From positions 2,790,001 through 2,854,000 of the forward strand of contig CP021220.1 of assembly GCA_003999685.1 (NCBI GenBank): 64,000 nt of DNA. Reading direction: 5' to 3'. How positions within the stretch are numbered: position 1 is the first letter of the stretch; the number at the start of each line of letters is the position of its first letter. The DNA is from Taiwanofungus camphoratus. Taxonomy: Eukaryota > Basidiomycota > Agaricomycetes > Polyporales > Taiwanofungaceae. Below, piece after piece: positions 1-64,000 of this stretch. A program made the position numbers and the translations under genes. Below the pieces are notes generated by a model. The model did no database searches. It was not told where the DNA came from and saw only the letters and a list, made by a program, of their open reading frames with translations.

Positions 1-599
1 CTTGTCCACTGCTCGCCAGCTTGAATTTTTAGCTACTTTCTGTCACTCGTCTAGGACTCGTTCCCATCTAGTGAATCAGAATTGAGATCAATGTCACATA
101 ATGGTATGATGATGATGAAATCAGCATTTATATACATTTGCAAAGGTAACAAATGTTGTTATCAATTTTGGATACTTGACAACTATGTAAGGACCACATA
201 TTTTGAAGTGTGTAAAAAGACAATGAGACACATACATAGTCAGAGGGGCGCTCAGAAGAATGCTCAGAGGAATGCTCAGAGAAATGCTCAGAGAGGCACT
301 CAGAGATTCAACAGGTAATTCCACCCTCATCTGCAAAGAAAGGAAGGTGAGACATGAAGGTGAGACATGTGAGACTCTGTGAGCTAGAGGGTTTGGGGAA
401 GGTCTGGTATTAGCCAGGGTGAGATGCGGAGTAAGAAGATAACTGCTCAGGTGGGTGAGAAAGCTTTCTGCTCAGTTTTGCTCACATATTTATAGCATAT
501 ATCAATGTTTATCTGAAAGCAATATTACCAGATGGTCTGTATTCTGTAACTACTTCTTTACATGCAATATGCTCCTATGTACTGCCAGTGAGTGAATGC
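1..599. other. No gene recognised
   Basis: I see no convincing gene. Short open frames occur on both strands but none has a recognisable motif, a splice pattern or a family resemblance. The only structured feature is the 12-bp tandem repeat at 241-306. Confidence 0.5.
241..306. repeat. 12-bp minisatellite, about 5.5 units
   Basis: Consecutive 12-bp units of the form CAGAGRAATGCT, slightly diverged, with no spacers. In one frame the unit would encode Asn-Ala-Gln-Arg, but the surrounding frame is short and unsupported, so I treat it as a simple tandem repeat. Confidence 0.8.
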
Positions 600-1100
600 T
601 GTTACCGACAGATAGGACTAGGGACTTAATTGTTTTTTCTTTTCCTTTGTTCATCACACCATGGACGCGCAGCATCCCTTCCATGCATTACTTATCCAGA
701 TTGACTGACAGGCCGACTGTCCCCGCTTACACCATGATAATTATGTACTTTCAGGCCGCTGACTCCTCTCGCCTTACGCTGTCTCTGGGGGACTGCTTAG
801 CTATATCTGGGGGTCGGTGGTAGCAGTATAAAGGGGGGACCCTCCGCTGAAGGTTTCCTTAGTCGTATTCTCTTTGTTCATTCATTCCGAAGTGTACTAC
901 GCATTAGTACCAATATACGCTTTTTTTACACATCTTCTTGCACCCACAAGGAGCCCGTAAAGACTATCGCGACTACATAGGGCTTGTAGTTGAAGACTAC
1001 TGAGGAACGTGGCTCGTTGTCACTGCTGTTCCTCCTCAACCCTTTGCTGCACACTGCTCTAAGCTTCTGCAGCATTACCAGAGAGAACCCCCTGATGATA
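600..1100 (+). repeat. Solo LTR, B family, diverged
   Basis: Begins TGTTACCG and follows the two LTRs of element B almost throughout, including the TATAAAGG box near 829 and the downstream AGTCGTATTCT tract. The 3' edge is degraded and I see no target duplication. No B internal sequence follows, so it is a solo LTR or the remnant of a truncated copy. It is clearly more diverged than the LTRs of element B and therefore older. Confidence 0.75.
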
Positions 1101-2137
1101 GGTCCGGTACAACTTCATGCCCCGAATTTGTGTATTTTCGGTCTCCCACCCCTTTCTCGAAATGTACTGCTGAGTTTTGGAAGTCTGAATGTTGTAACAA
1201 GGACAGAGAGCTCTATTCAATCACTAGGGAGTGCCCTAACTCGGCAGGCAGGTGCACTGCATGTGTCTACTCATGCCTTGGCAATCCGGCCTTCCTATCC
1301 GAGAAGAACAATGGGATTTCCGATGATAGAAGGTTTGCCTGACACTCCGGAAGTCCTGTTGAAGAGAAGTGGTCCCTCACGCTCTAGAATGCATGACTGC
1401 CGCCTCCCCTAGCATCCTCCTGACCTCTGACAACTCTGGGCCTTTGGTTGAGATCAACTGAGAAAAGCCACTTTGATTTTTGATCTTCGGTCCTCAGTTC
1501 TGGTTCTCGGTCCCTCAGTCTGGAGTGCTGGCCTCTTGTTCATGACGTCCATATGATCCCTTGGTATTGTCTAGACCCCCTACGCATCGGCTTGATGGTT
1601 CAGCACTCTTAGGTCCCTGTTCCTCCCAAGGCCTGGTTAGATAGCCCATCTTCTATATGATGATCTCTAGATAAGCATCCCTCACCTTGTGCCATTCCCC
1701 TGTAACCTTTCTACCGCATTCAGTGTCCCTGTTTCATGTCCTACTTCAGTTTATTTCCCCATATGGTACACTGATCGGATCCTAGATTTTACAATTTTCG
1801 GTTTGTTTTTGGTTTCTTCAGTTTTATTTTGCATAAGATACTTTGACACCACGAACCCCTTATGTAGTCTCCTGTACCTACCAGACAGCAGAAAAGACAC
1901 ACGCTCCTGTCTTGTCTCGCAGAATCTACAGACTTGTCCCCCAGAGTTCAGATTTGGGTTTCCCCTGCTCTAAGGCTTCCCTACAGTCTGACAAGGTTCC
2001 TCTCCATCGTATCTACACCTATCATCAGCCAGCAGTCCTATTATATCATATATCACAGCAGTTCTACGTCCTCTACGTCCTATGTTCCTGAAGTTGGAGT
2101 AACTTCAGTCTGAGTAACCAGTCCCCCTCCTCTCCCT
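1101..2137. other. Unassigned sequence
   Basis: There is no recognisable gene, repeat or RNA. Open frames at 990-1412 and 1689-1973 show no motif. The stretch lies between a B-type solo LTR and element B and is not homologous to B internal sequence as far as I can see. Confidence 0.4.
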
Positions 2138-3120
2138 TGTTACCGTCGGGTAGGATCAGAGACTTGTTTGTTTTTTCTTTCCCTTTGTTTGTCACACCAT
2201 GGACGCGCGGCATCCCTTCCACACCTTACTTACCCAGATTGACTGACAGGCCGACCGTCCCCGCTTACGCCATGGTAGTTATGTACTTTCGGGCCGCTGA
2301 CTCCTCTTGCCTTATGTGGTCTCTGGGGGGGCTGCTAGTGATACAAATTGGTATCTCGGATCCTGTATGTTGCCTCACACGTGAGGGCCTGACCACGATA
2401 GAAGGTGGCAAGGTCTTATGGTCGATATAGACCGAGTGTCGTGAAGTCCGTAGACTCGAGCGAGTATCACTCAGATGTGAGCGAGAGGATACAAGACACG
2501 AATATAGTGGTAACAAGATCAGACTTAAGGTCCGACCTAAGCTAGAGTACATGCTATATATACAAATACCAATCATGAGCACGGACCAAGAACTACTCTA
2601 GGGCAGGAGGTCCGAAATGTGGTACGACTCTGAGTAAATAGAAAGTGGTACGATCCGGGCGTATTAGCAATACGTATGAGTGATGAGGAATGTGGTAAGC
2701 GGCCTGGATATGAGTCAGAGTCCTATGCGTAAGCGGGGCCGATCCGGGGCCCGTACAGTAATAGTCCATGTGTAAGCAATGACCGTGGTAATGACAAGAA
2801 ATAGAAATTGTATCAGCTAGTATACCTGGGGGTTGGCGGTGGCAGTATAAAGGAGGGTCCCACTGCTGGAGGTTCCCCTAGTCGTATTCTCTTCGTTCAT
2901 CCTTTCCTAAAGTGTACTACGCATTAGTACCAATACACGCTTTTCTTTACACATCTTCTCGCATCAGAAGAAGCCCGTAAAGACTATCGCAACTACATAG
3001 GGCTTGTAGTTGAAGACTACCGAGGATCGTGACTTGTTGTCACCGTCGCTCCTTTTTGACCCTTCGCTGCATACTGCTCCAAGCTTCTGCAGCATTACCA
3101 GGGTGAACCCCCTGGTAACA
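2138..3120 (+). repeat. Element B 5' LTR (contains an inserted LTR)
   Basis: Starts TGTTACC and ends GGTAACA. A TATAAAGG box lies at 2846-2853, and the tract at 2880-2890 that pairs with the primer site follows 34 bp later. The LTR is split by an A-type solo LTR at 2339-2815. Confidence 0.9.
2339..2815 (-). repeat. Solo LTR, A family, nested in the B 5' LTR
   Basis: A 477-bp copy of the LTR of element A1 in reverse orientation, starting TGATACAAATTGG and ending AAATTGTATCA on the + strand. It is flanked by a perfect 5-bp target duplication GCTAG (2334-2338 and 2816-2820). It is a clean solo LTR left by recombination of a former full element that inserted after B did. Confidence 0.95.
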
Positions 3121-3122
3121 CT

Positions 3123-3133
3123 AGAATACGACT
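3123..3133 (+). promoter_or_regulatory. Element B primer-binding site, self-priming type
   Basis: AGAATACGACT begins 2 bp after the 5' LTR and is the exact reverse complement of the 11 bases at 2880-2890 in the LTR, which lie 34 bp after the TATA box, where the transcript should start. No start of a tRNA-complementary TGG motif is present. This is the layout known from Tf1, in which the folded 5' end of the transcript primes reverse transcription. Confidence 0.75.
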
Positions 3134-3178
3134 CCACAAACCTGAACCCGTCCAGGTTCGAGAAGTCACAAGAAGACA

Positions 3179-5210
3179 GTGCCTAAAAAGACCCGTATCA
3201 GTCTCGAAGAAGGCGAGGTCAGCATACTCATAGGACTAGTACTGACCACCACAGATTATCAACGACCTTTTGATATCGACTACGAACAAGAAGAAGAGCT
3301 GGATCATGCAGCATTTGACCCTACTCTCCCGACTTTAGAAGAGGTCTTGGATCGAGCTGAGCGCAACCTCAGAGCCATTCTCCACGCCGATAGTTCCACC
3401 AGTTTCCTCCCAGCCGAACAGAGGGAGCTGATTCTTTACACCCGCTCCCGCATCTCCAGAGCCAGCGACGCTTGACAAGCTGTATTAGAAAATCACAACA
3501 GGCTGACAAGTAGGGAAGGGAGCCGACCTCTGCCCCCCACTCCCTTTGAAGATTTTGATGAAGTCCTTGACCACCGTATCCTCACTGCTCAGAAGGTGCT
3601 CTCAAACCCATGTTTCTCATTTCAGTTGGCCGTTCCCATAATCGTGAACCTATATCAAAGGCTACTGAGCGTCCGAGATTTCTATCGCCGGTGGCAAGCT
3701 GGATCCATCCTCCAAAATGAGGCGGAGGTCGACCCTGACGTGCGCCGGGAAGGCTCATCATTATCAAGCGGAGAACAATCAGGACGTACACCGACATTAC
3801 ACGAGGACTTCTAACTGGAGGGTCTGCTCAACGCAACCGTGCCCTCACCGCTACGACTCTGCACTCTACAGGGGAAGTGATTTCGAACCTTGTACTCCAA
3901 CCAATTGTGCCCTCATCCAGGCCCGCTGGACAACCTTTGACAAAACCGACCCACCTTCTGATGAAGGCTCCAGCTCAGAACTGACCGATCCTGACATTGA
4001 ACGGACAGAACGACAAATGGAGACTGAAGGGACAGGAAAAACATCCCCTTCCACCCCGGAAACGCCCCGTGGCTTGAGCTCTTTCTGATCAGGAATAGGG
4101 GAATCAGGGCCACCACCCGACGATGGGCTGGGGGAAGAAGGCCCCCTCAAGGGAGGGCCATCTTATGATGAAAGCGGAGGACCCCCAGGAAGACCACCTG
4201 GTGGAGGAGTGCCCGGTAGAGGAGGACCACCCGGTAGAGGAGGACCACCTGGGGGAGGAGGACCCTCTGGAGGGGGGCAGTCTCCTGGAGGAATGCCCCT
4301 CCCACAAGGAACTGCACGGATACCAGATCGAAAAGAGCCAGAAATTACTAAGTTCTCTGAAAAACGAGAAGATGCCTGACACTTCCTCATCCAGTTTGCC
4401 CGAAGATTTGACACCGAGCGATGGGCCTCCGCTTCTGAATGAGAAAAGGTCGGCAATTTCCTTGGCCACCTCGAAGGCCATGCCGGTGCTTGGGCCGATA
4501 CTCTTACCGAAAGGGCACTCGAACCCCACCCCCTCATCAGAGGAGCGAGCCGGGGGTACGGCACTTTCAAGAACGTCGCTCTCGAGTTCATCAAAAGGTT
4601 TGGGGTAATAGAGGAGGAGGTCTCTGCAGCCATCGAACTACGGAACTTGGTCTACACCTACGACAAACCCATTGCTGACTTCAACGAGGAGTTTGACCGA
4701 CTGGCCCGCAGGGCAGAAATCACCGAAGAGAGTGCCCTCATGGCCTGGTACTGAGAAAAACTACCCAGCACCATGCGAGTCCGAATTATGGAACGAGATG
4801 TAGCCCCCACAACCCTAGAAGGATGGAAGGAAGCTGCTGCCCAACGGGACCGGGCCTATCGAAACAACAAGGCCATCGATGCCGCTCAAAGAACTTCGAA
4901 AACCCCTCCACGAGTCGCAGCAAGGGCATTTGACAGTGGAAAGCCAGACCATCAGCGCTTGCAAGACCGAAGGACAGGCTCCTGCTACAAATGCCACAAT
5001 AAGGGGCACCTGGCCAAAGACTGCCCAGAGCGAACCTCAGGTCAGGGAACAGGACCTCCAAACCGAAGGGCCAACGTGAAAGATGAAAATGAGGCGGATG
5101 ATGAAGCCTCTGAACAGGAGGAGCAGGGGCAAGAAACGAAAGGAGTCAGATTCCCCCACTTCTCTCAGCACCACGACTTTGCAGATTTTCTGTTAGGCGA
5201 CCCGACGTGA
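3179..5210 (+). pseudogene. Element B gag remnant
   Basis: Fossil Gag region in several frames. A Gly/Pro-rich tract at about 4150-4300 comes from a short tandem repeat. A retrotransposon Gag core follows (about 4320-4900), then a CX2CX4HX4C zinc knuckle near 4985-5025 and an acidic tail. It is broken in several places and not a functional reading frame. Confidence 0.8.
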
Positions 5211-8200
5211 TGCACGAGTCGCCTAAACTCTCTGTACGAAATGTAATTACCGGAACGCGCAAGCGCAATACACTTTATTTACCAGGTTACATCGTAGTAG
5301 GAGAGAAAGCCGTCGCCGCATGCCCCTTGCTGGATAGTGGGGCTGACGCCAACCTAATTCACCCCGACTTCATAAGGAAGTGGGGACTCCCCACTCGACC
5401 ACTTCCCAGGACGGTAACCTCAACCACCATTGATGGCTCTACAAACAAAGGGGGACCAATTACCCACAGAGTCGAAGGAAGTATACGATTAGAGGGGAAT
5501 GACATCCCAACCAACTTTTACGTCTCAAACATTGGAACGCTCGATGTAGTACTCGGCAACCCCTGGCTCGCACAAGTCAACCCACGCATTGACTGGGTAG
5601 AAGGAACGCTCGAGATTGACCAAGCTCAACTCACAGAATGGCAAGGATACTATGCCTGGATCATGAGCCAACCCACGACAGACAGAATTCCCCTGTGTTG
5701 AGCTTCCATTCATGAAGACAATGAGGAGCTTTCGGACATAATGTGTGCTTACACACAAGGAGAAGGGGTTCTGGGGATCTTCCAACAGAAAGAGCAGCCG
5801 CTCACACGTGAAGATGGGCTACTGCAGGCCCTAAAGCCCTCACAAGTAGGGCTCAATCGACTAACACATTTCTCTGACTCCCCACGTATGGTATGGAATG
5901 CCCCAGAGCTCACAGAATCGGTGATCCCCAAGGACCCACCCCCATCCGTAGAAGACCTCGTCCCAGAATACCTGTGGGATTATAAACGGTTGTTTGAAAA
6001 GGAGGCCGCCAACCGGTTCCCAGAATCCAAACCCTGGGACCATGCCATTGAATTAAGGCCAGACTTCGTCCCCAGGAAATGCACTGTAATTCCTTTGTCT
6101 CCAAATGAGCAGGCGGCGATGGACAAATTCCTGGAAGAGAACCTGGCCAAGGGCTATCTCCAGGAATCGAACTCACCTATGGCGTCCCCAGCCTTTTTTG
6201 TCAAAAAAAAGGATGGTACCTTGCGCCCATGCCAGGACTACCGATACCTGAACAAAGGCACAATCAAAGATGCCTACCCCTTACCCCTCATAGGAGAGCT
6301 AATCGACAGGCTCAAAAGGGCCACTGTGTTCACTAAATTAGACCTCCGAAACGGGTACAACAACATCTGGATCAGAGAGGGCGACCAATGGAAAGGAGCA
6401 TTCATGGTCAAACATGGAAATCAGGACAAGATCGTCGAACCCACTGTCATGTTCTTTGGGATGTGCAACTTGCCAGCCATGTTTCAGCGAATGATGAATG
6501 ACACATTCCAGGACATGCTGGCCGAGGGGTGGATCGCGATCTATATGGACGACATCCTCATTTTCTCTGACAATATGGAAGCCCACTGGGGACGAACCAG
6601 ATGTGTCCTACAACGGCTGCAGGAATGGGACCTATTTGTAAAGCCAGAGAAATGCGCGTTCGATGTTGTCGAAGTTGACTTCTTGGGAATGACCATCTCA
6701 CCTGGACAGGTGCACATGGACAAGGACAAACTGGCAGGAATCGCAGTTTGGCCCATTCCTACCAGGGTCAAGGATGTAGAACGATTCATGGGTCTCGCCA
6801 ACTACTACCGACACTTCATCCACAACTTCTCCCACATCGCTCATGATACAAACTGGTATCAATGACCGGAAAGCCTCGAACGTGAGGACCTGACTACTAG
6901 CGATAGTAGCGAGGCTTTCCGGTCGTTGATACCAGTTTGTATCAGCTCACCCCTTGAATGTCATCAAGAAGAAGCGTGTGGAGTGAAACTGGACTGAAGC
7001 CTGCCAGGAGGCCTTTGATGAGCTCAAACGGTGTTTCCAGAGCATGCCTATCCTCCGCATGCCCAACCCGTTCAAACCATTCACCATTGAGGCCGATGCC
7101 TCTCTGGTAGCCACTGGTGCAGTGCTTCAACAACTTGATGAGGAAGGGCGGCTACACCCTATAGCTTTCCTCTCGAAGAGCCTGAAAGAAGCAGAGCGAA
7201 ATTATCAAGTATATGACAGAGAGTTGCTGGCCATTGTCCAAGCACTTGAGGAATGGCACCACCACCTTGAGGGAAGTGGACACCTGGTCACGGTGATCAC
7301 CGACCACAAGAACCTCACCTATTTCCGAGAAGCACAACGACTCAACCGACACCAGGCCCGATGGCAGTTATTCCTGTCACAATTTGACCTGCAACTATTA
7401 AACAAAAAAGGCAGTCGACTCATAGTCGCCGATGCACTCTCCCGGTGACCTGACCACCCAGGAGGGAAGCATGACAACGAAGATGTCATCCTGCTACCAA
7501 CAGACCTCTTTGTCAATGCCACCAACACTGCAATCATCAAAAAGATACGTGAATGTCGTACTCGTGACAGGATGGTCATCGAGATGATTGACACCTTAAA
7601 ACGGGGGAAGGTACCGCCATTCAAGGGCACAGGCTTTGCGCACACAAAGCTGGCAGACTGGGACATTCAGGAGGGATTAATTTTATACAAAAACCGAGTT
7701 TACGTACCCCCTGCGCCGAGAAGTCATTCAACTCTGTCATGACACACCAGCAATGGCACACCCAGGGGCACAAGGTACAATGGCCATCGCCCAAAGGGAC
7801 TGGTTCTGGCATGGAATGTCTTCATTCATCGAGAAATATGTTGAGGGGTGTGCCAAATGCCAGGAGAGCAAGATCAACACACACCCCACGAAACCCCCCC
7901 TGATGGCCATCCCCACAGAACTGAATTCAAGGCCATTCTCTCACATATCGGTAGACTTCATCACTGATCTACCAGAGTCACAGGGCTTCAATGCGCTCAT
8001 GGTAGTAGTTGACAGAGAACTCACCAAGGGCATTGTGCTCATACCCTGCACCAAGAACATGGATGCAATAGGAACGGCAGAGGCCCTACACCTCAATGTA
8101 TACAGGCGATATGGCCTACCTGACTGGATGATATCCGACCGAGGGCCACAGTTCGCAGCGGCTGCATTTCGAGAATGGTGTAAGCTGACAGGAGTCAAGG

Positions 8201-9174
8201 CGGCAATGTCCACTGCCTACCACCCCCAATTGGATGGGAGTACAGAACAGGTCAACCAGGAACTGGAGGCGGCCTGGAGAATCCTATGCGCAAATAACCC
8301 CCACACCTGGGTCAAACACATCCCCAAGTTCGAATTCGCACACAACCAGGTGCCGCATGCTGGAAGGAAGGAATTGCCATTCAAGCTCACCATGGGGTAC
8401 GACCCGAAGGCCATCGGATCTCCACGACCCTCTGACAAATACCCCACGCTCCAAGACCACCTGACCCAGATCTCTGAATCCCGCAAAGAGGCTCTTGCAG
8501 CACAAGAGCTAGCCCAGAAGCTGATGGAGGAACAAACCCCTTTTCCCTGGAAACCTTTCCAGGAAGGTGACAAGGTTTGGCTAGAAGCCACGAACCTCCA
8601 GCTAAGGACAATAAGTCGGAAATTTGACCCAAAGCGGCTTGGACCCTTCAAGATCACGGAAGCCAAGGGACCACTGACGTACAAGCTACAGCTTCCAAGA
8701 ACCTGGAAGATTCACCCGGTGTTCCATGCATCGCTGCTCACCCCATACAGAGAAACGGCGGAACACGGACCCAACTTTCTGAAATCACCACCTGATCTGG
8801 TTGAGGGGGAAGAAGAGTACGAAGTCGAGGCCCTCCGCGGGCATCGTGCCCGACGTGGGAAATGGGAGTTTCTCATCAAATGGAAGGGATGGCCGGTCTC
8901 TGCCAGCACCTGGCAGAAGGAAGACGATCTACGGCATTCCCCTGACCTGCTGAGGCGTTATAAGAAGGCAAACCACCTAGGCATCAACCCAGTTGGCAAC
9001 CGTTCAACTGCCCTGCAAAAAGCAATTCTGCAGCATCTCAAGGCCGCCTCCCACCATGTCCCATCGAACCAACGCGGCCCGAGCCCACCTTGCCGCCTCC
9101 ATCCTCACCGCAGGGAACGCCTGCACCCTGAATCCCTTTTTTCGGAGACTGCAGAACCTCCCCAACTTCGCTGA
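5207..9174 (+). pseudogene. Element B pol remnant (PR, RT, RNase H, IN, chromodomain)
   Basis: The order is typical of chromoviruses. An aspartic protease with a DSGAD site lies near 5330. The RT spans about 6050-6600 with a YMDD box near 6545, RNase H runs about 7044-7448, and a zinc-binding HHCC plus DDE integrase spans about 7753-8400. A GPY-type linker and a chromodomain with WKGW lie near 8810-8960. The region is interrupted by the 101-bp palindrome at 6844-6944 and is broken elsewhere (a few breaks), so it is a fossil. Confidence 0.9.
6844..6944. mobile_element. 101-bp palindromic mini-element made of LTR-C termini
   Basis: A perfect 5-bp target duplication GCTCA (6839-6843, 6945-6949) brackets a near-perfect hairpin. 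The 35-bp arms 6844-6878 and 6910-6944 are inverted copies with a single mismatch. The 31-base loop contains a second stem, CTACTA-GCGA-TAGTAG. The first 75 bases match the 3' terminal 75 bp of the C-family LTR (reverse orientation); the rest is an inverted copy of the outermost 26 bp. It has the ends TGATACAA and TTGTATCA and the target-site length of the A/C LTRs, so it was probably inserted by their integrase. Confidence 0.85.
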
Positions 9175-9855
9175 GGGGATTGTTGTCCCCCTACCTCGCC
9201 AAGCAACATCTGGCCTCGCCGCCGACTTTCTGACCCCCGCCGACTGTCTCGGATGGGTGCTGGCCAACGAACGACTACGCCCGGTGGTGGACACCGCCCT
9301 CGTTGTCTGGCCCAATCTTGCAGCCCAGGTTGCCATCTTTCGACATCAGGCCGAGGTTGTCTTACACCTCGATCAGGTAATAAGGGGGTACAGAGGGGAG
9401 AGGGAGAAGGGAGAGCATGACAAAGCTAAGTGGTGGGCCAGCCCCATCTGGAAAATTGGTATATCGTACTGGCAGGCCTGTAATGCGACGCGCTCCCATC
9501 TAAATTTCGTACCGACGTCGTCTCCACCCTCGAGCATCTCCTACCACCCTCCTCTGTCATCACACGCCCAGCCCCCTCCATGCAGGATGAGTGGACGGTT
9601 TGTCTCCACCCTGAGTGCCGCCCCCTGAACCGATGGGCTGGGGCCTGTGAATTCTGCATGGGCCTCGATCATGTTCCTGCTGACTGCATCCACTGGCCAC
9701 GATTGGGGGAGCCGGCTGTTGAGCCTTTCGTCCCGCCTCGCTGTCTGGATTGTTTTGCTGATGATCACGACACCGACCAATGCCCCAAGGCAGGGGCCGC
9801 CTGGTCGGAAATCAGTGGGTTGAAGCAGCCTGACGAGGAAGCTACCAGGTCATGA
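9056..9855 (+). pseudogene. Element B post-pol zinc-knuckle frame remnant
   Basis: Between the chromodomain and the 3' LTR lies a further protein-coding remnant in more than one frame. Its N-terminal part (from about 9056) has a GIVVPLPRQA segment loosely like the corresponding A-family protein. Its C-terminal part (9580-9855) carries two CX2CX4HX4C knuckles, CEFCMGLDHVPADC and CLDCFADDHDTDQC. The position and knuckles match the post-pol frames of elements A and C. Broken. Confidence 0.65.
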
Positions 9856-9896
9856 AGGTAGGTGTCGGGGCGACACCTGAGAGGAGATGGGGGTAG

Positions 9897-10973
9897 TGTT
9901 ACCATCAGGTAGGACCAGAGACTTGTTCATTTTTTCTTTCCCTTTGTTTGTCACACCATGGACGTGCGGCATCCCTTCCACACCTTACTTACCCAGATTG
10001 ACTGACAGGCCGACCGTCCCCGCTTACGCCATGGTAGTTATGTACTTTCGGGCCGCTGACTCCTCTTGCCTTATGTGGTCTCTGGGGGGGCTGCTAGTAT
10101 ACCTGGGGGTTGGCGGTGGCAGTATAAAGGAGGGTCCCACTGCTGGAGGTTCCCCTAGTCGTATTCTCTTCGTTCATCCTTTCCTAAAGTGTGTTACGGA
10201 GAGTCTACGCCCGTAGGTGACTACCGTGATGGGGAGTCGTTGAGTAGTCAGGCGTGAAGTGTAAATGAGGAGTCAGCCTGGCTGATGACGAGTACACGTC
10301 TAAGTCTTCAACCGCTAGCCCGATGGTCTCGAGAGAGTTGCAGGCTAAGTCACAGCCTAAGTCCTAGTGTAGTCACAAGGATATAGATGGTCTAAGGTGA
10401 CCCGTTGAATAGACGAAGGTATAGGGGCCTAAGCCCAGTCGTAAAGTACAAATGGTAACTACAGTACCAAAGTACACGATGTAACCAAGGAGGACAAGAT
10501 TGGGGTGCTCCGCAGTGAGCCAACCCCTTAAGTACTATGGTGGGTTTAGGGCAAGCCAGCCCTCACTCTCACGGGTACCAGCACCTAAGCATCCATAAGT
10601 CAGAGGCCCAAGTGGTCCCTTCTGAGGAACAGTCCATAACTAAGCGGGTGACGGTCAGCCCATCAGGAATAATGGTGATAATTGTAAGTGTACACGACCC
10701 GCTAGTCCGGTATAGTGAAGAGAAATGAAAATGTAAGTTCGCACCATTACCGCCTTGTAACAAAGTGTACTACGCATTAGTACCAATACACGCTTTTCTT
10801 TACACATCTTCTCACACCAGAAGAAGCCCGTAAAGACTATCACGACTACATAGGGCTTGTAGTTGAAGACTACCGAGGATCGTGACTTGTCATCACTGTC
10901 GCTCCTCTTCGACCCTTCGCTGCATACTGCTCCAAGCTTCTGCAGCATTACCAGGGTGAACCCCCTGGTAACA
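9897..10973 (+). repeat. Element B 3' LTR (contains an inserted LTR)
   Basis: Starts TGTTACCATC just after a polypurine tract (GAGGAGATGGGGGTAG) and ends GGTAACA. It is split by the E-type solo LTR at 10192-10762. Confidence 0.9.
10192..10762 (+). repeat. Solo LTR of a further family (E), nested in the B 3' LTR
   Basis: A 571-bp insertion with TGTTACGG and CTTGTAACA ends, flanked by a perfect 5-bp duplication AAGTG (10187-10191, 10763-10767). It has no coding content. Its TGTTAC/GTAACA termini resemble those of family B, but the interior is unrelated to the A, B or C LTRs. The orientation is arbitrary because no internal region is present. Confidence 0.8.
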
Positions 10974-11139
10974 GTTTATACTAAGCGGCAGAGGGTACGA
11001 GACGGCTGTGAAGTCCTTTTAGCTAGAGTTAGCTAAAGGGCGTAAGGCTTAGAGATTTGTTAGAGCAAGGTGGGCGAGGTTTGGCTAGCGTAGGAGACCT
11101 GTAGGAGAGGTCAGAGAGTTCGAGGGCGTAGGGAGATGT
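10974..11139 (+). repeat. R repeat copy 1, left part
   Basis: A 5'-truncated copy of the 1.6-kb non-coding R family. It continues at 19175 after the A1 insertion, and the bases GATGT at 11135-11139 are duplicated at 19175-19179. Confidence 0.85.
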
Positions 11140-11616
11140 TGATACAATTTCTATTTCTTGTCATTACCACGGTCATTGCTTACACATGGACTATTACTGT
11201 ATGGGCCCCGGATCGGCCCCGCTTACACATAGGACTCTGACTCATATCCGGGCCGCTTACCACATTCCTCATCACTCATACATATTGCTAATACGCCCGG
11301 ATCGTACCACTTTCTATTTACCTACAGTCGTACCACACTTCGGACCTCCTGCCCTAGAGTAGTTCTTGGTCCGTGCTCATGATTGGTACTTGTATATATA
11401 GCATGTACTTTAGCTTAGGTCGGACCTTAAGTCTGATCTTGTTACTATTATATTCGTGTCTTGTATCCTCTCGCTCACATCTGAGTGATACTCGCTCGAG
11501 TCCACGGACTTCACGACACTCGGTCTATATCGACCATAAGACCTCGCCACCTTCTATCGTGGTCAGGCCCTCACGTGTGAGGCAACGTATAGGATCCGAG
11601 ATACCAATTTGTATCA
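11140..11616 (+). repeat. Element A1 5' LTR
   Basis: Runs from TGATACAATTTC to CCAATTTGTATCA, giving 8-bp inverted termini TGATACAA/TTGTATCA. TATATATA lies at 11393-11400, and the self-primer tract TAAGTCTGATCTT lies 35 bp downstream at 11428-11440. Confidence 0.95.
11393..11440 (+). promoter_or_regulatory. LTR-A core promoter and presumed transcript start
   Basis: The TATATATA box at 11393-11400 is followed after a typical 30-35 bp spacing by the 13-base tract that is complementary to the primer site at 11618-11630. Transcription is inferred to begin at or just before this tract, so that the RNA 5' end can fold back as primer. Confidence 0.65.
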
Positions 11617-11617
11617 A

Positions 11618-11630
11618 AAGATCAGACTTA
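11618..11630 (+). promoter_or_regulatory. Element A1 primer-binding site, self-priming type
   Basis: AAGATCAGACTTA, one base after the LTR, is the exact reverse complement of 11428-11440 within the LTR (13 of 13). Element C has different bases at both positions, and its pairing is kept. Confidence 0.8.
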
Positions 11631-11763
11631 CAACGAGTCGCCCCTAGTACCATCTAGTGGGCATACATCCATTACCACGTCTTACCTCAGGACCGTTGAT
11701 CCTGACTATTGGGGGTTACCTACACGAGGAGAGGAACCACTTCTCTACGACATCGAACAACGA

Positions 11764-13095
11764 GTGTTCGTAGACACGAACCGGAACCCAATCTATCCGA
11801 GTTCACCGCTTACCTGGGTCAGAACAACATCCAGACGACCAATCCAACAAGCACAGGCCAACCTCGCTACTTACTTCCAGCGAAACCCTGTCGACGAAGG
11901 AAAAGACATCGCCATCTTATTCACGGGAGGATCGCAGGAAGCCACACCTATCGAACCCATCCCTGAAGGCTCGTTCACCGCCTCCACTTCCCGAACCCCG
12001 ACTCCCACTCCATCCTCTTCAACACCCGCTCCTATAATATCCGCACCCACACCTCGACGAGTCACAATGGCGACGATTGGGAACATGACCCAACAGCAGC
12101 TGGAGGCACTCATCGCTCGCCTCCAGACCCAACAACAAGGGGCTCGAGCCCTCAAACTCGACATCCCTGCACCGGATCCATTCACCGGGCAAGGGGAAGA
12201 CTTGGACCGATTTGTCCAACGGGTGGAGCACTACTTCACTGCCACAAACAACACCAACCTCAGCGATGATGCAAAAATCGCATTTGCGGTCGCCCTCATG
12301 AAGGGAGGGCAAGACGCGCGCATATGGCGCGACACGTTCTACGAACGAGCGGCAGGGGGCCAGGCGCCCTACAGGACATGGGACATATTCAAGGCATCCC
12401 TCAAGTTGGCATTTCCAGAACACGAGGGAGTGCAGCGAGCACACCAGGTGCTCATGGAGTTGCCAGCCAAGCAGCTTAACAAGAAAACGAGGGCCACTAC
12501 CAAAATGTATGTGGAAAGGTTCCGACTTCTGGCCGAAAAGGCGAAGTTAAAGGACGCAACTATCGATGCGAACGGAAACCGCACCGAGAACGACTACCCT
12601 ACCCTTAGGGCGATATTTATCAAGGGGCTAGACCTCCAGATCTACGCCACATTAGCCGGAAGGGCCATATCCGAAAGGCCGGACACCATGGAAAAATGGT
12701 ACCGAGATGTTCTATCCTTGGACGCAATCTACAGGGGGATCGACCAGATCTCCAACATCACCACCTCAGTCGACTATGGGGAACCCATGGACGTAGATGC
12801 AGTCGTCATGCGACCGACACGCACCTCTTCATCCACCTCCAACAAAAAGCAATGGACGGATGGTTGCTCCTTGAATGAAAGTGAGAGGAAATACCATCGC
12901 GATAATAACCTATGCTTCTACTGCCATAACTGGGGACATTCGGCACGAGATTGTCGCAAAAAGGTGGCAGCAAGGACGAAGAACACGTCCAAGGCGCAAG
13001 ACACGCGTCCCACGGATTACCGCTCCTACATCAAAAGCCTATCGGCCGATGAGAAAAGAGAAGTCATGGAGGAATTGGCTACGGAGGATTTTTAA
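11764..13095 (+). CDS. Element A1 Gag
   Basis: About 440 residues that closely match the Gag parts of A2 and C. A proline/threonine-rich stretch comes first, then the retrotransposon Gag core (segments such as DIPAPDPFTGQGEDLDRF and MKGGQDARIWRDTFYE), and last one CX2CX4HX4C zinc knuckle near residue 385. It packages the element RNA in virus-like particles. The frame is open from 11764; the exact translation start is uncertain because I see no obvious upstream ATG in this frame. Confidence 0.85.
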   Translation: MFVDTNRNPIYPSSPLTWVRTTSRRPIQQAQANLATYFQRNPVDEGKDIAILFTGGSQEATPIEPIPEGSFTASTSRTPTPTPSSSTPAPIISAPTPRRVTMATIGNMTQQQLEALIARLQTQQQGARALKLDIPAPDPFTGQGEDLDRFVQRVEHYFTATNNTNLSDDAKIAFAVALMKGGQDARIWRDTFYERAAGGQAPYRTWDIFKASLKLAFPEHEGVQRAHQVLMELPAKQLNKKTRATTKMYVERFRLLAEKAKLKDATIDANGNRTENDYPTLRAIFIKGLDLQIYATLAGRAISERPDTMEKWYRDVLSLDAIYRGIDQISNITTSVDYGEPMDVDAVVMRPTRTSSSTSNKKQWTDGCSLNESERKYHRDNNLCFYCHNWGHSARDCRKKVAARTKNTSKAQDTRPTDYRSYIKSLSADEKREVMEELATEDF

Positions 13096-13196
13096 AGGGG
13101 CAGGGTGAGTCGACGCAACCGCTGCCCATTTCAGTTTCACTGTCCCGCGTTGTACTAGTAGTTCGGAATGAAAGAGCCCTACACATTCCGATTACT

Positions 13197-16100
13197 GTGG
13201 GACGAAAAGATGTCGAAGCGCAGGCCTTCATCGATAGTGGCGCCTCTGGGATATTCGTACACCCCAGATTTGTGAAAGAACACAACATCCGTACCGAGGC
13301 TTTACCCCGTCCACTGCCCGTTTTCAATGTGGATGGAACAGCTAACAAGCAGGCCATCATCACAAAAAGAGCCCTCCTTTCATACAAAGTAGGAGGAGAA
13401 CCCCGATTCGTTAAAGCCTATGTGGCCAGCATAGGGAACGAAGATATTATCTTCGGACATACCTGGCTCAAGTTGGAAAATCCAGACATCGACTGGAAGA
13501 TGGGGCGAGTGGAGCTCAAACACCGTATGACCCTGGAAGAATCAAGGGAATGGAAGAAAAACCTACTGGAAACCAGGGCCAAACGACTGGAAATCAAGAG
13601 GTTAACAGCAAACTCCCTCTCCAGAGAAATCATTAAAGCTCGTCAACCCTCAGTCGAAGAAATAGAGGATGAAGGGGACGGGGAAGTCGTGGACACTATG
13701 TCCCCAGTCCTACCAACGATAGAAACCCCTCGTCAAACGATGCACCGAGACTCACTAGTCTCAACCCCGGAAGAAAACTCGGTGAATGGAATCACACTTG
13801 AACAGGCCATGGAAACGATCGACGACGATGAATTGGTCATAGCGTTCATCGAAGGAGATGACCGAATCACAACGTATGGACGGGATTCACACCCGGCGTA
13901 TCGAGACACCCCGCTTACGGAAAAGGAATACCCTCTCGACGGAATGTATCGTCACCTCGAAAATGGTCTTATCTGGCAGGTTAAGCACGACATTGGTCGA
14001 CTCACCACGTCTACGGAACTCGCTATAAAGGAACATGCCAAGAATGAGGAGAAACCGGTCACGGAACTCGTCCCAAAGTACCTTCACTATCTTCTCCCGG
14101 TGTTCGACAAAAACAAAGCAGCGAGACTCCCCCAACATTCGGAATTCGACCATGAGATAAATCTTAAGCCAGATTTTAAGGACTTCAAACAGACGACGTA
14201 TTCTCTCAACCGAGAAAAGCGAGCGGAACTGGACAAGTTCCTCGAAGAGAATATAAAGAAAGGGTATATACGACCGTCCAAATCCCCACTTGCAAGCCCG
14301 TTCTTCTTCGTGGAAAAGAAGGACGGCGGATACCGACCTTGCCAGGACTACAGGGAACTCAATGAAGGAACGATCAAAGACAGGTATCCTCTTCCCCTCA
14401 TAACGGAGCTTCTGGAACACCTCAATAACGCCACGATCTTCACGAAAATGGACCTTCGTCAAGGGTACAACAACCTTCGCATCAAGGAGGGTGACAAATG
14501 GAAGGCGGCTTTTGGCGTTCCCGCAGCTGGGGAAGGACCTCCCTCTTTCTATGAACCCCTGGTAATGTTCTTCAGAATGGGCAACTCACCGGCAACGTTC
14601 CAACGGATGATGAACACGGTCTTTGCCGATATGCTCAAGGAAGGTTGGTTGGCAATCTACATGGACGACATCCTCATCTATTCGACGGATCCCGAGGAGC
14701 ATAAGAAGTGAACACGGCGAGTTATCGAAAGACTCCGAGACAACGACCTGTACCTCAAACTGGAGAAATGCAAATTCGACGTGCAAGAAGTCGAATTCCT
14801 AGGCATGATCATCAGACCCGGACAACTCGCCATGGACCCAGTCAAAGTAGCTGGTATCAAGGATTGGCCAATATCTAAGAACCTCAGGGAGGTTAGGTCA
14901 TTCATCGGGTTTGGGAATTTCTATCGCCGGTTCATACACGGTTTCTCGCATCTGGCTCAGCCGTTGATCTCGCTTACACGAAAGGACGTCAAATGGCATT
15001 GGGACAACGAACAGCAGGAAGCTTTCGAAGCATTAAAGAAAGCTCTTCTGGAACAACCGGTTTTGCAGATGCCCAACCCGGACAAACCATTCGCGTTGGA
15101 AACGGATGCATCGAAATACGCCACGGGGGCAGTCCTCAGGCAAAAGGACGACAATGGCGACTGGCACCCATGCGGTTATATTTCCCAGAGTATGACACCA
15201 GCGGAGCGAAACTACGACGTCTACGACCAAGAACTCATGGCCGTCATAAGAGGACTCAATGAATGGAGTCACCTTCTCATCGGAAGCTCGTATCCAGTCA
15301 CGATTTATAGCGACCACAAGAATCTGACATACTGGAAGACGGCACGAAATCTAAATCAGAGACAGGCACGATGGGCTCTTCGCCTATCCGAATTCGATTA
15401 CAAATTAATTCACGTCCCCGGCACGCAAATGGTACAAAGCGACGCACTCTCCCGATGCCCCGACCACGACGACGGTTCATCAGACAATCAGGGCGTAACG
15501 GTCCTATCTGACAAAGTATGGGCAGCAGCAATCGACATAGGGCTCAAGAATTCCATTGCAAATGCATGCGTAAATGACTTGGTATACACAGAAGGAATAC
15601 GCAACGCACAAAACGGCCCAAACGATCACTGGATAATTCAAGACGGGAACCTCCTTTATGATAATCGGGTATATATTCCCCTCGACGAGGACCTCCGACG
15701 ACAAATAGTCTCGAATTACCACGACCTCCCACACGCCGGTCATCCTGGAATTACCAAAACCCTAAGCTCCCTACGAAGGGACTATTGGTGGCCTGGAATG
15801 GCCGACTTCGTCGCACGATATGTCCACGGCTGCGGTACTTGTCAACAAATGAAGGTCAACACTCACCCGGACCGTCCCGCCCTCGTCCCTATCCGAGCCG
15901 CCGCTCACGCAACACCGTTTAGCACCTTCAGCTGCGACTTCATCACCGATTTACCCCTCTCCAACGGCTACGATGCTATATTGGTCGTAGTGGACCACGA
16001 CCTTAGTAAGGGGGTAATTTTCATTCCATGCAACAAAACTATTGATGCGCAAGGAATGGCGGAGCTCCTTTACAACGAGGTCTACAAATGGTTCGGGCTC

Positions 16101-16975
16101 CCAGACAAGGTGATCAGCGATCGCGGACCACAATTTGCATCGAAAGTATTCCAAGAGCTATGCCACATGACAGGGGTACAATCAGCCATGAGTACGGCTT
16201 TCCACCCTCAGATGGACGGAGAAACGGAACGGGTTAATCAGGAGCTCGAAGTGTACCTTCAATGCTTCACAAGCAACAATCCGGATAAATGGTCCTCCCT
16301 ACTCTGCGTAGCACAATTCGCCCACAACTCCAGGAACATTCGACGATCAAGGCGTCGCCGTTCAAAGTCATGATGGGCTTCGAACCGTGGGGAATCCCCA
16401 TAATACACAAAGGATCGGACACACCTGGCACGGCTTATCGTCTGAAGAACCTCCAAAAGATAAGAGAACAGGCACACACGGCAATGGAACTAGCCCAGGC
16501 AGTACTGGCAAAACGGATCAAACCACGAGGAAAAGGTTTTCGCAAAGGACAACAGGTTTGGCTCGACTCTCGGAACTTAAAACTGCCGTACCCTTCCAGG
16601 AAGCTAGCACCCAAGAGAGAGGGACCTTTCGAAATCATTGAAGTCCTAGGCCCGGTATCATACAAACTAAAACTCCCGAACACATGGCGGGTACATCCCG
16701 TTTTCCACACTACCCTTCTATCACCATATACAGAAACAGAGATCCATGGCCAGAACTACACTAGGCCACCACCGGAACAAATCGAAGGCGAAGATAACTA
16801 CGAAGTCGAAGCCATCATCGGACATCGGGAGAATTTACGGAAAAACCGCCGCGAGTATAGGGTCAGGTGTAAAGGATATTCTTCGGCAGATGACTCATGG
16901 GAACCGGAAGCAAATTTAGCCAGTACTGCGGAGGAGCTCCTGGGAGCATATAAGGAGAGGAAGAAATTGAGCTAA
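13197..16975 (+). pseudogene. Element A1 pol remnant (PR, RT, RNase H, IN, chromodomain)
   Basis: In order: protease with DSGASG near 13235, RT with YMDD near 14665, RNase H near 15100-15450, and integrase. The integrase has its zinc-binding region near 15740-15850 and its DDE core at about 15940-16250. A GPY linker and a chromodomain with a YRVRCKGYSSADDSW segment lie near 16790-16930. It is very close in sequence to A2 and C. About two breaks interrupt it, so it is a fossil. Confidence 0.9.
15999..16018 (+). promoter_or_regulatory. Polypurine-tract copy inside integrase (candidate central PPT)
   Basis: GACCTTAGTAAGGGGGTAAT within the integrase codons differs from the 3' polypurine tract at 18678-18698 by one inserted A only. 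In A2 the corresponding two sites (50185-50204 and 47562-47581, minus strand) are identical over 20 bases. The match extends well beyond the purine run, so chance is unlikely. A second plus-strand start, as in lentiviruses and Ty1, is a possible role. Confidence 0.5.
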
Positions 16976-17018
16976 ATCCAGTTCACTCCCTTCAGACGAA
17001 CTACCACCTACTCGCAAC

Positions 17019-18428
17019 ATGCCTCGCCAGTCTAACACCACCGCCCAAGCTGCTGCTCGAGGCCGAACCCGCGCCTTCCTTGCCACTCGATGTGCTACTC
17101 GCACACCCCAGACGGCCACCTCTCCTACGGCAGGACAATCCTCGTCATCAACATCTTCGACATCCACTGGTAACGGCCCACTCTTTGGGTTTCAGACTGC
17201 CGCACATTTTCGCAACCCCGTACCAGGAGAAGGCGCTTTACCCCGACAAGCCGACGTCATCTATTACCCGCGTTGCGTCTACGACGTGGACCCAATCCTC
17301 CTCGACATCCTGGTTCGACACTCGAGAGACATCGCACGACTACTTGGGTCTCTACCGAATACACGAAACAACCAGGATGAACAAGAGGCGTTCGGAGAAT
17401 ACATCAACGCTAGGCTACAATACTTAGGAGCGGTAGACGACACAACCGAACAACTGGCCATATGGAAGAACAAGATCCGGCAGTTAGACTTCAAAGTGGT
17501 CCGCACCCTACGAAGGATGGATGACATGTCCATGGCCCGACACCTCCAAGACATGATCGCCCCACACCGACAAACCAGCCACGGCAGATTTGTACGGCGA
17601 TCCCAACCCGACATTGTCACACACGGCCCCACCCCACCTCCCGAACCTGAAGACCCCTTGCAAACTTTCATCGACACCCTGGCCGGACAGGAGTCTATTG
17701 GAGCCGTACCCAGTAGAATCGACTCTCTTCCAAATTACATGCGCCCCGGACCCAACTGGAGACCTCGAGGGCGTTGCCACGCCTGTGGTAGCATGATGCA
17801 CTGGGTACGTGACTGCCCAGACTACACCTGTGCCAGGTGCCATCGCACTGCCCCGGGACATCTATCCCGGGAATGTACAGTAGCACGCCACACTTCTGCC
17901 CCACCCATCCTACCTGCCCTGGGAGAGGATCGTCGTCATGAGATAGTTGATTCAATCCACCGCCCCACACAGGCCCCCATCCCAGTCATGTCGGCCACCA
18001 ATCCTCCACGCGTTCTGACGTCCAGAAGAGAGCGACCCCTCCCCCCTACCCCATCCCGCATTAGAGCAAACGAGGCATCAACCACTCATACCAATGCAAC
18101 GGCCGGTCCATCCCGAATCGATACGCCTCACCCATACCAACACGTACCCAGGCCACCTCTCAACTATTTGTCCGGACCGGGTATACCACCCAACCAACAC
18201 CTTGCAGAACCTGGGGCAAGTACTGGCCCCTTCACTCGTGGCCCTGACGGCCAATTCACTCCTCCCCCAGTCATCCCGCCTCCCCCGTCCAGTTATCACC
18301 TCCCCCCTGTCATTTCTCCACCACCTGCTTACCACCGTGGGACTTACGACCCGCCCTCAAACTCCTATATGAATGACGACGAATGGGACGACTATGGGTT
18401 CGAGGACTACGGTGATGGTGAACAGTAG
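17019..18428 (+). CDS. Element A1 post-pol protein with zinc knuckles
   Basis: A single open frame of 469 residues between the chromodomain and the 3' LTR, beginning MPRQSNTTAQ. Residues about 45-180 form a helical-looking region. Two knuckles lie near residues 250-290: CHACGSMMHWVRDC (CX2CX4HX4C) and CARCHRTAPGHLSREC (CX2CX6HX4C). The last 150 residues are very proline-rich with an acidic C-terminus. A2 has the homologue, C has a shorter one with the same two knuckles, and B has a remnant. No standard gag, pol or env product matches. An RNA-binding or second Gag-like role is inferred from the knuckles alone. Confidence 0.8.
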   Translation: MPRQSNTTAQAAARGRTRAFLATRCATRTPQTATSPTAGQSSSSTSSTSTGNGPLFGFQTAAHFRNPVPGEGALPRQADVIYYPRCVYDVDPILLDILVRHSRDIARLLGSLPNTRNNQDEQEAFGEYINARLQYLGAVDDTTEQLAIWKNKIRQLDFKVVRTLRRMDDMSMARHLQDMIAPHRQTSHGRFVRRSQPDIVTHGPTPPPEPEDPLQTFIDTLAGQESIGAVPSRIDSLPNYMRPGPNWRPRGRCHACGSMMHWVRDCPDYTCARCHRTAPGHLSRECTVARHTSAPPILPALGEDRRHEIVDSIHRPTQAPIPVMSATNPPRVLTSRRERPLPPTPSRIRANEASTTHTNATAGPSRIDTPHPYQHVPRPPLNYLSGPGIPPNQHLAEPGASTGPFTRGPDGQFTPPPVIPPPPSSYHLPPVISPPPAYHRGTYDPPSNSYMNDDEWDDYGFEDYGDGEQ

Positions 18429-18556
18429 GGGTGCTGTTTGCTTGAGGCGGTAGGTTGCAAGCGGTGCTGGGTCCTTACCCGGCCGCCCACATGCCTACAT
18501 TGCACGAGGCTTACACGATGTCGTGGGTCCTTACCCGGTCATTGTTAGTCTCACCA

Positions 18557-18627
18557 GGTATGAGATGAAACACTCTCAAGGTACGAGGTGAAACACCCTC
18601 ATGGTATGCAGTGAAACACCCGCACGG
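18557..18627 (+). repeat. A1 3' UTR tandem repeat, 3 units of about 23-24 bp
   Basis: Three units of the form GGTAYGAGRTGAAACACYCTCA lie just upstream of the 3' polypurine tract. A2 has four units at the same place (47636-47735), so the copy number varies between copies of the family. Confidence 0.8.
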
Positions 18628-18677
18628 CTGAAGAACATTTTATTTAACGGAAAATCAAATAGGGTCGTTCGGAGATC

Positions 18678-18697
18678 GACCTTAAGTAAGGGGGTAA
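18678..18697 (+). promoter_or_regulatory. A1 3' polypurine tract
   Basis: An AAGTAAGGGGGTAA purine-rich run immediately before the 3' LTR start (TGATAC at 18698). It is the expected primer site for plus-strand synthesis. Confidence 0.85.
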
Positions 18698-19174
18698 TGA
18701 TACAATTTCTATTTCTTGTCATTACCACGGTCATTGCTTACACATGGACTATTACTGTACGGGTCCCGGATTGGCCCCGCTTACACATAGGACTCTGACT
18801 CATATCCGGGCCGCTTACCACATTCCTCATCACTCATACGTATTGCTAATACGCCCGGATTGTACCACTTTCTATTTACCTACAGTCGTACCACACTTCG
18901 GACCTCCTGCCCTAGAGTAGTTCTTGGTCCGTACTCATGATTGGTACTTGTATATATAGCATGTACTTTAGCTTAGGTCGGACCTTAAGTCTGATCTTGT
19001 TACTATTATATTCGTGTCTTGTATCCTCTCGCTCACATCTGAGTGATACTCGCTCGAGTCCACGTCCTTCACGACACTCGGTCTATATCGACCATAAGAC
19101 CTCGCCACCTTCTATCGTGGTCAGGCCCTCACGTGTGAGGCAACGTATAGGATCTGAGATACCAATTTGTATCA
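18698..19174 (+). repeat. Element A1 3' LTR
   Basis: 477 bp, with the same ends and length as the 5' LTR and about nine differences. It is followed by the target duplication GATGT at 19175-19179. Confidence 0.95.
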
Positions 19175-20349
19175 GATGTACTATAGTCTGAAATTAAGGC
19201 TATGGGAGAGTCATAGGGCTATTCGTAGGATGTAGGGATGACGCAACGTGAGCCTAAGGGTATAACTAAGGTGGAGGCCCACCGGGTAGATGCTATATGA
19301 GGTGCTGAAAGGTGCGAAGTCACGGCGACTTCGTGGATCGTAGTGTGTAGTTCGGGAAGTGTAGATGTGGTTCGTAGATATATCGTGAGCGTAGACGTAG
19401 TTCAAAGGTACTGAAACGGAGCTGGGGTGGAGACTTAGGGGCCTTAGGACCGTTCCTAAGGTTGTACTCGCGACGCTTTCCTGAGATCGGAGCTACAGGG
19501 GAACTTGTATTCCAGAGAGAGAAGCGTGCACTGAGGGGTCTCTGTCGTACATAGTAAACTACCTCTGACTAAATAGGGGAGCATGAGGTGAACTATTCTT
19601 GCACGAAGTGATCCTTACGAGTCCGAAATGTGTACTAAAGTGCATGGGCTCCAAAGTGAACACAAGGAGGATAGGAACTAAATAGGAACTGAAACAGGGG
19701 AACTACGTATGGTAGAAAGGTGACCAAGTTCATTCACGAGGGCAGGATGACTATCCGAGAGCAGCCATGTGCCGTGATCAACTATCTTAGTGGGCTAAGA
19801 GCGTACGAAGTTCCTAGCAGCGGGACTTGGCCTAATCGGGGTAGGAGGTGTCCTAACTGGGTGGAGGACCATATGGATACGCCCTAGGATGACCTTATGG
19901 CATAGGATCGAGACCCATGGGGTGCGCAAGGCTTCCTAAGTCCAGCTTCCGGAACTTCAGACCATTTCGGAGCCTATCGGAGGTAGCTGCAATCACAAGA
20001 GCTAGGAGAGACTTAGCTAAGACTTCTTAGCTAAGCTCGGGATGAGTGACGTAGTAGGTAGGACCTAGATCCAATAGAACAGTATGGGAGGGCCGGCAGT
20101 GTCTGATAGTGGACTTAGCAGGAGTTAGGGACTTCGCGGCTAGCATTCGAAACCTCATAGCATCTTGTGTGACCTCGTAAGACTTCGTAGGGTGTTAGAA
20201 GGGTTTAGGAAGGAAAGGAGGCATTAGGAATATTATAGGAACCTATCCCTCCTGTCGTAGGCTGTAGAAGAGTCTTAGAGTGGTCAGTTGGGAGATTGGA
20301 AAGCTCCTAAAATCACGATTCAGGGCCCAGGAGGCTACGGGACTCATCA
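19175..20349 (+). repeat. R repeat copy 1, right part
   Basis: The continuation of the copy split by A1, ending in the family's standard terminus GGGACTCATCA. It is followed head-to-tail by R copy 2. There is no coding potential; the short frames on both strands are not conserved between R copies. Confidence 0.85.
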
Positions 20350-21953
20350 CTGGGAGACCTGTATGTCTTGTATTATATAAGCAAGGGAGTAAGGGGCCAA
20401 GGGTCCTGCATGACAGGATCTTGTTCCTAGGTGCTAAACGATCCCTAAGACCTTGTGAGGCCCTCTGAAGTGTGCGAAGTCCTTCGAAGTTCTGCAAAGT
20501 CCTTCGAAGTTTTAGCTAAAGTGCACGAACTGACTTTGTAGGCTGTGTAGGGTCAGGGAGCGATCAGTCAATGGAATATGGGTTCAACTAATCAGCAAAG
20601 GATACAAGACTGTTCCGAAGTCTTTAACTAGAGTTAGCTAAAGGGCGTAATGCTTTGAAGCTTGTTAGAGCGAGGTGTGTGAGATTTGACTAGCGTAGGA
20701 GACCTATAAAAAAGGTTGGATGGTTCGGGAAATCAATACTTGGAGTAGAGACAGGAGAATGAGGTCGCTGGAAGTTCTGAAGTGTCTGTTGACTTTGAGG
20801 CATAGGTCGAAGAGTTCGAGGGCATAGGGGAATGCACTATGATCTGAAATGAAGGCTATAGGAGAGTCGTAGTGCTATTCGTGGGACGTAGAGATGACGC
20901 AACGTGAGCTGAAGAGTGCGAAGTCACATCGACTTCATGGATTGTAGTGTGCAGTTCGAGGAGCATAGACGTAGTTTGTAGAAATATCGTGAGCATAGAC
21001 GTAGTTTAAAGATACTGAAACGGAGCTAGGGTGGAGACTTTAGGGGCTTAGGACTGTTCCTAAGATTGCACTTGCAGCACTTTTCTGAGATCGGAGCTAC
21101 AGGAGAACTTGTGTTCCAAAGAGAGAAGCATGCACTGAGGGGTCTCTCTCGTACATGGTAAACTACCTCTGACTAAATAGGGGAGAGTGAGGTGAACTAT
21201 TCTGGCACAAAGTGATCCTTACAAGTTTGAAATGTGTACTAAAGCGCATGGGCTCTGAAGTGAACACAAGGAGGATAGGAACTAAATAGGAACTGAAACA
21301 GGGGAACTACGTATGGTAGAAAGGTGACCAAGTCCATCTATGAGGGCAGGATGACTATCCGAGAGTGGCCATGCACCGTGATCAACTGTCTTAGTGGGCT
21401 AAGAGCGTACAAAGTTTCTAGCAGCAGGACTTGTTCTAATCGAGGTAGAAGATGCCCTAAATGGGTAGAGGATCATATGGATGCGCCATAGAAGGACCTT
21501 ATGGCATAGGATCAAGACCCAGGGGGTGCGCAAGGCTTCCTAAGTCCAGCCTTCAGAACTTCAGACCATTTTGGAGCCTATCGGAGGTGCCTGCAATCAC
21601 AAGAGATTGGAGAGACTTAGCTAAGCCTTCTTAGCTAAACCCAGGATGAGTGACGTAGTAGCTGGGACCTGGACCCAATAGAACAATATGGGAGGGCTGG
21701 CAGTGTCCGATAGTGGACTTAGCAGGAGTTAGGGACTTCGTGGCTAGCGTTCGAAGCTTTGTAGCACCTCGTGTGACTTCACAGGACTTTGTAGGGTGTT
21801 AGAAGGGTTTAGGAGGCAAAGGAGGTGTTAGGAACATCATAGAAACCTATCCCACCTGTCGTAGGCTGTAGAAGAGTCATAGAATGGTCTGTGAGGGGAT
21901 TAGAAAGCTCCTAAAGTTGTGATTTGGAGCCTAGGAGACTACAGGACTCATCA
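20350..21953 (+). repeat. R repeat copy 2 (5'-truncated, diverged)
   Basis: Lacks roughly the first 100 bases of the family and joins directly to the end of copy 1. It is more diverged than R4 and R5, with many CG to TG or CA changes relative to them, as expected for decay of methylated cytosine. It belongs with R3 to a longer subtype that has about 90 extra bases near the 5' third. Confidence 0.8.
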
Positions 21954-22381
21954 GCACGTAGTCCACCGACTCATGACTGCTTACTGTACGGGCCCTGGAT
22001 GGGCCCCACTTACTCATGGACACTGACTCATATTGGGCCCTGCTCACACATTCTGTCTTACACTTACTGATTGCTAATATGGCCTGATGACTCATATTGC
22101 CTTACTTACAATTACTCATGCTGCTTCTTATATCATATGCCATGGTCCGTGCGCAGGGTAGAATATGTATATAAGGCCCTGTACTTTGTAGGTCGGACCT
22201 TCAGTTCAATCTGAACTAGCTAGTCTCTGCTAGCAATCTTATACTCGTATCTTGCGACCTCTCACTTCATACCTGAGTACTCGCTCAACTCTTATCAACT
22301 TCACCTGGGAGGACACTAGCTCGTCCTTAAACCCTCGCTACTATCTCTTGTAGTCAGACCCTCATGTTTGAGACAGCACGG
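21954..22381 (+). repeat. C-family LTR fragment, left part
   Basis: A diverged, 5'-truncated LTR of the C type. Shared landmarks are GCTTACTGTACGGGCCC, the TATATAAGG box near 22174 and the CTTATACTCGTATCTTGCGA segment. It is interrupted at 22381 by R copy 3 and resumes at 24139. Confidence 0.75.
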
Positions 22382-24138
22382 TGATGAGTCCTGTGGCCTC
22401 CTGGGCCCCGAATCGCAATTTTAGAAGCTCTCCTATCCCCTAACAGACCATCCTATGACTCTTCTACAGCCTATAACAGGTGGGATAGGTTCCTATAATG
22501 TTCCTAACACCTCCTTTCCTTCCTAAACCCTTCTAACACCCTATAAAGTCCTGCAAAGTCACACGAGGTGTTACGAGGTTTCGAACGCTAGCCACAAAGT
22601 CCCTAACTCCTGCTAAGTCCACTATCGGACACTGCCGGCCCTCCCATACTGTTCTATTGAATCTAGGTCCCAGCTACTATGTCACTCATTCCGGGTTTAG
22701 CTAGGAAGTCTTAGCTAAGGCTCTCTTGTGATTGCAGCCACCTCCGATAGGCTCCAAAATGGTCCGAAGTTCTGAAGGCTGGACTTGAGAAGCCTTGCAC
22801 ACCCCATGGGTCTCGATCCTATGCCATAAGGTCCTCCTATGGCACATCCATATGATCCTCCACCCATTTAGGACACCTCCTACCCTGATTAGGCCAAGTC
22901 CCGCTGCTAGAAACTTTGTACGCTCTTAGCCCACTAAGATAGTTGATCACGGTGCATGGCTGCTCTCAGATAGTCATCCCGCCCTCATGGATGGACTTGG
23001 TCACTTTCCTACCGTACATAGTTCCCCTGTTTCAGTTCCTATTTAGTTCCTATTCTCCTCATGTTCACTTTGGAGCCCATGCGCTGTAGCACACATTTCA
23101 GACTCATAAGGATCACTTCGCGCAAGAATAGTTCATCTCATGCTCCCCTATTTAGTCAGAGGTAGTTTACTATGTACGACAGAGACCCCTCAGTGCACGC
23201 TTCTCTCTCTGGAATACAAGTTCCCCTGTAGCTCCGATCTCAGGAAAGCTTCGCGAGTACAACCTTAGGAACGGTCCTAAGGCCCCTAAGTCTCCACCCC
23301 AGCTCCATTTCAGTACCTTTGAACTACGTCTACGCTCGCGATATATCTACGAACCACATCTATGCTTCCCGAACTACACACTACGATCCACGAAGTCGCC
23401 GTGACTTCGCACCCTTCAGCACCTCTTATAGCATCTATCCGGTGGGCCTCCGCCTTAGTTATACCCTTAGGCTCACGTTGTGTCATCCCTATGTCCTACG
23501 AATAACCCTACGACCCTTCTATAGCCTTCATTTCAGATCATAGTACATCTCCCTATGCCCTCGTACTCTCCGACCTACGCCTCGAAGTCAACAAACACTT
23601 CAGAGCTTCCAGCAACCTCATTCTCCCATTCTTATTCCAAGTATTAGCTCTCTGAACCATCTGACCTCTTCTACAGGTCTCCTACGCTAGCCAAATCTTG
23701 CCCACCTCGCTCTAACAAACCTCTAAGCCTTACGCCCTTTAGTTAACTCTAGTTAAAGACTTTGCAGCAGTCTTGTACCCTCTGCCGCTTAGTTGAAGCT
23801 ATATTCCATTGGCTTATTGTCCCCTAACTCCATACAGCCTACAAAGTCAGCTCGTGCGCTTTAGTTAAAACCTCGAAGGACTTTGCAGAACATCAAAGGA
23901 CTTCGCGCACTTCGGAGGGCCTTACAAGGTCTTAGGGATCGTCTAGCACTTAGGAACAAGATCCTGTCGTGCAGGACCCTTGGCCCCTTACTCCCTCACT
24001 TACAAAAAACAAGACATACAGGTTTCCCGGTATCATACAGGTTGTAGCTCCTCCCCTCACTTCTCCACAGTACACACACTACCTCCTAGCCACGTTGCGG
24101 AGCACTCCCTAGGTACCTGGGTCCCCTAGGTCATATCA
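22382..24138 (-). repeat. R repeat copy 3 (reverse orientation, complete)
   Basis: A full 1757-bp copy from TGATATGACC (at 24138, minus strand) to GGACTCATCA. It is inserted into the C-type LTR fragment and duplicates ACGG (22378-22381, 24139-24142). Together with R2 it forms a large inverted repeat around a 430-bp spacer. Confidence 0.8.
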
Positions 24139-24164
24139 ACGGTCGTTGATACCAGCTTGTATCA
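24139..24164 (+). repeat. C-family LTR fragment, right end
   Basis: The last 26 bases of the interrupted C-type LTR, ending CAGCTTGTATCA and identical to the C terminus apart from the first base or two. Confidence 0.75.
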
Positions 24165-25935
24165 ATGGGACAGTACCATGGCCGGCCAACCTGTTGCAAC
24201 GGTGATACGACCTAGGGGACCCTGGTACCTAGGGAGTGCTCCGCAACGTGGCTGGGGGTAGTGTGATAACTGTGAGGGTGTGAGGGTAGGAGCTACAACC
24301 TGTATGATACCGGGAAACCTGTGTGTCTTGTTTTTGTAAGTAGGGGAGTAAGGGGTCAAGGGTCCTGCACAACAGGATCTTGTTCCTAAGTGCTATACTA
24401 TCCCTAAGGCTTTGCGAGGCCCTCCGAAGTACGCGAAGTTCTTCGAGGTTTTGCGAAGTCCTTCGAAGTTTTAGCTAAATCGCGCGAGCTGACTTCGTAG
24501 ATGCTGCGAAGTCCTTCTGGTTAGAGTTAGCTAAAGGGCGTAAGGTTTTGGAGTTTGTTAGAGCGAAGTGGGCGAGGTTTGGCTAGCGTAGGAGACCTGT
24601 AAGAGAGGTCGGAGAGTTCGAGGGCGTAGGGAGATGTACTATAGCCTGTAACTAAGGCTATGGGCGAGTTGTAGGGCTATTCGTAGGACGTAGGGATAAC
24701 GCAACGTGAGCCTAAGGGTATAACTAAGGCGGAGGCCCACCGGATAGGTGCTATAAGAGGTGCCGAAGGGTGTGAAGTCACGGCAACTTTCGTAGATCGT
24801 AGTGCGTAGTTCGGGAAGCGTAGACGTGGTTCGTAGATATATCGTGAGCGTAGACGTAGTTCAAAGGTACTGAAACGAAGCTGGGGTGGAGACTTAGGGA
24901 CCTTAGGACCGTTCCTAAGGTTGTACTCGCGGCGCTTTCCTGAGATCGGAGCTACAGGGGAACTGATATTCCAAAGAGAGAAGCGTGCACTGAGGGGTCT
25001 CTCTCGTACATAGTAAACTACCTCTGACTAAATAGGGGAGCGTGAGGTGAACTAATCTTGCGCGAAGTGATCCTTACGAGTCCGAAATGTGTACTAAAAC
25101 GCATGGACTCCGAAGTGAACACGAGGGGGATAGGAACTAATTAGGAACTGAAACAGGGGAACTACGAATGGTAGAAAGGTGACCAACTTCATTCACGAGG
25201 GTGGGATGACTATCCGAGAGCAGCCATGCGCCGTGATCACCTATCTTAGCGGGCTAAGAGCGCACAAAGTTCTTAGCAGCGGGACTTGGCCTAATCAGGG
25301 CAGGAGGTGTCCTAACTGGGTGGAGGGTCATGTGGGTACGCCCTAGGATGACCTTATGGCATAGGCTCGAGACCCATGGGGGTGCACAAGGCTTCCTAAG
25401 TCCAGCTTCCGGAACTTCGGACCGTGTCGGAGCCTATCGGAGGTAACTGCAATCACAAGAGCTAGGAGAGACTTAGCTAAGACTTCTTAGCTAAGCCCGG
25501 GATGAGTGACGTAGTAGATAGGACCTAGATCCAATGGAACAGTATGGGAGGGCCGGCAGTGTCCGATAGTGGACTTAGCAGGAGTTAGGGACTTCGCATC
25601 TAGCATTCGAAATCTCGTAGCACCTCGTGTGACTTCGCAAGACTTCGTAGGGTGTTAGGAGGGTTTAGGAAAGAGAGGGGGCGTTAGGAATATTATAGAA
25701 ACCTATCCCTCCTGTCGTAGGATGTAGGAGAGTCTTAGAGTGGTCGGTTGGGGGATCAGAAAGCTCCTAAAATCGCGATTCGGGGCCCAGGAGGCTACGG
25801 GACTCATCAACGGGATAGTGTCATCCCTGGCCGACCCATTGCAATGGGATCCTTCCATGGCCAGCTGACCCATTGCAACAGGATGGGTCCATGGCCGGCC
25901 GACCCATTGCAACAGGGCTTGTTTCAATGGTCGGC
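24165..25935. repeat. About 34-bp minisatellite interrupted by R copy 4
   Basis: Units of the form GGGAT(N)TCCATGGCCGGCCGACCCATTGCAAC occur once at 24165-24202 and about four times at 25810-25935. R4 sits between them. The array therefore existed before R4 inserted. Confidence 0.7.
24203..25809 (+). repeat. R repeat copy 4 (complete, best preserved)
   Basis: 1607 bp from TGATACGACCTAGG to GGGACTCATCA with the flanking duplication ACGG (24199-24202, 25810-25813). It has no open frame of note, no TIR longer than about 4 bases and no poly-A tail. CTTCGAAGT-type short palindromes are frequent near its 5' third. It could be a large solo LTR or another non-autonomous element. Confidence 0.8.
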
Positions 25936-25936
25936 T

Positions 25937-26135
25937 GACATCAGATGGCCCATTCACAACGGGCCAAACTCAGTGTTTATTGGCCCATTGCAACGGGGTT
26001 TTTCACTGGATGGGCTCTCTAACTGGCCATGTTCCAATAGTTGTTTGATGTCAGATGGCCTGTTCACAATGGGCAAAACTCAGTGTTTATTGGCCCATTG
26101 CAACAGGGTTTTTCACTGGATGGGCTCTGAGTGGT
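25937..26135. repeat. About 110-bp direct duplication
   Basis: Two tandem units with a period of about 110 bp share the segments AAACTCAGTGTTTATTGGCC and TTTTTCACTGGATGGGCTCT. They adjoin the 34-bp minisatellite and contain its CCCATTGCAAC motif, so they are probably part of the same evolving array. Confidence 0.7.
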
Positions 26136-26455
26136 TGCAGAGCTATTCATGATCTGCCAAAAATTTTGCACTATGCATGAATCCATAGTACTGTATATAC
26201 CATTGCAGTAAGGTATATCTATGGTGACAGTAAAGCTGACAATATATGACTAGGATAGTACTTTAGAGAGCCATGGTCCCGGTTGAGAGGAAGGAACGTA
26301 AGCTGTAACACATGTCTACGAAGATGTACGATGTACAAGGGTGCAAGGACAATATAAGGCTGGATAACAAATCAATAACGAACGCGAGCAAACAAAGAAT
26401 CATGCCAATAACTCGGTCGGCGCCCAAACGATCCTGGCCTTGTGAATGATCGAGG

Positions 26456-27065
26456 TCAGTTGCAATCGCCATATGCACGCAGACACTGTAGCCTGCGCCG
26501 CACTATAAAAGCCAAATCCTTCCATGGGGATGGCATGGCCTTACTGTCACTCTGAAACTTGAAAGAAGACAATAGTAGAAGCGTACTATTACCGATTCCA
26601 CAAGTCCCATCCGCCTTACCCGCTCGATGATCGATGGGGTTGGAGTCTGCAACTCCGAGTCCGAATAGACATTTGCGAGATTTGAGAGTGCTTCTTCCTC
26701 TGCGGGATCTTCTACGACGACAGACTGCCCGAACATGTATGAGCGCGGCACATCGCGCGTAAGTCAGCGAGCTTACCAAACTCAAGCTCGGTCTACCCGG
26801 GACGCTGTCATATCGCAAATCGATGGTTTGCTGTCGAGGCACTAGCATGAACCATCTCGATCCCGAGATATCTCGCTGCCCTCCTTACCATCAGATCCAC
26901 CGTCTGCCCGGGACGCTTTTGCCTGCTATAGGGATGGTACCTCTCGCTGTAAGAGTGACGATAGCTGGGCAAGCGAAGCGAGCAGCCTGAAGTCGCTTGA
27001 GGGGTTGCGCCATCGTTGGTTGGTTGTTCGGTGATGATGCGGTCTGCCGGCGTGGTGCCGTGCAT
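26456..27065 (-). CDS. Hypothetical spliced host gene, 4 exons
   Basis: Exons on the minus strand at 27065-26889, 26830-26777, 26724-26620 and 26551-26456 give 143 residues. All three introns are 47-69 bp with GT-AG ends (GTAAGG, GTAAGC, GTAAGG donors) and all are phase 0, which is unlikely by chance. The protein is basic at the N-terminus, has an acidic VVVEDPAEEEALSNL segment in exon 3 and ends with a PSPWKDLAF segment. I do not recognise a domain. The start ATG is the first in frame, and a longer 5' exon cannot be excluded. The distance from the repeat block and the normal intron structure suggest a real host gene of unknown role. Confidence 0.5.
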
Positions 27066-29152
27066 GTGTAGATTAGACTAGACAAGCGAAGGAGAAAGCG
27101 ATGATAGCAATATGAGAACTAGAGAGCGATTGTGTGTTTGAGAGCAAGTACTAGAAAAGTTGAAGGAAAGGCAGTGTAGAGATAGGCAATCCGGACAGTT
27201 GTCCAAGTCGTCCATCAAGCGTGAAGCTGGCAGTAGTGCGGAGTTGTCTCCTTTTGAGCAAAGCGGGAACGACAGACGCTGGCGTGCAATTTTTGAGCCT
27301 GCGAGGTCGAAGACCGCATATTACGTCCGGTTGCATACATCTTTCAGATTCATTCAGCACCGATCTGATAAATAAACGTGCGTTAGCAAGTTTGCCATGA
27401 AGAACGGATCGTGTTCATCCACTGAGATCAGTCGCTAGTGGACCTTAATTTGCGTCTAGAGGTAGCTATGGAGCCTGCTCATCGAGGTAACATCAGGACA
27501 TCAGGTCCACTGACTATACAACCCGATCCCTGCAGCATAATGGACGGAAATCTTTCCCAAAAGCTGCGATCATGCTCGGGGTATGGCAACCCCCACCGCG
27601 GCATAGTCCATGTCTGTGAACCACATATGTTTGGAGGACCATCAGCCAGACTGCTGTCAATGCTGACTCTGCTCGCATGATCTGATATATATCTTGGTTT
27701 CAATGCAATATGATCCATGATTGCACACTATGCAACCAAGCATGTAACTGTGATGTATGTCGTTGCTGCATCGCTGAGCACTTCTGACAAATTACGTCCT
27801 AGTAGCAAAGCTCGTTGGCATGAGCTAAATGTGACATACTTGTCACGTCATCCGGCTGCCTCGAAGTTGCCGCGAAAAGTAAAGATGGTCCAAACCATGG
27901 AGTCTGGCAGCTGATGGGCAAGGCATAATAGCTTTCATTATGATAAGGTTGGATTACCCAACCGCGAGCCTGCCCGCGATCGTGCAGATGGTCGTGGGGG
28001 TGGGGGAACTAACAGAAGCGCCACGATCAGTGTGATGTAGATGAACGACGCTCACCTTTGCGTTCTCCCTCCGACCAAGAGTACGTGAATTGAACTTGCG
28101 ATGACCAAATTCAGCTCAAGAAGGGATGGACCAACACTGTGCCCATGTGAGGATAATTGCCCAAGCCACCATGAGGATGGACGATGGGGAGGCAGTTCTT
28201 CACCTGTGCCTCTCGCCATGCCTCGTGAGGGTTACATCGAAGACATATATGGCCTGCAGGACGTCAAGAGACAAAAAATGAAGAGACGAAAAATGGCGCT
28301 TAGTACCAGTTGGGGTCCCTATTCGTGACAAGATGTCCTCATTAATCCTATCGAGGTCAGTATCTGGAAGCGAACATAGGTAGAAAAAATCATAGCACCG
28401 GAACAAGTTGCGCCTTGAGCTGTCCGTTTACAGTGGTCATAGTAAAAACCGAATGTGAGTAACTTCACCGTTAGAATCCCGCCCAGCCCCATATTTGTCC
28501 AGTCGTCGATCAGTTGTCCAGGTGGATCCGGCCACATCGGCACGGCTCATCCTTGAATTATTCCCACTTTTGCTTACTGCGTCCTCCACACTGCAGCAAC
28601 AGAATGTATCTTCTATACCCTACAAAATACCTATGCTTGGGTGCATACACGAACCTCTCCTGCAGCCCTGCCAACTGAAATGTGGCCCTCGCTACCTTCA
28701 CAGGCGTAATTCTCTTTCCAGCCCCACACCGGTTTCTCAAGGCCTTGTCAACATTCTCCAAACCTAGTTACTTTGGCCACGGCGCTTTTACCGCGCGTAC
28801 AGAAAATCTTCAGTCGTCCGTTGAAGTCCGTGATCATATTGTCACCATTCTGCATTCGCCACATCTCTGCCAGTGGGGCTGCTCGTCTCTCAGTCCTTTG
28901 CAAATGACCTACCCCGTCGTCCGTTCAGGTCATCTCTCACGTCCTACTTGATCTCAGGCTTGAAATAGGTTGACTCGTATATGTCTCGACGTGTAAACTT
29001 CCTAGCATGAAAGTCTGATCCTGTCTTGCTGAACAATGGCGATCCTCTGGACCCTCAAAGCGAATGGTTTCCGATTTCGCTCCTCACAAGCTCTGCCAGG
29101 GCATTCTACAGGAAGTTTGAAGCCGTATGTACTCTCAAAGCTCGAAGCACGA
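27066..29152. other. No gene recognised
   Basis: Many short open frames on both strands, none with a motif or a consistent splice pattern that I can follow. Base composition resembles the flanking host DNA and there is no similarity to the repeats in this window. It is probably intergenic DNA or decayed genes. Confidence 0.4.
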
Positions 29153-29695
29153 TTATTGCATTTTGATCTTGGGATCGTCGCACTTCACTTCGTAGTGAGT
29201 CCTTTATTTTCTGTACCCCTTCGTTATAACAGTGACTTGTGTATGCATCAAAAGAGACTTACAACTGCATCCGCCCATGGTCAAATCTTTCAACCAATGC
29301 TGTTGTCATCATGATGTTCACTCGAGCAATCGGATCTGCGCTGGTTCCCACCTGCATAATGTCATTATGTACATATGTATGAGATGCTGAAGCATTTGCG
29401 ACCACACCTCATCATATACTCTGACCGCACGACGAATCTGCGGAAATCAAGGCACAAGTAAGCACTAGATACGCTCCCATTGTATTTAAATTATCCTTCA
29501 TCTCACGTTCAACCGCAAGTAAAATCTCATTGGCAAGGATTCGCAACGTAGAGTCAGTTCCGTTCGATATTACAATAGTGCAATCACAATCTGTCGTGTG
29601 CCTCCGTGCAGTTAGCCCTGAAGCGCCAGATCCCAGCGCCTGCCTCGGAGATTACCAAGATCACTGTCCCGTGAGCGACCTACGTCCACTCGCAT
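29153..29695 (-). CDS. Possible small spliced gene, function unknown
   Basis: A five-exon minus-strand model (29695-29684, 29639-29514, 29437-29408, 29351-29263, 29201-29153) stays in frame to a TAA and gives 101 residues. It includes the segments LRILANEILLA, RRAVRVYDEVGTSADPIARV and MMTTALVERFDHGRMQL. Four introns have GT-AG ends, but the donor after exon 2 (GTTGAA) is weak and the first exon has only four codons, so the 5' part may be wrong. No family is recognised. It might be the C-terminal end of a larger gene whose upstream exons lie in 29700-30300. Confidence 0.3.
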
Positions 29696-30333
29696 ATGAT
29701 CAACCGATCAACCTCTTCGACATGTAACTTATGATTCTCTATCAATCACGCCCCCCAGCACTTGTCCACTCAGAGGTGTCGGACGTAATGTCCATGGCTT
29801 CGAGCCTCCATATACTCACATGTCTGCGCAGCTGTGATCTGCATATGTGTCATTGAGGATTTGTGCCGTTGTGCAGGTGTACAGCGCTTGCCTCACACTG
29901 ACGAACGCTTTGTGGCAGCCAATGACTACTAAGAACAGATCATAACTGGCCTTGAGACCCATGCAAACCTGCAACACGCGTCTACTTCCGATGGCTAGTA
30001 AAATCCAGGCCGTAAGACCAAGAACTGGGATCCACGAACTCGTGCATCGGTAACGAATTTTGCACGGCTGCAACGCAAATGCGCCAGTGCAGGGCCTGCT
30101 AGGCCGATGACACCGCTCCCACGGATACCACACAGTGGATACCGCGCAGCAACCTCTCTTGACGAACAGTCATCTCCCATGTCATCCTAAGTCGTTCATC
30201 ATCGATATGCCAACCAAGCAACGCATGGTCCATGAAGTAAATAGAACTGAGTGGTACAAGAGTACACAATGAATCAAGCAGACGTGATCGCGCAAGTTCC
30301 TTTCACGCCTATCAGGCTTTGAATGACCCAATA
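29696..30333. other. No gene recognised
   Basis: Two overlapping minus-strand frames (29816-30133 and 29995-30180) look mildly protein-like, with a hydrophobic stretch, but I cannot connect them with splice sites or a family. The region may include upstream exons of the possible gene at 29153-29695. Confidence 0.35.
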
Positions 30334-31278
30334 TCACATAAATTTAGACGCCTGATGAGGTTTTGCTCAGACAATTCCATTACTTAACGATGTCGTGACC
30401 ACATACCAAGCCCATGAGCCCACCGAGCCCACCACTGTTACTGCCGCCAACAGTCCCGCTGGATTTCGACTGAACGAGGAGCTTCATAACAGTGATAGCG
30501 GCGCCATTGATAGCATCCTGCTTGTTGCCAGAAGCTGCGCCACCCGACTGGTCGAACAGCTTAGAAGCCTCCGCCATCGCAAAGCTAATAAGGTCGGATT
30601 GCGACCCGGAGCCACCGCCGCTGCCAGAGGTGAATTTCTTAAGTACCTGGAAGAGCGCAGTTAAGAACTCATCAGAAGCAACACCATCGAGCACAATACC
30701 TGCATGGCAGCTGCGCTACCCATCGAGCCGGCGCTGAGGTTGCCCGAGTTGCCCTCCTGATAGGCCTGTCTGTGCGCATCCTGGACATGCTGCTCGTCGA
30801 TTGGTTGCTCGTGTTCGGCCTAGTAAGACAAAAGGGTCAGACACGCTACGGTCGGGTGAGCAGACAGCAAACCGTGTTATGCTGGACGTAGCCGATGGCA
30901 CTCGAGTACATCGAGCTTTCGCCGGATCCTTGTTGGCTAGCGGTATTAACCACGTCGTCGTGGTTGACTGCATGAATCGATCAGAACTGCGGTGTATCCG
31001 CCGGCGTACAAAGGGCATAAGCGTACATTGAGGGCGACCATATTGCGGTTGGCCACCTCCACCGGAATGGTGGGGAGAATTGTATTCCTGCCCACCAGTC
31101 TTAGAAACATTTGCTAGAAACGATATTTCAGGTTACATCACCGGGAGAATCTCTGTGCTTACATTGAGACCGTTCGTAGGCTTCGAACCCTTCCTTTGCT
31201 AAATTCATGAAGGAATCCTTTCAATCCAACAATACATGAGTAATACTAACATACACAGATATATTGTGTACGCACCAT
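30334..31278 (-). CDS. DUF7721 / 'beta-flanking protein'-type host gene, 7 exons
   Basis: The minus-strand model has exons 31278-31276, 31217-31163, 31113-31027, 30967-30873, 30819-30700, 30646-30407 and 30351-30334. All junctions are GT-AG and in phase, and it gives 205 residues. The protein begins MDSFMNLAKEGFEAYE, has a Gly/Gln-rich linker, and then the conserved core: QEGNSGNLSAGSMGSAAAMQ, AMAEASKLFDQSGGAASGNK and a C-terminal Gly-rich GGLGGLMGL-ASKFM. This pattern belongs to a protein widespread in basidiomycetes and other fungi, annotated as DUF7721 or beta-flanking protein; its biochemical role is not established. The first coding exon is only the ATG and the last encodes only ASKFM plus stop. 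The gene diverges from the MFS transporter across 348 bp. Confidence 0.85.
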
Positions 31279-31626
31279 GGCGTGTAATGAGCGGCCGATT
31301 GTAGTAAAAGTGTATGAGTGCCGTGTGCGATTTGGAGTTGTGCACAGCGGCGCCGGCGATTCTTAGTTACTGGCGTCTATCAACTCCGGGAAAGTCGCAT
31401 TCATCACGTGCTTCGGAAGCAGGTGGAGACTGTCATCGACCATGAGTGCCGAGTGCGGCCGTGCTTCACGGAACGACAAGCTGGACTGCGAGGAGCTTGT
31501 GCCGCCTTCCCTTCAGGGGGACGTTACTGTCCAGAACTGACAAACTCACTCCCAATATTAGCGCCGGTATACTATATAAAAGGTGGGTGCATGTCAAAAT
31601 GTGTCTCCATCACTCATAGGATACCC
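31279..31626. promoter_or_regulatory. Shared intergenic promoter region with a TATA box
   Basis: A 348-bp gap between the divergent DUF7721-type gene and the MFS gene. TATATAAA at 31573-31580 lies about 47 bp upstream of the MFS ATG and reads in its direction. The frame upstream of that ATG is open, but the TATA box falls inside it, so 31627 is the likely start. I see no obvious TATA for the minus-strand gene. Confidence 0.55.
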
Positions 31627-33918
31627 ATGGCGTCCCACATTGAACCGCAGCGAAATGTTTCCAACGAGTCTACTTTGTACCTGGGAGGACCTTCGCCGAG
31701 AACAGGCAGTCCACACCTTGAGAACTCGCCTCCCCAAGATCGTATTGAGAAAGCACCTTTGCCTCAGGCTGACGATGCCATTATAGTAGACTGGGATGGT
31801 CCCAACGATCCAGAAAATCCAAGAAAGTCAGTCAGCGAAATTTATTAAGTGTCCCATCGAACTCATATACTCTCCTCCATAGTTGGCCCCTTCGTAAGAA
31901 ATGGGCCGCGGCTGCAACAGTATCCGCTTTCACATTCATTTCTCCCGTTTCTTCATCCATGGTCGCACCAGCCGCCTTTCAAATAGCCGAGGAATTTCAC
32001 ATTACAAGCAGCGTTGAGATTTCTCTCACCATTTCCGTCTTCGTTCTTGCATACGGTGAGGATCGTACTTTCTTCGCGATTGTGCTGTGTCATATTGATA
32101 TCAATGATTACTCACAGCTATTGGCCCCCTATTTCTTGGACCTTTGAGCGAGATTTATGGAAGGGTGATAGTACTGCAACTGAGTAACGCTTGGTACTCA
32201 GGTACGTTGAATACTACTTCGCCGCATATACATTGTATTGATGCCCTCTTCATCGCCACTAGCGTGGAATCTGGGGTGCGGATTTGCGCAGAACAAGGCA
32301 CAACTCATCGCGTTTCGTTTTTTGGCTGGTCTAGGGGGGAGCGCTCCTCTTGCTGTATGTATGCTCTCAAAGCTGTCCATGCTTAGCATTCACACTACGT
32401 CCATTTGTCCGTAGACAGGTGGTGCTGTGCTCAGTGACATGTGGACACCGGAAAACCGTGGACAAGCTATCGCGATATATTCTTTGGCTCCCCTTCTAGG
32501 CCCGGTTATCGGTCCCATTGCTGGCGGCTGGATTGCGGAGAAGTCCACCTGGCGCTGGGTATTTCGAGCCACAACCATTACCGCCTGCGTGGTACAGTTT
32601 TTCGGACTGTTTCTACTGCGGGAAAGTACGTCCGCTGAGCAGAGCATTATTAATATAAGGTGACTAGAGTTGACACCCTGTTTTCACAGCATTCGCTCCC
32701 CTACTCTTGGAACGCAAGGCCAAGACGATTCAGAAGCAGATGGATGCTGAGAAAGGAGACCGCCCTGTGCGAACCGTATTCCAGACAGAGGACAGACAGT
32801 ACGTCATCATTGTCGTTTGTCATTCGAGGATGCTCACCGAAAAGAACAGCTGGAGGCAACTCTTCGCAAGATCGTTATTCCGCCCATTTGCTCTTTTCGT
32901 GCAAGAGCCAATTATTCAGCTGTTTGGTTTGTACATGGCCTTTGTGTACGGCATCACGTATCGTAAGTTGTTTGTCTCACGTTGGTCATCGTATGAACCG
33001 AAACTGATTGCTTCCTGTCTCAGTGGTTCTGACTACGATTCCTGACATCTTCACGAATATCTACCATGAGAGCCCCGGCATCGGCGGCTTGCATTACATC
33101 GCACTTGGAATTGGTATGCTTCCAATTTCACGTGAATTGGTGTATAGCTGAACGGTGGTGTCACAGCGTTAACTATCACATCTCAAATCAATTCTCGTCT
33201 CTTGGATCGCACTTATATTCGCTCTAAGGAGCGCAACGGCGGCATCGGACAGCCCGAGTTTCGATTGCGTAAGTGTCACAAAGTGTACTGAATGATTGAG
33301 AACTGACCCGACTTCACCAATAGCGACTGTGATACCGGGAACTATATGCCTTCCCATTGGACTCATCATGGCCGGTTGGGGTGCTGAAAAACATGCACCC
33401 TGGATCGTAGTGGATATAGTTGGGCTGATCGTTCCCACTAGACTTTTGCACTGTGCTTACCATGATCCCATCGCAGGGTCTCGCATTCGTTGGTGCAGGC
33501 ATTATTCTCACGTTCCAAGGAGTGCAGACCTATATCATTGATGCATTTACCAAGTATGCGGCGTCAGGTTAGTCTTTTCCGTAAGCGAGCCAAACTGTAT
33601 TGCTGACATCATTTTGGAAACTGCGCTCTTCAGCGTTGGCGGCAGTATCATTTCTCCGCTCTCTAGCTGGTTTTGGCTTCCCTCTCTTTGCGCCTGCGAT
33701 GTACGACGCGCTTGGATATGGTAAGGGTAACACTATCCTTGCTGCCTGTGGCTTTGGAATCGGATTCCCTGCGTACGTGCATTCGGCTGGGTCGAAGTCC
33801 CACAGATGCTAACTGTGCCATTCTTTTATGTATCAGGATAATGATGTTCTGGCGGTACGGAGCGAAGATTCGTGGGATGAGCCGACATGCACGCAAAGAG
33901 AAAATGACTGATTTGTAG
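31627..33918 (+). CDS. MFS transporter, DHA1-like drug:H+ antiporter, 12 exons
   Basis: Exons 31627-31826, 31883-32055, 32118-32201, 32263-32354, 32415-32625, 32690-32962, 33024-33113, 33167-33268, 33324-33418, 33477-33567, 33634-33772 and 33837-33918 join in frame to 543 residues. This is the usual length for fungal 12-TM DHA1 proteins. Diagnostic segments are the pre-TM1 NPRNWPLRKKW, the motif-A-like GPLSEIYGR after TM2, LSDMWTPENRGQAIAIYSL with the antiporter motif-C-like region GPVIGPIAGG, and the loop motif WRWVF. It would sit in the plasma or vacuolar membrane and export small hydrophobic compounds in exchange for protons; the substrate is unknown. Exon 6 may hide a 42-bp in-frame intron near 32802-32843. 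The gene appears intact. Confidence 0.85.
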
Positions 33919-33987
33919 ACCCGCCAATAGGGGGTCCTACGTTTCAGTCGACATTGCATTCGCGCAGGGGAGTTGTTGCTATAATCA

Positions 33988-35260
33988 TGGATTCTCTAAG
34001 CGCTGCATCTACTCCAGGAACTATCAATTGCATATACCTTACTTTTGTATAATCAGTCCTATTCAACCTATCGTGGGCCGTTACAGGCGGTTGCTGTTGT
34101 ACCAATGCTCTGTCATTCGGTTTTTTGAACAACGTCGAAAGTCCTCCAATGCATCTACTTTGTACCAAGGTCCCTCATCCAACGGTCCGACGCGTCCCGA
34201 GAGCTCGCCTCACCTGTAAGGGGTGAATCCGCGCTACAGGCTGACGACGTAATCATAGTGGATTGGGATTGTCCTGATGATCCAGAAAATCCAAAAAAGT
34301 CAGTGGATCGATGATTCCATGTGTCACTAACTTGCGTTGACATGATCTCTCATAATAGGACACTTCGTAAGAAGTGGACAGCAGCTACGACAGTATCTGC
34401 TTTTGTATTTATCTCTCCTCTTTCCTCTTCAATGTGGCGCCGGCCGCAATTCAAATATCCCAAGCATTTCACATGTCGAGTTTTTCTTATAATTTCTATC
34501 TTCATCCTCGCCTAAATGGAAACCATTGCTTCACATCCCAGTGGGTTTGACTACGATCCCTGGTATCTTCTCAAGTGTCTACCACGAGAACACTGGGATT
34601 GGCGGTTTGCATTATGTCGCGCTCGGAATTGGTATGTATCGAGTCGAGTCTACATAAACAGCTATCGTTTCTTGACAATGTTTCTTACAGCATTGTATCT
34701 TGCGGTTCAAAGCAACTCTTGCCTCCTGGATCGCGTCTATATATACCACAATGACCGCAACGGCGGCGCCGAGCAGCCCGAATTCCGATTACGTGAGAGT
34801 CTGAAGAGTGTCATAAAGGAGAACACCCAACATAAATCATCTCTAGCAACCGTTGTACCTGGGACTATTTTTCTTCCTATTGGACTGATAATGGCAGGCT
34901 GGGGTGCCGAAAAAAAGGCGCCCTGGACTGTAGTAGATATAGTTGAGCGATCATCTCGGTTTTCTCCCCACGATATGCTTATCATGATTGCGTCGCAGGG
35001 CTTCGTGTTCATCGGTGCAAGAATGTTTCATGCGTTCCAGGGAGCGTAAACATGTTATCGATGCATCTACCAAATACTCTGCTCCAGGCCAGTTTTATCT
35101 CACATGGAGATGCCTTCTGCACTTTGACATCGTCCGTGTCCCGGGAACCGTTCTCTTTCAGCATTGGCGGTAGTGCCATGTCTCCGATCTCTAACTGCTT
35201 TCGGCTTTCCCCTATTTGCACCTGCAATGTGCGATGCGCTTGGGTATGGTGTGATTTGTA
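33988..35260 (+). pseudogene. Decayed tandem copy of the MFS transporter
   Basis: This region repeats the upstream MFS gene in order, with about 70% identity by eye. It has the N-terminal exon with VDWD...DDPENPK near 34258-34300 and the pre-TM1 and TM1 exon (LRKKWTAATTVSAFVFISP, near 34361). A direct jump then follows to the exon equivalent to 33024-33113 (GIGGLHYVALG near 34590), then GTIFLPIGLIMAGWGAEKKAPW near 34864 and weak C-terminal remnants up to about 35250. The middle of the gene (TM2 to TM6) is missing. In-frame stops occur in the first exon (TAA at 34218-34220 within the matching frame) and after TM1 (TAA at 34513-34515), so it cannot encode a transporter. Confidence 0.8.
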
Positions 35261-35755
35261 GACCGACCGTGGCGCACTGTGCTCACTCGATACTTGTCGC
35301 GTCTGCCTTTTCGCACATTCGGATGACATTATTGCTATAGTGATACTGTCCATTCTGGCTACATTCGTATACCCTCATCAGTCTCGTCCACTATTTATTC
35401 CTCCCGTGGCACTTCCGGGTGGTTGTTCTTCACCTGATACTTCACCGTACACATCCAATTCATTACGATACATTTTGGCTAGTTTCAGTCGGTATCAGTG
35501 CTAGCCCTCATTGTGACCAACGTATATCTTATCGTATCCGAGCCGTATGCAAAATTTGTTTCGCAGTCACCAGACCTCTCTCAAAGGTGATTTTTACTTC
35601 AACAGCAGTAGATTTGACAAACAGTAATTCCAAGATTTCATTGTCTGTTAAGCTATATTTCAGGCGAATACACTGTAATATTACAATTCTAAAACAGGCG
35701 TTAGATGGTTACAAAAACGAGCATCCATATTGATATGTCACCTTGGATTCCAGTC
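35261..35755. other. Intergenic, no gene seen
   Basis: The AT-richer spacer between the MFS pseudogene and the 3' end of the P450 gene. It presumably contains the P450 3' UTR on the minus strand. No motif or repeat recognised. Confidence 0.5.
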
Positions 35756-37975
35756 CTACAGCGATACTTTTTGTCGCCGCTCAATAAGTACAGGCAGTCT
35801 TGGTGTCAAGTAGACATGGTGGTCCTTCAAACCCCGTTCGTATACAGCAGGATCCCAGCCCTCAGGGAAGCGCAGCTCGAGCTCCTGCATCAAAAGAGAG
35901 ACTACCATCCGCATCTCCTGCATAGCCACATTCTTGCCTACGCAGTTAGCAGGGCCGAACGAGAACGGAACATAGGCCGCCATGTTGTGCACGAACGCCT
36001 CCCCCATTGGCAGCTTGATAGTTTCGTCTCCGGCGGCAATGAGCCATCGCTCTGGCCAGTAGTTGTTCGGCATTGGGGAGAAATTGCGAGGATCGCGTTG
36101 GACAGAGTGAAAATGGATGGACACGTTCGTCTCTTCGGGAATGTGACTGTATGCGAATTAGTTAGTATATCATCGCCACCTTCTAAAACACAAGATGCAC
36201 TATGGTCCTATGAATTTGCTTCCAGTACCCTTTACAGAGCCTCGCGGGCTTCCGCTGGGCGCAGGCGGAAACAGCCGCATCGCTTCATTGCTATAAGTTT
36301 AGTGCCCGAAAGTCATCAGGTAACAGGCATGAGTCTTTATTCAACCATACTCACATGACAGCATTCAGGTAAGGCATATCAGCATGGTGTTTCGTATCCA
36401 AGGCATTCTCTCCCGGAGGATAATATGCATCTACCTCAGCTTGTAGGCGCTTGTATGCCGCTGGGTGGCTGAGAAGGCACCAGAACATGCTCGTAAGAAC
36501 GCTTGCAGTGGTGTCGGATCCGGCCAGAACTGCCAGTTGTCCCTCCGCCACCACTTGAGCTAATGGAGGAGAGACTTCCTCGGCGCCATCCTCGTTATTC
36601 TGAGGGTATGCACATTCAGATTCAGATCTCGAGAGATTCTGTAGGGAATGACCTGCCAGATAGTAGAATAGGTCACGTGTAAGTGAACCATTCTTGACCC
36701 TAATTACTGCACGTCCCCCTGAGAACTTCCGCATTGCCTTCAAGTTCTCACAAAGCCCAGGAATGTTTTTGAAATACGGCGCCAGCCATGGAACATGTCC
36801 CAGGAAAAGAGACCAGCTGTATGAGCAGATAATCATTTGAGCCTCCGGAATTGATAGTTAAGAAAAGGGCGTACACTAGACCCTTCTCGAGATTGTGCCA
36901 GACATTGACTACATCACCGTCACATAGCATGCTGACACCGCCACCGAACCTGCAGTACATTGAGGCAAAATAAGCGTCATTCGGATATCTGTGGTATATG
37001 CTTACGCCATATCCATCATGAAGTCGAATCTATCATCAACTCATCCTATGAATATCTAACGGTAGGTATGGCTTAACAATGGATGACCCACGCGAAGTAA
37101 TTGAACCACGTTCCGAGATCAGTTTCGGATCGCTGCTCCACGAGTCGTTCAATAAGTTGCGTAGCTCGCTTTGCAATAAGTTCTTCGTACTCCTTGAGGG
37201 CAGCTGGATTGAAGGCACGAATCCACGGCTTGCGGCGGCGGGCATGTTCGTGGGGATTGCGCAAGGACATGAGAGACAAGATGGCAGGCTTCATAGAGCG
37301 ACCGGTCCAACCTAAAGAGGTGCCGAACATGATGTGACCGGAAAGGGAGAAATTGGGGGAAAAACTGACTCGGACCCTTGGGTAAGCCGTTACTGCCCAT
37401 TAGAGGAGCAATGGCGGAAGCATCGCGGATAGATAACTCGTTGGGACCTTCTTATTAAATCAGCTAGATCCGAGAGAGGGATGGCTGGGATCGAGCTGAG
37501 GAGCGTACCGATCCTAACAATATCGCCAAATCGCTCATGCAGATCATGAATGTGTAGATGTTGTCGGCCATGGAGAGCCAAGATTGCCATCCATAACTTG
37601 GATACCTTGTGAGAGGCTGGGCCAGGATACTGTGCAAGGGGATGCAAGGGGGACAAGCGATACGATACAGTGCACAGTGCGAGAGTGCCAAAGTATGCGG
37701 AAAAGCAAACAAAGAGTGCGCGGAGAAGCGTAAGGTGACGCAGAAAAGGTGCAACCAGTATCGCAGGGAGCACCACGAGGAAACAAACATGCGCGGAAAC
37801 TTGGGAGGGTTCGTAACGTTTGAAGATCACGTACACAAGCTGCAGAGTGGTCCCTGAGTGCGGATGTATATTTACTGAGAAGAGCTTTGCTCACTAAAGC
37901 AGTAGCGATCACTACAAGGAAAGTGTGCCCTATAGAGAGGAATGGAGTGGCAGGCGAGGATAAGAATGCCTGCAT
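35756..37975 (-). CDS. Cytochrome P450 monooxygenase, 9 exons, complete
   Basis: Minus-strand exons 37975-37895, 37839-37509, 37447-37370, 37311-37092, 37029-37006, 36949-36875, 36816-36355, 36290-36201 and 36146-35756 join in frame to 583 residues. An N-terminal hydrophobic anchor and two further hydrophobic stretches precede the proline-rich HPLAQYPGP hinge. A C-helix WTGRSMKP/ARRRKPWIRAF region, the I-helix AGSDTTAS (oxygen binding), the K-helix EAMR, the PERW motif and the heme loop FSFGPANCVGKNVA (Cys thiolate ligand) all follow. It is therefore an ER-bound monooxygenase that needs P450 reductase; the substrate is unknown. Every key residue is present. Exon 7 is long and could contain one more intron near 36610-36660. 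Its neighbour MFS transporter could export a product, but this is only inference from proximity. Confidence 0.88.
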
Positions 37976-38493
37976 GGCTGTATTGCAATTTGTGGGGTAA
38001 TGCGTTAATGCATCGCAAATTATATACCTGCTGGACTGAAGGTCGCCTACGGCCCCGCTCAGTATGCGCCAGGCGGTCGGAAGTAATCGCTGACCCAGTG
38101 ACCCAATGTGTTCCCAGCAAGACCTTATGCCGAGACTCGAACCGCAACGAGAATTCGAATCGTCTGCCCTGACTACAGCAAATGCTCACGTAGGAGTTCA
38201 TTGTGGCCGGTTTTCCCCCAAATTGGTTCGTGAGGCAGCCAGGGCCCCTTGGCAGAGGCTCCATCCGATCTCACCGCGGCTTCGGGCTTCGGGCTTCTTC
38301 CCGAGGGTTGCATCTGTGTAGCACAGAAAGGTCAACCCAAGTCCTGCTGTTCGGGTTACTGTCTGTGATGATAGCTTGGAAACGAGCCCAGTCGACGCTG
38401 GGTTTCCCTAGTAGAGGGCTTCATCAGTACCATCTTTGGAACTAGGTTTGAGGAGCTTGTGGGAGCAATGTCGCGGGCTTTTAGCGATGCCAA
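37976..38493. other. Intergenic region 5' of the P450, possible LINE 5' UTR at right
   Basis: The left part should hold the P450 promoter, though I see no clear TATA box on the minus strand. The right part from about 38450 leads into the LINE reading frame and may be its 5' untranslated region. No other feature recognised. Confidence 0.4.
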
Positions 38494-38760
38494 ATGTCAG
38501 TGGGACTTGCTATAGCACACAGCAAAAAGCTCGCAAGGGATCTGTCGTCCTGCCAGAATGATAGCCGCGTCGACGTGCGACTAGGTATGTTGATCCATCG
38601 AGATTTCCGCGTAGATATGAAGACGATAAAGTCCGACCATCCCCGTCTACCAGGCTGTCCTGCTCTGAGTTTCAACCGCTTCTCTGGTAGCTACCACCAA
38701 CAGCTGTCATTTTCCCACGCTCGGAAAAAAGCAGAAAAAAGGTGCTGCACACATAGAAAC

Positions 38761-40923
38761 ATGCCAAAAGACGAGGCCATTGGCCAACAAGGTCACAGAC
38801 CTAACCCGTACCCCAAAAAGGGGAACGAGAGTGTAAATAGTGTAATAGAAAAAGGGAGAGCGAGAAAGGAAGCTGATAACACAGTGACCACACCGAGCAC
38901 CCCGAAAAAACAGACAATAACCAAAAGACTGAGAGAGCGACTAACGAAAACACCCACAAAACATAGACAGGAAGGAACCATGGAAGGAATAATGCTAACA
39001 CGAGAGGAGGTGAACAAGTCCACGCCATCAAACCTCGAAAGAGACAATAGAAGTGTAGTATCATATGACGACCCACCTGACGCTGAGTTCAACACAGATA
39101 TATTCAATACTAATAGTGAAATAGATCATGAGATGGAGACGATAACAGATAACGATAAGAAGAAAACAAGAAAGGATATGATGAGAGATCTAGAAGAGGC
39201 GATAAAGGGGGTAACAGAGATACTGAGCCAAATGTCAAATCACGCTGAGTTCACCACAACTATCCTAGAGGGCGCAAAGATCATCACTCAGAGACTCACA
39301 CTAGGCACCGACAAACGCAACCAGACTGGAATCCAAAATGGACAAACCCATGGAGAGAACAAAACAACAAAGAACGCTAAAGACCAAGGAACGGACCACC
39401 TTGCACAGATAGCAACATCGCTTGCGAAGCTCACAACACGAATGGACCAGATAGAATCACAACTGGCATACTCAACGAGGGCAACCAACCAAGGGGACTC
39501 AACAAGCAGGAAAAGAGGAGAGGATAGGGATGAGGCAAGAGTAACAGAGATAAGCACATCAACAAGACCACCCCAGACAAAGACCATACCGTCAACCGTA
39601 ACTAACGTCCGAGCAGTCAGTAGACCAATAGTCCCAAAGGCGCGCAACCCAGCAACAGACATGAAAAAAGGCAAAACCCTACCGACTAACCCACTAGCAG
39701 CACACCACCCCTCCCACCTCATTGTAGAAATTCAGGATGGCGCACCCGAGGGAAAACGACCCAAAGAAGCGCAGACGGTCCAAGACATTAATGAACAACT
39801 GCAGAAGTACGAAGACAGTAAACACATACGGGTTGTAAACGTAAAGTACAACCCACAAAACAACTGCATTGTGTTTGTACAGGCTGACCAACAGGCAACC
39901 GAGCTGATCCCATTCGCTAATAGATTTACGGAACTAATAGCAGGAGACCGGGCGACGCGAGTCCGGGCAGATAGACCATGGTACAAGATACAGGTTAATG
40001 GCGTGAGTACATGGAACGAAAACACCAGTAACATACCAACACCAGAGGAAATCCACCAAGAACTCAAGGACAACAACCCAGACTATGCAAAAATGGAAAT
40101 CCTACAGCTCCCAAGATGGATGCGACACCCATCAGACCTAAAACAACTTTTCTATTCCTCAGTAGTCATTGCCCTGGCAAACCAAAAGGACGCAGAACAC
40201 CTGGTAAAGAGAATCAAAAATCTAGCCATAGCAGGCCGATTTGCAGAGGTAAAGAGATATGCAGACCGACCACCGGTACTCCAATGCAACAATTGCTGGT
40301 CCTTCGACCACTCAGGGGGAAGATGCAAAAACAAAACCATATGCAGGCTATGCGCAGGTGAGCATGCAGAGGCTGACCACGTTTGCCAGGAATGCACGGA
40401 AGAGCAGGGTGAAGACCCGATGGACCTAGACAAATGCAAACACGACTATACCTGCGCAGCGTGCAAAGGACCACACACGGCGAACTTCAGGAACTGCCCA
40501 GTCTGCTCACACAAGGTAGGCATGCCAAAGACGCAACCAACCAGACCACCCATGAACAATGGAATGACCACAGGAGCATGGAACATGGTTACTCGCAACC
40601 GACAACAACATGAGCAAAAGGAGAAGGAGAGCGAAAAGGCAACAGGAAGAGAAACAACAAGGTACAGACGCAACAGTAAGACCACTACTGATGCACGAAT
40701 GACACAGAACCGATTCCAAGAACTTGAAGACGAGATCCAAGCCAACGCACTACACTCACTTGACCTGAGATTCCCGGAGATCGACATGGCAAGGAAGATG
40801 AGTGCAATGGACGAGGCAGATGGGGAATTTGCAAAAGCAGTAGCAACGTTGGAGGCGGTCCGACAAACAGAAGCACCACGAACCCAACAATCGATGATCA
40901 CTGACGAGGAGACAATATGTTAG
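38761..40923 (+). CDS. LINE ORF1 protein (RNA-binding, Gag-like)
   Basis: 720 residues from the ATG at 38761; the frame is open upstream to 38494. The N-terminal half is highly charged and polar, with a probable coiled-coil region around 39140-39460. The C-terminal half has three zinc knuckles near 40283-40500: CNNCWSFDHSGGRC (CX2CX4HX4C), then CRLCAGEHAEADHVC and CAACKGPHTANFRNC (both CX2CX3HX6C). This triple pattern is characteristic of ORF1p of Tad1/Jockey-type LINEs, which coats the element RNA. The frame looks intact. The stop TAG (40921-40923) overlaps the ORF2 start. Confidence 0.85.
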   Translation: MPKDEAIGQQGHRPNPYPKKGNESVNSVIEKGRARKEADNTVTTPSTPKKQTITKRLRERLTKTPTKHRQEGTMEGIMLTREEVNKSTPSNLERDNRSVVSYDDPPDAEFNTDIFNTNSEIDHEMETITDNDKKKTRKDMMRDLEEAIKGVTEILSQMSNHAEFTTTILEGAKIITQRLTLGTDKRNQTGIQNGQTHGENKTTKNAKDQGTDHLAQIATSLAKLTTRMDQIESQLAYSTRATNQGDSTSRKRGEDRDEARVTEISTSTRPPQTKTIPSTVTNVRAVSRPIVPKARNPATDMKKGKTLPTNPLAAHHPSHLIVEIQDGAPEGKRPKEAQTVQDINEQLQKYEDSKHIRVVNVKYNPQNNCIVFVQADQQATELIPFANRFTELIAGDRATRVRADRPWYKIQVNGVSTWNENTSNIPTPEEIHQELKDNNPDYAKMEILQLPRWMRHPSDLKQLFYSSVVIALANQKDAEHLVKRIKNLAIAGRFAEVKRYADRPPVLQCNNCWSFDHSGGRCKNKTICRLCAGEHAEADHVCQECTEEQGEDPMDLDKCKHDYTCAACKGPHTANFRNCPVCSHKVGMPKTQPTRPPMNNGMTTGAWNMVTRNRQQHEQKEKESEKATGRETTRYRRNSKTTTDARMTQNRFQELEDEIQANALHSLDLRFPEIDMARKMSAMDEADGEFAKAVATLEAVRQTEAPRTQQSMITDEETIC

Positions 40924-41173
40924 AGATGACAAACACGAGACCAATATGAATCCTACAACTTAATGCCAACACCCAGAACCAGGCAATACACTCTCTTCTC
41001 AATGCAGCAGTAGGAGAGGAACGTTTTGACTTGATCCTGATAACTGAACCGTGGTGGGGGAACATCGGAGGGGGAAACCATGGACCAGTATCAGAAGCAA
41101 CAGTGGGCTGGACTCCTATAATACCAGTGTCGGCAGTTCCCGAAGGAAGACGACCAAGAGCCATGGCATACGT
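40917..41173 (+). pseudogene. LINE ORF2 N-terminus (endonuclease), truncated
   Basis: The ATG at 40917-40919 overlaps the ORF1 stop in the -1 frame, as expected for reinitiation. The frame contains ILQLNANTQNQAIHSLLNAA and LILITEPWWG, the first strands of an exonuclease-endonuclease-phosphatase domain including the catalytic ITEPW glutamate. A TGA at 40947-40949 interrupts it, and after 41173 the sequence switches to R repeat. Reverse transcriptase is absent. Confidence 0.75.
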
Positions 41174-41405
41174 TGATACGACCTAGGGGACCCTGGTACC
41201 TAGGGAGTGCTCCGCAACGTGGCTGGGGGTAGTGTGATAACTGTGAGGGTGTGAGGGTAGGAGCTACTACCTGTATGATACTGGGAAACCTGTATGTCTT
41301 GTTTTTGTAAGTGGGGGAGTAAGGGGTCAAGGGTCCTGCACAACAGGATCTTGTTCCTAAGTGCTATACTATCCCTAAGGCCTTGCGAGGCCCTCCGAAG
41401 TACGC
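41174..41405 (+). repeat. R repeat, truncated 5' fragment (copy 5a)
   Basis: The first 232 bases of the family, starting TGATACGACCTAGG. It is followed immediately by a second, complete copy starting with the same bases. Confidence 0.85.
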
Positions 41406-43011
41406 TGATACGACCTAGGGGACCCTGGTACCTAGGGAGTGCTCCGCAACGTGACTGGTGGTAGTGTGATAACTGTGAGGGTGTGAGGGCAGGAGCTACA
41501 ACCTGTATGATACCGGGAAACCTGTATGTCTTGTTTTTGTAAGTAGGGGAGTAAGGGGTCAAGGGTCCTGCACAACAGGATCTTGTTCCTAAGTGCTATA
41601 CTATCCCTAAGGCCTTGTGAGGCCCTCTGAAGTACGCGAAGTTCTTCGAGATTCTGCGAAGTCCTTCGAAGTTTTAGCTAAATTGCACGAGCTGACTCCG
41701 AGATGTTGCGAAGTCCTTTTAGCTAGAGTTAGCTAAAGGGCGTAAGGCTTAGAGGTTTGTTAGAGCGAGGTGGGCGAGGTTTGACTATCGTAGGAGACCT
41801 GTAGGAGAGATCGGAGAGTTCGAGGGCGTAGGGAGATGTACTATAGCCTGTAACTAAGGCTATGGGAGAGTCGTAGGGCTATTCGTAGGACGTGGGGATG
41901 ACGCAACGTGAGCCTAAGGGTATAACTAAGGCGGAGGCCCACCGGATAGGTGCTATAGGAGGTGCTGAAGGGTGCAAAGTCACGGCGACTTCGTGGTTCG
42001 TAGTGCGTAGTTCGGGAAGCGTAGACGTGGTTCGTAGATATATCGTGAGCGTAGACGTAGTTCAAAGGTACTGAAACGAAGCTGGGGTGGAGACTTAGGG
42101 ACCTTAGGACCGTTTCTAAGGTTGTACTCGCGGCGCTTTCCTGAGATCGGAGCTACAGGGGAACTGGTATTCCAAAGAGAGAAGCGTGCACTGAGGGGTC
42201 TCTCTCGTACATAGTAAACTACCTCTGACTAAATAGGGGAGCGTGAGGTGAACTAATCTTGCGCGAAGTGATCCTTACGAGTCCGAAATGTGTACTAAAA
42301 CGCATGGACTCCGAAGTGAACACGAGGGGGATAGGAACTAATTAGGAACTGAAACAGGGGAACTACGAATGGTAGAAAGGTGACCAACTTCATTCACGAG
42401 GGTGGGATGACTATCCGAGAGCAGCCATGCGCCGTGATCACCTATCTTAGCGGGCTAAGAGCGCACAAAGTTCTTAGCAGCGGGACTTGGCCTAATCAGG
42501 GCAGGAGGTGTCCTAACTGGGTGGAGGGTCATGTGGGTACGCCCTAGGATGACCTTATGGCATAGGCTCGAGACCCATGGGGGTGCACAAGGCTTCCTAA
42601 GTCCAGCTTCCGGAACTTCGGACCGTGTCGGAGCCTATCGGAGGTAACTGCAATCACAAGAGCTAGGAGAGACTTAGCCAAGACTTCTTAGCTAAGCCCG
42701 GGATGAGTGATGTAGTAGATAGGACCTAGATCCAATGGAACAGTATGGGAGGGCCGGCAGTGTCCGATAGTGGACTTAGCAGGAGTTAGGGACTTCGCGT
42801 CTAGCATTCAAAATCTCGTAGCACCTCGTGTGACTTTGCAAGACTTCGTAGGGTGTTAGAAGGGTTTAGGAAGGAGAGGGGGCGTTAGGAATATTATAGG
42901 AACCTACCCCTCCTGTCGTAGGCTGTAGGAGAGTCTTAGAGTGGTCGGTTGGGGGATTAGAAAGCTCCTAATAATCGCGATTCGGGGCCCAGGAGGCTAC
43001 GGGACTCATCA
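41406..43011 (+). repeat. R repeat copy 5b (complete)
   Basis: 1606 bp, very close to R4 throughout and ending GGGACTCATCA. It has no target duplication; the left flank is the truncated copy and the right flank a short stretch related to element D pol. The tandem layout suggests unequal recombination between R copies. Confidence 0.85.
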
Positions 43012-43047
43012 CCTCCTCCCTATTGAAATCCTGACTGTCCTCAGTCA
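43012..43047 (+). repeat. 36-bp relic matching element D pol
   Basis: CCTCCTCCCTATTGAAA and the bases after it match 46530-46565 inside the pol region of element D with four mismatches, all transitions. It begins exactly where R copy 5b ends. It is a small remnant of a D-type element or of a recombination joint. Confidence 0.5.
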
Positions 43048-43178
43048 GTGTGCGCGACCGTGGGAATTTGTAGCCTATCGCGTCTGATCTGCGAAGCGGG
43101 CGATATCCTGATAGAAGCTAATTGTGGGTGCCTCTTATCTTTTTCTCCTCCTCCCCTTTTGCCTTTCCCTTCCCCATC

Positions 43179-44556
43179 ATGTTCAACGATATGGACTCTG
43201 ATGGTGTTGGCCTAGCTCACAGCGATGTCCTGGCGCTTCTCGATTCTCATCCGGAGGGCGTAGCGGAGGTCGAAGATTACCTGCGGTGGGCGAGGAACTT
43301 AGGACGTCGTGTGGTACGTACCCTCCTCGATCGCTCGTTACATCGTCTTCACTGCGTTATAGGGTAACTGGCGGGTCCTGTCCCAGGCTTCGAACACTCC
43401 TGCTGATCCTACCTTAGAGGCCGCCATCGTCGAAGGTTTGACGGCGATCCTCCCTCTCGCGGACTCGTCGTGGATCTCGTGGGCCCGCACCGGCTTTCCT
43501 CAGTTCGCCGCTATGCTTCAAGAGCGAGACGCACAGCGCGAACTTGCCCGCGCGACCGAACGACTTCGTGTGGAGGCGGCCGAGCGCGCTGCGCTTGAAC
43601 GCGCTGCCCAACTTGCGGCTTTGTCTTCTGCGCCTTCGCCGGCTCCTAGTCGTACCTCATCGCGTACTCGTCGTCCCTCAGCTCGGGCCAAGGCAGCAGC
43701 TTCTACTCGCGCGGCTTCCCAGGCCAGCTCGATCATGGCCTCCATTTCTAGCGGCCAAGTCGGCGAACTCGCCTCGTCCACAAGTTCGGGTGTCTTCGTA
43801 GGGGTCCCTCCTGCTCAGGGGAAGGATGCTGCGAAGGTGAAGGCTCCTCCGACGCCCGAAGCCCTGGCTAACATGGCGAAGGCGGCGGAGCATAGGCGAA
43901 CCCATGCGAAGGTGAGTACGCTTCTTTTTCGTGACTGTTCGTGACTTATTATTGCCTTCCAGTGCGATCGCTGCAGTACCTACACCACAGACTTCGAGTG
44001 CGAACTCCCCGCGGGCGCCGTGAAGTGTGGTAAGTGCCTGCGAGAGTCACAGGGGTGTTATTGGGGCGGATTCTCCGTAGACGGTAAGGAGCGTGGCATG
44101 CGCATTTCGAAGCGTGGTAGGGCTTCTCGTGCCCTCGTTAGCGCATCATTGCTGATGTTAGGGCGTCCCTTAGCTGCGGGCCAACCTCCTCAGGTGTCCC
44201 CGCCTCGCGTCTGCGAGTCCAAGAAGGCGAAGTCGACCCCTGCGCCTACGATGTCGCTCGAGGCCTCGCTGGCCCTTAACGGCGCTGAATACTTGGACGG
44301 CCTTACCCCTGCGCATCAAGCCGTTGTCGAAGGCCTCTGGTATGACCGTGCGATGGCCGAGAGTCGCGCGATGCGTCTCGAAGACTACATCTTGGGGCTT
44401 TATCGCGCCGAAACCGCCCTAACCGGTCGTACGCCTGCGCCGCTCGACTTGAGCTCTCTCCCCCTTCCTCGCCGTCGCGTCACCGCCTCCTCTACTGATC
44501 CTGGTCCCTCCGGTGAGTCCGAGCAGGATGAGGAAGATGCAGAGGCCGAGGTTTAG
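43179..44556 (+). CDS. Zinc-cluster (Cys6-like) protein, 3 exons, function unknown
   Basis: Exons 43179-43313, 43363-43911 and 43963-44556 (donors GTACGT and GTGAGT, both phase 0) give 425 residues. The N-terminal part contains a short acidic region. A long Ala/Arg/Glu-rich predicted coiled coil follows (about residues 85-130) and then a Ser/Ala-rich linker. Exon 3 begins with a cysteine array: CDRC, then Cys after 8, Cys after 8, Cys after 2 and Cys after 6 residues. This resembles the Zn2-Cys6 binuclear cluster with a wider spacing. The tail is acidic. Its placement among retroelement debris, next to a D relic, makes an element-borne or repeated gene as likely as a host transcription factor. 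Confidence 0.6.
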
Positions 44557-45089
44557 AAGGTGGGGGGGTTCGTAGTTCGTCATCTTGCCCGTTCCGTATC
44601 TGTCGCACCAACGTGCTGTATTCTCTCTCGTTGCGCGTCCCTTTGCTAGGGACCTTTTCCAATATGTGTACAGTAGTCTGAATAAAGCGGACGCAAACGT
44701 CGTCCTTGTGAAAAGGTTCCTAAGTGCATGGAGTAACCAAACAACACAGCGAAGAATTAGAAGACTTAGGGGGATAAAATGCGCTCATTTAGGCTCAGTA
44801 AATCATCATGGCCTTGAAGGGCATAAGGCCCCTCGCGCAATCTTCGCTCCGCTCAGTGTTTTAGGAGCCTTTAGAACGATATCGCGACTTCGTGAGTTGA
44901 ATCACTATAGTAAAAAGTAGGAGATGTTGTAAGTAAAAATTCGTAGACATTCGGAACTTCGTAGCTGTCAAAACTGAGTGGGGGCTTGTTGGGGAAAGTA
45001 AAACATGACCAAACGATATGCGAAAAGTAAAATGGACGTAGCGTAATCTCAGCTAAAGTCGGGGTATCGTCAATTGCTCCTCTGATTCT
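44557..45089. other. 3' flank of element D, unassigned
   Basis: No gene is supported. On the minus strand this is downstream of the D pol stop, so it should hold the D 3' untranslated region and perhaps LTR sequence. With no second LTR in the window I cannot define it. The open frame at 44585-44920 shows no motif. Confidence 0.4.
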
Positions 45090-47086
45090 TTAGTGAGATT
45101 CGGATGGACTAGAGCCGGACTTAGGAGAGTAGGGATACGATCCTAGTTCTTCGTCATCGCCTTGGGTGGTAGTCAGCTCTAGTTCGCGAAGTCGCTCCGT
45201 CGACACGTCCAGGAGTTCGGTAGGAAGTTCGAGGGCTTTTCGCGCTAAGTAGGGGATGACTCGGAAGGCTGCCATAGGCCTGTCGAGTACCGAACCATCC
45301 AATTCGCATAGGATATAAGCACCACCTTTGTTTCTAGATACCACGAGTACTGGGCCGAGGTAGCGAGGCCGCATCTTTCGATTTAGGGACTTTTCTATCT
45401 GTGTGTTGCGAATTAGTACTAAATCGCCCTTTTCGAAGTTGAAATCGTGGATGGAGTGCTTATGCTTTTCTTCAAATCGCAGAGCAGCTTGTCTTCGCGC
45501 TTCATAGACCTTCGAATGTAGTTCTGCTACCTGAGTCACCTGCTTTTGCAATGCGATAGCTCGTCGTGCGATAAGATTGGTCGTGGATAGCATGGAGGAC
45601 GGAGGAGGAAGGATATAGGTGGCCTCTACGACGTCCAAAGGGATAACAGGGTGGGTGCCAGTGACCGCGAAATAGGGCGAACATCCCATGCGCTTTCGAG
45701 TCGTGATCCTTTCGGACCAGAAGACTGAGTACGTTGCCTGAGACCATTTAGACTCTTTGCCATCCACGGCCTTGAATAGAGCCTGCCTAACATCGAAGTG
45801 AGGCCTCTCCACCAGTCCGTTGGCACGCGAATTGTACCCGCTAATTCGGATGTGTCGTAGCTGGTACTTCTTCGCTATGTAGTTCGTGGCTTTTACGAAG
45901 GGAGCGCCGTTGTCCGTGACTATCTCCGATAGCGCGCCCCACCTACAAACAAAGTCTTCGAAGAGCCATTCTGCCAAAGCTTTAGCCATTTCCTTGCGAA
46001 GCATCCGAAATTCGGGGTACTGGGTTAGAGAACGCCGGCCTTGCACCAAGTACCTAAATCCGTTAGAAGGGGGCATATGCATGATATCTATATGAACCTT
46101 TGCAAAGATCGGAGCGGGCGTAGCGACCGTAGGAGGGATTAGGATCGGCCGCACTTGGCGAATCTGGCATAGGTGGCAGCTTCGAACATACCAGGCAATG
46201 TCGATATGATGGTAGGGCCACCAAAACCGCTCCGAAATCAGCACCTTCGTAGCGTGTATTTCTCGATGCGCGACTGCATCGTGGCATTCTCGGAGGATTT
46301 GTAGATGATCTGCCTGCTTTACAACTAGTTTGTGAGCTCCTTGTGGATCTTTGCGCCATAGTATGTCCTCATCGAGGAAGAATAGAAGACAGTATTTTAC
46401 GAAACCTTCGTATTCTGAATCCGATAGGTTGGCAGGTCTCGCGAGGCTTCGTAGGAATTTTGCTACTAAGTCAAGTCTTGCATCAGCTTCCTTGGCCATT
46501 TCGGATCTTGGGACGGTATCGTAGCTCTCCTCCTCCCTATTGAAACCTTGGCTGTCCTCAGCCAACTCGGAGGCGAAGGTTGGAGCTATCGGAGGTGTGG
46601 GTGTTGTGATAGGAATGTTAGAGGCGAATTCGTAAGGGAATAGGGTAGAAATCGATGGTATAGGATGGGAAGGGGGGGCTTGAATGTGATGTAGAAACGA
46701 GTGCATTTTGTCTATCCAGTCTTCGAAGTCTTCTTCGCTGCTCTCTTCTTGATCTCCTGGCTGGGGGGTTCGTCTTGATAGTCCGTCTGGTCCATGCATC
46801 GTACCTGGTACATGTACTAGGGTGAAATGGAAGGTTAGAATCAATACGATCCAGCGATTTATACTCGCGCTGGGCGCGATGTCCGGATTTTGCAACATCC
46901 CTTTGATATAGCGTGCGTCAACTTCCACTATAAGGTTCCTAACTCCGATTAGGTAGATTCGTAGTACGCGAAGTGCTCGAAACAATCCGTAGATCTCTAA
47001 CTTCGGTTGCGAGAACCTCCGCTCGCGATCATTTAGGGTGATGGATCCGAAACGATTGTAGAATCGGACTTTAGGGTTGTCCTCAT
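45090..47086 (-). pseudogene. Element D pol, RNase H end and integrase
   Basis: Reads from the RNase H segment (RFYNRFGSITLNDRE, VRNLIVEVDARYIKGML) through a variable acidic linker. An integrase follows with an HX-CX2C zinc region (CHLCQIRQVRPILIP), the DIMHMPPSNGFRYL and ALSEIVTDNGAPF catalytic aspartates and a SRANGLVERPH segment that supplies the glutamate. The C-terminal GPVLVVSRNKGGAY region is of the GPY type. It is a partial fossil because the RT half lies on the far side of A2. Confidence 0.85.
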
Positions 47087-47562
47087 TGATACAAATTGGT
47101 ATCTCGGATCCTAGATATTGCCTCACATGTGAGGGCCTGACCACGATAGAAGGTGGCGAGGTCTTATGGTCGATATAGACCGAGTGTCGTGAAGTCCGTA
47201 GACTCGAGCGAGTATCACTTAGATGCGAGCGAGAGGATACAAGACACGAATATAATGGTAACCAGATCAGACTTAAGGTCTGAGCTAAACTAAGTACATG
47301 CTATATATACAAATACGTATCCTGAGCACGGACCAAGAACTACTCTAGGGCAGGAGGTCCAAAGTGTGGTACGACTATAGATAAATGCAAAGTGGTACGA
47401 TCCGGGCGTATTAGCAATACGTATGAGTGATGAGGAATGTGGTAAGCGGCCCGGATATGAGTCAGAGTCCTATGCGTAAGCGGGGCCGATTCCGGGGCCC
47501 GTATAGTAATAGTCCGTGAGTAATCAATGACGTGGTAATGATAAGAAATAGAAATTGTTTCA
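47087..47562 (-). repeat. Element A2 3' LTR
   Basis: 476 bp, adjacent to the target duplication on the left and to the polypurine tract on the right (47562-47581, minus strand). Confidence 0.95.
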
Positions 47563-47635
47563 TTACCCCCTTACTAAGGTCGATCTCTGAACGACCCTAC
47601 TTTATTTTCCGTTAAATAAAATGTTCATCAGCCAT

Positions 47636-47735
47636 GCGGGTGTTTCACCGCGTACCATGAGGGTGTTTCACCTCGAACCGTGAGGGTGTTTCACCTCGTA
47701 CCGTGAGAGTGTTTCATCTCATACCTTGTAGGCAT
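47636..47735 (-). repeat. A2 3' UTR tandem repeat, 4 units
   Basis: Four units of about 24 bp containing GTGTTTCACCTCGTACC, the reverse complement of the A1 array, which has three units. Confidence 0.8.
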
Positions 47736-47960
47736 GTGGGCGGCCGGGTAAGGACCCAGCACCGCTTGCAACCTACCGCCTCAAGCAAACAGCACCCCTA
47801 CTGTTCACCATCACCGTACAGTGTAACTCCACTGTACCCTGCTAGCATGTGGCTCAGCGTTAATACTTCTCGCTGAGTTGCAACTAGCCGCCTCCGGCAA
47901 GCATTCATTGCTCGCCATCACCGTACAGTTCGAACTCGTAGTCGTCCCACTCGTTGTCGT

Positions 47961-49183
47961 TCATGTAGGAGTTCGAGGGCGGGTGGTAATTCCCGCGGCG
48001 ATAAACAGGTGGTGGAGAAACGACAGGGGGGACGTGATAACTTGACGGGGGAGGTGGGACGACCCGGGTTCTGCAAGGTGTTGGTTGGGCGGTATGCCCG
48101 GTCCGGACAAATGGTTGAGTGATGGCCCGGGTGGGTGCATGTGAGGGTAGGGCGTGTCAGTCCACGATGGACCGGCTGTTGCGTTGGAGTGAGGGGCGGG
48201 TGGCCCATTGCTTCTGGAGCGAGACGGGGTAGGGGGGAGGGGTTGTTCCCTTCTGGACATAAGGACACGTGGAGGGTTGGTGGCGGACATGACAGGGATG
48301 GGTGCTTGTGTGGGACGGTGGATCGAGTCGACTAACTCGCGGCAACGACCTTCTCCGGGGGCGGGCAGGATGGGCGGGGCAGAGGCATGACGTGCTACCG
48401 TGCACTCTCTGGATAGATGTCCCGGAGCCGTGCGATGGCATCTAGCACAGGTGTAGTCTGGGCAGTCACGTACCCAATGCATCATGCTGCCGCAGGCGTG
48501 GCAGCGTCCTCGAGGTCTCCAGTTGGGCCCGGGGCGCATGTAATTCGGGAGGGAGTCGATCCTGCTGGGTACGGCTCCGATGGACTGCTGTCCAGCCGGG
48601 GTGTCGATAAACGCTTGTAGGGGGTCCTCCAGTTCAGGCGGCGGGGTAGGTCCTGGAAATGGCGAGCCATGGACATGTCGTCCATCCTTAGTAAGGTGCG
48701 GACCACCTTGAAATCCAACTGCCGGATTTTGTCCTTCCATATAGCCAGCTGCTCGGTCGCGTCATCCACCGCTCCTAAGTATTGTAGTCTGGCGTCGATG
48801 TATTCCCCGTACGCTTCTTGCTCGTCCTGGTTGTTCCGCGTATTCGGCATGGAACAAAGCAGCCATGCGATGTCCCTCGAGTGTCGAGTCAGGACGTCGA
48901 GAAGGATCGGGTCCACATCGTAGATCCAACGAGGGTAGTATAAGATGTCGGCTTGTCGAGGTAGAGCGCCTTCTCCCGGTACGGGGTTGCGGAACTGGGC
49001 GGCGGTTTGAAGTCCAAAGAGTGGGCCATAGCCAGAGGATGCCGAGGACGCCGATGACGAGGATGGTACTGCCGTAGGAGATGTGGTTGTCTGAGGTGTG
49101 CGGGTGGCACGTCGACTGGCGAGAAAGGCGCGGGCTCGGCCACGAGCGGCAGCTTGGGCAGCGGTGTTGGACTGGCGAGGCAT
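47961..49183 (-). pseudogene. Element A2 post-pol zinc-knuckle frame
   Basis: The homologue of the 469-residue A1 protein, starting MPRQSNTAAQ at 49183, with the same knuckle pair CHACGSMMHWVRDC and CARCHRTAPGHLSREC (around 48405-48500) and a proline-rich tail. It occupies two overlapping frames, so about one break. Most of the sequence is conserved, which argues that the protein matters to the family. Confidence 0.75.
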
Positions 49184-49226
49184 GTAGCTATCGGGTGGTA
49201 GTTCGTCTGAGGGGAGTGAACTGTTC

Positions 49227-50482
49227 CTAGCCCAAGTTCTTCCTCTCCTTATATGCTCCTAGGAGTTCCTCCGCAGTACCGGCTAAGTTTGCTTCCGGTT
49301 CCCATGAGTCATCTGCCGAGGAATACCCTTTCCACCTGACCCTGTACTCGCGGCGCCTTGTCCGTCGGTTCTCCCGGTGTCCAATGATGGCTTCGACTTC
49401 GTAGTTATCTTCGCCTTCGATAAGTTCCGGGGGTGGCCTCGTGTAGTTCCGGCCGTGGATCTCGGTCTCTGTATATGGCGATAGAAGGGCGGCGTGGAAA
49501 ACTGGATGTACCCGCCATGTTTCCGGAAGCTTTAGCTTGTACGAGACCGGGCCTAGGACTTCAACGACTTCGAAGGGTCCCTCTCTCTTGGGTGCCAACT
49601 TCCTGGAAGGGTATGGCAGCTTTAAGTTCCGAGAGTCGAGCCAAACCTGCTGTCCTTTACGAAAACCTTTCCCTCGTGGTTTGATCCGCCTTGTCAATAC
49701 CGCCTGGGCTAGCTCCATTGCCGCGTGTGCTTGGTCTCTTATCTTCTGGAGGTTCTTTAGGCGATAAGCAGCACCGGGTGTGTCCGATCCCTTGTGTACG
49801 ACGGGGATTCCTCGTGGTTCGAAGCCCATCATGACTTTAAATGGTGACGCCTTGATCGTCGAATGTTCTCTGGAGTTGTGAGCAAATTGTGCTGCGCCGA
49901 GTAAAGAAGACCACCTATCCGGATTGTTGCTTGTGAAACATCGAAGGTATACTTCGAGTTCTTGATTGACCCGTTCCGTTTCTCCGTCCGTCTGAGGGTG
50001 GAAAGCCGTGCTCATGGCGGACTGCACTCCTGTCATGCGGCAAAGCTCTTGGAACACCTTAGATGCGAATTGCGGTCCGCGATCGCTGATTATCTTGTCT
50101 GGGAGTCCAAACCATTTGTAGACCTCGTTGTAGAGAAGCTCCGCCATTCCTTGCGCGTCGATGGTTTTGTTGCATGGAATGAAAATTACCCCCTTACTAA
50201 GGTCGTGGTCCACTACGACCAAAATTGAATCGTAGCCGTTGGAAAGGGGTAGATCCGTGATGAAATCGCAACAGAACATGCTGAACGGTGTCACATGAGC
50301 GGCGGCTCGGATAGGGATGAGGGCGGGTCGGTCCGGGTGGGTATTAATCTTCATTTGTTGACAAGTCCCGCAGCCATGGACATATCGGGCGACGAAGTCA
50401 GCCATTCCGGGCCACCAGTAGTCTCGTCGAAGAGATGAGAGGGTCTTTTGAATTCCAGGGTGGCCGGCTGAAGGGAGGTCGT
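49227..50482 (-). CDS. Element A2 pol, integrase and chromodomain part
   Basis: The continuation of the pol interrupted by element C. It carries the integrase zinc region (HPGIQKTLSSLRRDYWWPG), the DDE core, the GPY linker and a chromodomain ending with YRVRWKGYSSADDSWEPE. It is an open frame throughout. A polypurine-tract copy lies at 50185-50204. Confidence 0.85.
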
Positions 50483-51036
50483 TGATACAAGCTGGTATCA
50501 ACGACCGGAAAGCCTCGAACGTGAGGACCTGGCTACTAGAGATAGTAGTGAGGCTTTATGGACACTGCGTATGTCCTCCTGGGCGAAGTCGATAGAGTCG
50601 AGTGAGTACTCAGGTACGAAGCGAGAGGTCGCAAGATACGAGTATAAGATTGCTAGTGGTAACTAGCTACTTGGTAACCAGATCGAACTTAAGGTCCGAC
50701 CTACAAAGTACAGGGCCTTATATACGTATTCTACTCTGCGCACGGACCATGGCACGTGGTCTAAGAATCAGCATGAGTAAGCGTAGGTAAGGCACTATGA
50801 GTCATCGGGCCGTATTAGCAATCAGTAAGCGTAAGACGGAATGTGTAACCGGGGCCCGATATGAGTCAGAGTCCATGAGTAACCGGGGCCCGTCCGGGGC
50901 CCGTACCGTAAGCAGCAATGAGTCATGATGCTGCGCGAAGAAGCTGGGCCTACCTGAGGCCCATCCTAGAAGCGAAAGGTCACGGGACCGATCCGAGGTC
51001 CGACCGATAAGATATGCGATGAAAGAAATTGTATCA
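50483..51036 (-). repeat. Element C 3' LTR
   Basis: 554 bp with TGATACAA/TTGTATCA termini. Its terminal 75 bp folds as AAAGCCTC...GAGGCTTT with an inner CTACTA...TAGTAG stem, the structure reused in the 101-bp palindrome at 6844. Confidence 0.95.
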
Positions 51037-51316
51037 TTACCCCCCTACTTATGATTGAACGCCTGGTCAATCAACGAAACTCCAATGGGGACGCGTCGAG
51101 TCTCTCCGAGTCGAACTTTTGTGTTGGCGACCGTCGACGAACTTGACGAACTTCCGAGGATGAACTTGAAAAACTTGCCTGGAAGCGACGAGCGGGTGTT
51201 TCACCGCGACCGATAAGGGATGACCCTTGAACCCATAGGGGATGACCCCTCCAACCGTGAGCATCCTTCCAGCTCGAACTTTACAGTTTTACGACATGTC
51301 GGTCGTACGTTGTAGT

Positions 51317-51613
51317 TTAACGACGTGCACGGTCGTTCCCTCGCAGTTTAACGACATGCAGGAACCACTCTGGATGATATGGCGGTACCGGGTCGTAGGC
51401 GAATGCGTAATTGACGGCGGTGCATTCGCGTGTAAGGTGCCCAGGCGACGGGCGACTACAGCAGAGACATTTGTAGTCAGGGCACGTCCTGTGCGAGTGA
51501 CGAGTGCTACCGCAGAGGTAGCAAGGACCGTAGCGAGTGAACGAGGATGAAAGACCGTTTGACTGAGACATGCGGATGATGAGTGGGGTGAAAATGCGAC
51601 TGATTCCACTCAT
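51317..51613 (-). CDS. Element C post-pol zinc-knuckle protein
   Basis: 98 residues in an open frame that overlaps the end of gag-pol by four bases (ATGA type overlap). It contains CYLCGSTRHSHRTC (CX2CX4HX4C) and CLCCSRPSPGHLTREC (CX2CX6HX4C), the same pair and order as in family A, without the long N-terminal and proline-rich parts. It looks intact. Translation by coupled stop/restart is plausible from the overlap. Confidence 0.7.
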   Translation of the reverse strand: MSGISRIFTPLIIRMSQSNGLSSSFTRYGPCYLCGSTRHSHRTCPDYKCLCCSRPSPGHLTRECTAVNYAFAYDPVPPYHPEWFLHVVKLRGNDRARR

Positions 51614-54600
51614 CGTAAATTCTTGCGCTGCTTATAGGCGTCCAGCAGCTCGTCCGCAGTACCGGCTAAGTTTTCTTCCGGTTCCCATGAGTCATCGGCG
51701 GATGAGTAACCTTTCCACCTGACTCGATACTCTCGGCGATTCCTTCGGCGATTCTCACGATGTCCGACCAGAGCTTCGACTTCGTAGTTGTCTTCGCCGC
51801 TGATAAGCTCCGGAGGTGGTTCCGTGTAGTTGGGACCATGCGTGTCCGTCTCGGTGTATGGCGAAAGAAGTGCGGCGTGGAAAACGGGGTGCACTCGCCA
51901 TGTCGCCGGGAGTTTCAGCTTGTAAGACACCGGTCCTAGAACGTCCGTGATTTCAAAGGGTCCCTCGCGCTTGGGAGCCAACTTCCTCGTCGGGTATGGC
52001 AGCTTCAGATTCCGTGAGTCTAGCCACACCTTTTGTCCTTTGCGGAAACCCGTTCCTTTGGGTTTCACGCGTCTTGCTAACACCGCTTGTGCTAGCTCCA
52101 TTGCTGAGTGTGCGTCTTCCCGAATCTTCTGCAAGTTCCGCAGTCGATAAGCAGCGCCCGGTGTGTCCGATCCGGGGTGTACGACGGGAATCCCTCGAGG
52201 TTCATAGCCCATCATGACCTTGAAGGGTGACGCCTTAATTGTTGAATGCTCACGCGAGTTGTGAGCGAATTGTGCTGAGCCCAGCAGCGACGACCAATTG
52301 TCCGGGTTGTTGCTCGTGAAGCATCGCAGGTAGATCTCCAGTTCCTGGTTGACTCGTTCCGTCTCTCCGTCCGTTTGGGGGTGGAACGCTGTGCTCATGG
52401 CCGACTTGACTCCGGTCATACGGCAGAGCTCCTGGAATACCTTTGATGCGAACTGTGGTCCCCGATCGCTAATGATCTTGTCCGGAAGACCAAACCACTT
52501 GTACACCTCCTGATATAGTGCCTCGGCTGTTCCTGATGCGTCAATCGTTTTGTTGCATGGAATGAAAATTACCCCCTTCGTAAGGTCGTGGTCCACAACG
52601 ACCAAAATTGAATCGTAGCCCTCCGATGTCGGCAAATCCGTAATGAAATCGCAGCAGAATGTACTGAACGGGGTGGCGTGCTGCGCGGATTTGATCGGGA
52701 GTAGGGCTGGTCGGGTGGGGTGCGTGTTAACTTTCATTTGCTGGCAAGTGCCGCAACCTTTGACGTATCGCGTGACGAAGTCAGCCATTCCAGGCCACCA
52801 GTAGTCTCGTCGAATAGACGAGAGGGTCTTTTGAATTCCGGGGTGGCCGGCGGAGAGGAGGTCGTGATAATTCGAGACCGTTTGTCGTCGTAGATCCTCA
52901 TCCAGGGGAATATATACCCGATTGTCGTAGAGGAGGTCTCCGTCTTGAATTGTCCAGTGGTCATTTGAGCCGTTTCGTGCATTGCGCATTCCTTCCGTAT
53001 ACACCGAGTCATTTACGCATGCTTCCACGATGGAAGCCCTTAGACTCGTGTCGATTGCTGCTGCCCATACCTTGTCTGGTAGAACGGTTACATCCTGGTT
53101 GTCTGATGAACCGTCGTCGTGGTCAGGGCGTCGGGAGAGCGCGTCGCTTTGCACCATTTGCGTGCCCGGGACATGAATTAACCTGTAATCGAATTCGGAC
53201 AAGCGAAGAGCCCATCGTGCTTGTCTTCGATTCAGATTCCGTGCCGTTTTCCAGTATGTCAGATTCTTGTGGTCGCTATAGATCGTGACTGGATACGGGC
53301 TTCCGATGAGAAGGTGACTCCATTCGTTGAGTCCTCTCATGACGCCCATGAGTTCCCGGTCATAGACGTCGTAATTTCGTTCCGCTGGTGTCATACTCTG
53401 GGAAATATAACCACACGGATGCCAATCGCCGTTGTCGTCCTTTTGCCTGAGGACGGCGCCTGTGGCGAACTTTGATGCATCCGTTTCCAACGCGAACGGC
53501 TTCTCTGGGTCAGGCATCTGTAGAACCGGTTGTTCCAGGAAAGCTTTCTTCAATGCCTCGAAAGCTTCCTGTTGTTCATCGTCCCAGTGCCATTTGACGT
53601 CCTTTCGTGTGAGCGAGACTAGAGGCTGGGCCAGATGCGAGAAGCTGTGTATGAACCGACGGTAGAAGTTCCCAAATCCGATGAACGACCTAACCTCCCT
53701 GAGGTTCTTAGGTATCGGCCAATCCCTGATGCCGGCTACCTTGACTGGGTCCATGGCGAGTTGTCCGGGTCTGATGATCATGCCTAAGAATTCGACTTCT
53801 TGCACGTCGAATTTGCACTTTTCCGGCTTGAGATACAGGTCGTTATCTCGAAGTCTTTCGATAACTCGCCGTGTTCGCTTCTTATGCTCCTCGGGGTCTG
53901 TCGAGTAGATAAGGATGTCGTCCATGTAGATTGCCAACCATCCTTCCTTGAGCATGTCTGCGAAGACCGTGTTCATCATCCGTTGGAATGTTGCCGGTGA
54001 GTTGCACATCCCGAAGAACATTACCAAGGGTTCGTAGAACGAGGGAGGTCCCTCCCCTGCTGCTGGAACACCGAAAGCCGCCTTCCATTCGTCACCTTCC
54101 TTGATGCGAAGGTTGTTGTATCCTTGACGAAGGTCCATCTTTGTGAAGATCGTGGCGTTGTTGAGGCGTTCCAGAAGCTCCGTTACGAGGGGGAGAGGGT
54201 ATCTGTCTTTGATTGTTCCCTCGTTGAGTTCCCTATAGTCCTGGCAAGGTCGGTATCCGCCGTCCTTCTTATCCACGAAGAAGAATGGACTTGCGAGTGG
54301 CGACTTGGACGGTCGGATGTATCCCTTCTCTATATTCTCTTCGAGGAACTGGTCCAGTTCCGATCGTTGATCCCGGTTAAGAGAATACGTCGACTGCTTG
54401 AAATCCTTAAAATCCGGCTTGAGATTTATCTCGTGGTCGAACTCCGAATGTCGAGGAAGTCTCGCTGCTTTGGCTTTGTCGAACACTGGGAGGAGATCGT
54501 GGAGGTACTCAGGGACGAGTTCCGTGACCGGCTTCTCCTCTTTCTTGGCGTGTTCCTTGATAGCGAGTTCCGTAGACGTGGTGAGTCGGCCGATGTCGTG

Positions 54601-56928
54601 CTTGACCTGCCAGATAAGACCGTTTTCGAGACGACGATAGGGTCCGTCGAGAGGGTACTTTTCCTCCGTAAGAGGTGCGTCTCGATACGCTGGATACGAG
54701 TCTCGTCCATATGTCGTGATCCGATCGTCTCCCTCGATGAACGCTATGACCAGTTCATCGTCGTCGATCGTTTCCATCGCCTGATCCAGTGTGATACCGT
54801 TGACCGATTCTTCTACCAGGGGTGCGACTGGGATGTCGCGGCGTGCTGTCTGCCTAGGCATGTCTGTCGTCGGCAAGACAGGAGACATGGTGTCGATCAC
54901 CTCGAAGTCTCCTTCGTCCTCTACCTCCTCAATGGTGGGCTGCCATTGTTGCTTGAGGCGTTTGTCTCGTTCGGCGAGGAAAGCCGCTACCTGCGGACAA
55001 GGGGGTGCTGACCAGTCTACCTCATAGTCTAGCACGGGATCCAGGGCTTCTTCCTGTTCTCGTTCCGCTAGTTTCTTCAGCTCCAGTCGCGCTACTCGTT
55101 GCGCGATGATCCCCTTCTTCCACTCTCGAGATTCCTGTAGGGTCATGCGGTGTTTCAGTTCCACACGACCCCCCTTCCAGTCGATACTGGGGTTCTCGAG
55201 TTTGAGCCATGTATGTCCGAAGATGATGTCTTCGTTCCCTATACTGGCTACGTACGCTTTGACAAACCGGGGCTCGTTCCCGATTTTGTACGACAGCAAG
55301 GCTCGTTTGTTAATGAGCGCTTGCTTGTTGGCAGTGCCGTCCACGTTGAACACCGGTATGGGGCGTGGCAGCGCCTCCGTCCGTAACTTGTGTTCCCTAA
55401 CAAATCGTGGATGCACGAATATTCCCGATGCGCCACTATCGATGAAGGCACGGGCTTCGACGGCTTTTCGTCCCACAGTAATCGGAATGTGCAAAGCTCT
55501 GTCATTCCGGACTACAAGTACAACACGGGACAGTGAAATGGATACGGGCAATGGTTGCGTCGGCTCACCCTGCCTCTTTGAAAAATCCTCCGTTCCTAAC
55601 TCCTCGAACATCGCTCTTTTCTCATCTGCTGAGAGCGTCTTGATGTACGAGCGGAAATCCATGGGGGATCGCGCCTCGGGTTCCTTCGAGGTACTCTTTT
55701 GGCCAGTCTTGGCCGTCTTCTTCGGACATTTGCGCACCGCGTGCCCTCTCTTGTGGCAGTAGAAACATAGACGATTGTCCATGTGGTACCTCCTTTCTTT
55801 CTTGTTGAGGTTGCATCCGTTCTCCCACTTCTTGGTGAACGGTGTGGGGCGCGGGATAACGAGTGCATCCACCTCCATGGGTTCGCCGTAGTCGACGTCG
55901 GTAGTGGTGGAGAGGGTCTGGTCGATCCCTCTATAGACGGCATCGAGGTGAAGAACGTCGGCGTACCACTTTTCCATGGAGTTGGGTCGTTCTGTGTTGG
56001 TGCGACCCGCGAGCGTGGTGTAGATCTGGCGGTCCAGACCTTTGATGAAGATCGCCCTCAACGTGGGGTAATTGTTCTCGGTGCGTTGGCCTTGGAGGCC
56101 CACGACGGCGTCCTTTAACTTGGCCTTCTCTGCCAGGAGTCGGAACCTCTCCACGTACATCTTTGTACTGACCCTGGTCTTCTTGTTTAGTTGCTTGGCC
56201 GGCAACTCCATTAGCACCTGGTGAGCCCTCTGGACTCCTTCGTGCTCGGGGAACGCGAGTCGCAAGCTCGCCTTGAATACGTCCCAGCTAGCGTAGGGAG
56301 CATGCCCTCCCGCGGCCCGTTCGTAAAACGTATCGCGCCAGATACGTGCGTCCTGCCCTCCTTTCATGAGAGCGACCGTGTAAGCGATCTTTGCATCATC
56401 GCTTAACCCTTGGTTGTTGGTGGCAGTGAGGTAGTGCTCCACCCGCTGGAGGAAACGCTCCAGATCTTCTCCTTGCCCAGTGAACGGCTCTGGTGCAGGA
56501 ATGTCGAGCTCAAGGGGTCGACTCCCCGGATGCTGTTGCGCCGAAAGGTGCGCTATAAGCGCCTCGAGCTCCGCCCTGGTCATTGTTGCGATAGTAGCCA
56601 TCGTGGTAGGTGTTACGGGTGTGGAAGGGAGTGATGGGACTGTGGGAGTGGTCGGGGTGGCTATCGGTGTCGAAGGTATCGACGCAGGAAAGAAATCAGC
56701 TGGGTTTCTTCCGTTTGGCGGAGGGTTACGTCTGAAATAGGAGGCTAGTTTCTCCTGTGCTCGTCGATCCGAAATTGTCCTTGCCCACGCAAGTGGAGAA
56801 TTCGGGTAGATCGGGTCGAGGTTCTGATCAACGAAAGTCCAACGAAGACGATCGTACAGAAGCGGCGCGTCGTTTACTTGAGTCGGTAATCCCCAAGCGG
56901 TGGGGTCGACTGTCTCGATGGTAGACAT
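51610..56928 (-). CDS. Element C Gag-Pol polyprotein with chromodomain
   Basis: 1772 residues in one frame from the ATG at 56928. Gag occupies residues 1 to about 440, with a CX2CX4HX4C knuckle (CFYCHKRGHAVRKC) near 387. Protease with DSGASG lies near 490, and RT at about 850-1030 has YMDD near 998. RNase H spans about 1130-1240. The integrase has its zinc region near 1360 and its DDE core at about 1427-1526. A chromodomain with YRVRWKGYSSADDSW lies near 1715-1755. Chromodomains of this class steer integration to marked chromatin. Unlike family A, gag and pol share a frame. Confidence 0.95.
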   Translation of the reverse strand: MSTIETVDPTAWGLPTQVNDAPLLYDRLRWTFVDQNLDPIYPNSPLAWARTISDRRAQEKLASYFRRNPPPNGRNPADFFPASIPSTPIATPTTPTVPSLPSTPVTPTTMATIATMTRAELEALIAHLSAQQHPGSRPLELDIPAPEPFTGQGEDLERFLQRVEHYLTATNNQGLSDDAKIAYTVALMKGGQDARIWRDTFYERAAGGHAPYASWDVFKASLRLAFPEHEGVQRAHQVLMELPAKQLNKKTRVSTKMYVERFRLLAEKAKLKDAVVGLQGQRTENNYPTLRAIFIKGLDRQIYTTLAGRTNTERPNSMEKWYADVLHLDAVYRGIDQTLSTTTDVDYGEPMEVDALVIPRPTPFTKKWENGCNLNKKERRYHMDNRLCFYCHKRGHAVRKCPKKTAKTGQKSTSKEPEARSPMDFRSYIKTLSADEKRAMFEELGTEDFSKRQGEPTQPLPVSISLSRVVLVVRNDRALHIPITVGRKAVEARAFIDSGASGIFVHPRFVREHKLRTEALPRPIPVFNVDGTANKQALINKRALLSYKIGNEPRFVKAYVASIGNEDIIFGHTWLKLENPSIDWKGGRVELKHRMTLQESREWKKGIIAQRVARLELKKLAEREQEEALDPVLDYEVDWSAPPCPQVAAFLAERDKRLKQQWQPTIEEVEDEGDFEVIDTMSPVLPTTDMPRQTARRDIPVAPLVEESVNGITLDQAMETIDDDELVIAFIEGDDRITTYGRDSYPAYRDAPLTEEKYPLDGPYRRLENGLIWQVKHDIGRLTTSTELAIKEHAKKEEKPVTELVPEYLHDLLPVFDKAKAARLPRHSEFDHEINLKPDFKDFKQSTYSLNRDQRSELDQFLEENIEKGYIRPSKSPLASPFFFVDKKDGGYRPCQDYRELNEGTIKDRYPLPLVTELLERLNNATIFTKMDLRQGYNNLRIKEGDEWKAAFGVPAAGEGPPSFYEPLVMFFGMCNSPATFQRMMNTVFADMLKEGWLAIYMDDILIYSTDPEEHKKRTRRVIERLRDNDLYLKPEKCKFDVQEVEFLGMIIRPGQLAMDPVKVAGIRDWPIPKNLREVRSFIGFGNFYRRFIHSFSHLAQPLVSLTRKDVKWHWDDEQQEAFEALKKAFLEQPVLQMPDPEKPFALETDASKFATGAVLRQKDDNGDWHPCGYISQSMTPAERNYDVYDRELMGVMRGLNEWSHLLIGSPYPVTIYSDHKNLTYWKTARNLNRRQARWALRLSEFDYRLIHVPGTQMVQSDALSRRPDHDDGSSDNQDVTVLPDKVWAAAIDTSLRASIVEACVNDSVYTEGMRNARNGSNDHWTIQDGDLLYDNRVYIPLDEDLRRQTVSNYHDLLSAGHPGIQKTLSSIRRDYWWPGMADFVTRYVKGCGTCQQMKVNTHPTRPALLPIKSAQHATPFSTFCCDFITDLPTSEGYDSILVVVDHDLTKGVIFIPCNKTIDASGTAEALYQEVYKWFGLPDKIISDRGPQFASKVFQELCRMTGVKSAMSTAFHPQTDGETERVNQELEIYLRCFTSNNPDNWSSLLGSAQFAHNSREHSTIKASPFKVMMGYEPRGIPVVHPGSDTPGAAYRLRNLQKIREDAHSAMELAQAVLARRVKPKGTGFRKGQKVWLDSRNLKLPYPTRKLAPKREGPFEITDVLGPVSYKLKLPATWRVHPVFHAALLSPYTETDTHGPNYTEPPPELISGEDNYEVEALVGHRENRRRNRREYRVRWKGYSSADDSWEPEENLAGTADELLDAYKQRKNLR

Positions 56929-56976
56929 GGTGTCTAACGGTTAGCCCTACTAGATAAGACTAGGGGCGACTTAGCG

Positions 56977-56988
56977 TAAGTTCGATCT
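56977..56988 (-). promoter_or_regulatory. Element C primer-binding site, self-priming type
   Basis: On the minus strand AGATCGAACTTA starts 2 bases after the 5' LTR. It is the reverse complement of 57188-57199 in that LTR (TAAGTTCGATCT on the minus strand, 33 bp after the TATATAA box at 57226-57232). Confidence 0.8.
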
Positions 56989-56990
56989 TT

Positions 56991-57533
56991 TGATACAAGC
57001 TGGTATCAACGACCGGAAAGCCTCGAACGTGAGGACCTGGCTACTAGAGATAGTAGTGAGGCTTTATGGACACTGCGTATGTCCTCCTGGGCGAAGTCGA
57101 TAGAGTCGAGCGAGTACTCAGGTACGAAGCGAGAGGTCGCAAGATACGAGTATAAGATTGCTAGTGGTAACTAGCTACTTGGTAACCAGATCGAACTTAA
57201 GGTCCGACCTACAAAGTACAGGGCCTTATATACGTATTCTACTCTGCGCACGGACCATGGCACGTGGTCTAAGAATCAGCATGAGTAAGCGTAGGTAAGG
57301 CACTATGAGTCATCGGGCCGTATTAGCAATCAGTAAGCGTAAGACGGAATGTGTAAGCGGGGCCCGATATGAGTCAGAGTCCATGAGTAACCGGGGCCCG
57401 TACCGTAAGCAGCAATGAGTCATGATGCTGCGCGAAGAAGCTGGGCCTACCTGAGGCCCATCCTAGAAGCGAAAGGTCACGGGACCGATCCGAGGTCCGA
57501 CCGATAAGATATGCGATGAAAGAAATTGTATCA
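56991..57533 (-). repeat. Element C 5' LTR
   Basis: 543 bp, with TATATAAGG promoter box at 57224-57232 (minus strand) and the transcript-start tract at 57199 downward. Confidence 0.95.
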
Positions 57534-60062
57534 GTCGTGATAATTTGAGACCGTTTGTCGTCGTAAGTTCTCATTCAGAGGAATATATACCCGGTTGTCA
57601 TAAAGGAGTTCCCCATCTTGGACTGTCCAGTGATCGTTTAAGCCGTTTTGTGCATTATGTAGCCCTTCCATATACACCGGGTCATTTACCCCTGCCTTCG
57701 CGATTGACGTTTTTAGGGTTGTATCGATTGCCGCTGCCCATGCCTTATCAGGTAGGACAGTGATTCCCTGGTTGTCCGATGAACCGTTGTCGTGGTCGGG
57801 GCGTCGGGAGAGTGCATCGCTTTGTACCATTTGCGTGCCCGGGACATGAACCAGCCTGTAATCGAATTCGGATAGGCGGAGAGCCCATCGCGCTTGTCTT
57901 CGATTTAGATTTCGTGCCGTTTTCCAGTAAGTCAGATTCTTGTGGTCGCTGTAAATCGTGACTGGGTGTGGGCTTCCGATGAGAAGGTGACTCCATTCAT
58001 TGAGTCCTCTCATGACGGCCATGAGTTCTCGGTCGTAGACGTCGTAGTTTCGCTCCGCAGGTGTCATGCTTTGGGAAATATACCCGCATGGATGCCAATC
58101 TCCATTGTCGTCCTTTTGTCTTAGGACAGCGCCCGTTGCAAATTTCGATGCATCCGTTTCCAACGCGAATGGCTTTTCAGGGTCAGGCATCAGTAGAACC
58201 GGTTGTTCCAGGAAGGCCTTCTTCAGTGCCTCGAAGGCTTCCTGTTGTTCGTCGTCCCAATGCCATTTGACGTCTTTTCGCGTGAGCGAAACCAGTGGTT
58301 GGGCCAGGTGCGAGAACCGATGTATGAATCGACAGTAGAAGTTTCCAAATCCGATAAACGACCTAACCTCCCTGAGGTTCTTGGGTATCGGCCAATCCTT
58401 GATGCCTGCTACCTTGACTGGATCCATGGCAAGTTGCCCGGGTCTGATGATCATACCTAAGAATTCGACTTCTTGCACGTCGAATTTACATTTCTCCGGT
58501 TTGAGATATAGGTCGTTATCTCGGAGTCGCTCGATAACTCGCCGTGTTCGCTTCTTATGCTCCTCGAGGTCCGTCGAGTAGATAAGGATGTCGTCCATGT
58601 AGATTGCTAACCATCCTTCTTTGAGCATGTCCGCGAAGACCGTGTTCATCATCCGCTGGAACGTTGCCGGTGAATTGCACATCCCAAAGAACATTACCAA
58701 GGGTTCGTAGAACGAGGGAGGTCCTTCCCCAGCTGCTGGAACGCCGAAGGCTGCCTTCCATTCGTCTCCCTCTCGAATCCGGATATTGTTGTACCCTTGC
58801 CTGAGATCCATCTTAGTGAAGATGGTTGCCTTGTTTAGCCGTTCCAAGAGTTCCGATATGAGAGGGAGTGGATAGCGATCCTTGACCGTTCCCTCGTTGA
58901 GTTCCCGATAATCCTGGCAAGGTCGGTATCCCCCATCTTTCTTCTCTACAAAGAAGAACGGGCTGGCCAATGGTGATTTTGACGGACAAATATATCCTTT
59001 CTGAAGGTTTTCTTCCAAGAATTTATCCAGCTCCGCTCGTTCCTCTCGGTTGGGTGAGTAAGTTGACTGCTTGAATTCCTTGAAATCTTCCTTCAGGTTG
59101 ATCTCGTGGTCGTGTTCCGTGTGCTTAGGGAGTCGGGCTGCCGCTTGCTTGTCGAATACCGGAAGGAGATCGTGGAGGTACTCAGGAACAAGTTCCGTGA
59201 CAGGTTTCTCCTCTTTCTTGGCGTGCTCCTTAATAGCAAGTTCCGTGGACGTAGTGAGCCGACCGATGTCATGCTTGACCTGCCAGATGAGACCGTTCTC
59301 GAGGCGACGATATGCTCCATCGAGAGGGTACTCCTTTTCCGTAAGTGGAGCGTCCCGATACGCTGGGTGTGAGTCCCGTCCGTATGTGGTGATCCGGTTG
59401 TCTCCTTCGATGAACGCTATGACCAGTTCATCGTCGTCGATTGTTTCCATTGCCTGTTCGAGCGTAATACCGTTTACCGAGCTTTCTTCCAGGGTTGAGA
59501 CTGACAAGTCTCGGTGTGTCGTTTGACGAGAGGTTTCTTCTGTCGGTAGGATTGGAGACATGGTGTCCACGACGTCTCCATCTCCGTCATCCTCAATTTC
59601 TTCGACCGAAGGTTGGCGAGCCTTTATGATTTCCCTAGAAATGGATTCCGCTGTCAACCTTTTGATTTCCAGTCGTTTGGCCCTGGTTTCCAGTAGGTTC
59701 TTCTTCCATTCCCTAGATTCCTCCAGGGTCATGCGGTGTTTAAGCTCCACCCGTCCTGTCTTCCAGTCGATGTCTGGGTTTTCCAGTTTGAGCCAGGTAT
59801 GCCCGAAGATAATATCTTCCTTTCCTATGCTGGCCACATAGGCTTTAACGAATCGGGGTTCCCCTCCTACTTTGTACGAAAGAAGGGCCCTCTTTGTGAT
59901 GACAGCTTGCTTGTTTGCCGTCCCGTCCACATTGAACACAGGCATGGGGCGCGGTAAAGCCTCAGTGCGGATGTTGTGTTCCTTGACAAATCTGGGGTGT
60001 ATGAATATCCCAGAAGCGCCGCTATCAATGAAGGCGTGCGTTTTGACGTCTTTTCGTCCCAC
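57534..60062 (-). CDS. Element A2 pol, protease to RNase H part
   Basis: An open frame from the protease (DSGASGIFIHPRF near 60030) through RT with YMDD near 58600 and RNase H, reaching the integrase N-terminus (VSNYHD) where element C is inserted. Gag lies upstream in another frame, as in A1. Confidence 0.9.
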
Positions 60063-60163
60063 AGTAATCGGAATGTGTAAGGCTCTTTCATTCCGGACTA
60101 CTAGTACAACACGGGACAGTGAAACTGAAATGGGCAGTGGTTGCGTCGACTCACCCTGCCCCT

Positions 60164-61495
60164 TTAAAAATCCTCTGTGGCCAATTCTTCCATGACCTCT
60201 CTTTTCTCGTCAGCCGACAGGCTTTTGATATAGGAGCGGTAGTCCGCGGGGCGCGTGTCCTGCCCCCTGGGCGTGCTCTTCGTTCCGGCTGCCGCCTTCT
60301 TGCGACAGTCGCGTACCGAGTGTCCCCTATTGTGGCAATAGAAGCATAGGTTGTTGTTGCGGTGGTATTTCCTTTCACTTTCGTTCAAGGAGCAACCATC
60401 CGTCCATTGCTTCCTGGCAGGTGGGGATGAAGAGGTGCGTGCTGGGCGGGTGGCGACGGCGTCGACGTCCATGGGTTCCCCATAGTCGACCGAAGTGGTG
60501 ACGTTGGAGATCTGGTCGATCCCCCTGTAGATTGCGTCCAAGGATAGGACGTCTCGATACCATTTGTCCATGGTGTCTGGCCTCTCGGATGTGGCCCTTC
60601 CGGCTAAGGTGGCGTAGATCTGTCGGTCCAGCCCTTTGATGAATATCGCCCTGAGGGTAGGGTAGTCGTTCTCGGTGCGTTGTCCATTCGCATCAATGGT
60701 CGCGTCCTTCAACTTCGCCTTTTCGGCCAGAAGTCGGAATCTCTCCACATACATCTTGGTAGTGGCCCTCGTTTTCTTGTTCAGCTGCTTGGCTGGTAGT
60801 TCCATGAGCACCTGATGTGCTCGTTGCACTCCCTCGTGTTCAGGAAATGCCAACTTGAGAGATCCCTTGAACAGGTCCCATGTCCTGTAAGGTGCTTGAC
60901 CCCCCGCTGCCCATTCGTAGAACGTGTCGCGCCATATGCGCGCGTCTTGTCCCCCCTTCATGAGGGCGACCGTGAATGCGATCTTTGCGTCGTCGCTGAG
61001 GTTCGTGTTGTTTGTGGCGGTGAAGTAGTGCTCCACCCGCTGGATAAATCGATCCAGGTCTTCCCCTTGCCCGGTGAAGGGGTCCGGCGCAGGTATGTCG
61101 AGCTTGAGGGCTCGAGCCCCTTGCTGCTGGGTTTGGAGGCGAGCGATGAGTGCCTCCAGCTGTTGTTGTGTCATGTTCCCAATTGTGGCCATCATGACTC
61201 GTCGAGGTGTAGGTGCGGATATGATGGGAGCGGATGTGGAAGAGGATGGAGTGGGTGTGGGTGTTCGAGAAGTCGAGGCGGTGAACGTGCCTTCAGGGAT
61301 GGGTTCGATAGGTGTGGATTCCTGTGATCCTCCCGTGAATAAGATGGCGATGTCCTTCCCTTGGTCGACAGGGTTTCGCTGGAAGTAAGTAGCGAGGTTG
61401 GCCTGTGCTTGTTGGATGGGTCGTCTGGATGTTGTTCTAACCCAGGTAAGCGGTGAACTCGGATAGATCGGGTTCCGGTTCGCGTCTACGAACAC
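60164..61495 (-). CDS. Element A2 Gag
   Basis: About 443 residues, collinear with A1 Gag. It has a PT-rich N-terminal region, a Gag core and one zinc knuckle (CFYCHNRGHSVRDC) near residue 385. It looks whole. Confidence 0.88.
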   Translation of the reverse strand: MFVDANRNPIYPSSPLTWVRTTSRRPIQQAQANLATYFQRNPVDQGKDIAILFTGGSQESTPIEPIPEGTFTASTSRTPTPTPSSSTSAPIISAPTPRRVMMATIGNMTQQQLEALIARLQTQQQGARALKLDIPAPDPFTGQGEDLDRFIQRVEHYFTATNNTNLSDDAKIAFTVALMKGGQDARIWRDTFYEWAAGGQAPYRTWDLFKGSLKLAFPEHEGVQRAHQVLMELPAKQLNKKTRATTKMYVERFRLLAEKAKLKDATIDANGQRTENDYPTLRAIFIKGLDRQIYATLAGRATSERPDTMDKWYRDVLSLDAIYRGIDQISNVTTSVDYGEPMDVDAVATRPARTSSSPPARKQWTDGCSLNESERKYHRNNNLCFYCHNRGHSVRDCRKKAAAGTKSTPRGQDTRPADYRSYIKSLSADEKREVMEELATEDF

Positions 61496-61628
61496 TCGTT
61501 GTTCGATGTCGTAGAGAAGTGGTTCCTCTCCCCGTGAAGGTAACCCCCAATAGTCAGGATCGACGGTCCTGAGGTAAGACGTGGTAATGGATGTATGCCC
61601 GCTAGATGGTACTAGGGGCGGCTTAGCG

Positions 61629-61641
61629 TAAGTCTGATCTT
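61629..61641 (-). promoter_or_regulatory. Element A2 primer-binding site, self-priming type
   Basis: The same AAGATCAGACTTA sequence as in A1, one base from the 5' LTR. It pairs with 61820-61831 in the LTR over 12 bases. Confidence 0.75.
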
Positions 61642-61642
61642 T

Positions 61643-62117
61643 TGATACAAATTGGTATCTCGGATCCTAGATATTGCCTCACACGTGAGGGCCTGACCAC
61701 GATAGAAGGTGGCGAGGTCTTATGGTCGATATAGACCGAGTGTCGTGAAGTCCGTAGACTCGAGCGAGTATCACTTAGATGCGAGCGAGAGGATACAAGA
61801 CACGAATATAATGGTAACCAGATCAGACTTAAGGTCTGAGCTAAACTAAGTACATGCTATATATACAAATACGTATCCTGAGCACGGACCAAGAACTACT
61901 CTAGGGCAGGAGGTCCAAAGTGTGGTACGACTATAGATAAATGCAAAGTGGTACGATCCGGGCGTATTAGCAATACGTATGAGTGATGAGGAATGTGGTA
62001 AGCGGCCCGGATATGAGTCAGAGTCCTATGCGTAAGCGGGGCCGATCCGGGGCCCGTATAGTAATAGTCCGTGAGTAATCAATGACGTGGTAATGATAAG
62101 AAATAGAAATTGTTTCA
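61643..62117 (-). repeat. Element A2 5' LTR
   Basis: 475 bp, nearly identical to the left LTR and adjacent to the target duplication CTCAT at 62118. Confidence 0.95.
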
Positions 62118-63980
62118 CTCATCGCATTGGCAAAGGTGATAGCCAACTGCAATATAGGAGGTGTCAACCGCTAAGATCACGGGCGCACTTGACGAATAGT
62201 TAATGGATCGGAGAGCCGGAGAGGACAGCAAAGCATCCTTAAGGTCCTCCTGCGCTGCGATTTGCGCTGGACCAAATTCGAAGGGTACCGCCTTTCATGT
62301 TAGGCGTACTAAGGCATCTGCACGATGCGCGAAGTTTCGGATGAAGATACGGACCACTCCAATGGTTCCTAAAAAGGCTCGAACGTCAGATAGGGTCGCA
62401 CAAGGTCCCCAGTTGCGTATGGCTGCAACACGAGACTCGTCCGGTAGGCGACCTTCTGGAGTACACCGATGCCCTACAACGGTGATTTTGCGGGCAATTA
62501 GAATGCTTTTAACTCCAGAAAAGGTACCTCCTGTGTAGCGCATGCGTGTGACTATCCTATTGAGGTTCGTAAAATGTTCCCAAACAAACTTTCGAATGCC
62601 TGGGTTCTCTGAAATAGGTACGAGATCGTACGAACTTTCAGGGCCTTTGACCGGAACATCGTCGATATAGGGAACTGTTAGGTGAGGAATTTCGGGCTGT
62701 AGGATGTGCGTAACATCATCGTGGAAGATAGGGACCGAGTTGGTCCATCCCATAGGTAGAGTGACCAATCTCATAGCTCCGAAAGGTGTTTGAAATGTCG
62801 TAAGATCGCGCGAAGTCTCCACTATCAAGCGTTCATCATAGCCTACATATAGATCCAACATAGCACCACAAGGTCGTCCTCCGAACTGTTCTGCGAGGTG
62901 TTCGGGAGTCGGGGGAATGCCTGAGTGTTGAATCGTGACAGCGTTTAGGGGTTCCAGACTATGTATGAGACGTAGGGACTTTCCGTCTTTCTTCACCACA
63001 CAAAACCATCGTGAACGATAGGAAGAATTCGAAGGTTCGTAGACCCCAGCTGCGATCTTCTTTTTGATTATTGCGCACACTTCGTTGTAGATTCCGAGTG
63101 GGATAGGAATGTTCTTTTGTACCCATGGCGTGTGCGGTACTACCGGAAAGTCAATAGGGGGGAAGTACTCCGGCTTGAAGCACCCTCTTTCGGAGTCATT
63201 CCAAGCGAACGCATCAGCATGTAGGGTCATAAAGTGATGTAGGAGGTCCCTCTCTGCTGGTTGTAGGAAGTCTCCACTGTGTAGCTTGTCCGTGAGATCG
63301 TGCCGTTCCTGCGTATATCACGAAGTAGGTTTGAAAGGTGGTGGAGTCGGTGATAGGGTAGGCATCATCGCTAAAGGGTCGCCTTTAATTTCGCGAATGA
63401 TTCGAAATCGTTCGTCCAATGCTCCCAGAATAGGGCGAGTCTTCAGTGCTACGGGCTTGTACTTCTTTTTCGATGCTGCAAAAGTAGGAATAGGGGAAGA
63501 ATCTGACAACTTAGGAAGGGATACCCTCGGATTAGGAGCAAGGGCAGGTCTTCGGGCTAACTTCGTGACCTTTGTAGCGTTCCTGGGACCTGGAATGGGG
63601 ATAGAGGAAATGTTTCTAGAGGCTGAAAGCGAAAGCATAGGGAGAGAATTCGGATTATCGTGTGAAAGGGAGGGAGCCTTGGGCGGTGTTGCTGCTGCTA
63701 GAAAGCCAGATAGCCACCTAGTATGATCAGCAGGACCTTCCGAGACTTTCGAAGATTCGCTAAAATAGAGAGACTGCAGATAGCTAGACACAGAGTTAGA
63801 GACTGATAGATAGAGCGCAGGAACAGAATTGTTATCTGCTGCATTTACAGCAGCGAAAGACACGATTTTAGGGATATTGGATTCATACTCAACGACCAGG
63901 GCGACCTCTCCTTGATTTCTCAAATCCTCGAAATCTAAAAACCCGATCGCAAATGATTTGAAGAGTTCGCGTGGGGGCAA
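62118..63980 (-). pseudogene. Element D pol, RT half and upstream region
   Basis: 62295-63230 encodes the RT with the segments FPVVPHTPWVQKNIPIP, SSYRSRWFCVVKKDGKS, TTFQTPFGAMRLVTLPMGW and YIDDVPVKG. 62118-62290 continues into RNase H (the DTSYIAVG region), where A2 is inserted. 63318-63980 encodes the preceding linker (YKPVALKTRPILGALDERF) and an aspartic-protease-derived or low-complexity region. It is a fossil with about two breaks, and its 5' part is outside the window. Confidence 0.8.
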
Positions 63981-64000
63981 CTATGATGATGGGCTGGTAA

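What the first reader, a model, noticed from the sequence alone, without database searches (positions are those of the whole stretch)
9056..51613. A post-pol zinc-knuckle gene shared by chromovirus families A, B and C
Between the chromodomain and the 3' LTR, A1 (17019-18428) has an open 469-residue frame, A2 (47961-49183) its homologue, C (51317-51613) a 98-residue version and B (9056-9855) a remnant. All carry two closely spaced knuckles. In A and C they are CX2CX4HX4C then CX2CX6HX4C; in B both are CX2CX4HX4C. Normal chromoviruses end at the chromodomain, and the usual extra gene at this place would be env, which has no such motif. The C version overlaps the gag-pol stop, suggesting coupled translation. 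Role unknown: RNA chaperone, second nucleocapsid or antisilencing factor are guesses.
Basis: partly seen in the sequence, partly recalled or inferred. Interest (0 to 1): 0.8.

Follow-up and report, generated by a model that had tools for sequence, protein, structure and literature searches.

The report
Extra zinc-knuckle gene in mushroom retrotransposons
Several families of jumping elements in a medicinal mushroom carry, after their usual genes, one more gene for a small protein that probably grips RNA or DNA; it is kept nearly as strictly as the element's integrase, so the element seems to need it, though nobody yet knows exactly for what.

Summary
The window is from Taiwanofungus camphoratus W1. 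A1's 469-codon post-pol frame is one of 37 full-length genomic copies of at least 82% identity, 23 without a stop. The C version has 78 matches, 64 without a stop. The B "remnant" is a damaged copy of a 268-residue gene, without a stop in 29 of 51 full-length matches. A fourth family, D, has a 251-residue homologue of B's protein. Of 150 scored Tf2-1-type integrase ends, 148 have a post-pol match within 2.5 kb downstream. Median dN/dS is 0.11 in A (its pol end 0.09) and 0.17 in C (pol 0.10), against 1.2-2.2 for the gene in wrong frames; the knuckles score 0.03-0.09 and are complete in 60 of 60 A and C copies. Corrections: A-C and B-D are homologous pairs, but A/C-B/D homology is not shown; C's stop-overlapping ATG is in frame with the conserved start in 13 of 28 copies. 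Best reading: a separately translated nucleocapsid-like accessory protein acting on element RNA. Function and expression are inferred.

The parts
17019..18428 (+). A1 post-pol gene, 469 aa: basic N-terminus, a middle region of about 60-245 (helical in a very low-confidence model), double knuckle, Pro-rich acidic tail
17775..17876 (+). A1 knuckle pair, residues 253-266 (CX2CX4HX4C) and 271-286 (CX2CX6HX4C)
   Evidence: Pfam zf-CCHC over the first knuckle; pair complete in 30 of 30 A copies; median dN/dS 0.028 in alignment columns 251-300, which hold it
11140..11616 (+). A1 5' LTR (477 bp, TGATACAA...TTGTATCA); 5-bp target duplication GATGT around the element, by eye
18698..19174 (+). A1 3' LTR
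11618..11630 (+). A1 self-priming site, 13 nt complementary to its own LTR
11764..13095 (+). A1 gag frame; carries its own single CX2CX4HX4C knuckle (CFYCHNWGHSARDC)
   Evidence: DUF4939 match below its cut-off
13197..16975 (+). A1 pol (protease, RT, RNase H, integrase, chromodomain), split into three frames in this copy
47961..49183 (-). A2 post-pol gene, frameshifted copy
51317..51571 (-). C post-pol gene from the second ATG, 84 aa
51422..51523 (-). C knuckle pair
   Evidence: pair complete in 30 of 30 C copies; median dN/dS 0.086
51610..56928 (-). C gag-pol, one open frame of 1772 aa in this copy, ending in a chromodomain; own single Gag knuckle
56991..57533 (-). C 5' LTR; followed by a 12-nt self-priming match
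50483..51036 (-). C 3' LTR; the C element is nested inside A2 with target duplication ACGAC
   Evidence: read by eye
9056..9855 (+). B post-pol gene, broken copy of a 268-aa gene; two CX2CX4HX4C knuckles; its ATG lies 118 nt inside the pol frame
7753..9174 (+). B integrase and chromodomain frame
3123..3133 (+). B self-priming site (11 nt)

Best explanation
These self-priming chromovirus families carry a third gene after pol whose protein is translated on its own, not fused to Gag-Pol. Its core is one or two CCHC zinc knuckles. The most likely role is a stand-alone nucleocapsid-like protein: it binds the element's own RNA or cDNA and helps with packaging, refolding or annealing, for example the intramolecular pairing of the 5' end with the primer site that self-priming requires. 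The N-terminal domain (A, B, D) would add protein-protein contacts; family C has reduced the gene to little more than the knuckle pair. Shown: the gene, its position, its copy number, purifying selection and the self-priming complementarity. Inferred: translation of the protein, RNA binding, and the step of the life cycle. Existence as a selected element gene: about 0.97. This particular role: about 0.5.
For: Selection comparable to that on pol (median dN/dS 0.111 v 0.094 in A; 0.168 v 0.104 in C), wrong frames of the gene 1.2-2.2. B1-B2 0.18 and D1-D2 0.11, wrong frames 0.84-2.19 (dS is near or beyond saturation in both). The knuckles are the most constrained part (0.028 in A, 0.086 in C) and complete in 30 of 30 A, 30 of 30 C and 11 of 11 open B copies examined. 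Family C, with 78 matches and 64 without a stop, keeps little more than the knuckle pair. The 84-aa C protein is net +6 and the A knuckle segment +5. A post-pol match follows 148 of 150 scored integrase ends and 50 of 52 D-type ones. All four families show 11-13-nt self-priming complementarity, with compensating differences between A and C. The stop-to-start distance varies in frame (A mod 3 = 15/10/4 over 29 of 30 copies), which argues for independent initiation.
Against: Gag of A, B and C already has its own CCHC knuckle (by eye), so a second nucleocapsid is not obviously needed. D keeps only one knuckle, and the C-terminal parts of B and D are acidic. The A tail is acidic too. No expression or binding data: AlphaFold models were unusable (mean pLDDT 37.5 and 37.2), and the A1 protein has no PDB relative by sequence (B and D were not searched). 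Zinc knuckles also bind proteins and serve in other RNA steps.
Confidence: 0.5

Rival explanations
1. A CERV/Rev-like regulator made from a short messenger: it binds full-length element RNA in the nucleus and brings it to the cytoplasm or controls splicing.
For: CERV of Cer1 is a separate gene of a C. [quoted passage not shown] In B and D the start lies inside pol by 118 and 524 nt, which favours a separate messenger over re-initiation. Basic N-termini, +4 to +6. In A a CAGTTCA lies just after the pol stop in 28 of 30 copies, which could hold a splice acceptor.
Against: The CERV passages read suggest a C4-type finger, not CCHC. The better acceptor-like site in A (pyrimidines then CAG in the last 45 nt before the start) is kept in only 19 of 30 copies. 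Element RNA without an intron would need no special export.
Confidence: 0.2
2. An anti-silencing or host-defence-blocking factor carried by the element.
For: Retained in four families; the post-pol protein diverges much faster than pol (B v D: pol about 70% and post-pol about 26% identity), as expected of proteins in an arms race.
Against: The most constrained part is the nucleic-acid-binding knuckle pair. No positive selection was seen in A: the nine windows over columns 1-450 of 479 have median dN/dS of 0.31 or less, although single pairs in the tail reach 0.68 at the 95th percentile. C has lost the N-terminal part and has the most matches.
Confidence: 0.12
3. A second structural Gag: the N-terminal region is a diverged capsid domain and the knuckles its nucleocapsid.
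For: Gag-like order: N-terminal region, knuckles, Pro-rich tail (helices, at very low confidence).
Against: Profile comparison with Gag of A1, A2 and C aligns the knuckles only. C lacks the N-terminal region altogether.
Confidence: 0.12
4. Envelope-like gene.
For: Position after pol. Two of 11 B copies (the B2 subfamily) have a 19-residue stretch of mean hydropathy 1.76 and 1.94.
Against: No such segment in A (30 copies, highest 1.33), D (10 rows, 1.37) or C (one copy, 0.55). Zinc knuckles are retained.
Confidence: 0.02
5. Passenger open frame without function.
For: Many copies are decayed, as expected for dead insertions of any element.
Against: Median dN/dS 0.1-0.2 in four families; presence after 148 of 150 scored integrase ends.
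Confidence: 0.02

Closest known systems
Tf1/sushi-type self-priming chromoviruses (Ty3/Gypsy, Metaviridae)
   Same: Gag-PR-RT-RH-IN-chromodomain order, Tf2-1-type SH3 (PF24626), self-priming complementarity
   Different: An extra gene follows the chromodomain; Tf1 and Tf2 have none (recalled)
'add. ORF' of LTR elements in Novikova et al. 2010, PMC2864245
   Same: An additional open reading frame of unknown function is marked in the Figure 3 legend of that survey, which included Postia placenta (a polypore, recalled)
   Different: Only section 5 and passages were read and the figure is not held. The text read gives no knuckle, selection or family-wide retention for it
Cer1 CERV (PMC10309623, passages read)
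   Same: Separate accessory gene of an LTR retrotransposon with a possible zinc finger
   Different: C. elegans; spliced; C4-type loop and other structured domains; no sequence comparison was made here
Additional ORFs of plant and rotifer LTR elements (PMC7264820, PMC5408684, PMC11963269)
   Same: Extra gene in an LTR element
   Different: PMC7264820 has no occurrence of zinc, fungi or chromovir in its main text; the other two were seen in search listings only

Membership tests
Chromovirus (Ty3/Gypsy) | PR-RT-RNase H-integrase order with C-terminal chromodomain | tested here: met
   Pfam RVT_1, RT_RNaseH, Integrase_H2C2, rve and Chromo in C and D as one frame; the same in pieces in A1; RVT_1, rve, H2C2 and Chromo in B; protease matches lie below the Pfam cut-offs except one in D
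Chromovirus (Ty3/Gypsy) | LTR-flanked element with short target duplication | tested here: met
   A1 GATGT, C ACGAC (by eye); D LTRs identical over 571 bp, flanks share CTCGT
Tf1-like self-priming group | Primer site complementary to the 5' part of the element's own RNA | tested here: met
   13, 12, 11 and 11 nt in A, C, B and D, one copy each; random frequency of 11 nt or more 0.0008 for 20 nt against 480 nt, while 30 nt and LTRs of 305-571 nt were searched; use as primer not shown
Tf1-like self-priming group | Phylogenetic placement of RT with Tf1 | not tested
   no reference RT set at hand
Retroviral nucleocapsid (function) | CCHC knuckle(s) with zinc ligands conserved | tested here: met
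   zinc binding itself not tested
Retroviral nucleocapsid (family) | Part of Gag, homologous to the element's NC | tested here: not met
   separate frame after pol; profile match to Gag over the knuckle only
Retroviral nucleocapsid (function) | Binds and anneals element RNA | not testable with these tools
   needs protein
Envelope protein | Membrane-spanning segment and signal peptide | tested here: inconclusive
   hydropathy only: none in A, C, D; 2 of 11 B copies above 1.6; signal peptide not tested
CERV of Cer1 | Sequence or fold homology | not tested
   CERV sequence not fetched

The most novel reading that the evidence does not exclude
A whole radiation of fungal chromoviruses depends on a dedicated, separately translated nucleic-acid-binding protein encoded after pol: a free nucleocapsid working beside the Gag-embedded one, in family C pared down to an 84-residue double zinc knuckle. 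It would be a general accessory gene class of basidiomycete LTR elements, perhaps linked to self-priming.
Probability: 0.35. Interest if true: 0.75.

Novelty: new variant of a known kind. Interest (0 to 1): 0.58.

Why it matters
Ty3/Gypsy elements are commonly taken to need only gag and pol. A third gene under near-pol constraint in four families means that the replication cycle of these fungal elements includes a step not covered by the Ty3/Tf1 model. The minimal C protein (84 residues) makes that step testable with purified protein and native transcripts.

Tried and rejected
Sequence relatives elsewhere: a search with the A1 protein returned nothing (the 7,991 candidates sharing most words were scored). 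B returned three proteins and the B+D alignment four: all named ones are from Taiwanofungus, and the one unnamed, from short contigs, closely resembles this genome's L085. Two scans of viral contigs found nothing. The spread outside this species is therefore unknown; the absence is weak because words are limited, only top candidates were scored, and how many fungal proteins the database holds is not known.

Common origin of A/C with B/D: profile comparisons align knuckles only. N-terminal regions give a score of 14.8 against 13.4 +/- 2.6 (maximum 20.8) for 60 column-shuffled controls. Not shown. B and D fall from about 70% pol identity to about 26% in the post-pol protein, so at 47-58% pol identity between the pairs homology could well be undetectable.

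Structure: two AlphaFold jobs, mean pLDDT 37.5 and 37.2; no fold search was made on them.

Frameshift fusion to pol: not favoured for A and C because the frame of the start relative to the pol stop is not conserved. For B and D the start lies in the +1 frame inside pol (window B and L071) and fusion was not excluded.

Internal promoter: a TATAAG or TATAAA lies upstream of the start in 60 of 60 A and C copies and in the one B and one D copy looked at. It is also the codon pair of a conserved Tyr-Lys, and other Tyr sites are nearly as fixed, so this is not significant.

Literature: ten searches listed no paper that I could recognise as describing a knuckle gene after pol in fungal chromoviruses. 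Only open-licence papers are held, most hits were seen as listings, and supplements could not be opened.

Invalid steps of mine: one search read loci without turning the minus-strand ones (replaced). The pol figures are void because A1's pol changes frame (replaced). In one search the second ATG of C was taken as the last ATG within 80 nt, so 5 of 30 distances (46-61 nt) may be to a later ATG.
Full report
What the locus is. The window lies in a 33.2-Mb genome of 15 contigs. A protein of the B2 subfamily is encoded letter for letter in locus L086 on contig C9. It is recorded for Taiwanofungus camphoratus (AcW1) on a contig of 1,741,554 bases, which is the length of C9 here. The published genome paper reports a burst of Gypsy elements, with 1,157-1,259 Gypsy LTR copies per genome (PMC8865532, passages read), and in the passages shown describes no extra gene.

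Anatomy. A1 is an LTR element (11140-19174) with a gag frame, a damaged pol ending in a chromodomain and then the 469-codon frame 17019-18428. A2 is a second A element on the minus strand, split by a nested C element (50483-57533). C has a single open gag-pol frame of 1,772 codons in this copy and a short frame after it. B (about 2.1-11 kb, plus strand) has integrase and chromodomain at 7753-9174 and a broken frame after it. Gag in A, B and C carries its own single CCHC knuckle (by eye). A fourth family, D, was found outside the window: L071 has 571-bp identical LTRs, a gag-pol frame ending in a chromodomain, and a 251-aa frame that overlaps the end of the pol frame by 524 nt and has one knuckle. 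Pol identity between single copies is 88% for A-C, about 70% for B-D and 47-58% between the pairs, by piece.

The gene is real. Full-length matches in the genome without a stop: A 23 of 37 at 82% identity or more; B 29 of 51 covering all 268 residues; C 64 of 78 rows taken as C-type, partial ones included; D 29 of 41 at 89% or more covering all 251 residues. I counted these by hand from the lists, twice, and the tool says that such counts are lower bounds. A match without a stop may still lack a start. Of 276 candidate SH3_Tf2-1 integrase ends, 150 were scored, and 148 of these 150 have an A, B or C post-pol match within 2.5 kb downstream on the same strand (48, 47 and 53), against 0.008 per site expected by chance; one of the two exceptions lies about 2 kb from a contig end. 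In the other direction, 51 of 58 A, 48 of 70 B and 53 of 78 C rows have one of those 150 integrase ends upstream; the others were not checked further. For D, I took 52 of the 150 rows: 51 D-like and one divergent; the other 98 are B, A or C types. The D gene lies downstream of 50 of the 52; the exceptions are one D-like row and the divergent one.

Selection. Pairwise dN/dS (NG86) over 30 A copies has median 0.111 (5-95%: 0.08-0.15); the same gene read in the other two frames gives 1.56 and 2.22, and in one antisense frame 1.29. The last 201 pol codons of the same copies give 0.094. Among nine windows over columns 1-450 of 479 the lowest is the one that holds the knuckle pair, 0.028, and the highest the last, 0.31. 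For 30 C copies the gene from the second ATG gives 0.168, the knuckles 0.086, the tail 0.298, pol 0.104, wrong frames 1.47 and 1.22. B: 0.106 within eight open copies and 0.183 between B1 and three B2 copies, wrong frames 1.50 and 1.92. D: 0.135 within nine copies and 0.112 between D1 and two D2 rows (dS 2.7, saturated), wrong frames 0.84 and 2.19. Two of ten fetched B copies were left out because their frame is interrupted. The 30 A and 30 C copies are the best-scoring of the lists, which favours intact ones. NG86 ignores transition bias, which lowers the ratio, but the frame controls share that bias and are not low.

Knuckles. The double knuckle is complete in 30 of 30 A copies, 12 of which have stops elsewhere, in 30 of 30 C copies and in 11 of 11 B copies used; D has one knuckle in 9 of 10 rows, the tenth (L083) ending at that point.

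Relationship of the versions. A and C share the start (MPRQSN / MSQSN, by eye) and the knuckle pair at 40-53% identity. C lacks A's region between them. B and D are homologous over 155 columns (hhalign probability 97%, E 6e-11), with conserved positions such as W66, L68, L73, T79, W84, P85 and L87 of D in the five sequences aligned (P85 is kept in all five). A/C against B/D: knuckles only, which prove nothing.

How it may be expressed. In A the start lies 44-47 nt after the pol stop in 28 of 29 measurable copies, in all three relative frames; in C 39-43 nt in 25 of 30, also in varying frames. So a fixed frameshift or the ATGA overlap is unlikely. In B and D the start is inside pol (one copy of each looked at), which re-initiation after the pol stop cannot easily serve. 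A separate messenger is therefore the simplest common scheme; no RNA data bear on it here.

What it most likely does. The protein's constant part is a nucleic-acid-binding-type knuckle module; C shows that this module plus a short tail is enough. All four families have 11-13 nt just after the 5' LTR that are complementary to a site inside the LTR; in A, B and C that site follows a TATA-like box (by eye), and A and C differ on both sides in a compensating way. This is the hallmark of Tf1-type self-priming (recalled). A chaperone that refolds or anneals element RNA fits both facts, but export, packaging or regulation fit nearly as well. A precedent for an accessory gene of an LTR retrotransposon acting on genomic RNA is CERV of Cer1 (PMC10309623: abstract opening, passages).

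Novelty. Extra genes in LTR elements are a known kind, and an additional ORF of unknown function is marked in a 2010 survey of fungal chromoviruses (PMC2864245; passages, section 5 whole).

Noticed in passing
window 6845-6948: A 104-bp near-palindrome in B's RT region that resembles two inverted C-type LTR ends, flanked by GCTCA on both sides (by eye); perhaps an aberrant integration of joined LTR ends. Among 40 of 205 candidates scored, only this place matches over the full length; the other places match 75 bases or fewer.
   Followed up: partly
A post-pol gene, 30 copies (L001-L030): Linkage disequilibrium decays with distance (mean r2 0.15 under 10 bp, 0.05 beyond 100 bp, 0.034 if independent), and pol and post-pol distances barely correlate (rho 0.19-0.21): A copies may recombine extensively, as if two RNAs are co-packaged. 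Recurrent mutation and a star-like tree were not modelled.
   Followed up: partly
A copies, LTR against post-pol: LTRs differ less (median p 0.07, 14 of 30 copies measurable) than third codon positions of the post-pol gene (0.29), also by transversions alone (0.018 v 0.066), so the non-coding ends look younger or more constrained than synonymous sites.
   Followed up: no
genome-wide: Premature stops in decayed copies are mostly TGA, as would be expected from C-to-T change at CGA codons (CpG methylation decay or a RIP-like process); not tested.
   Followed up: no
window 2339-2815: A-type LTR in inverse orientation inside B's 5' LTR, apparently solo.
   Followed up: no
window 10198-10752: About 555 bp beginning TGTTACGG and ending TTGTAACA, flanked by AAGTG, inside B's 3' LTR (by eye): probably a solo LTR of another family.
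   Followed up: no
window 38494-40923: An 809-codon open frame without a Pfam match at E 0.1.
   Followed up: no
L071:6840-7363: In D the post-pol gene and the C-terminal tail of pol overlap by 524 nt in two open frames, so one of the two is overprinted.
   Followed up: no
A post-pol upstream region: CAGTTCA just after the pol stop is kept in 28 of 30 A copies although the surrounding spacer varies.
   Followed up: no
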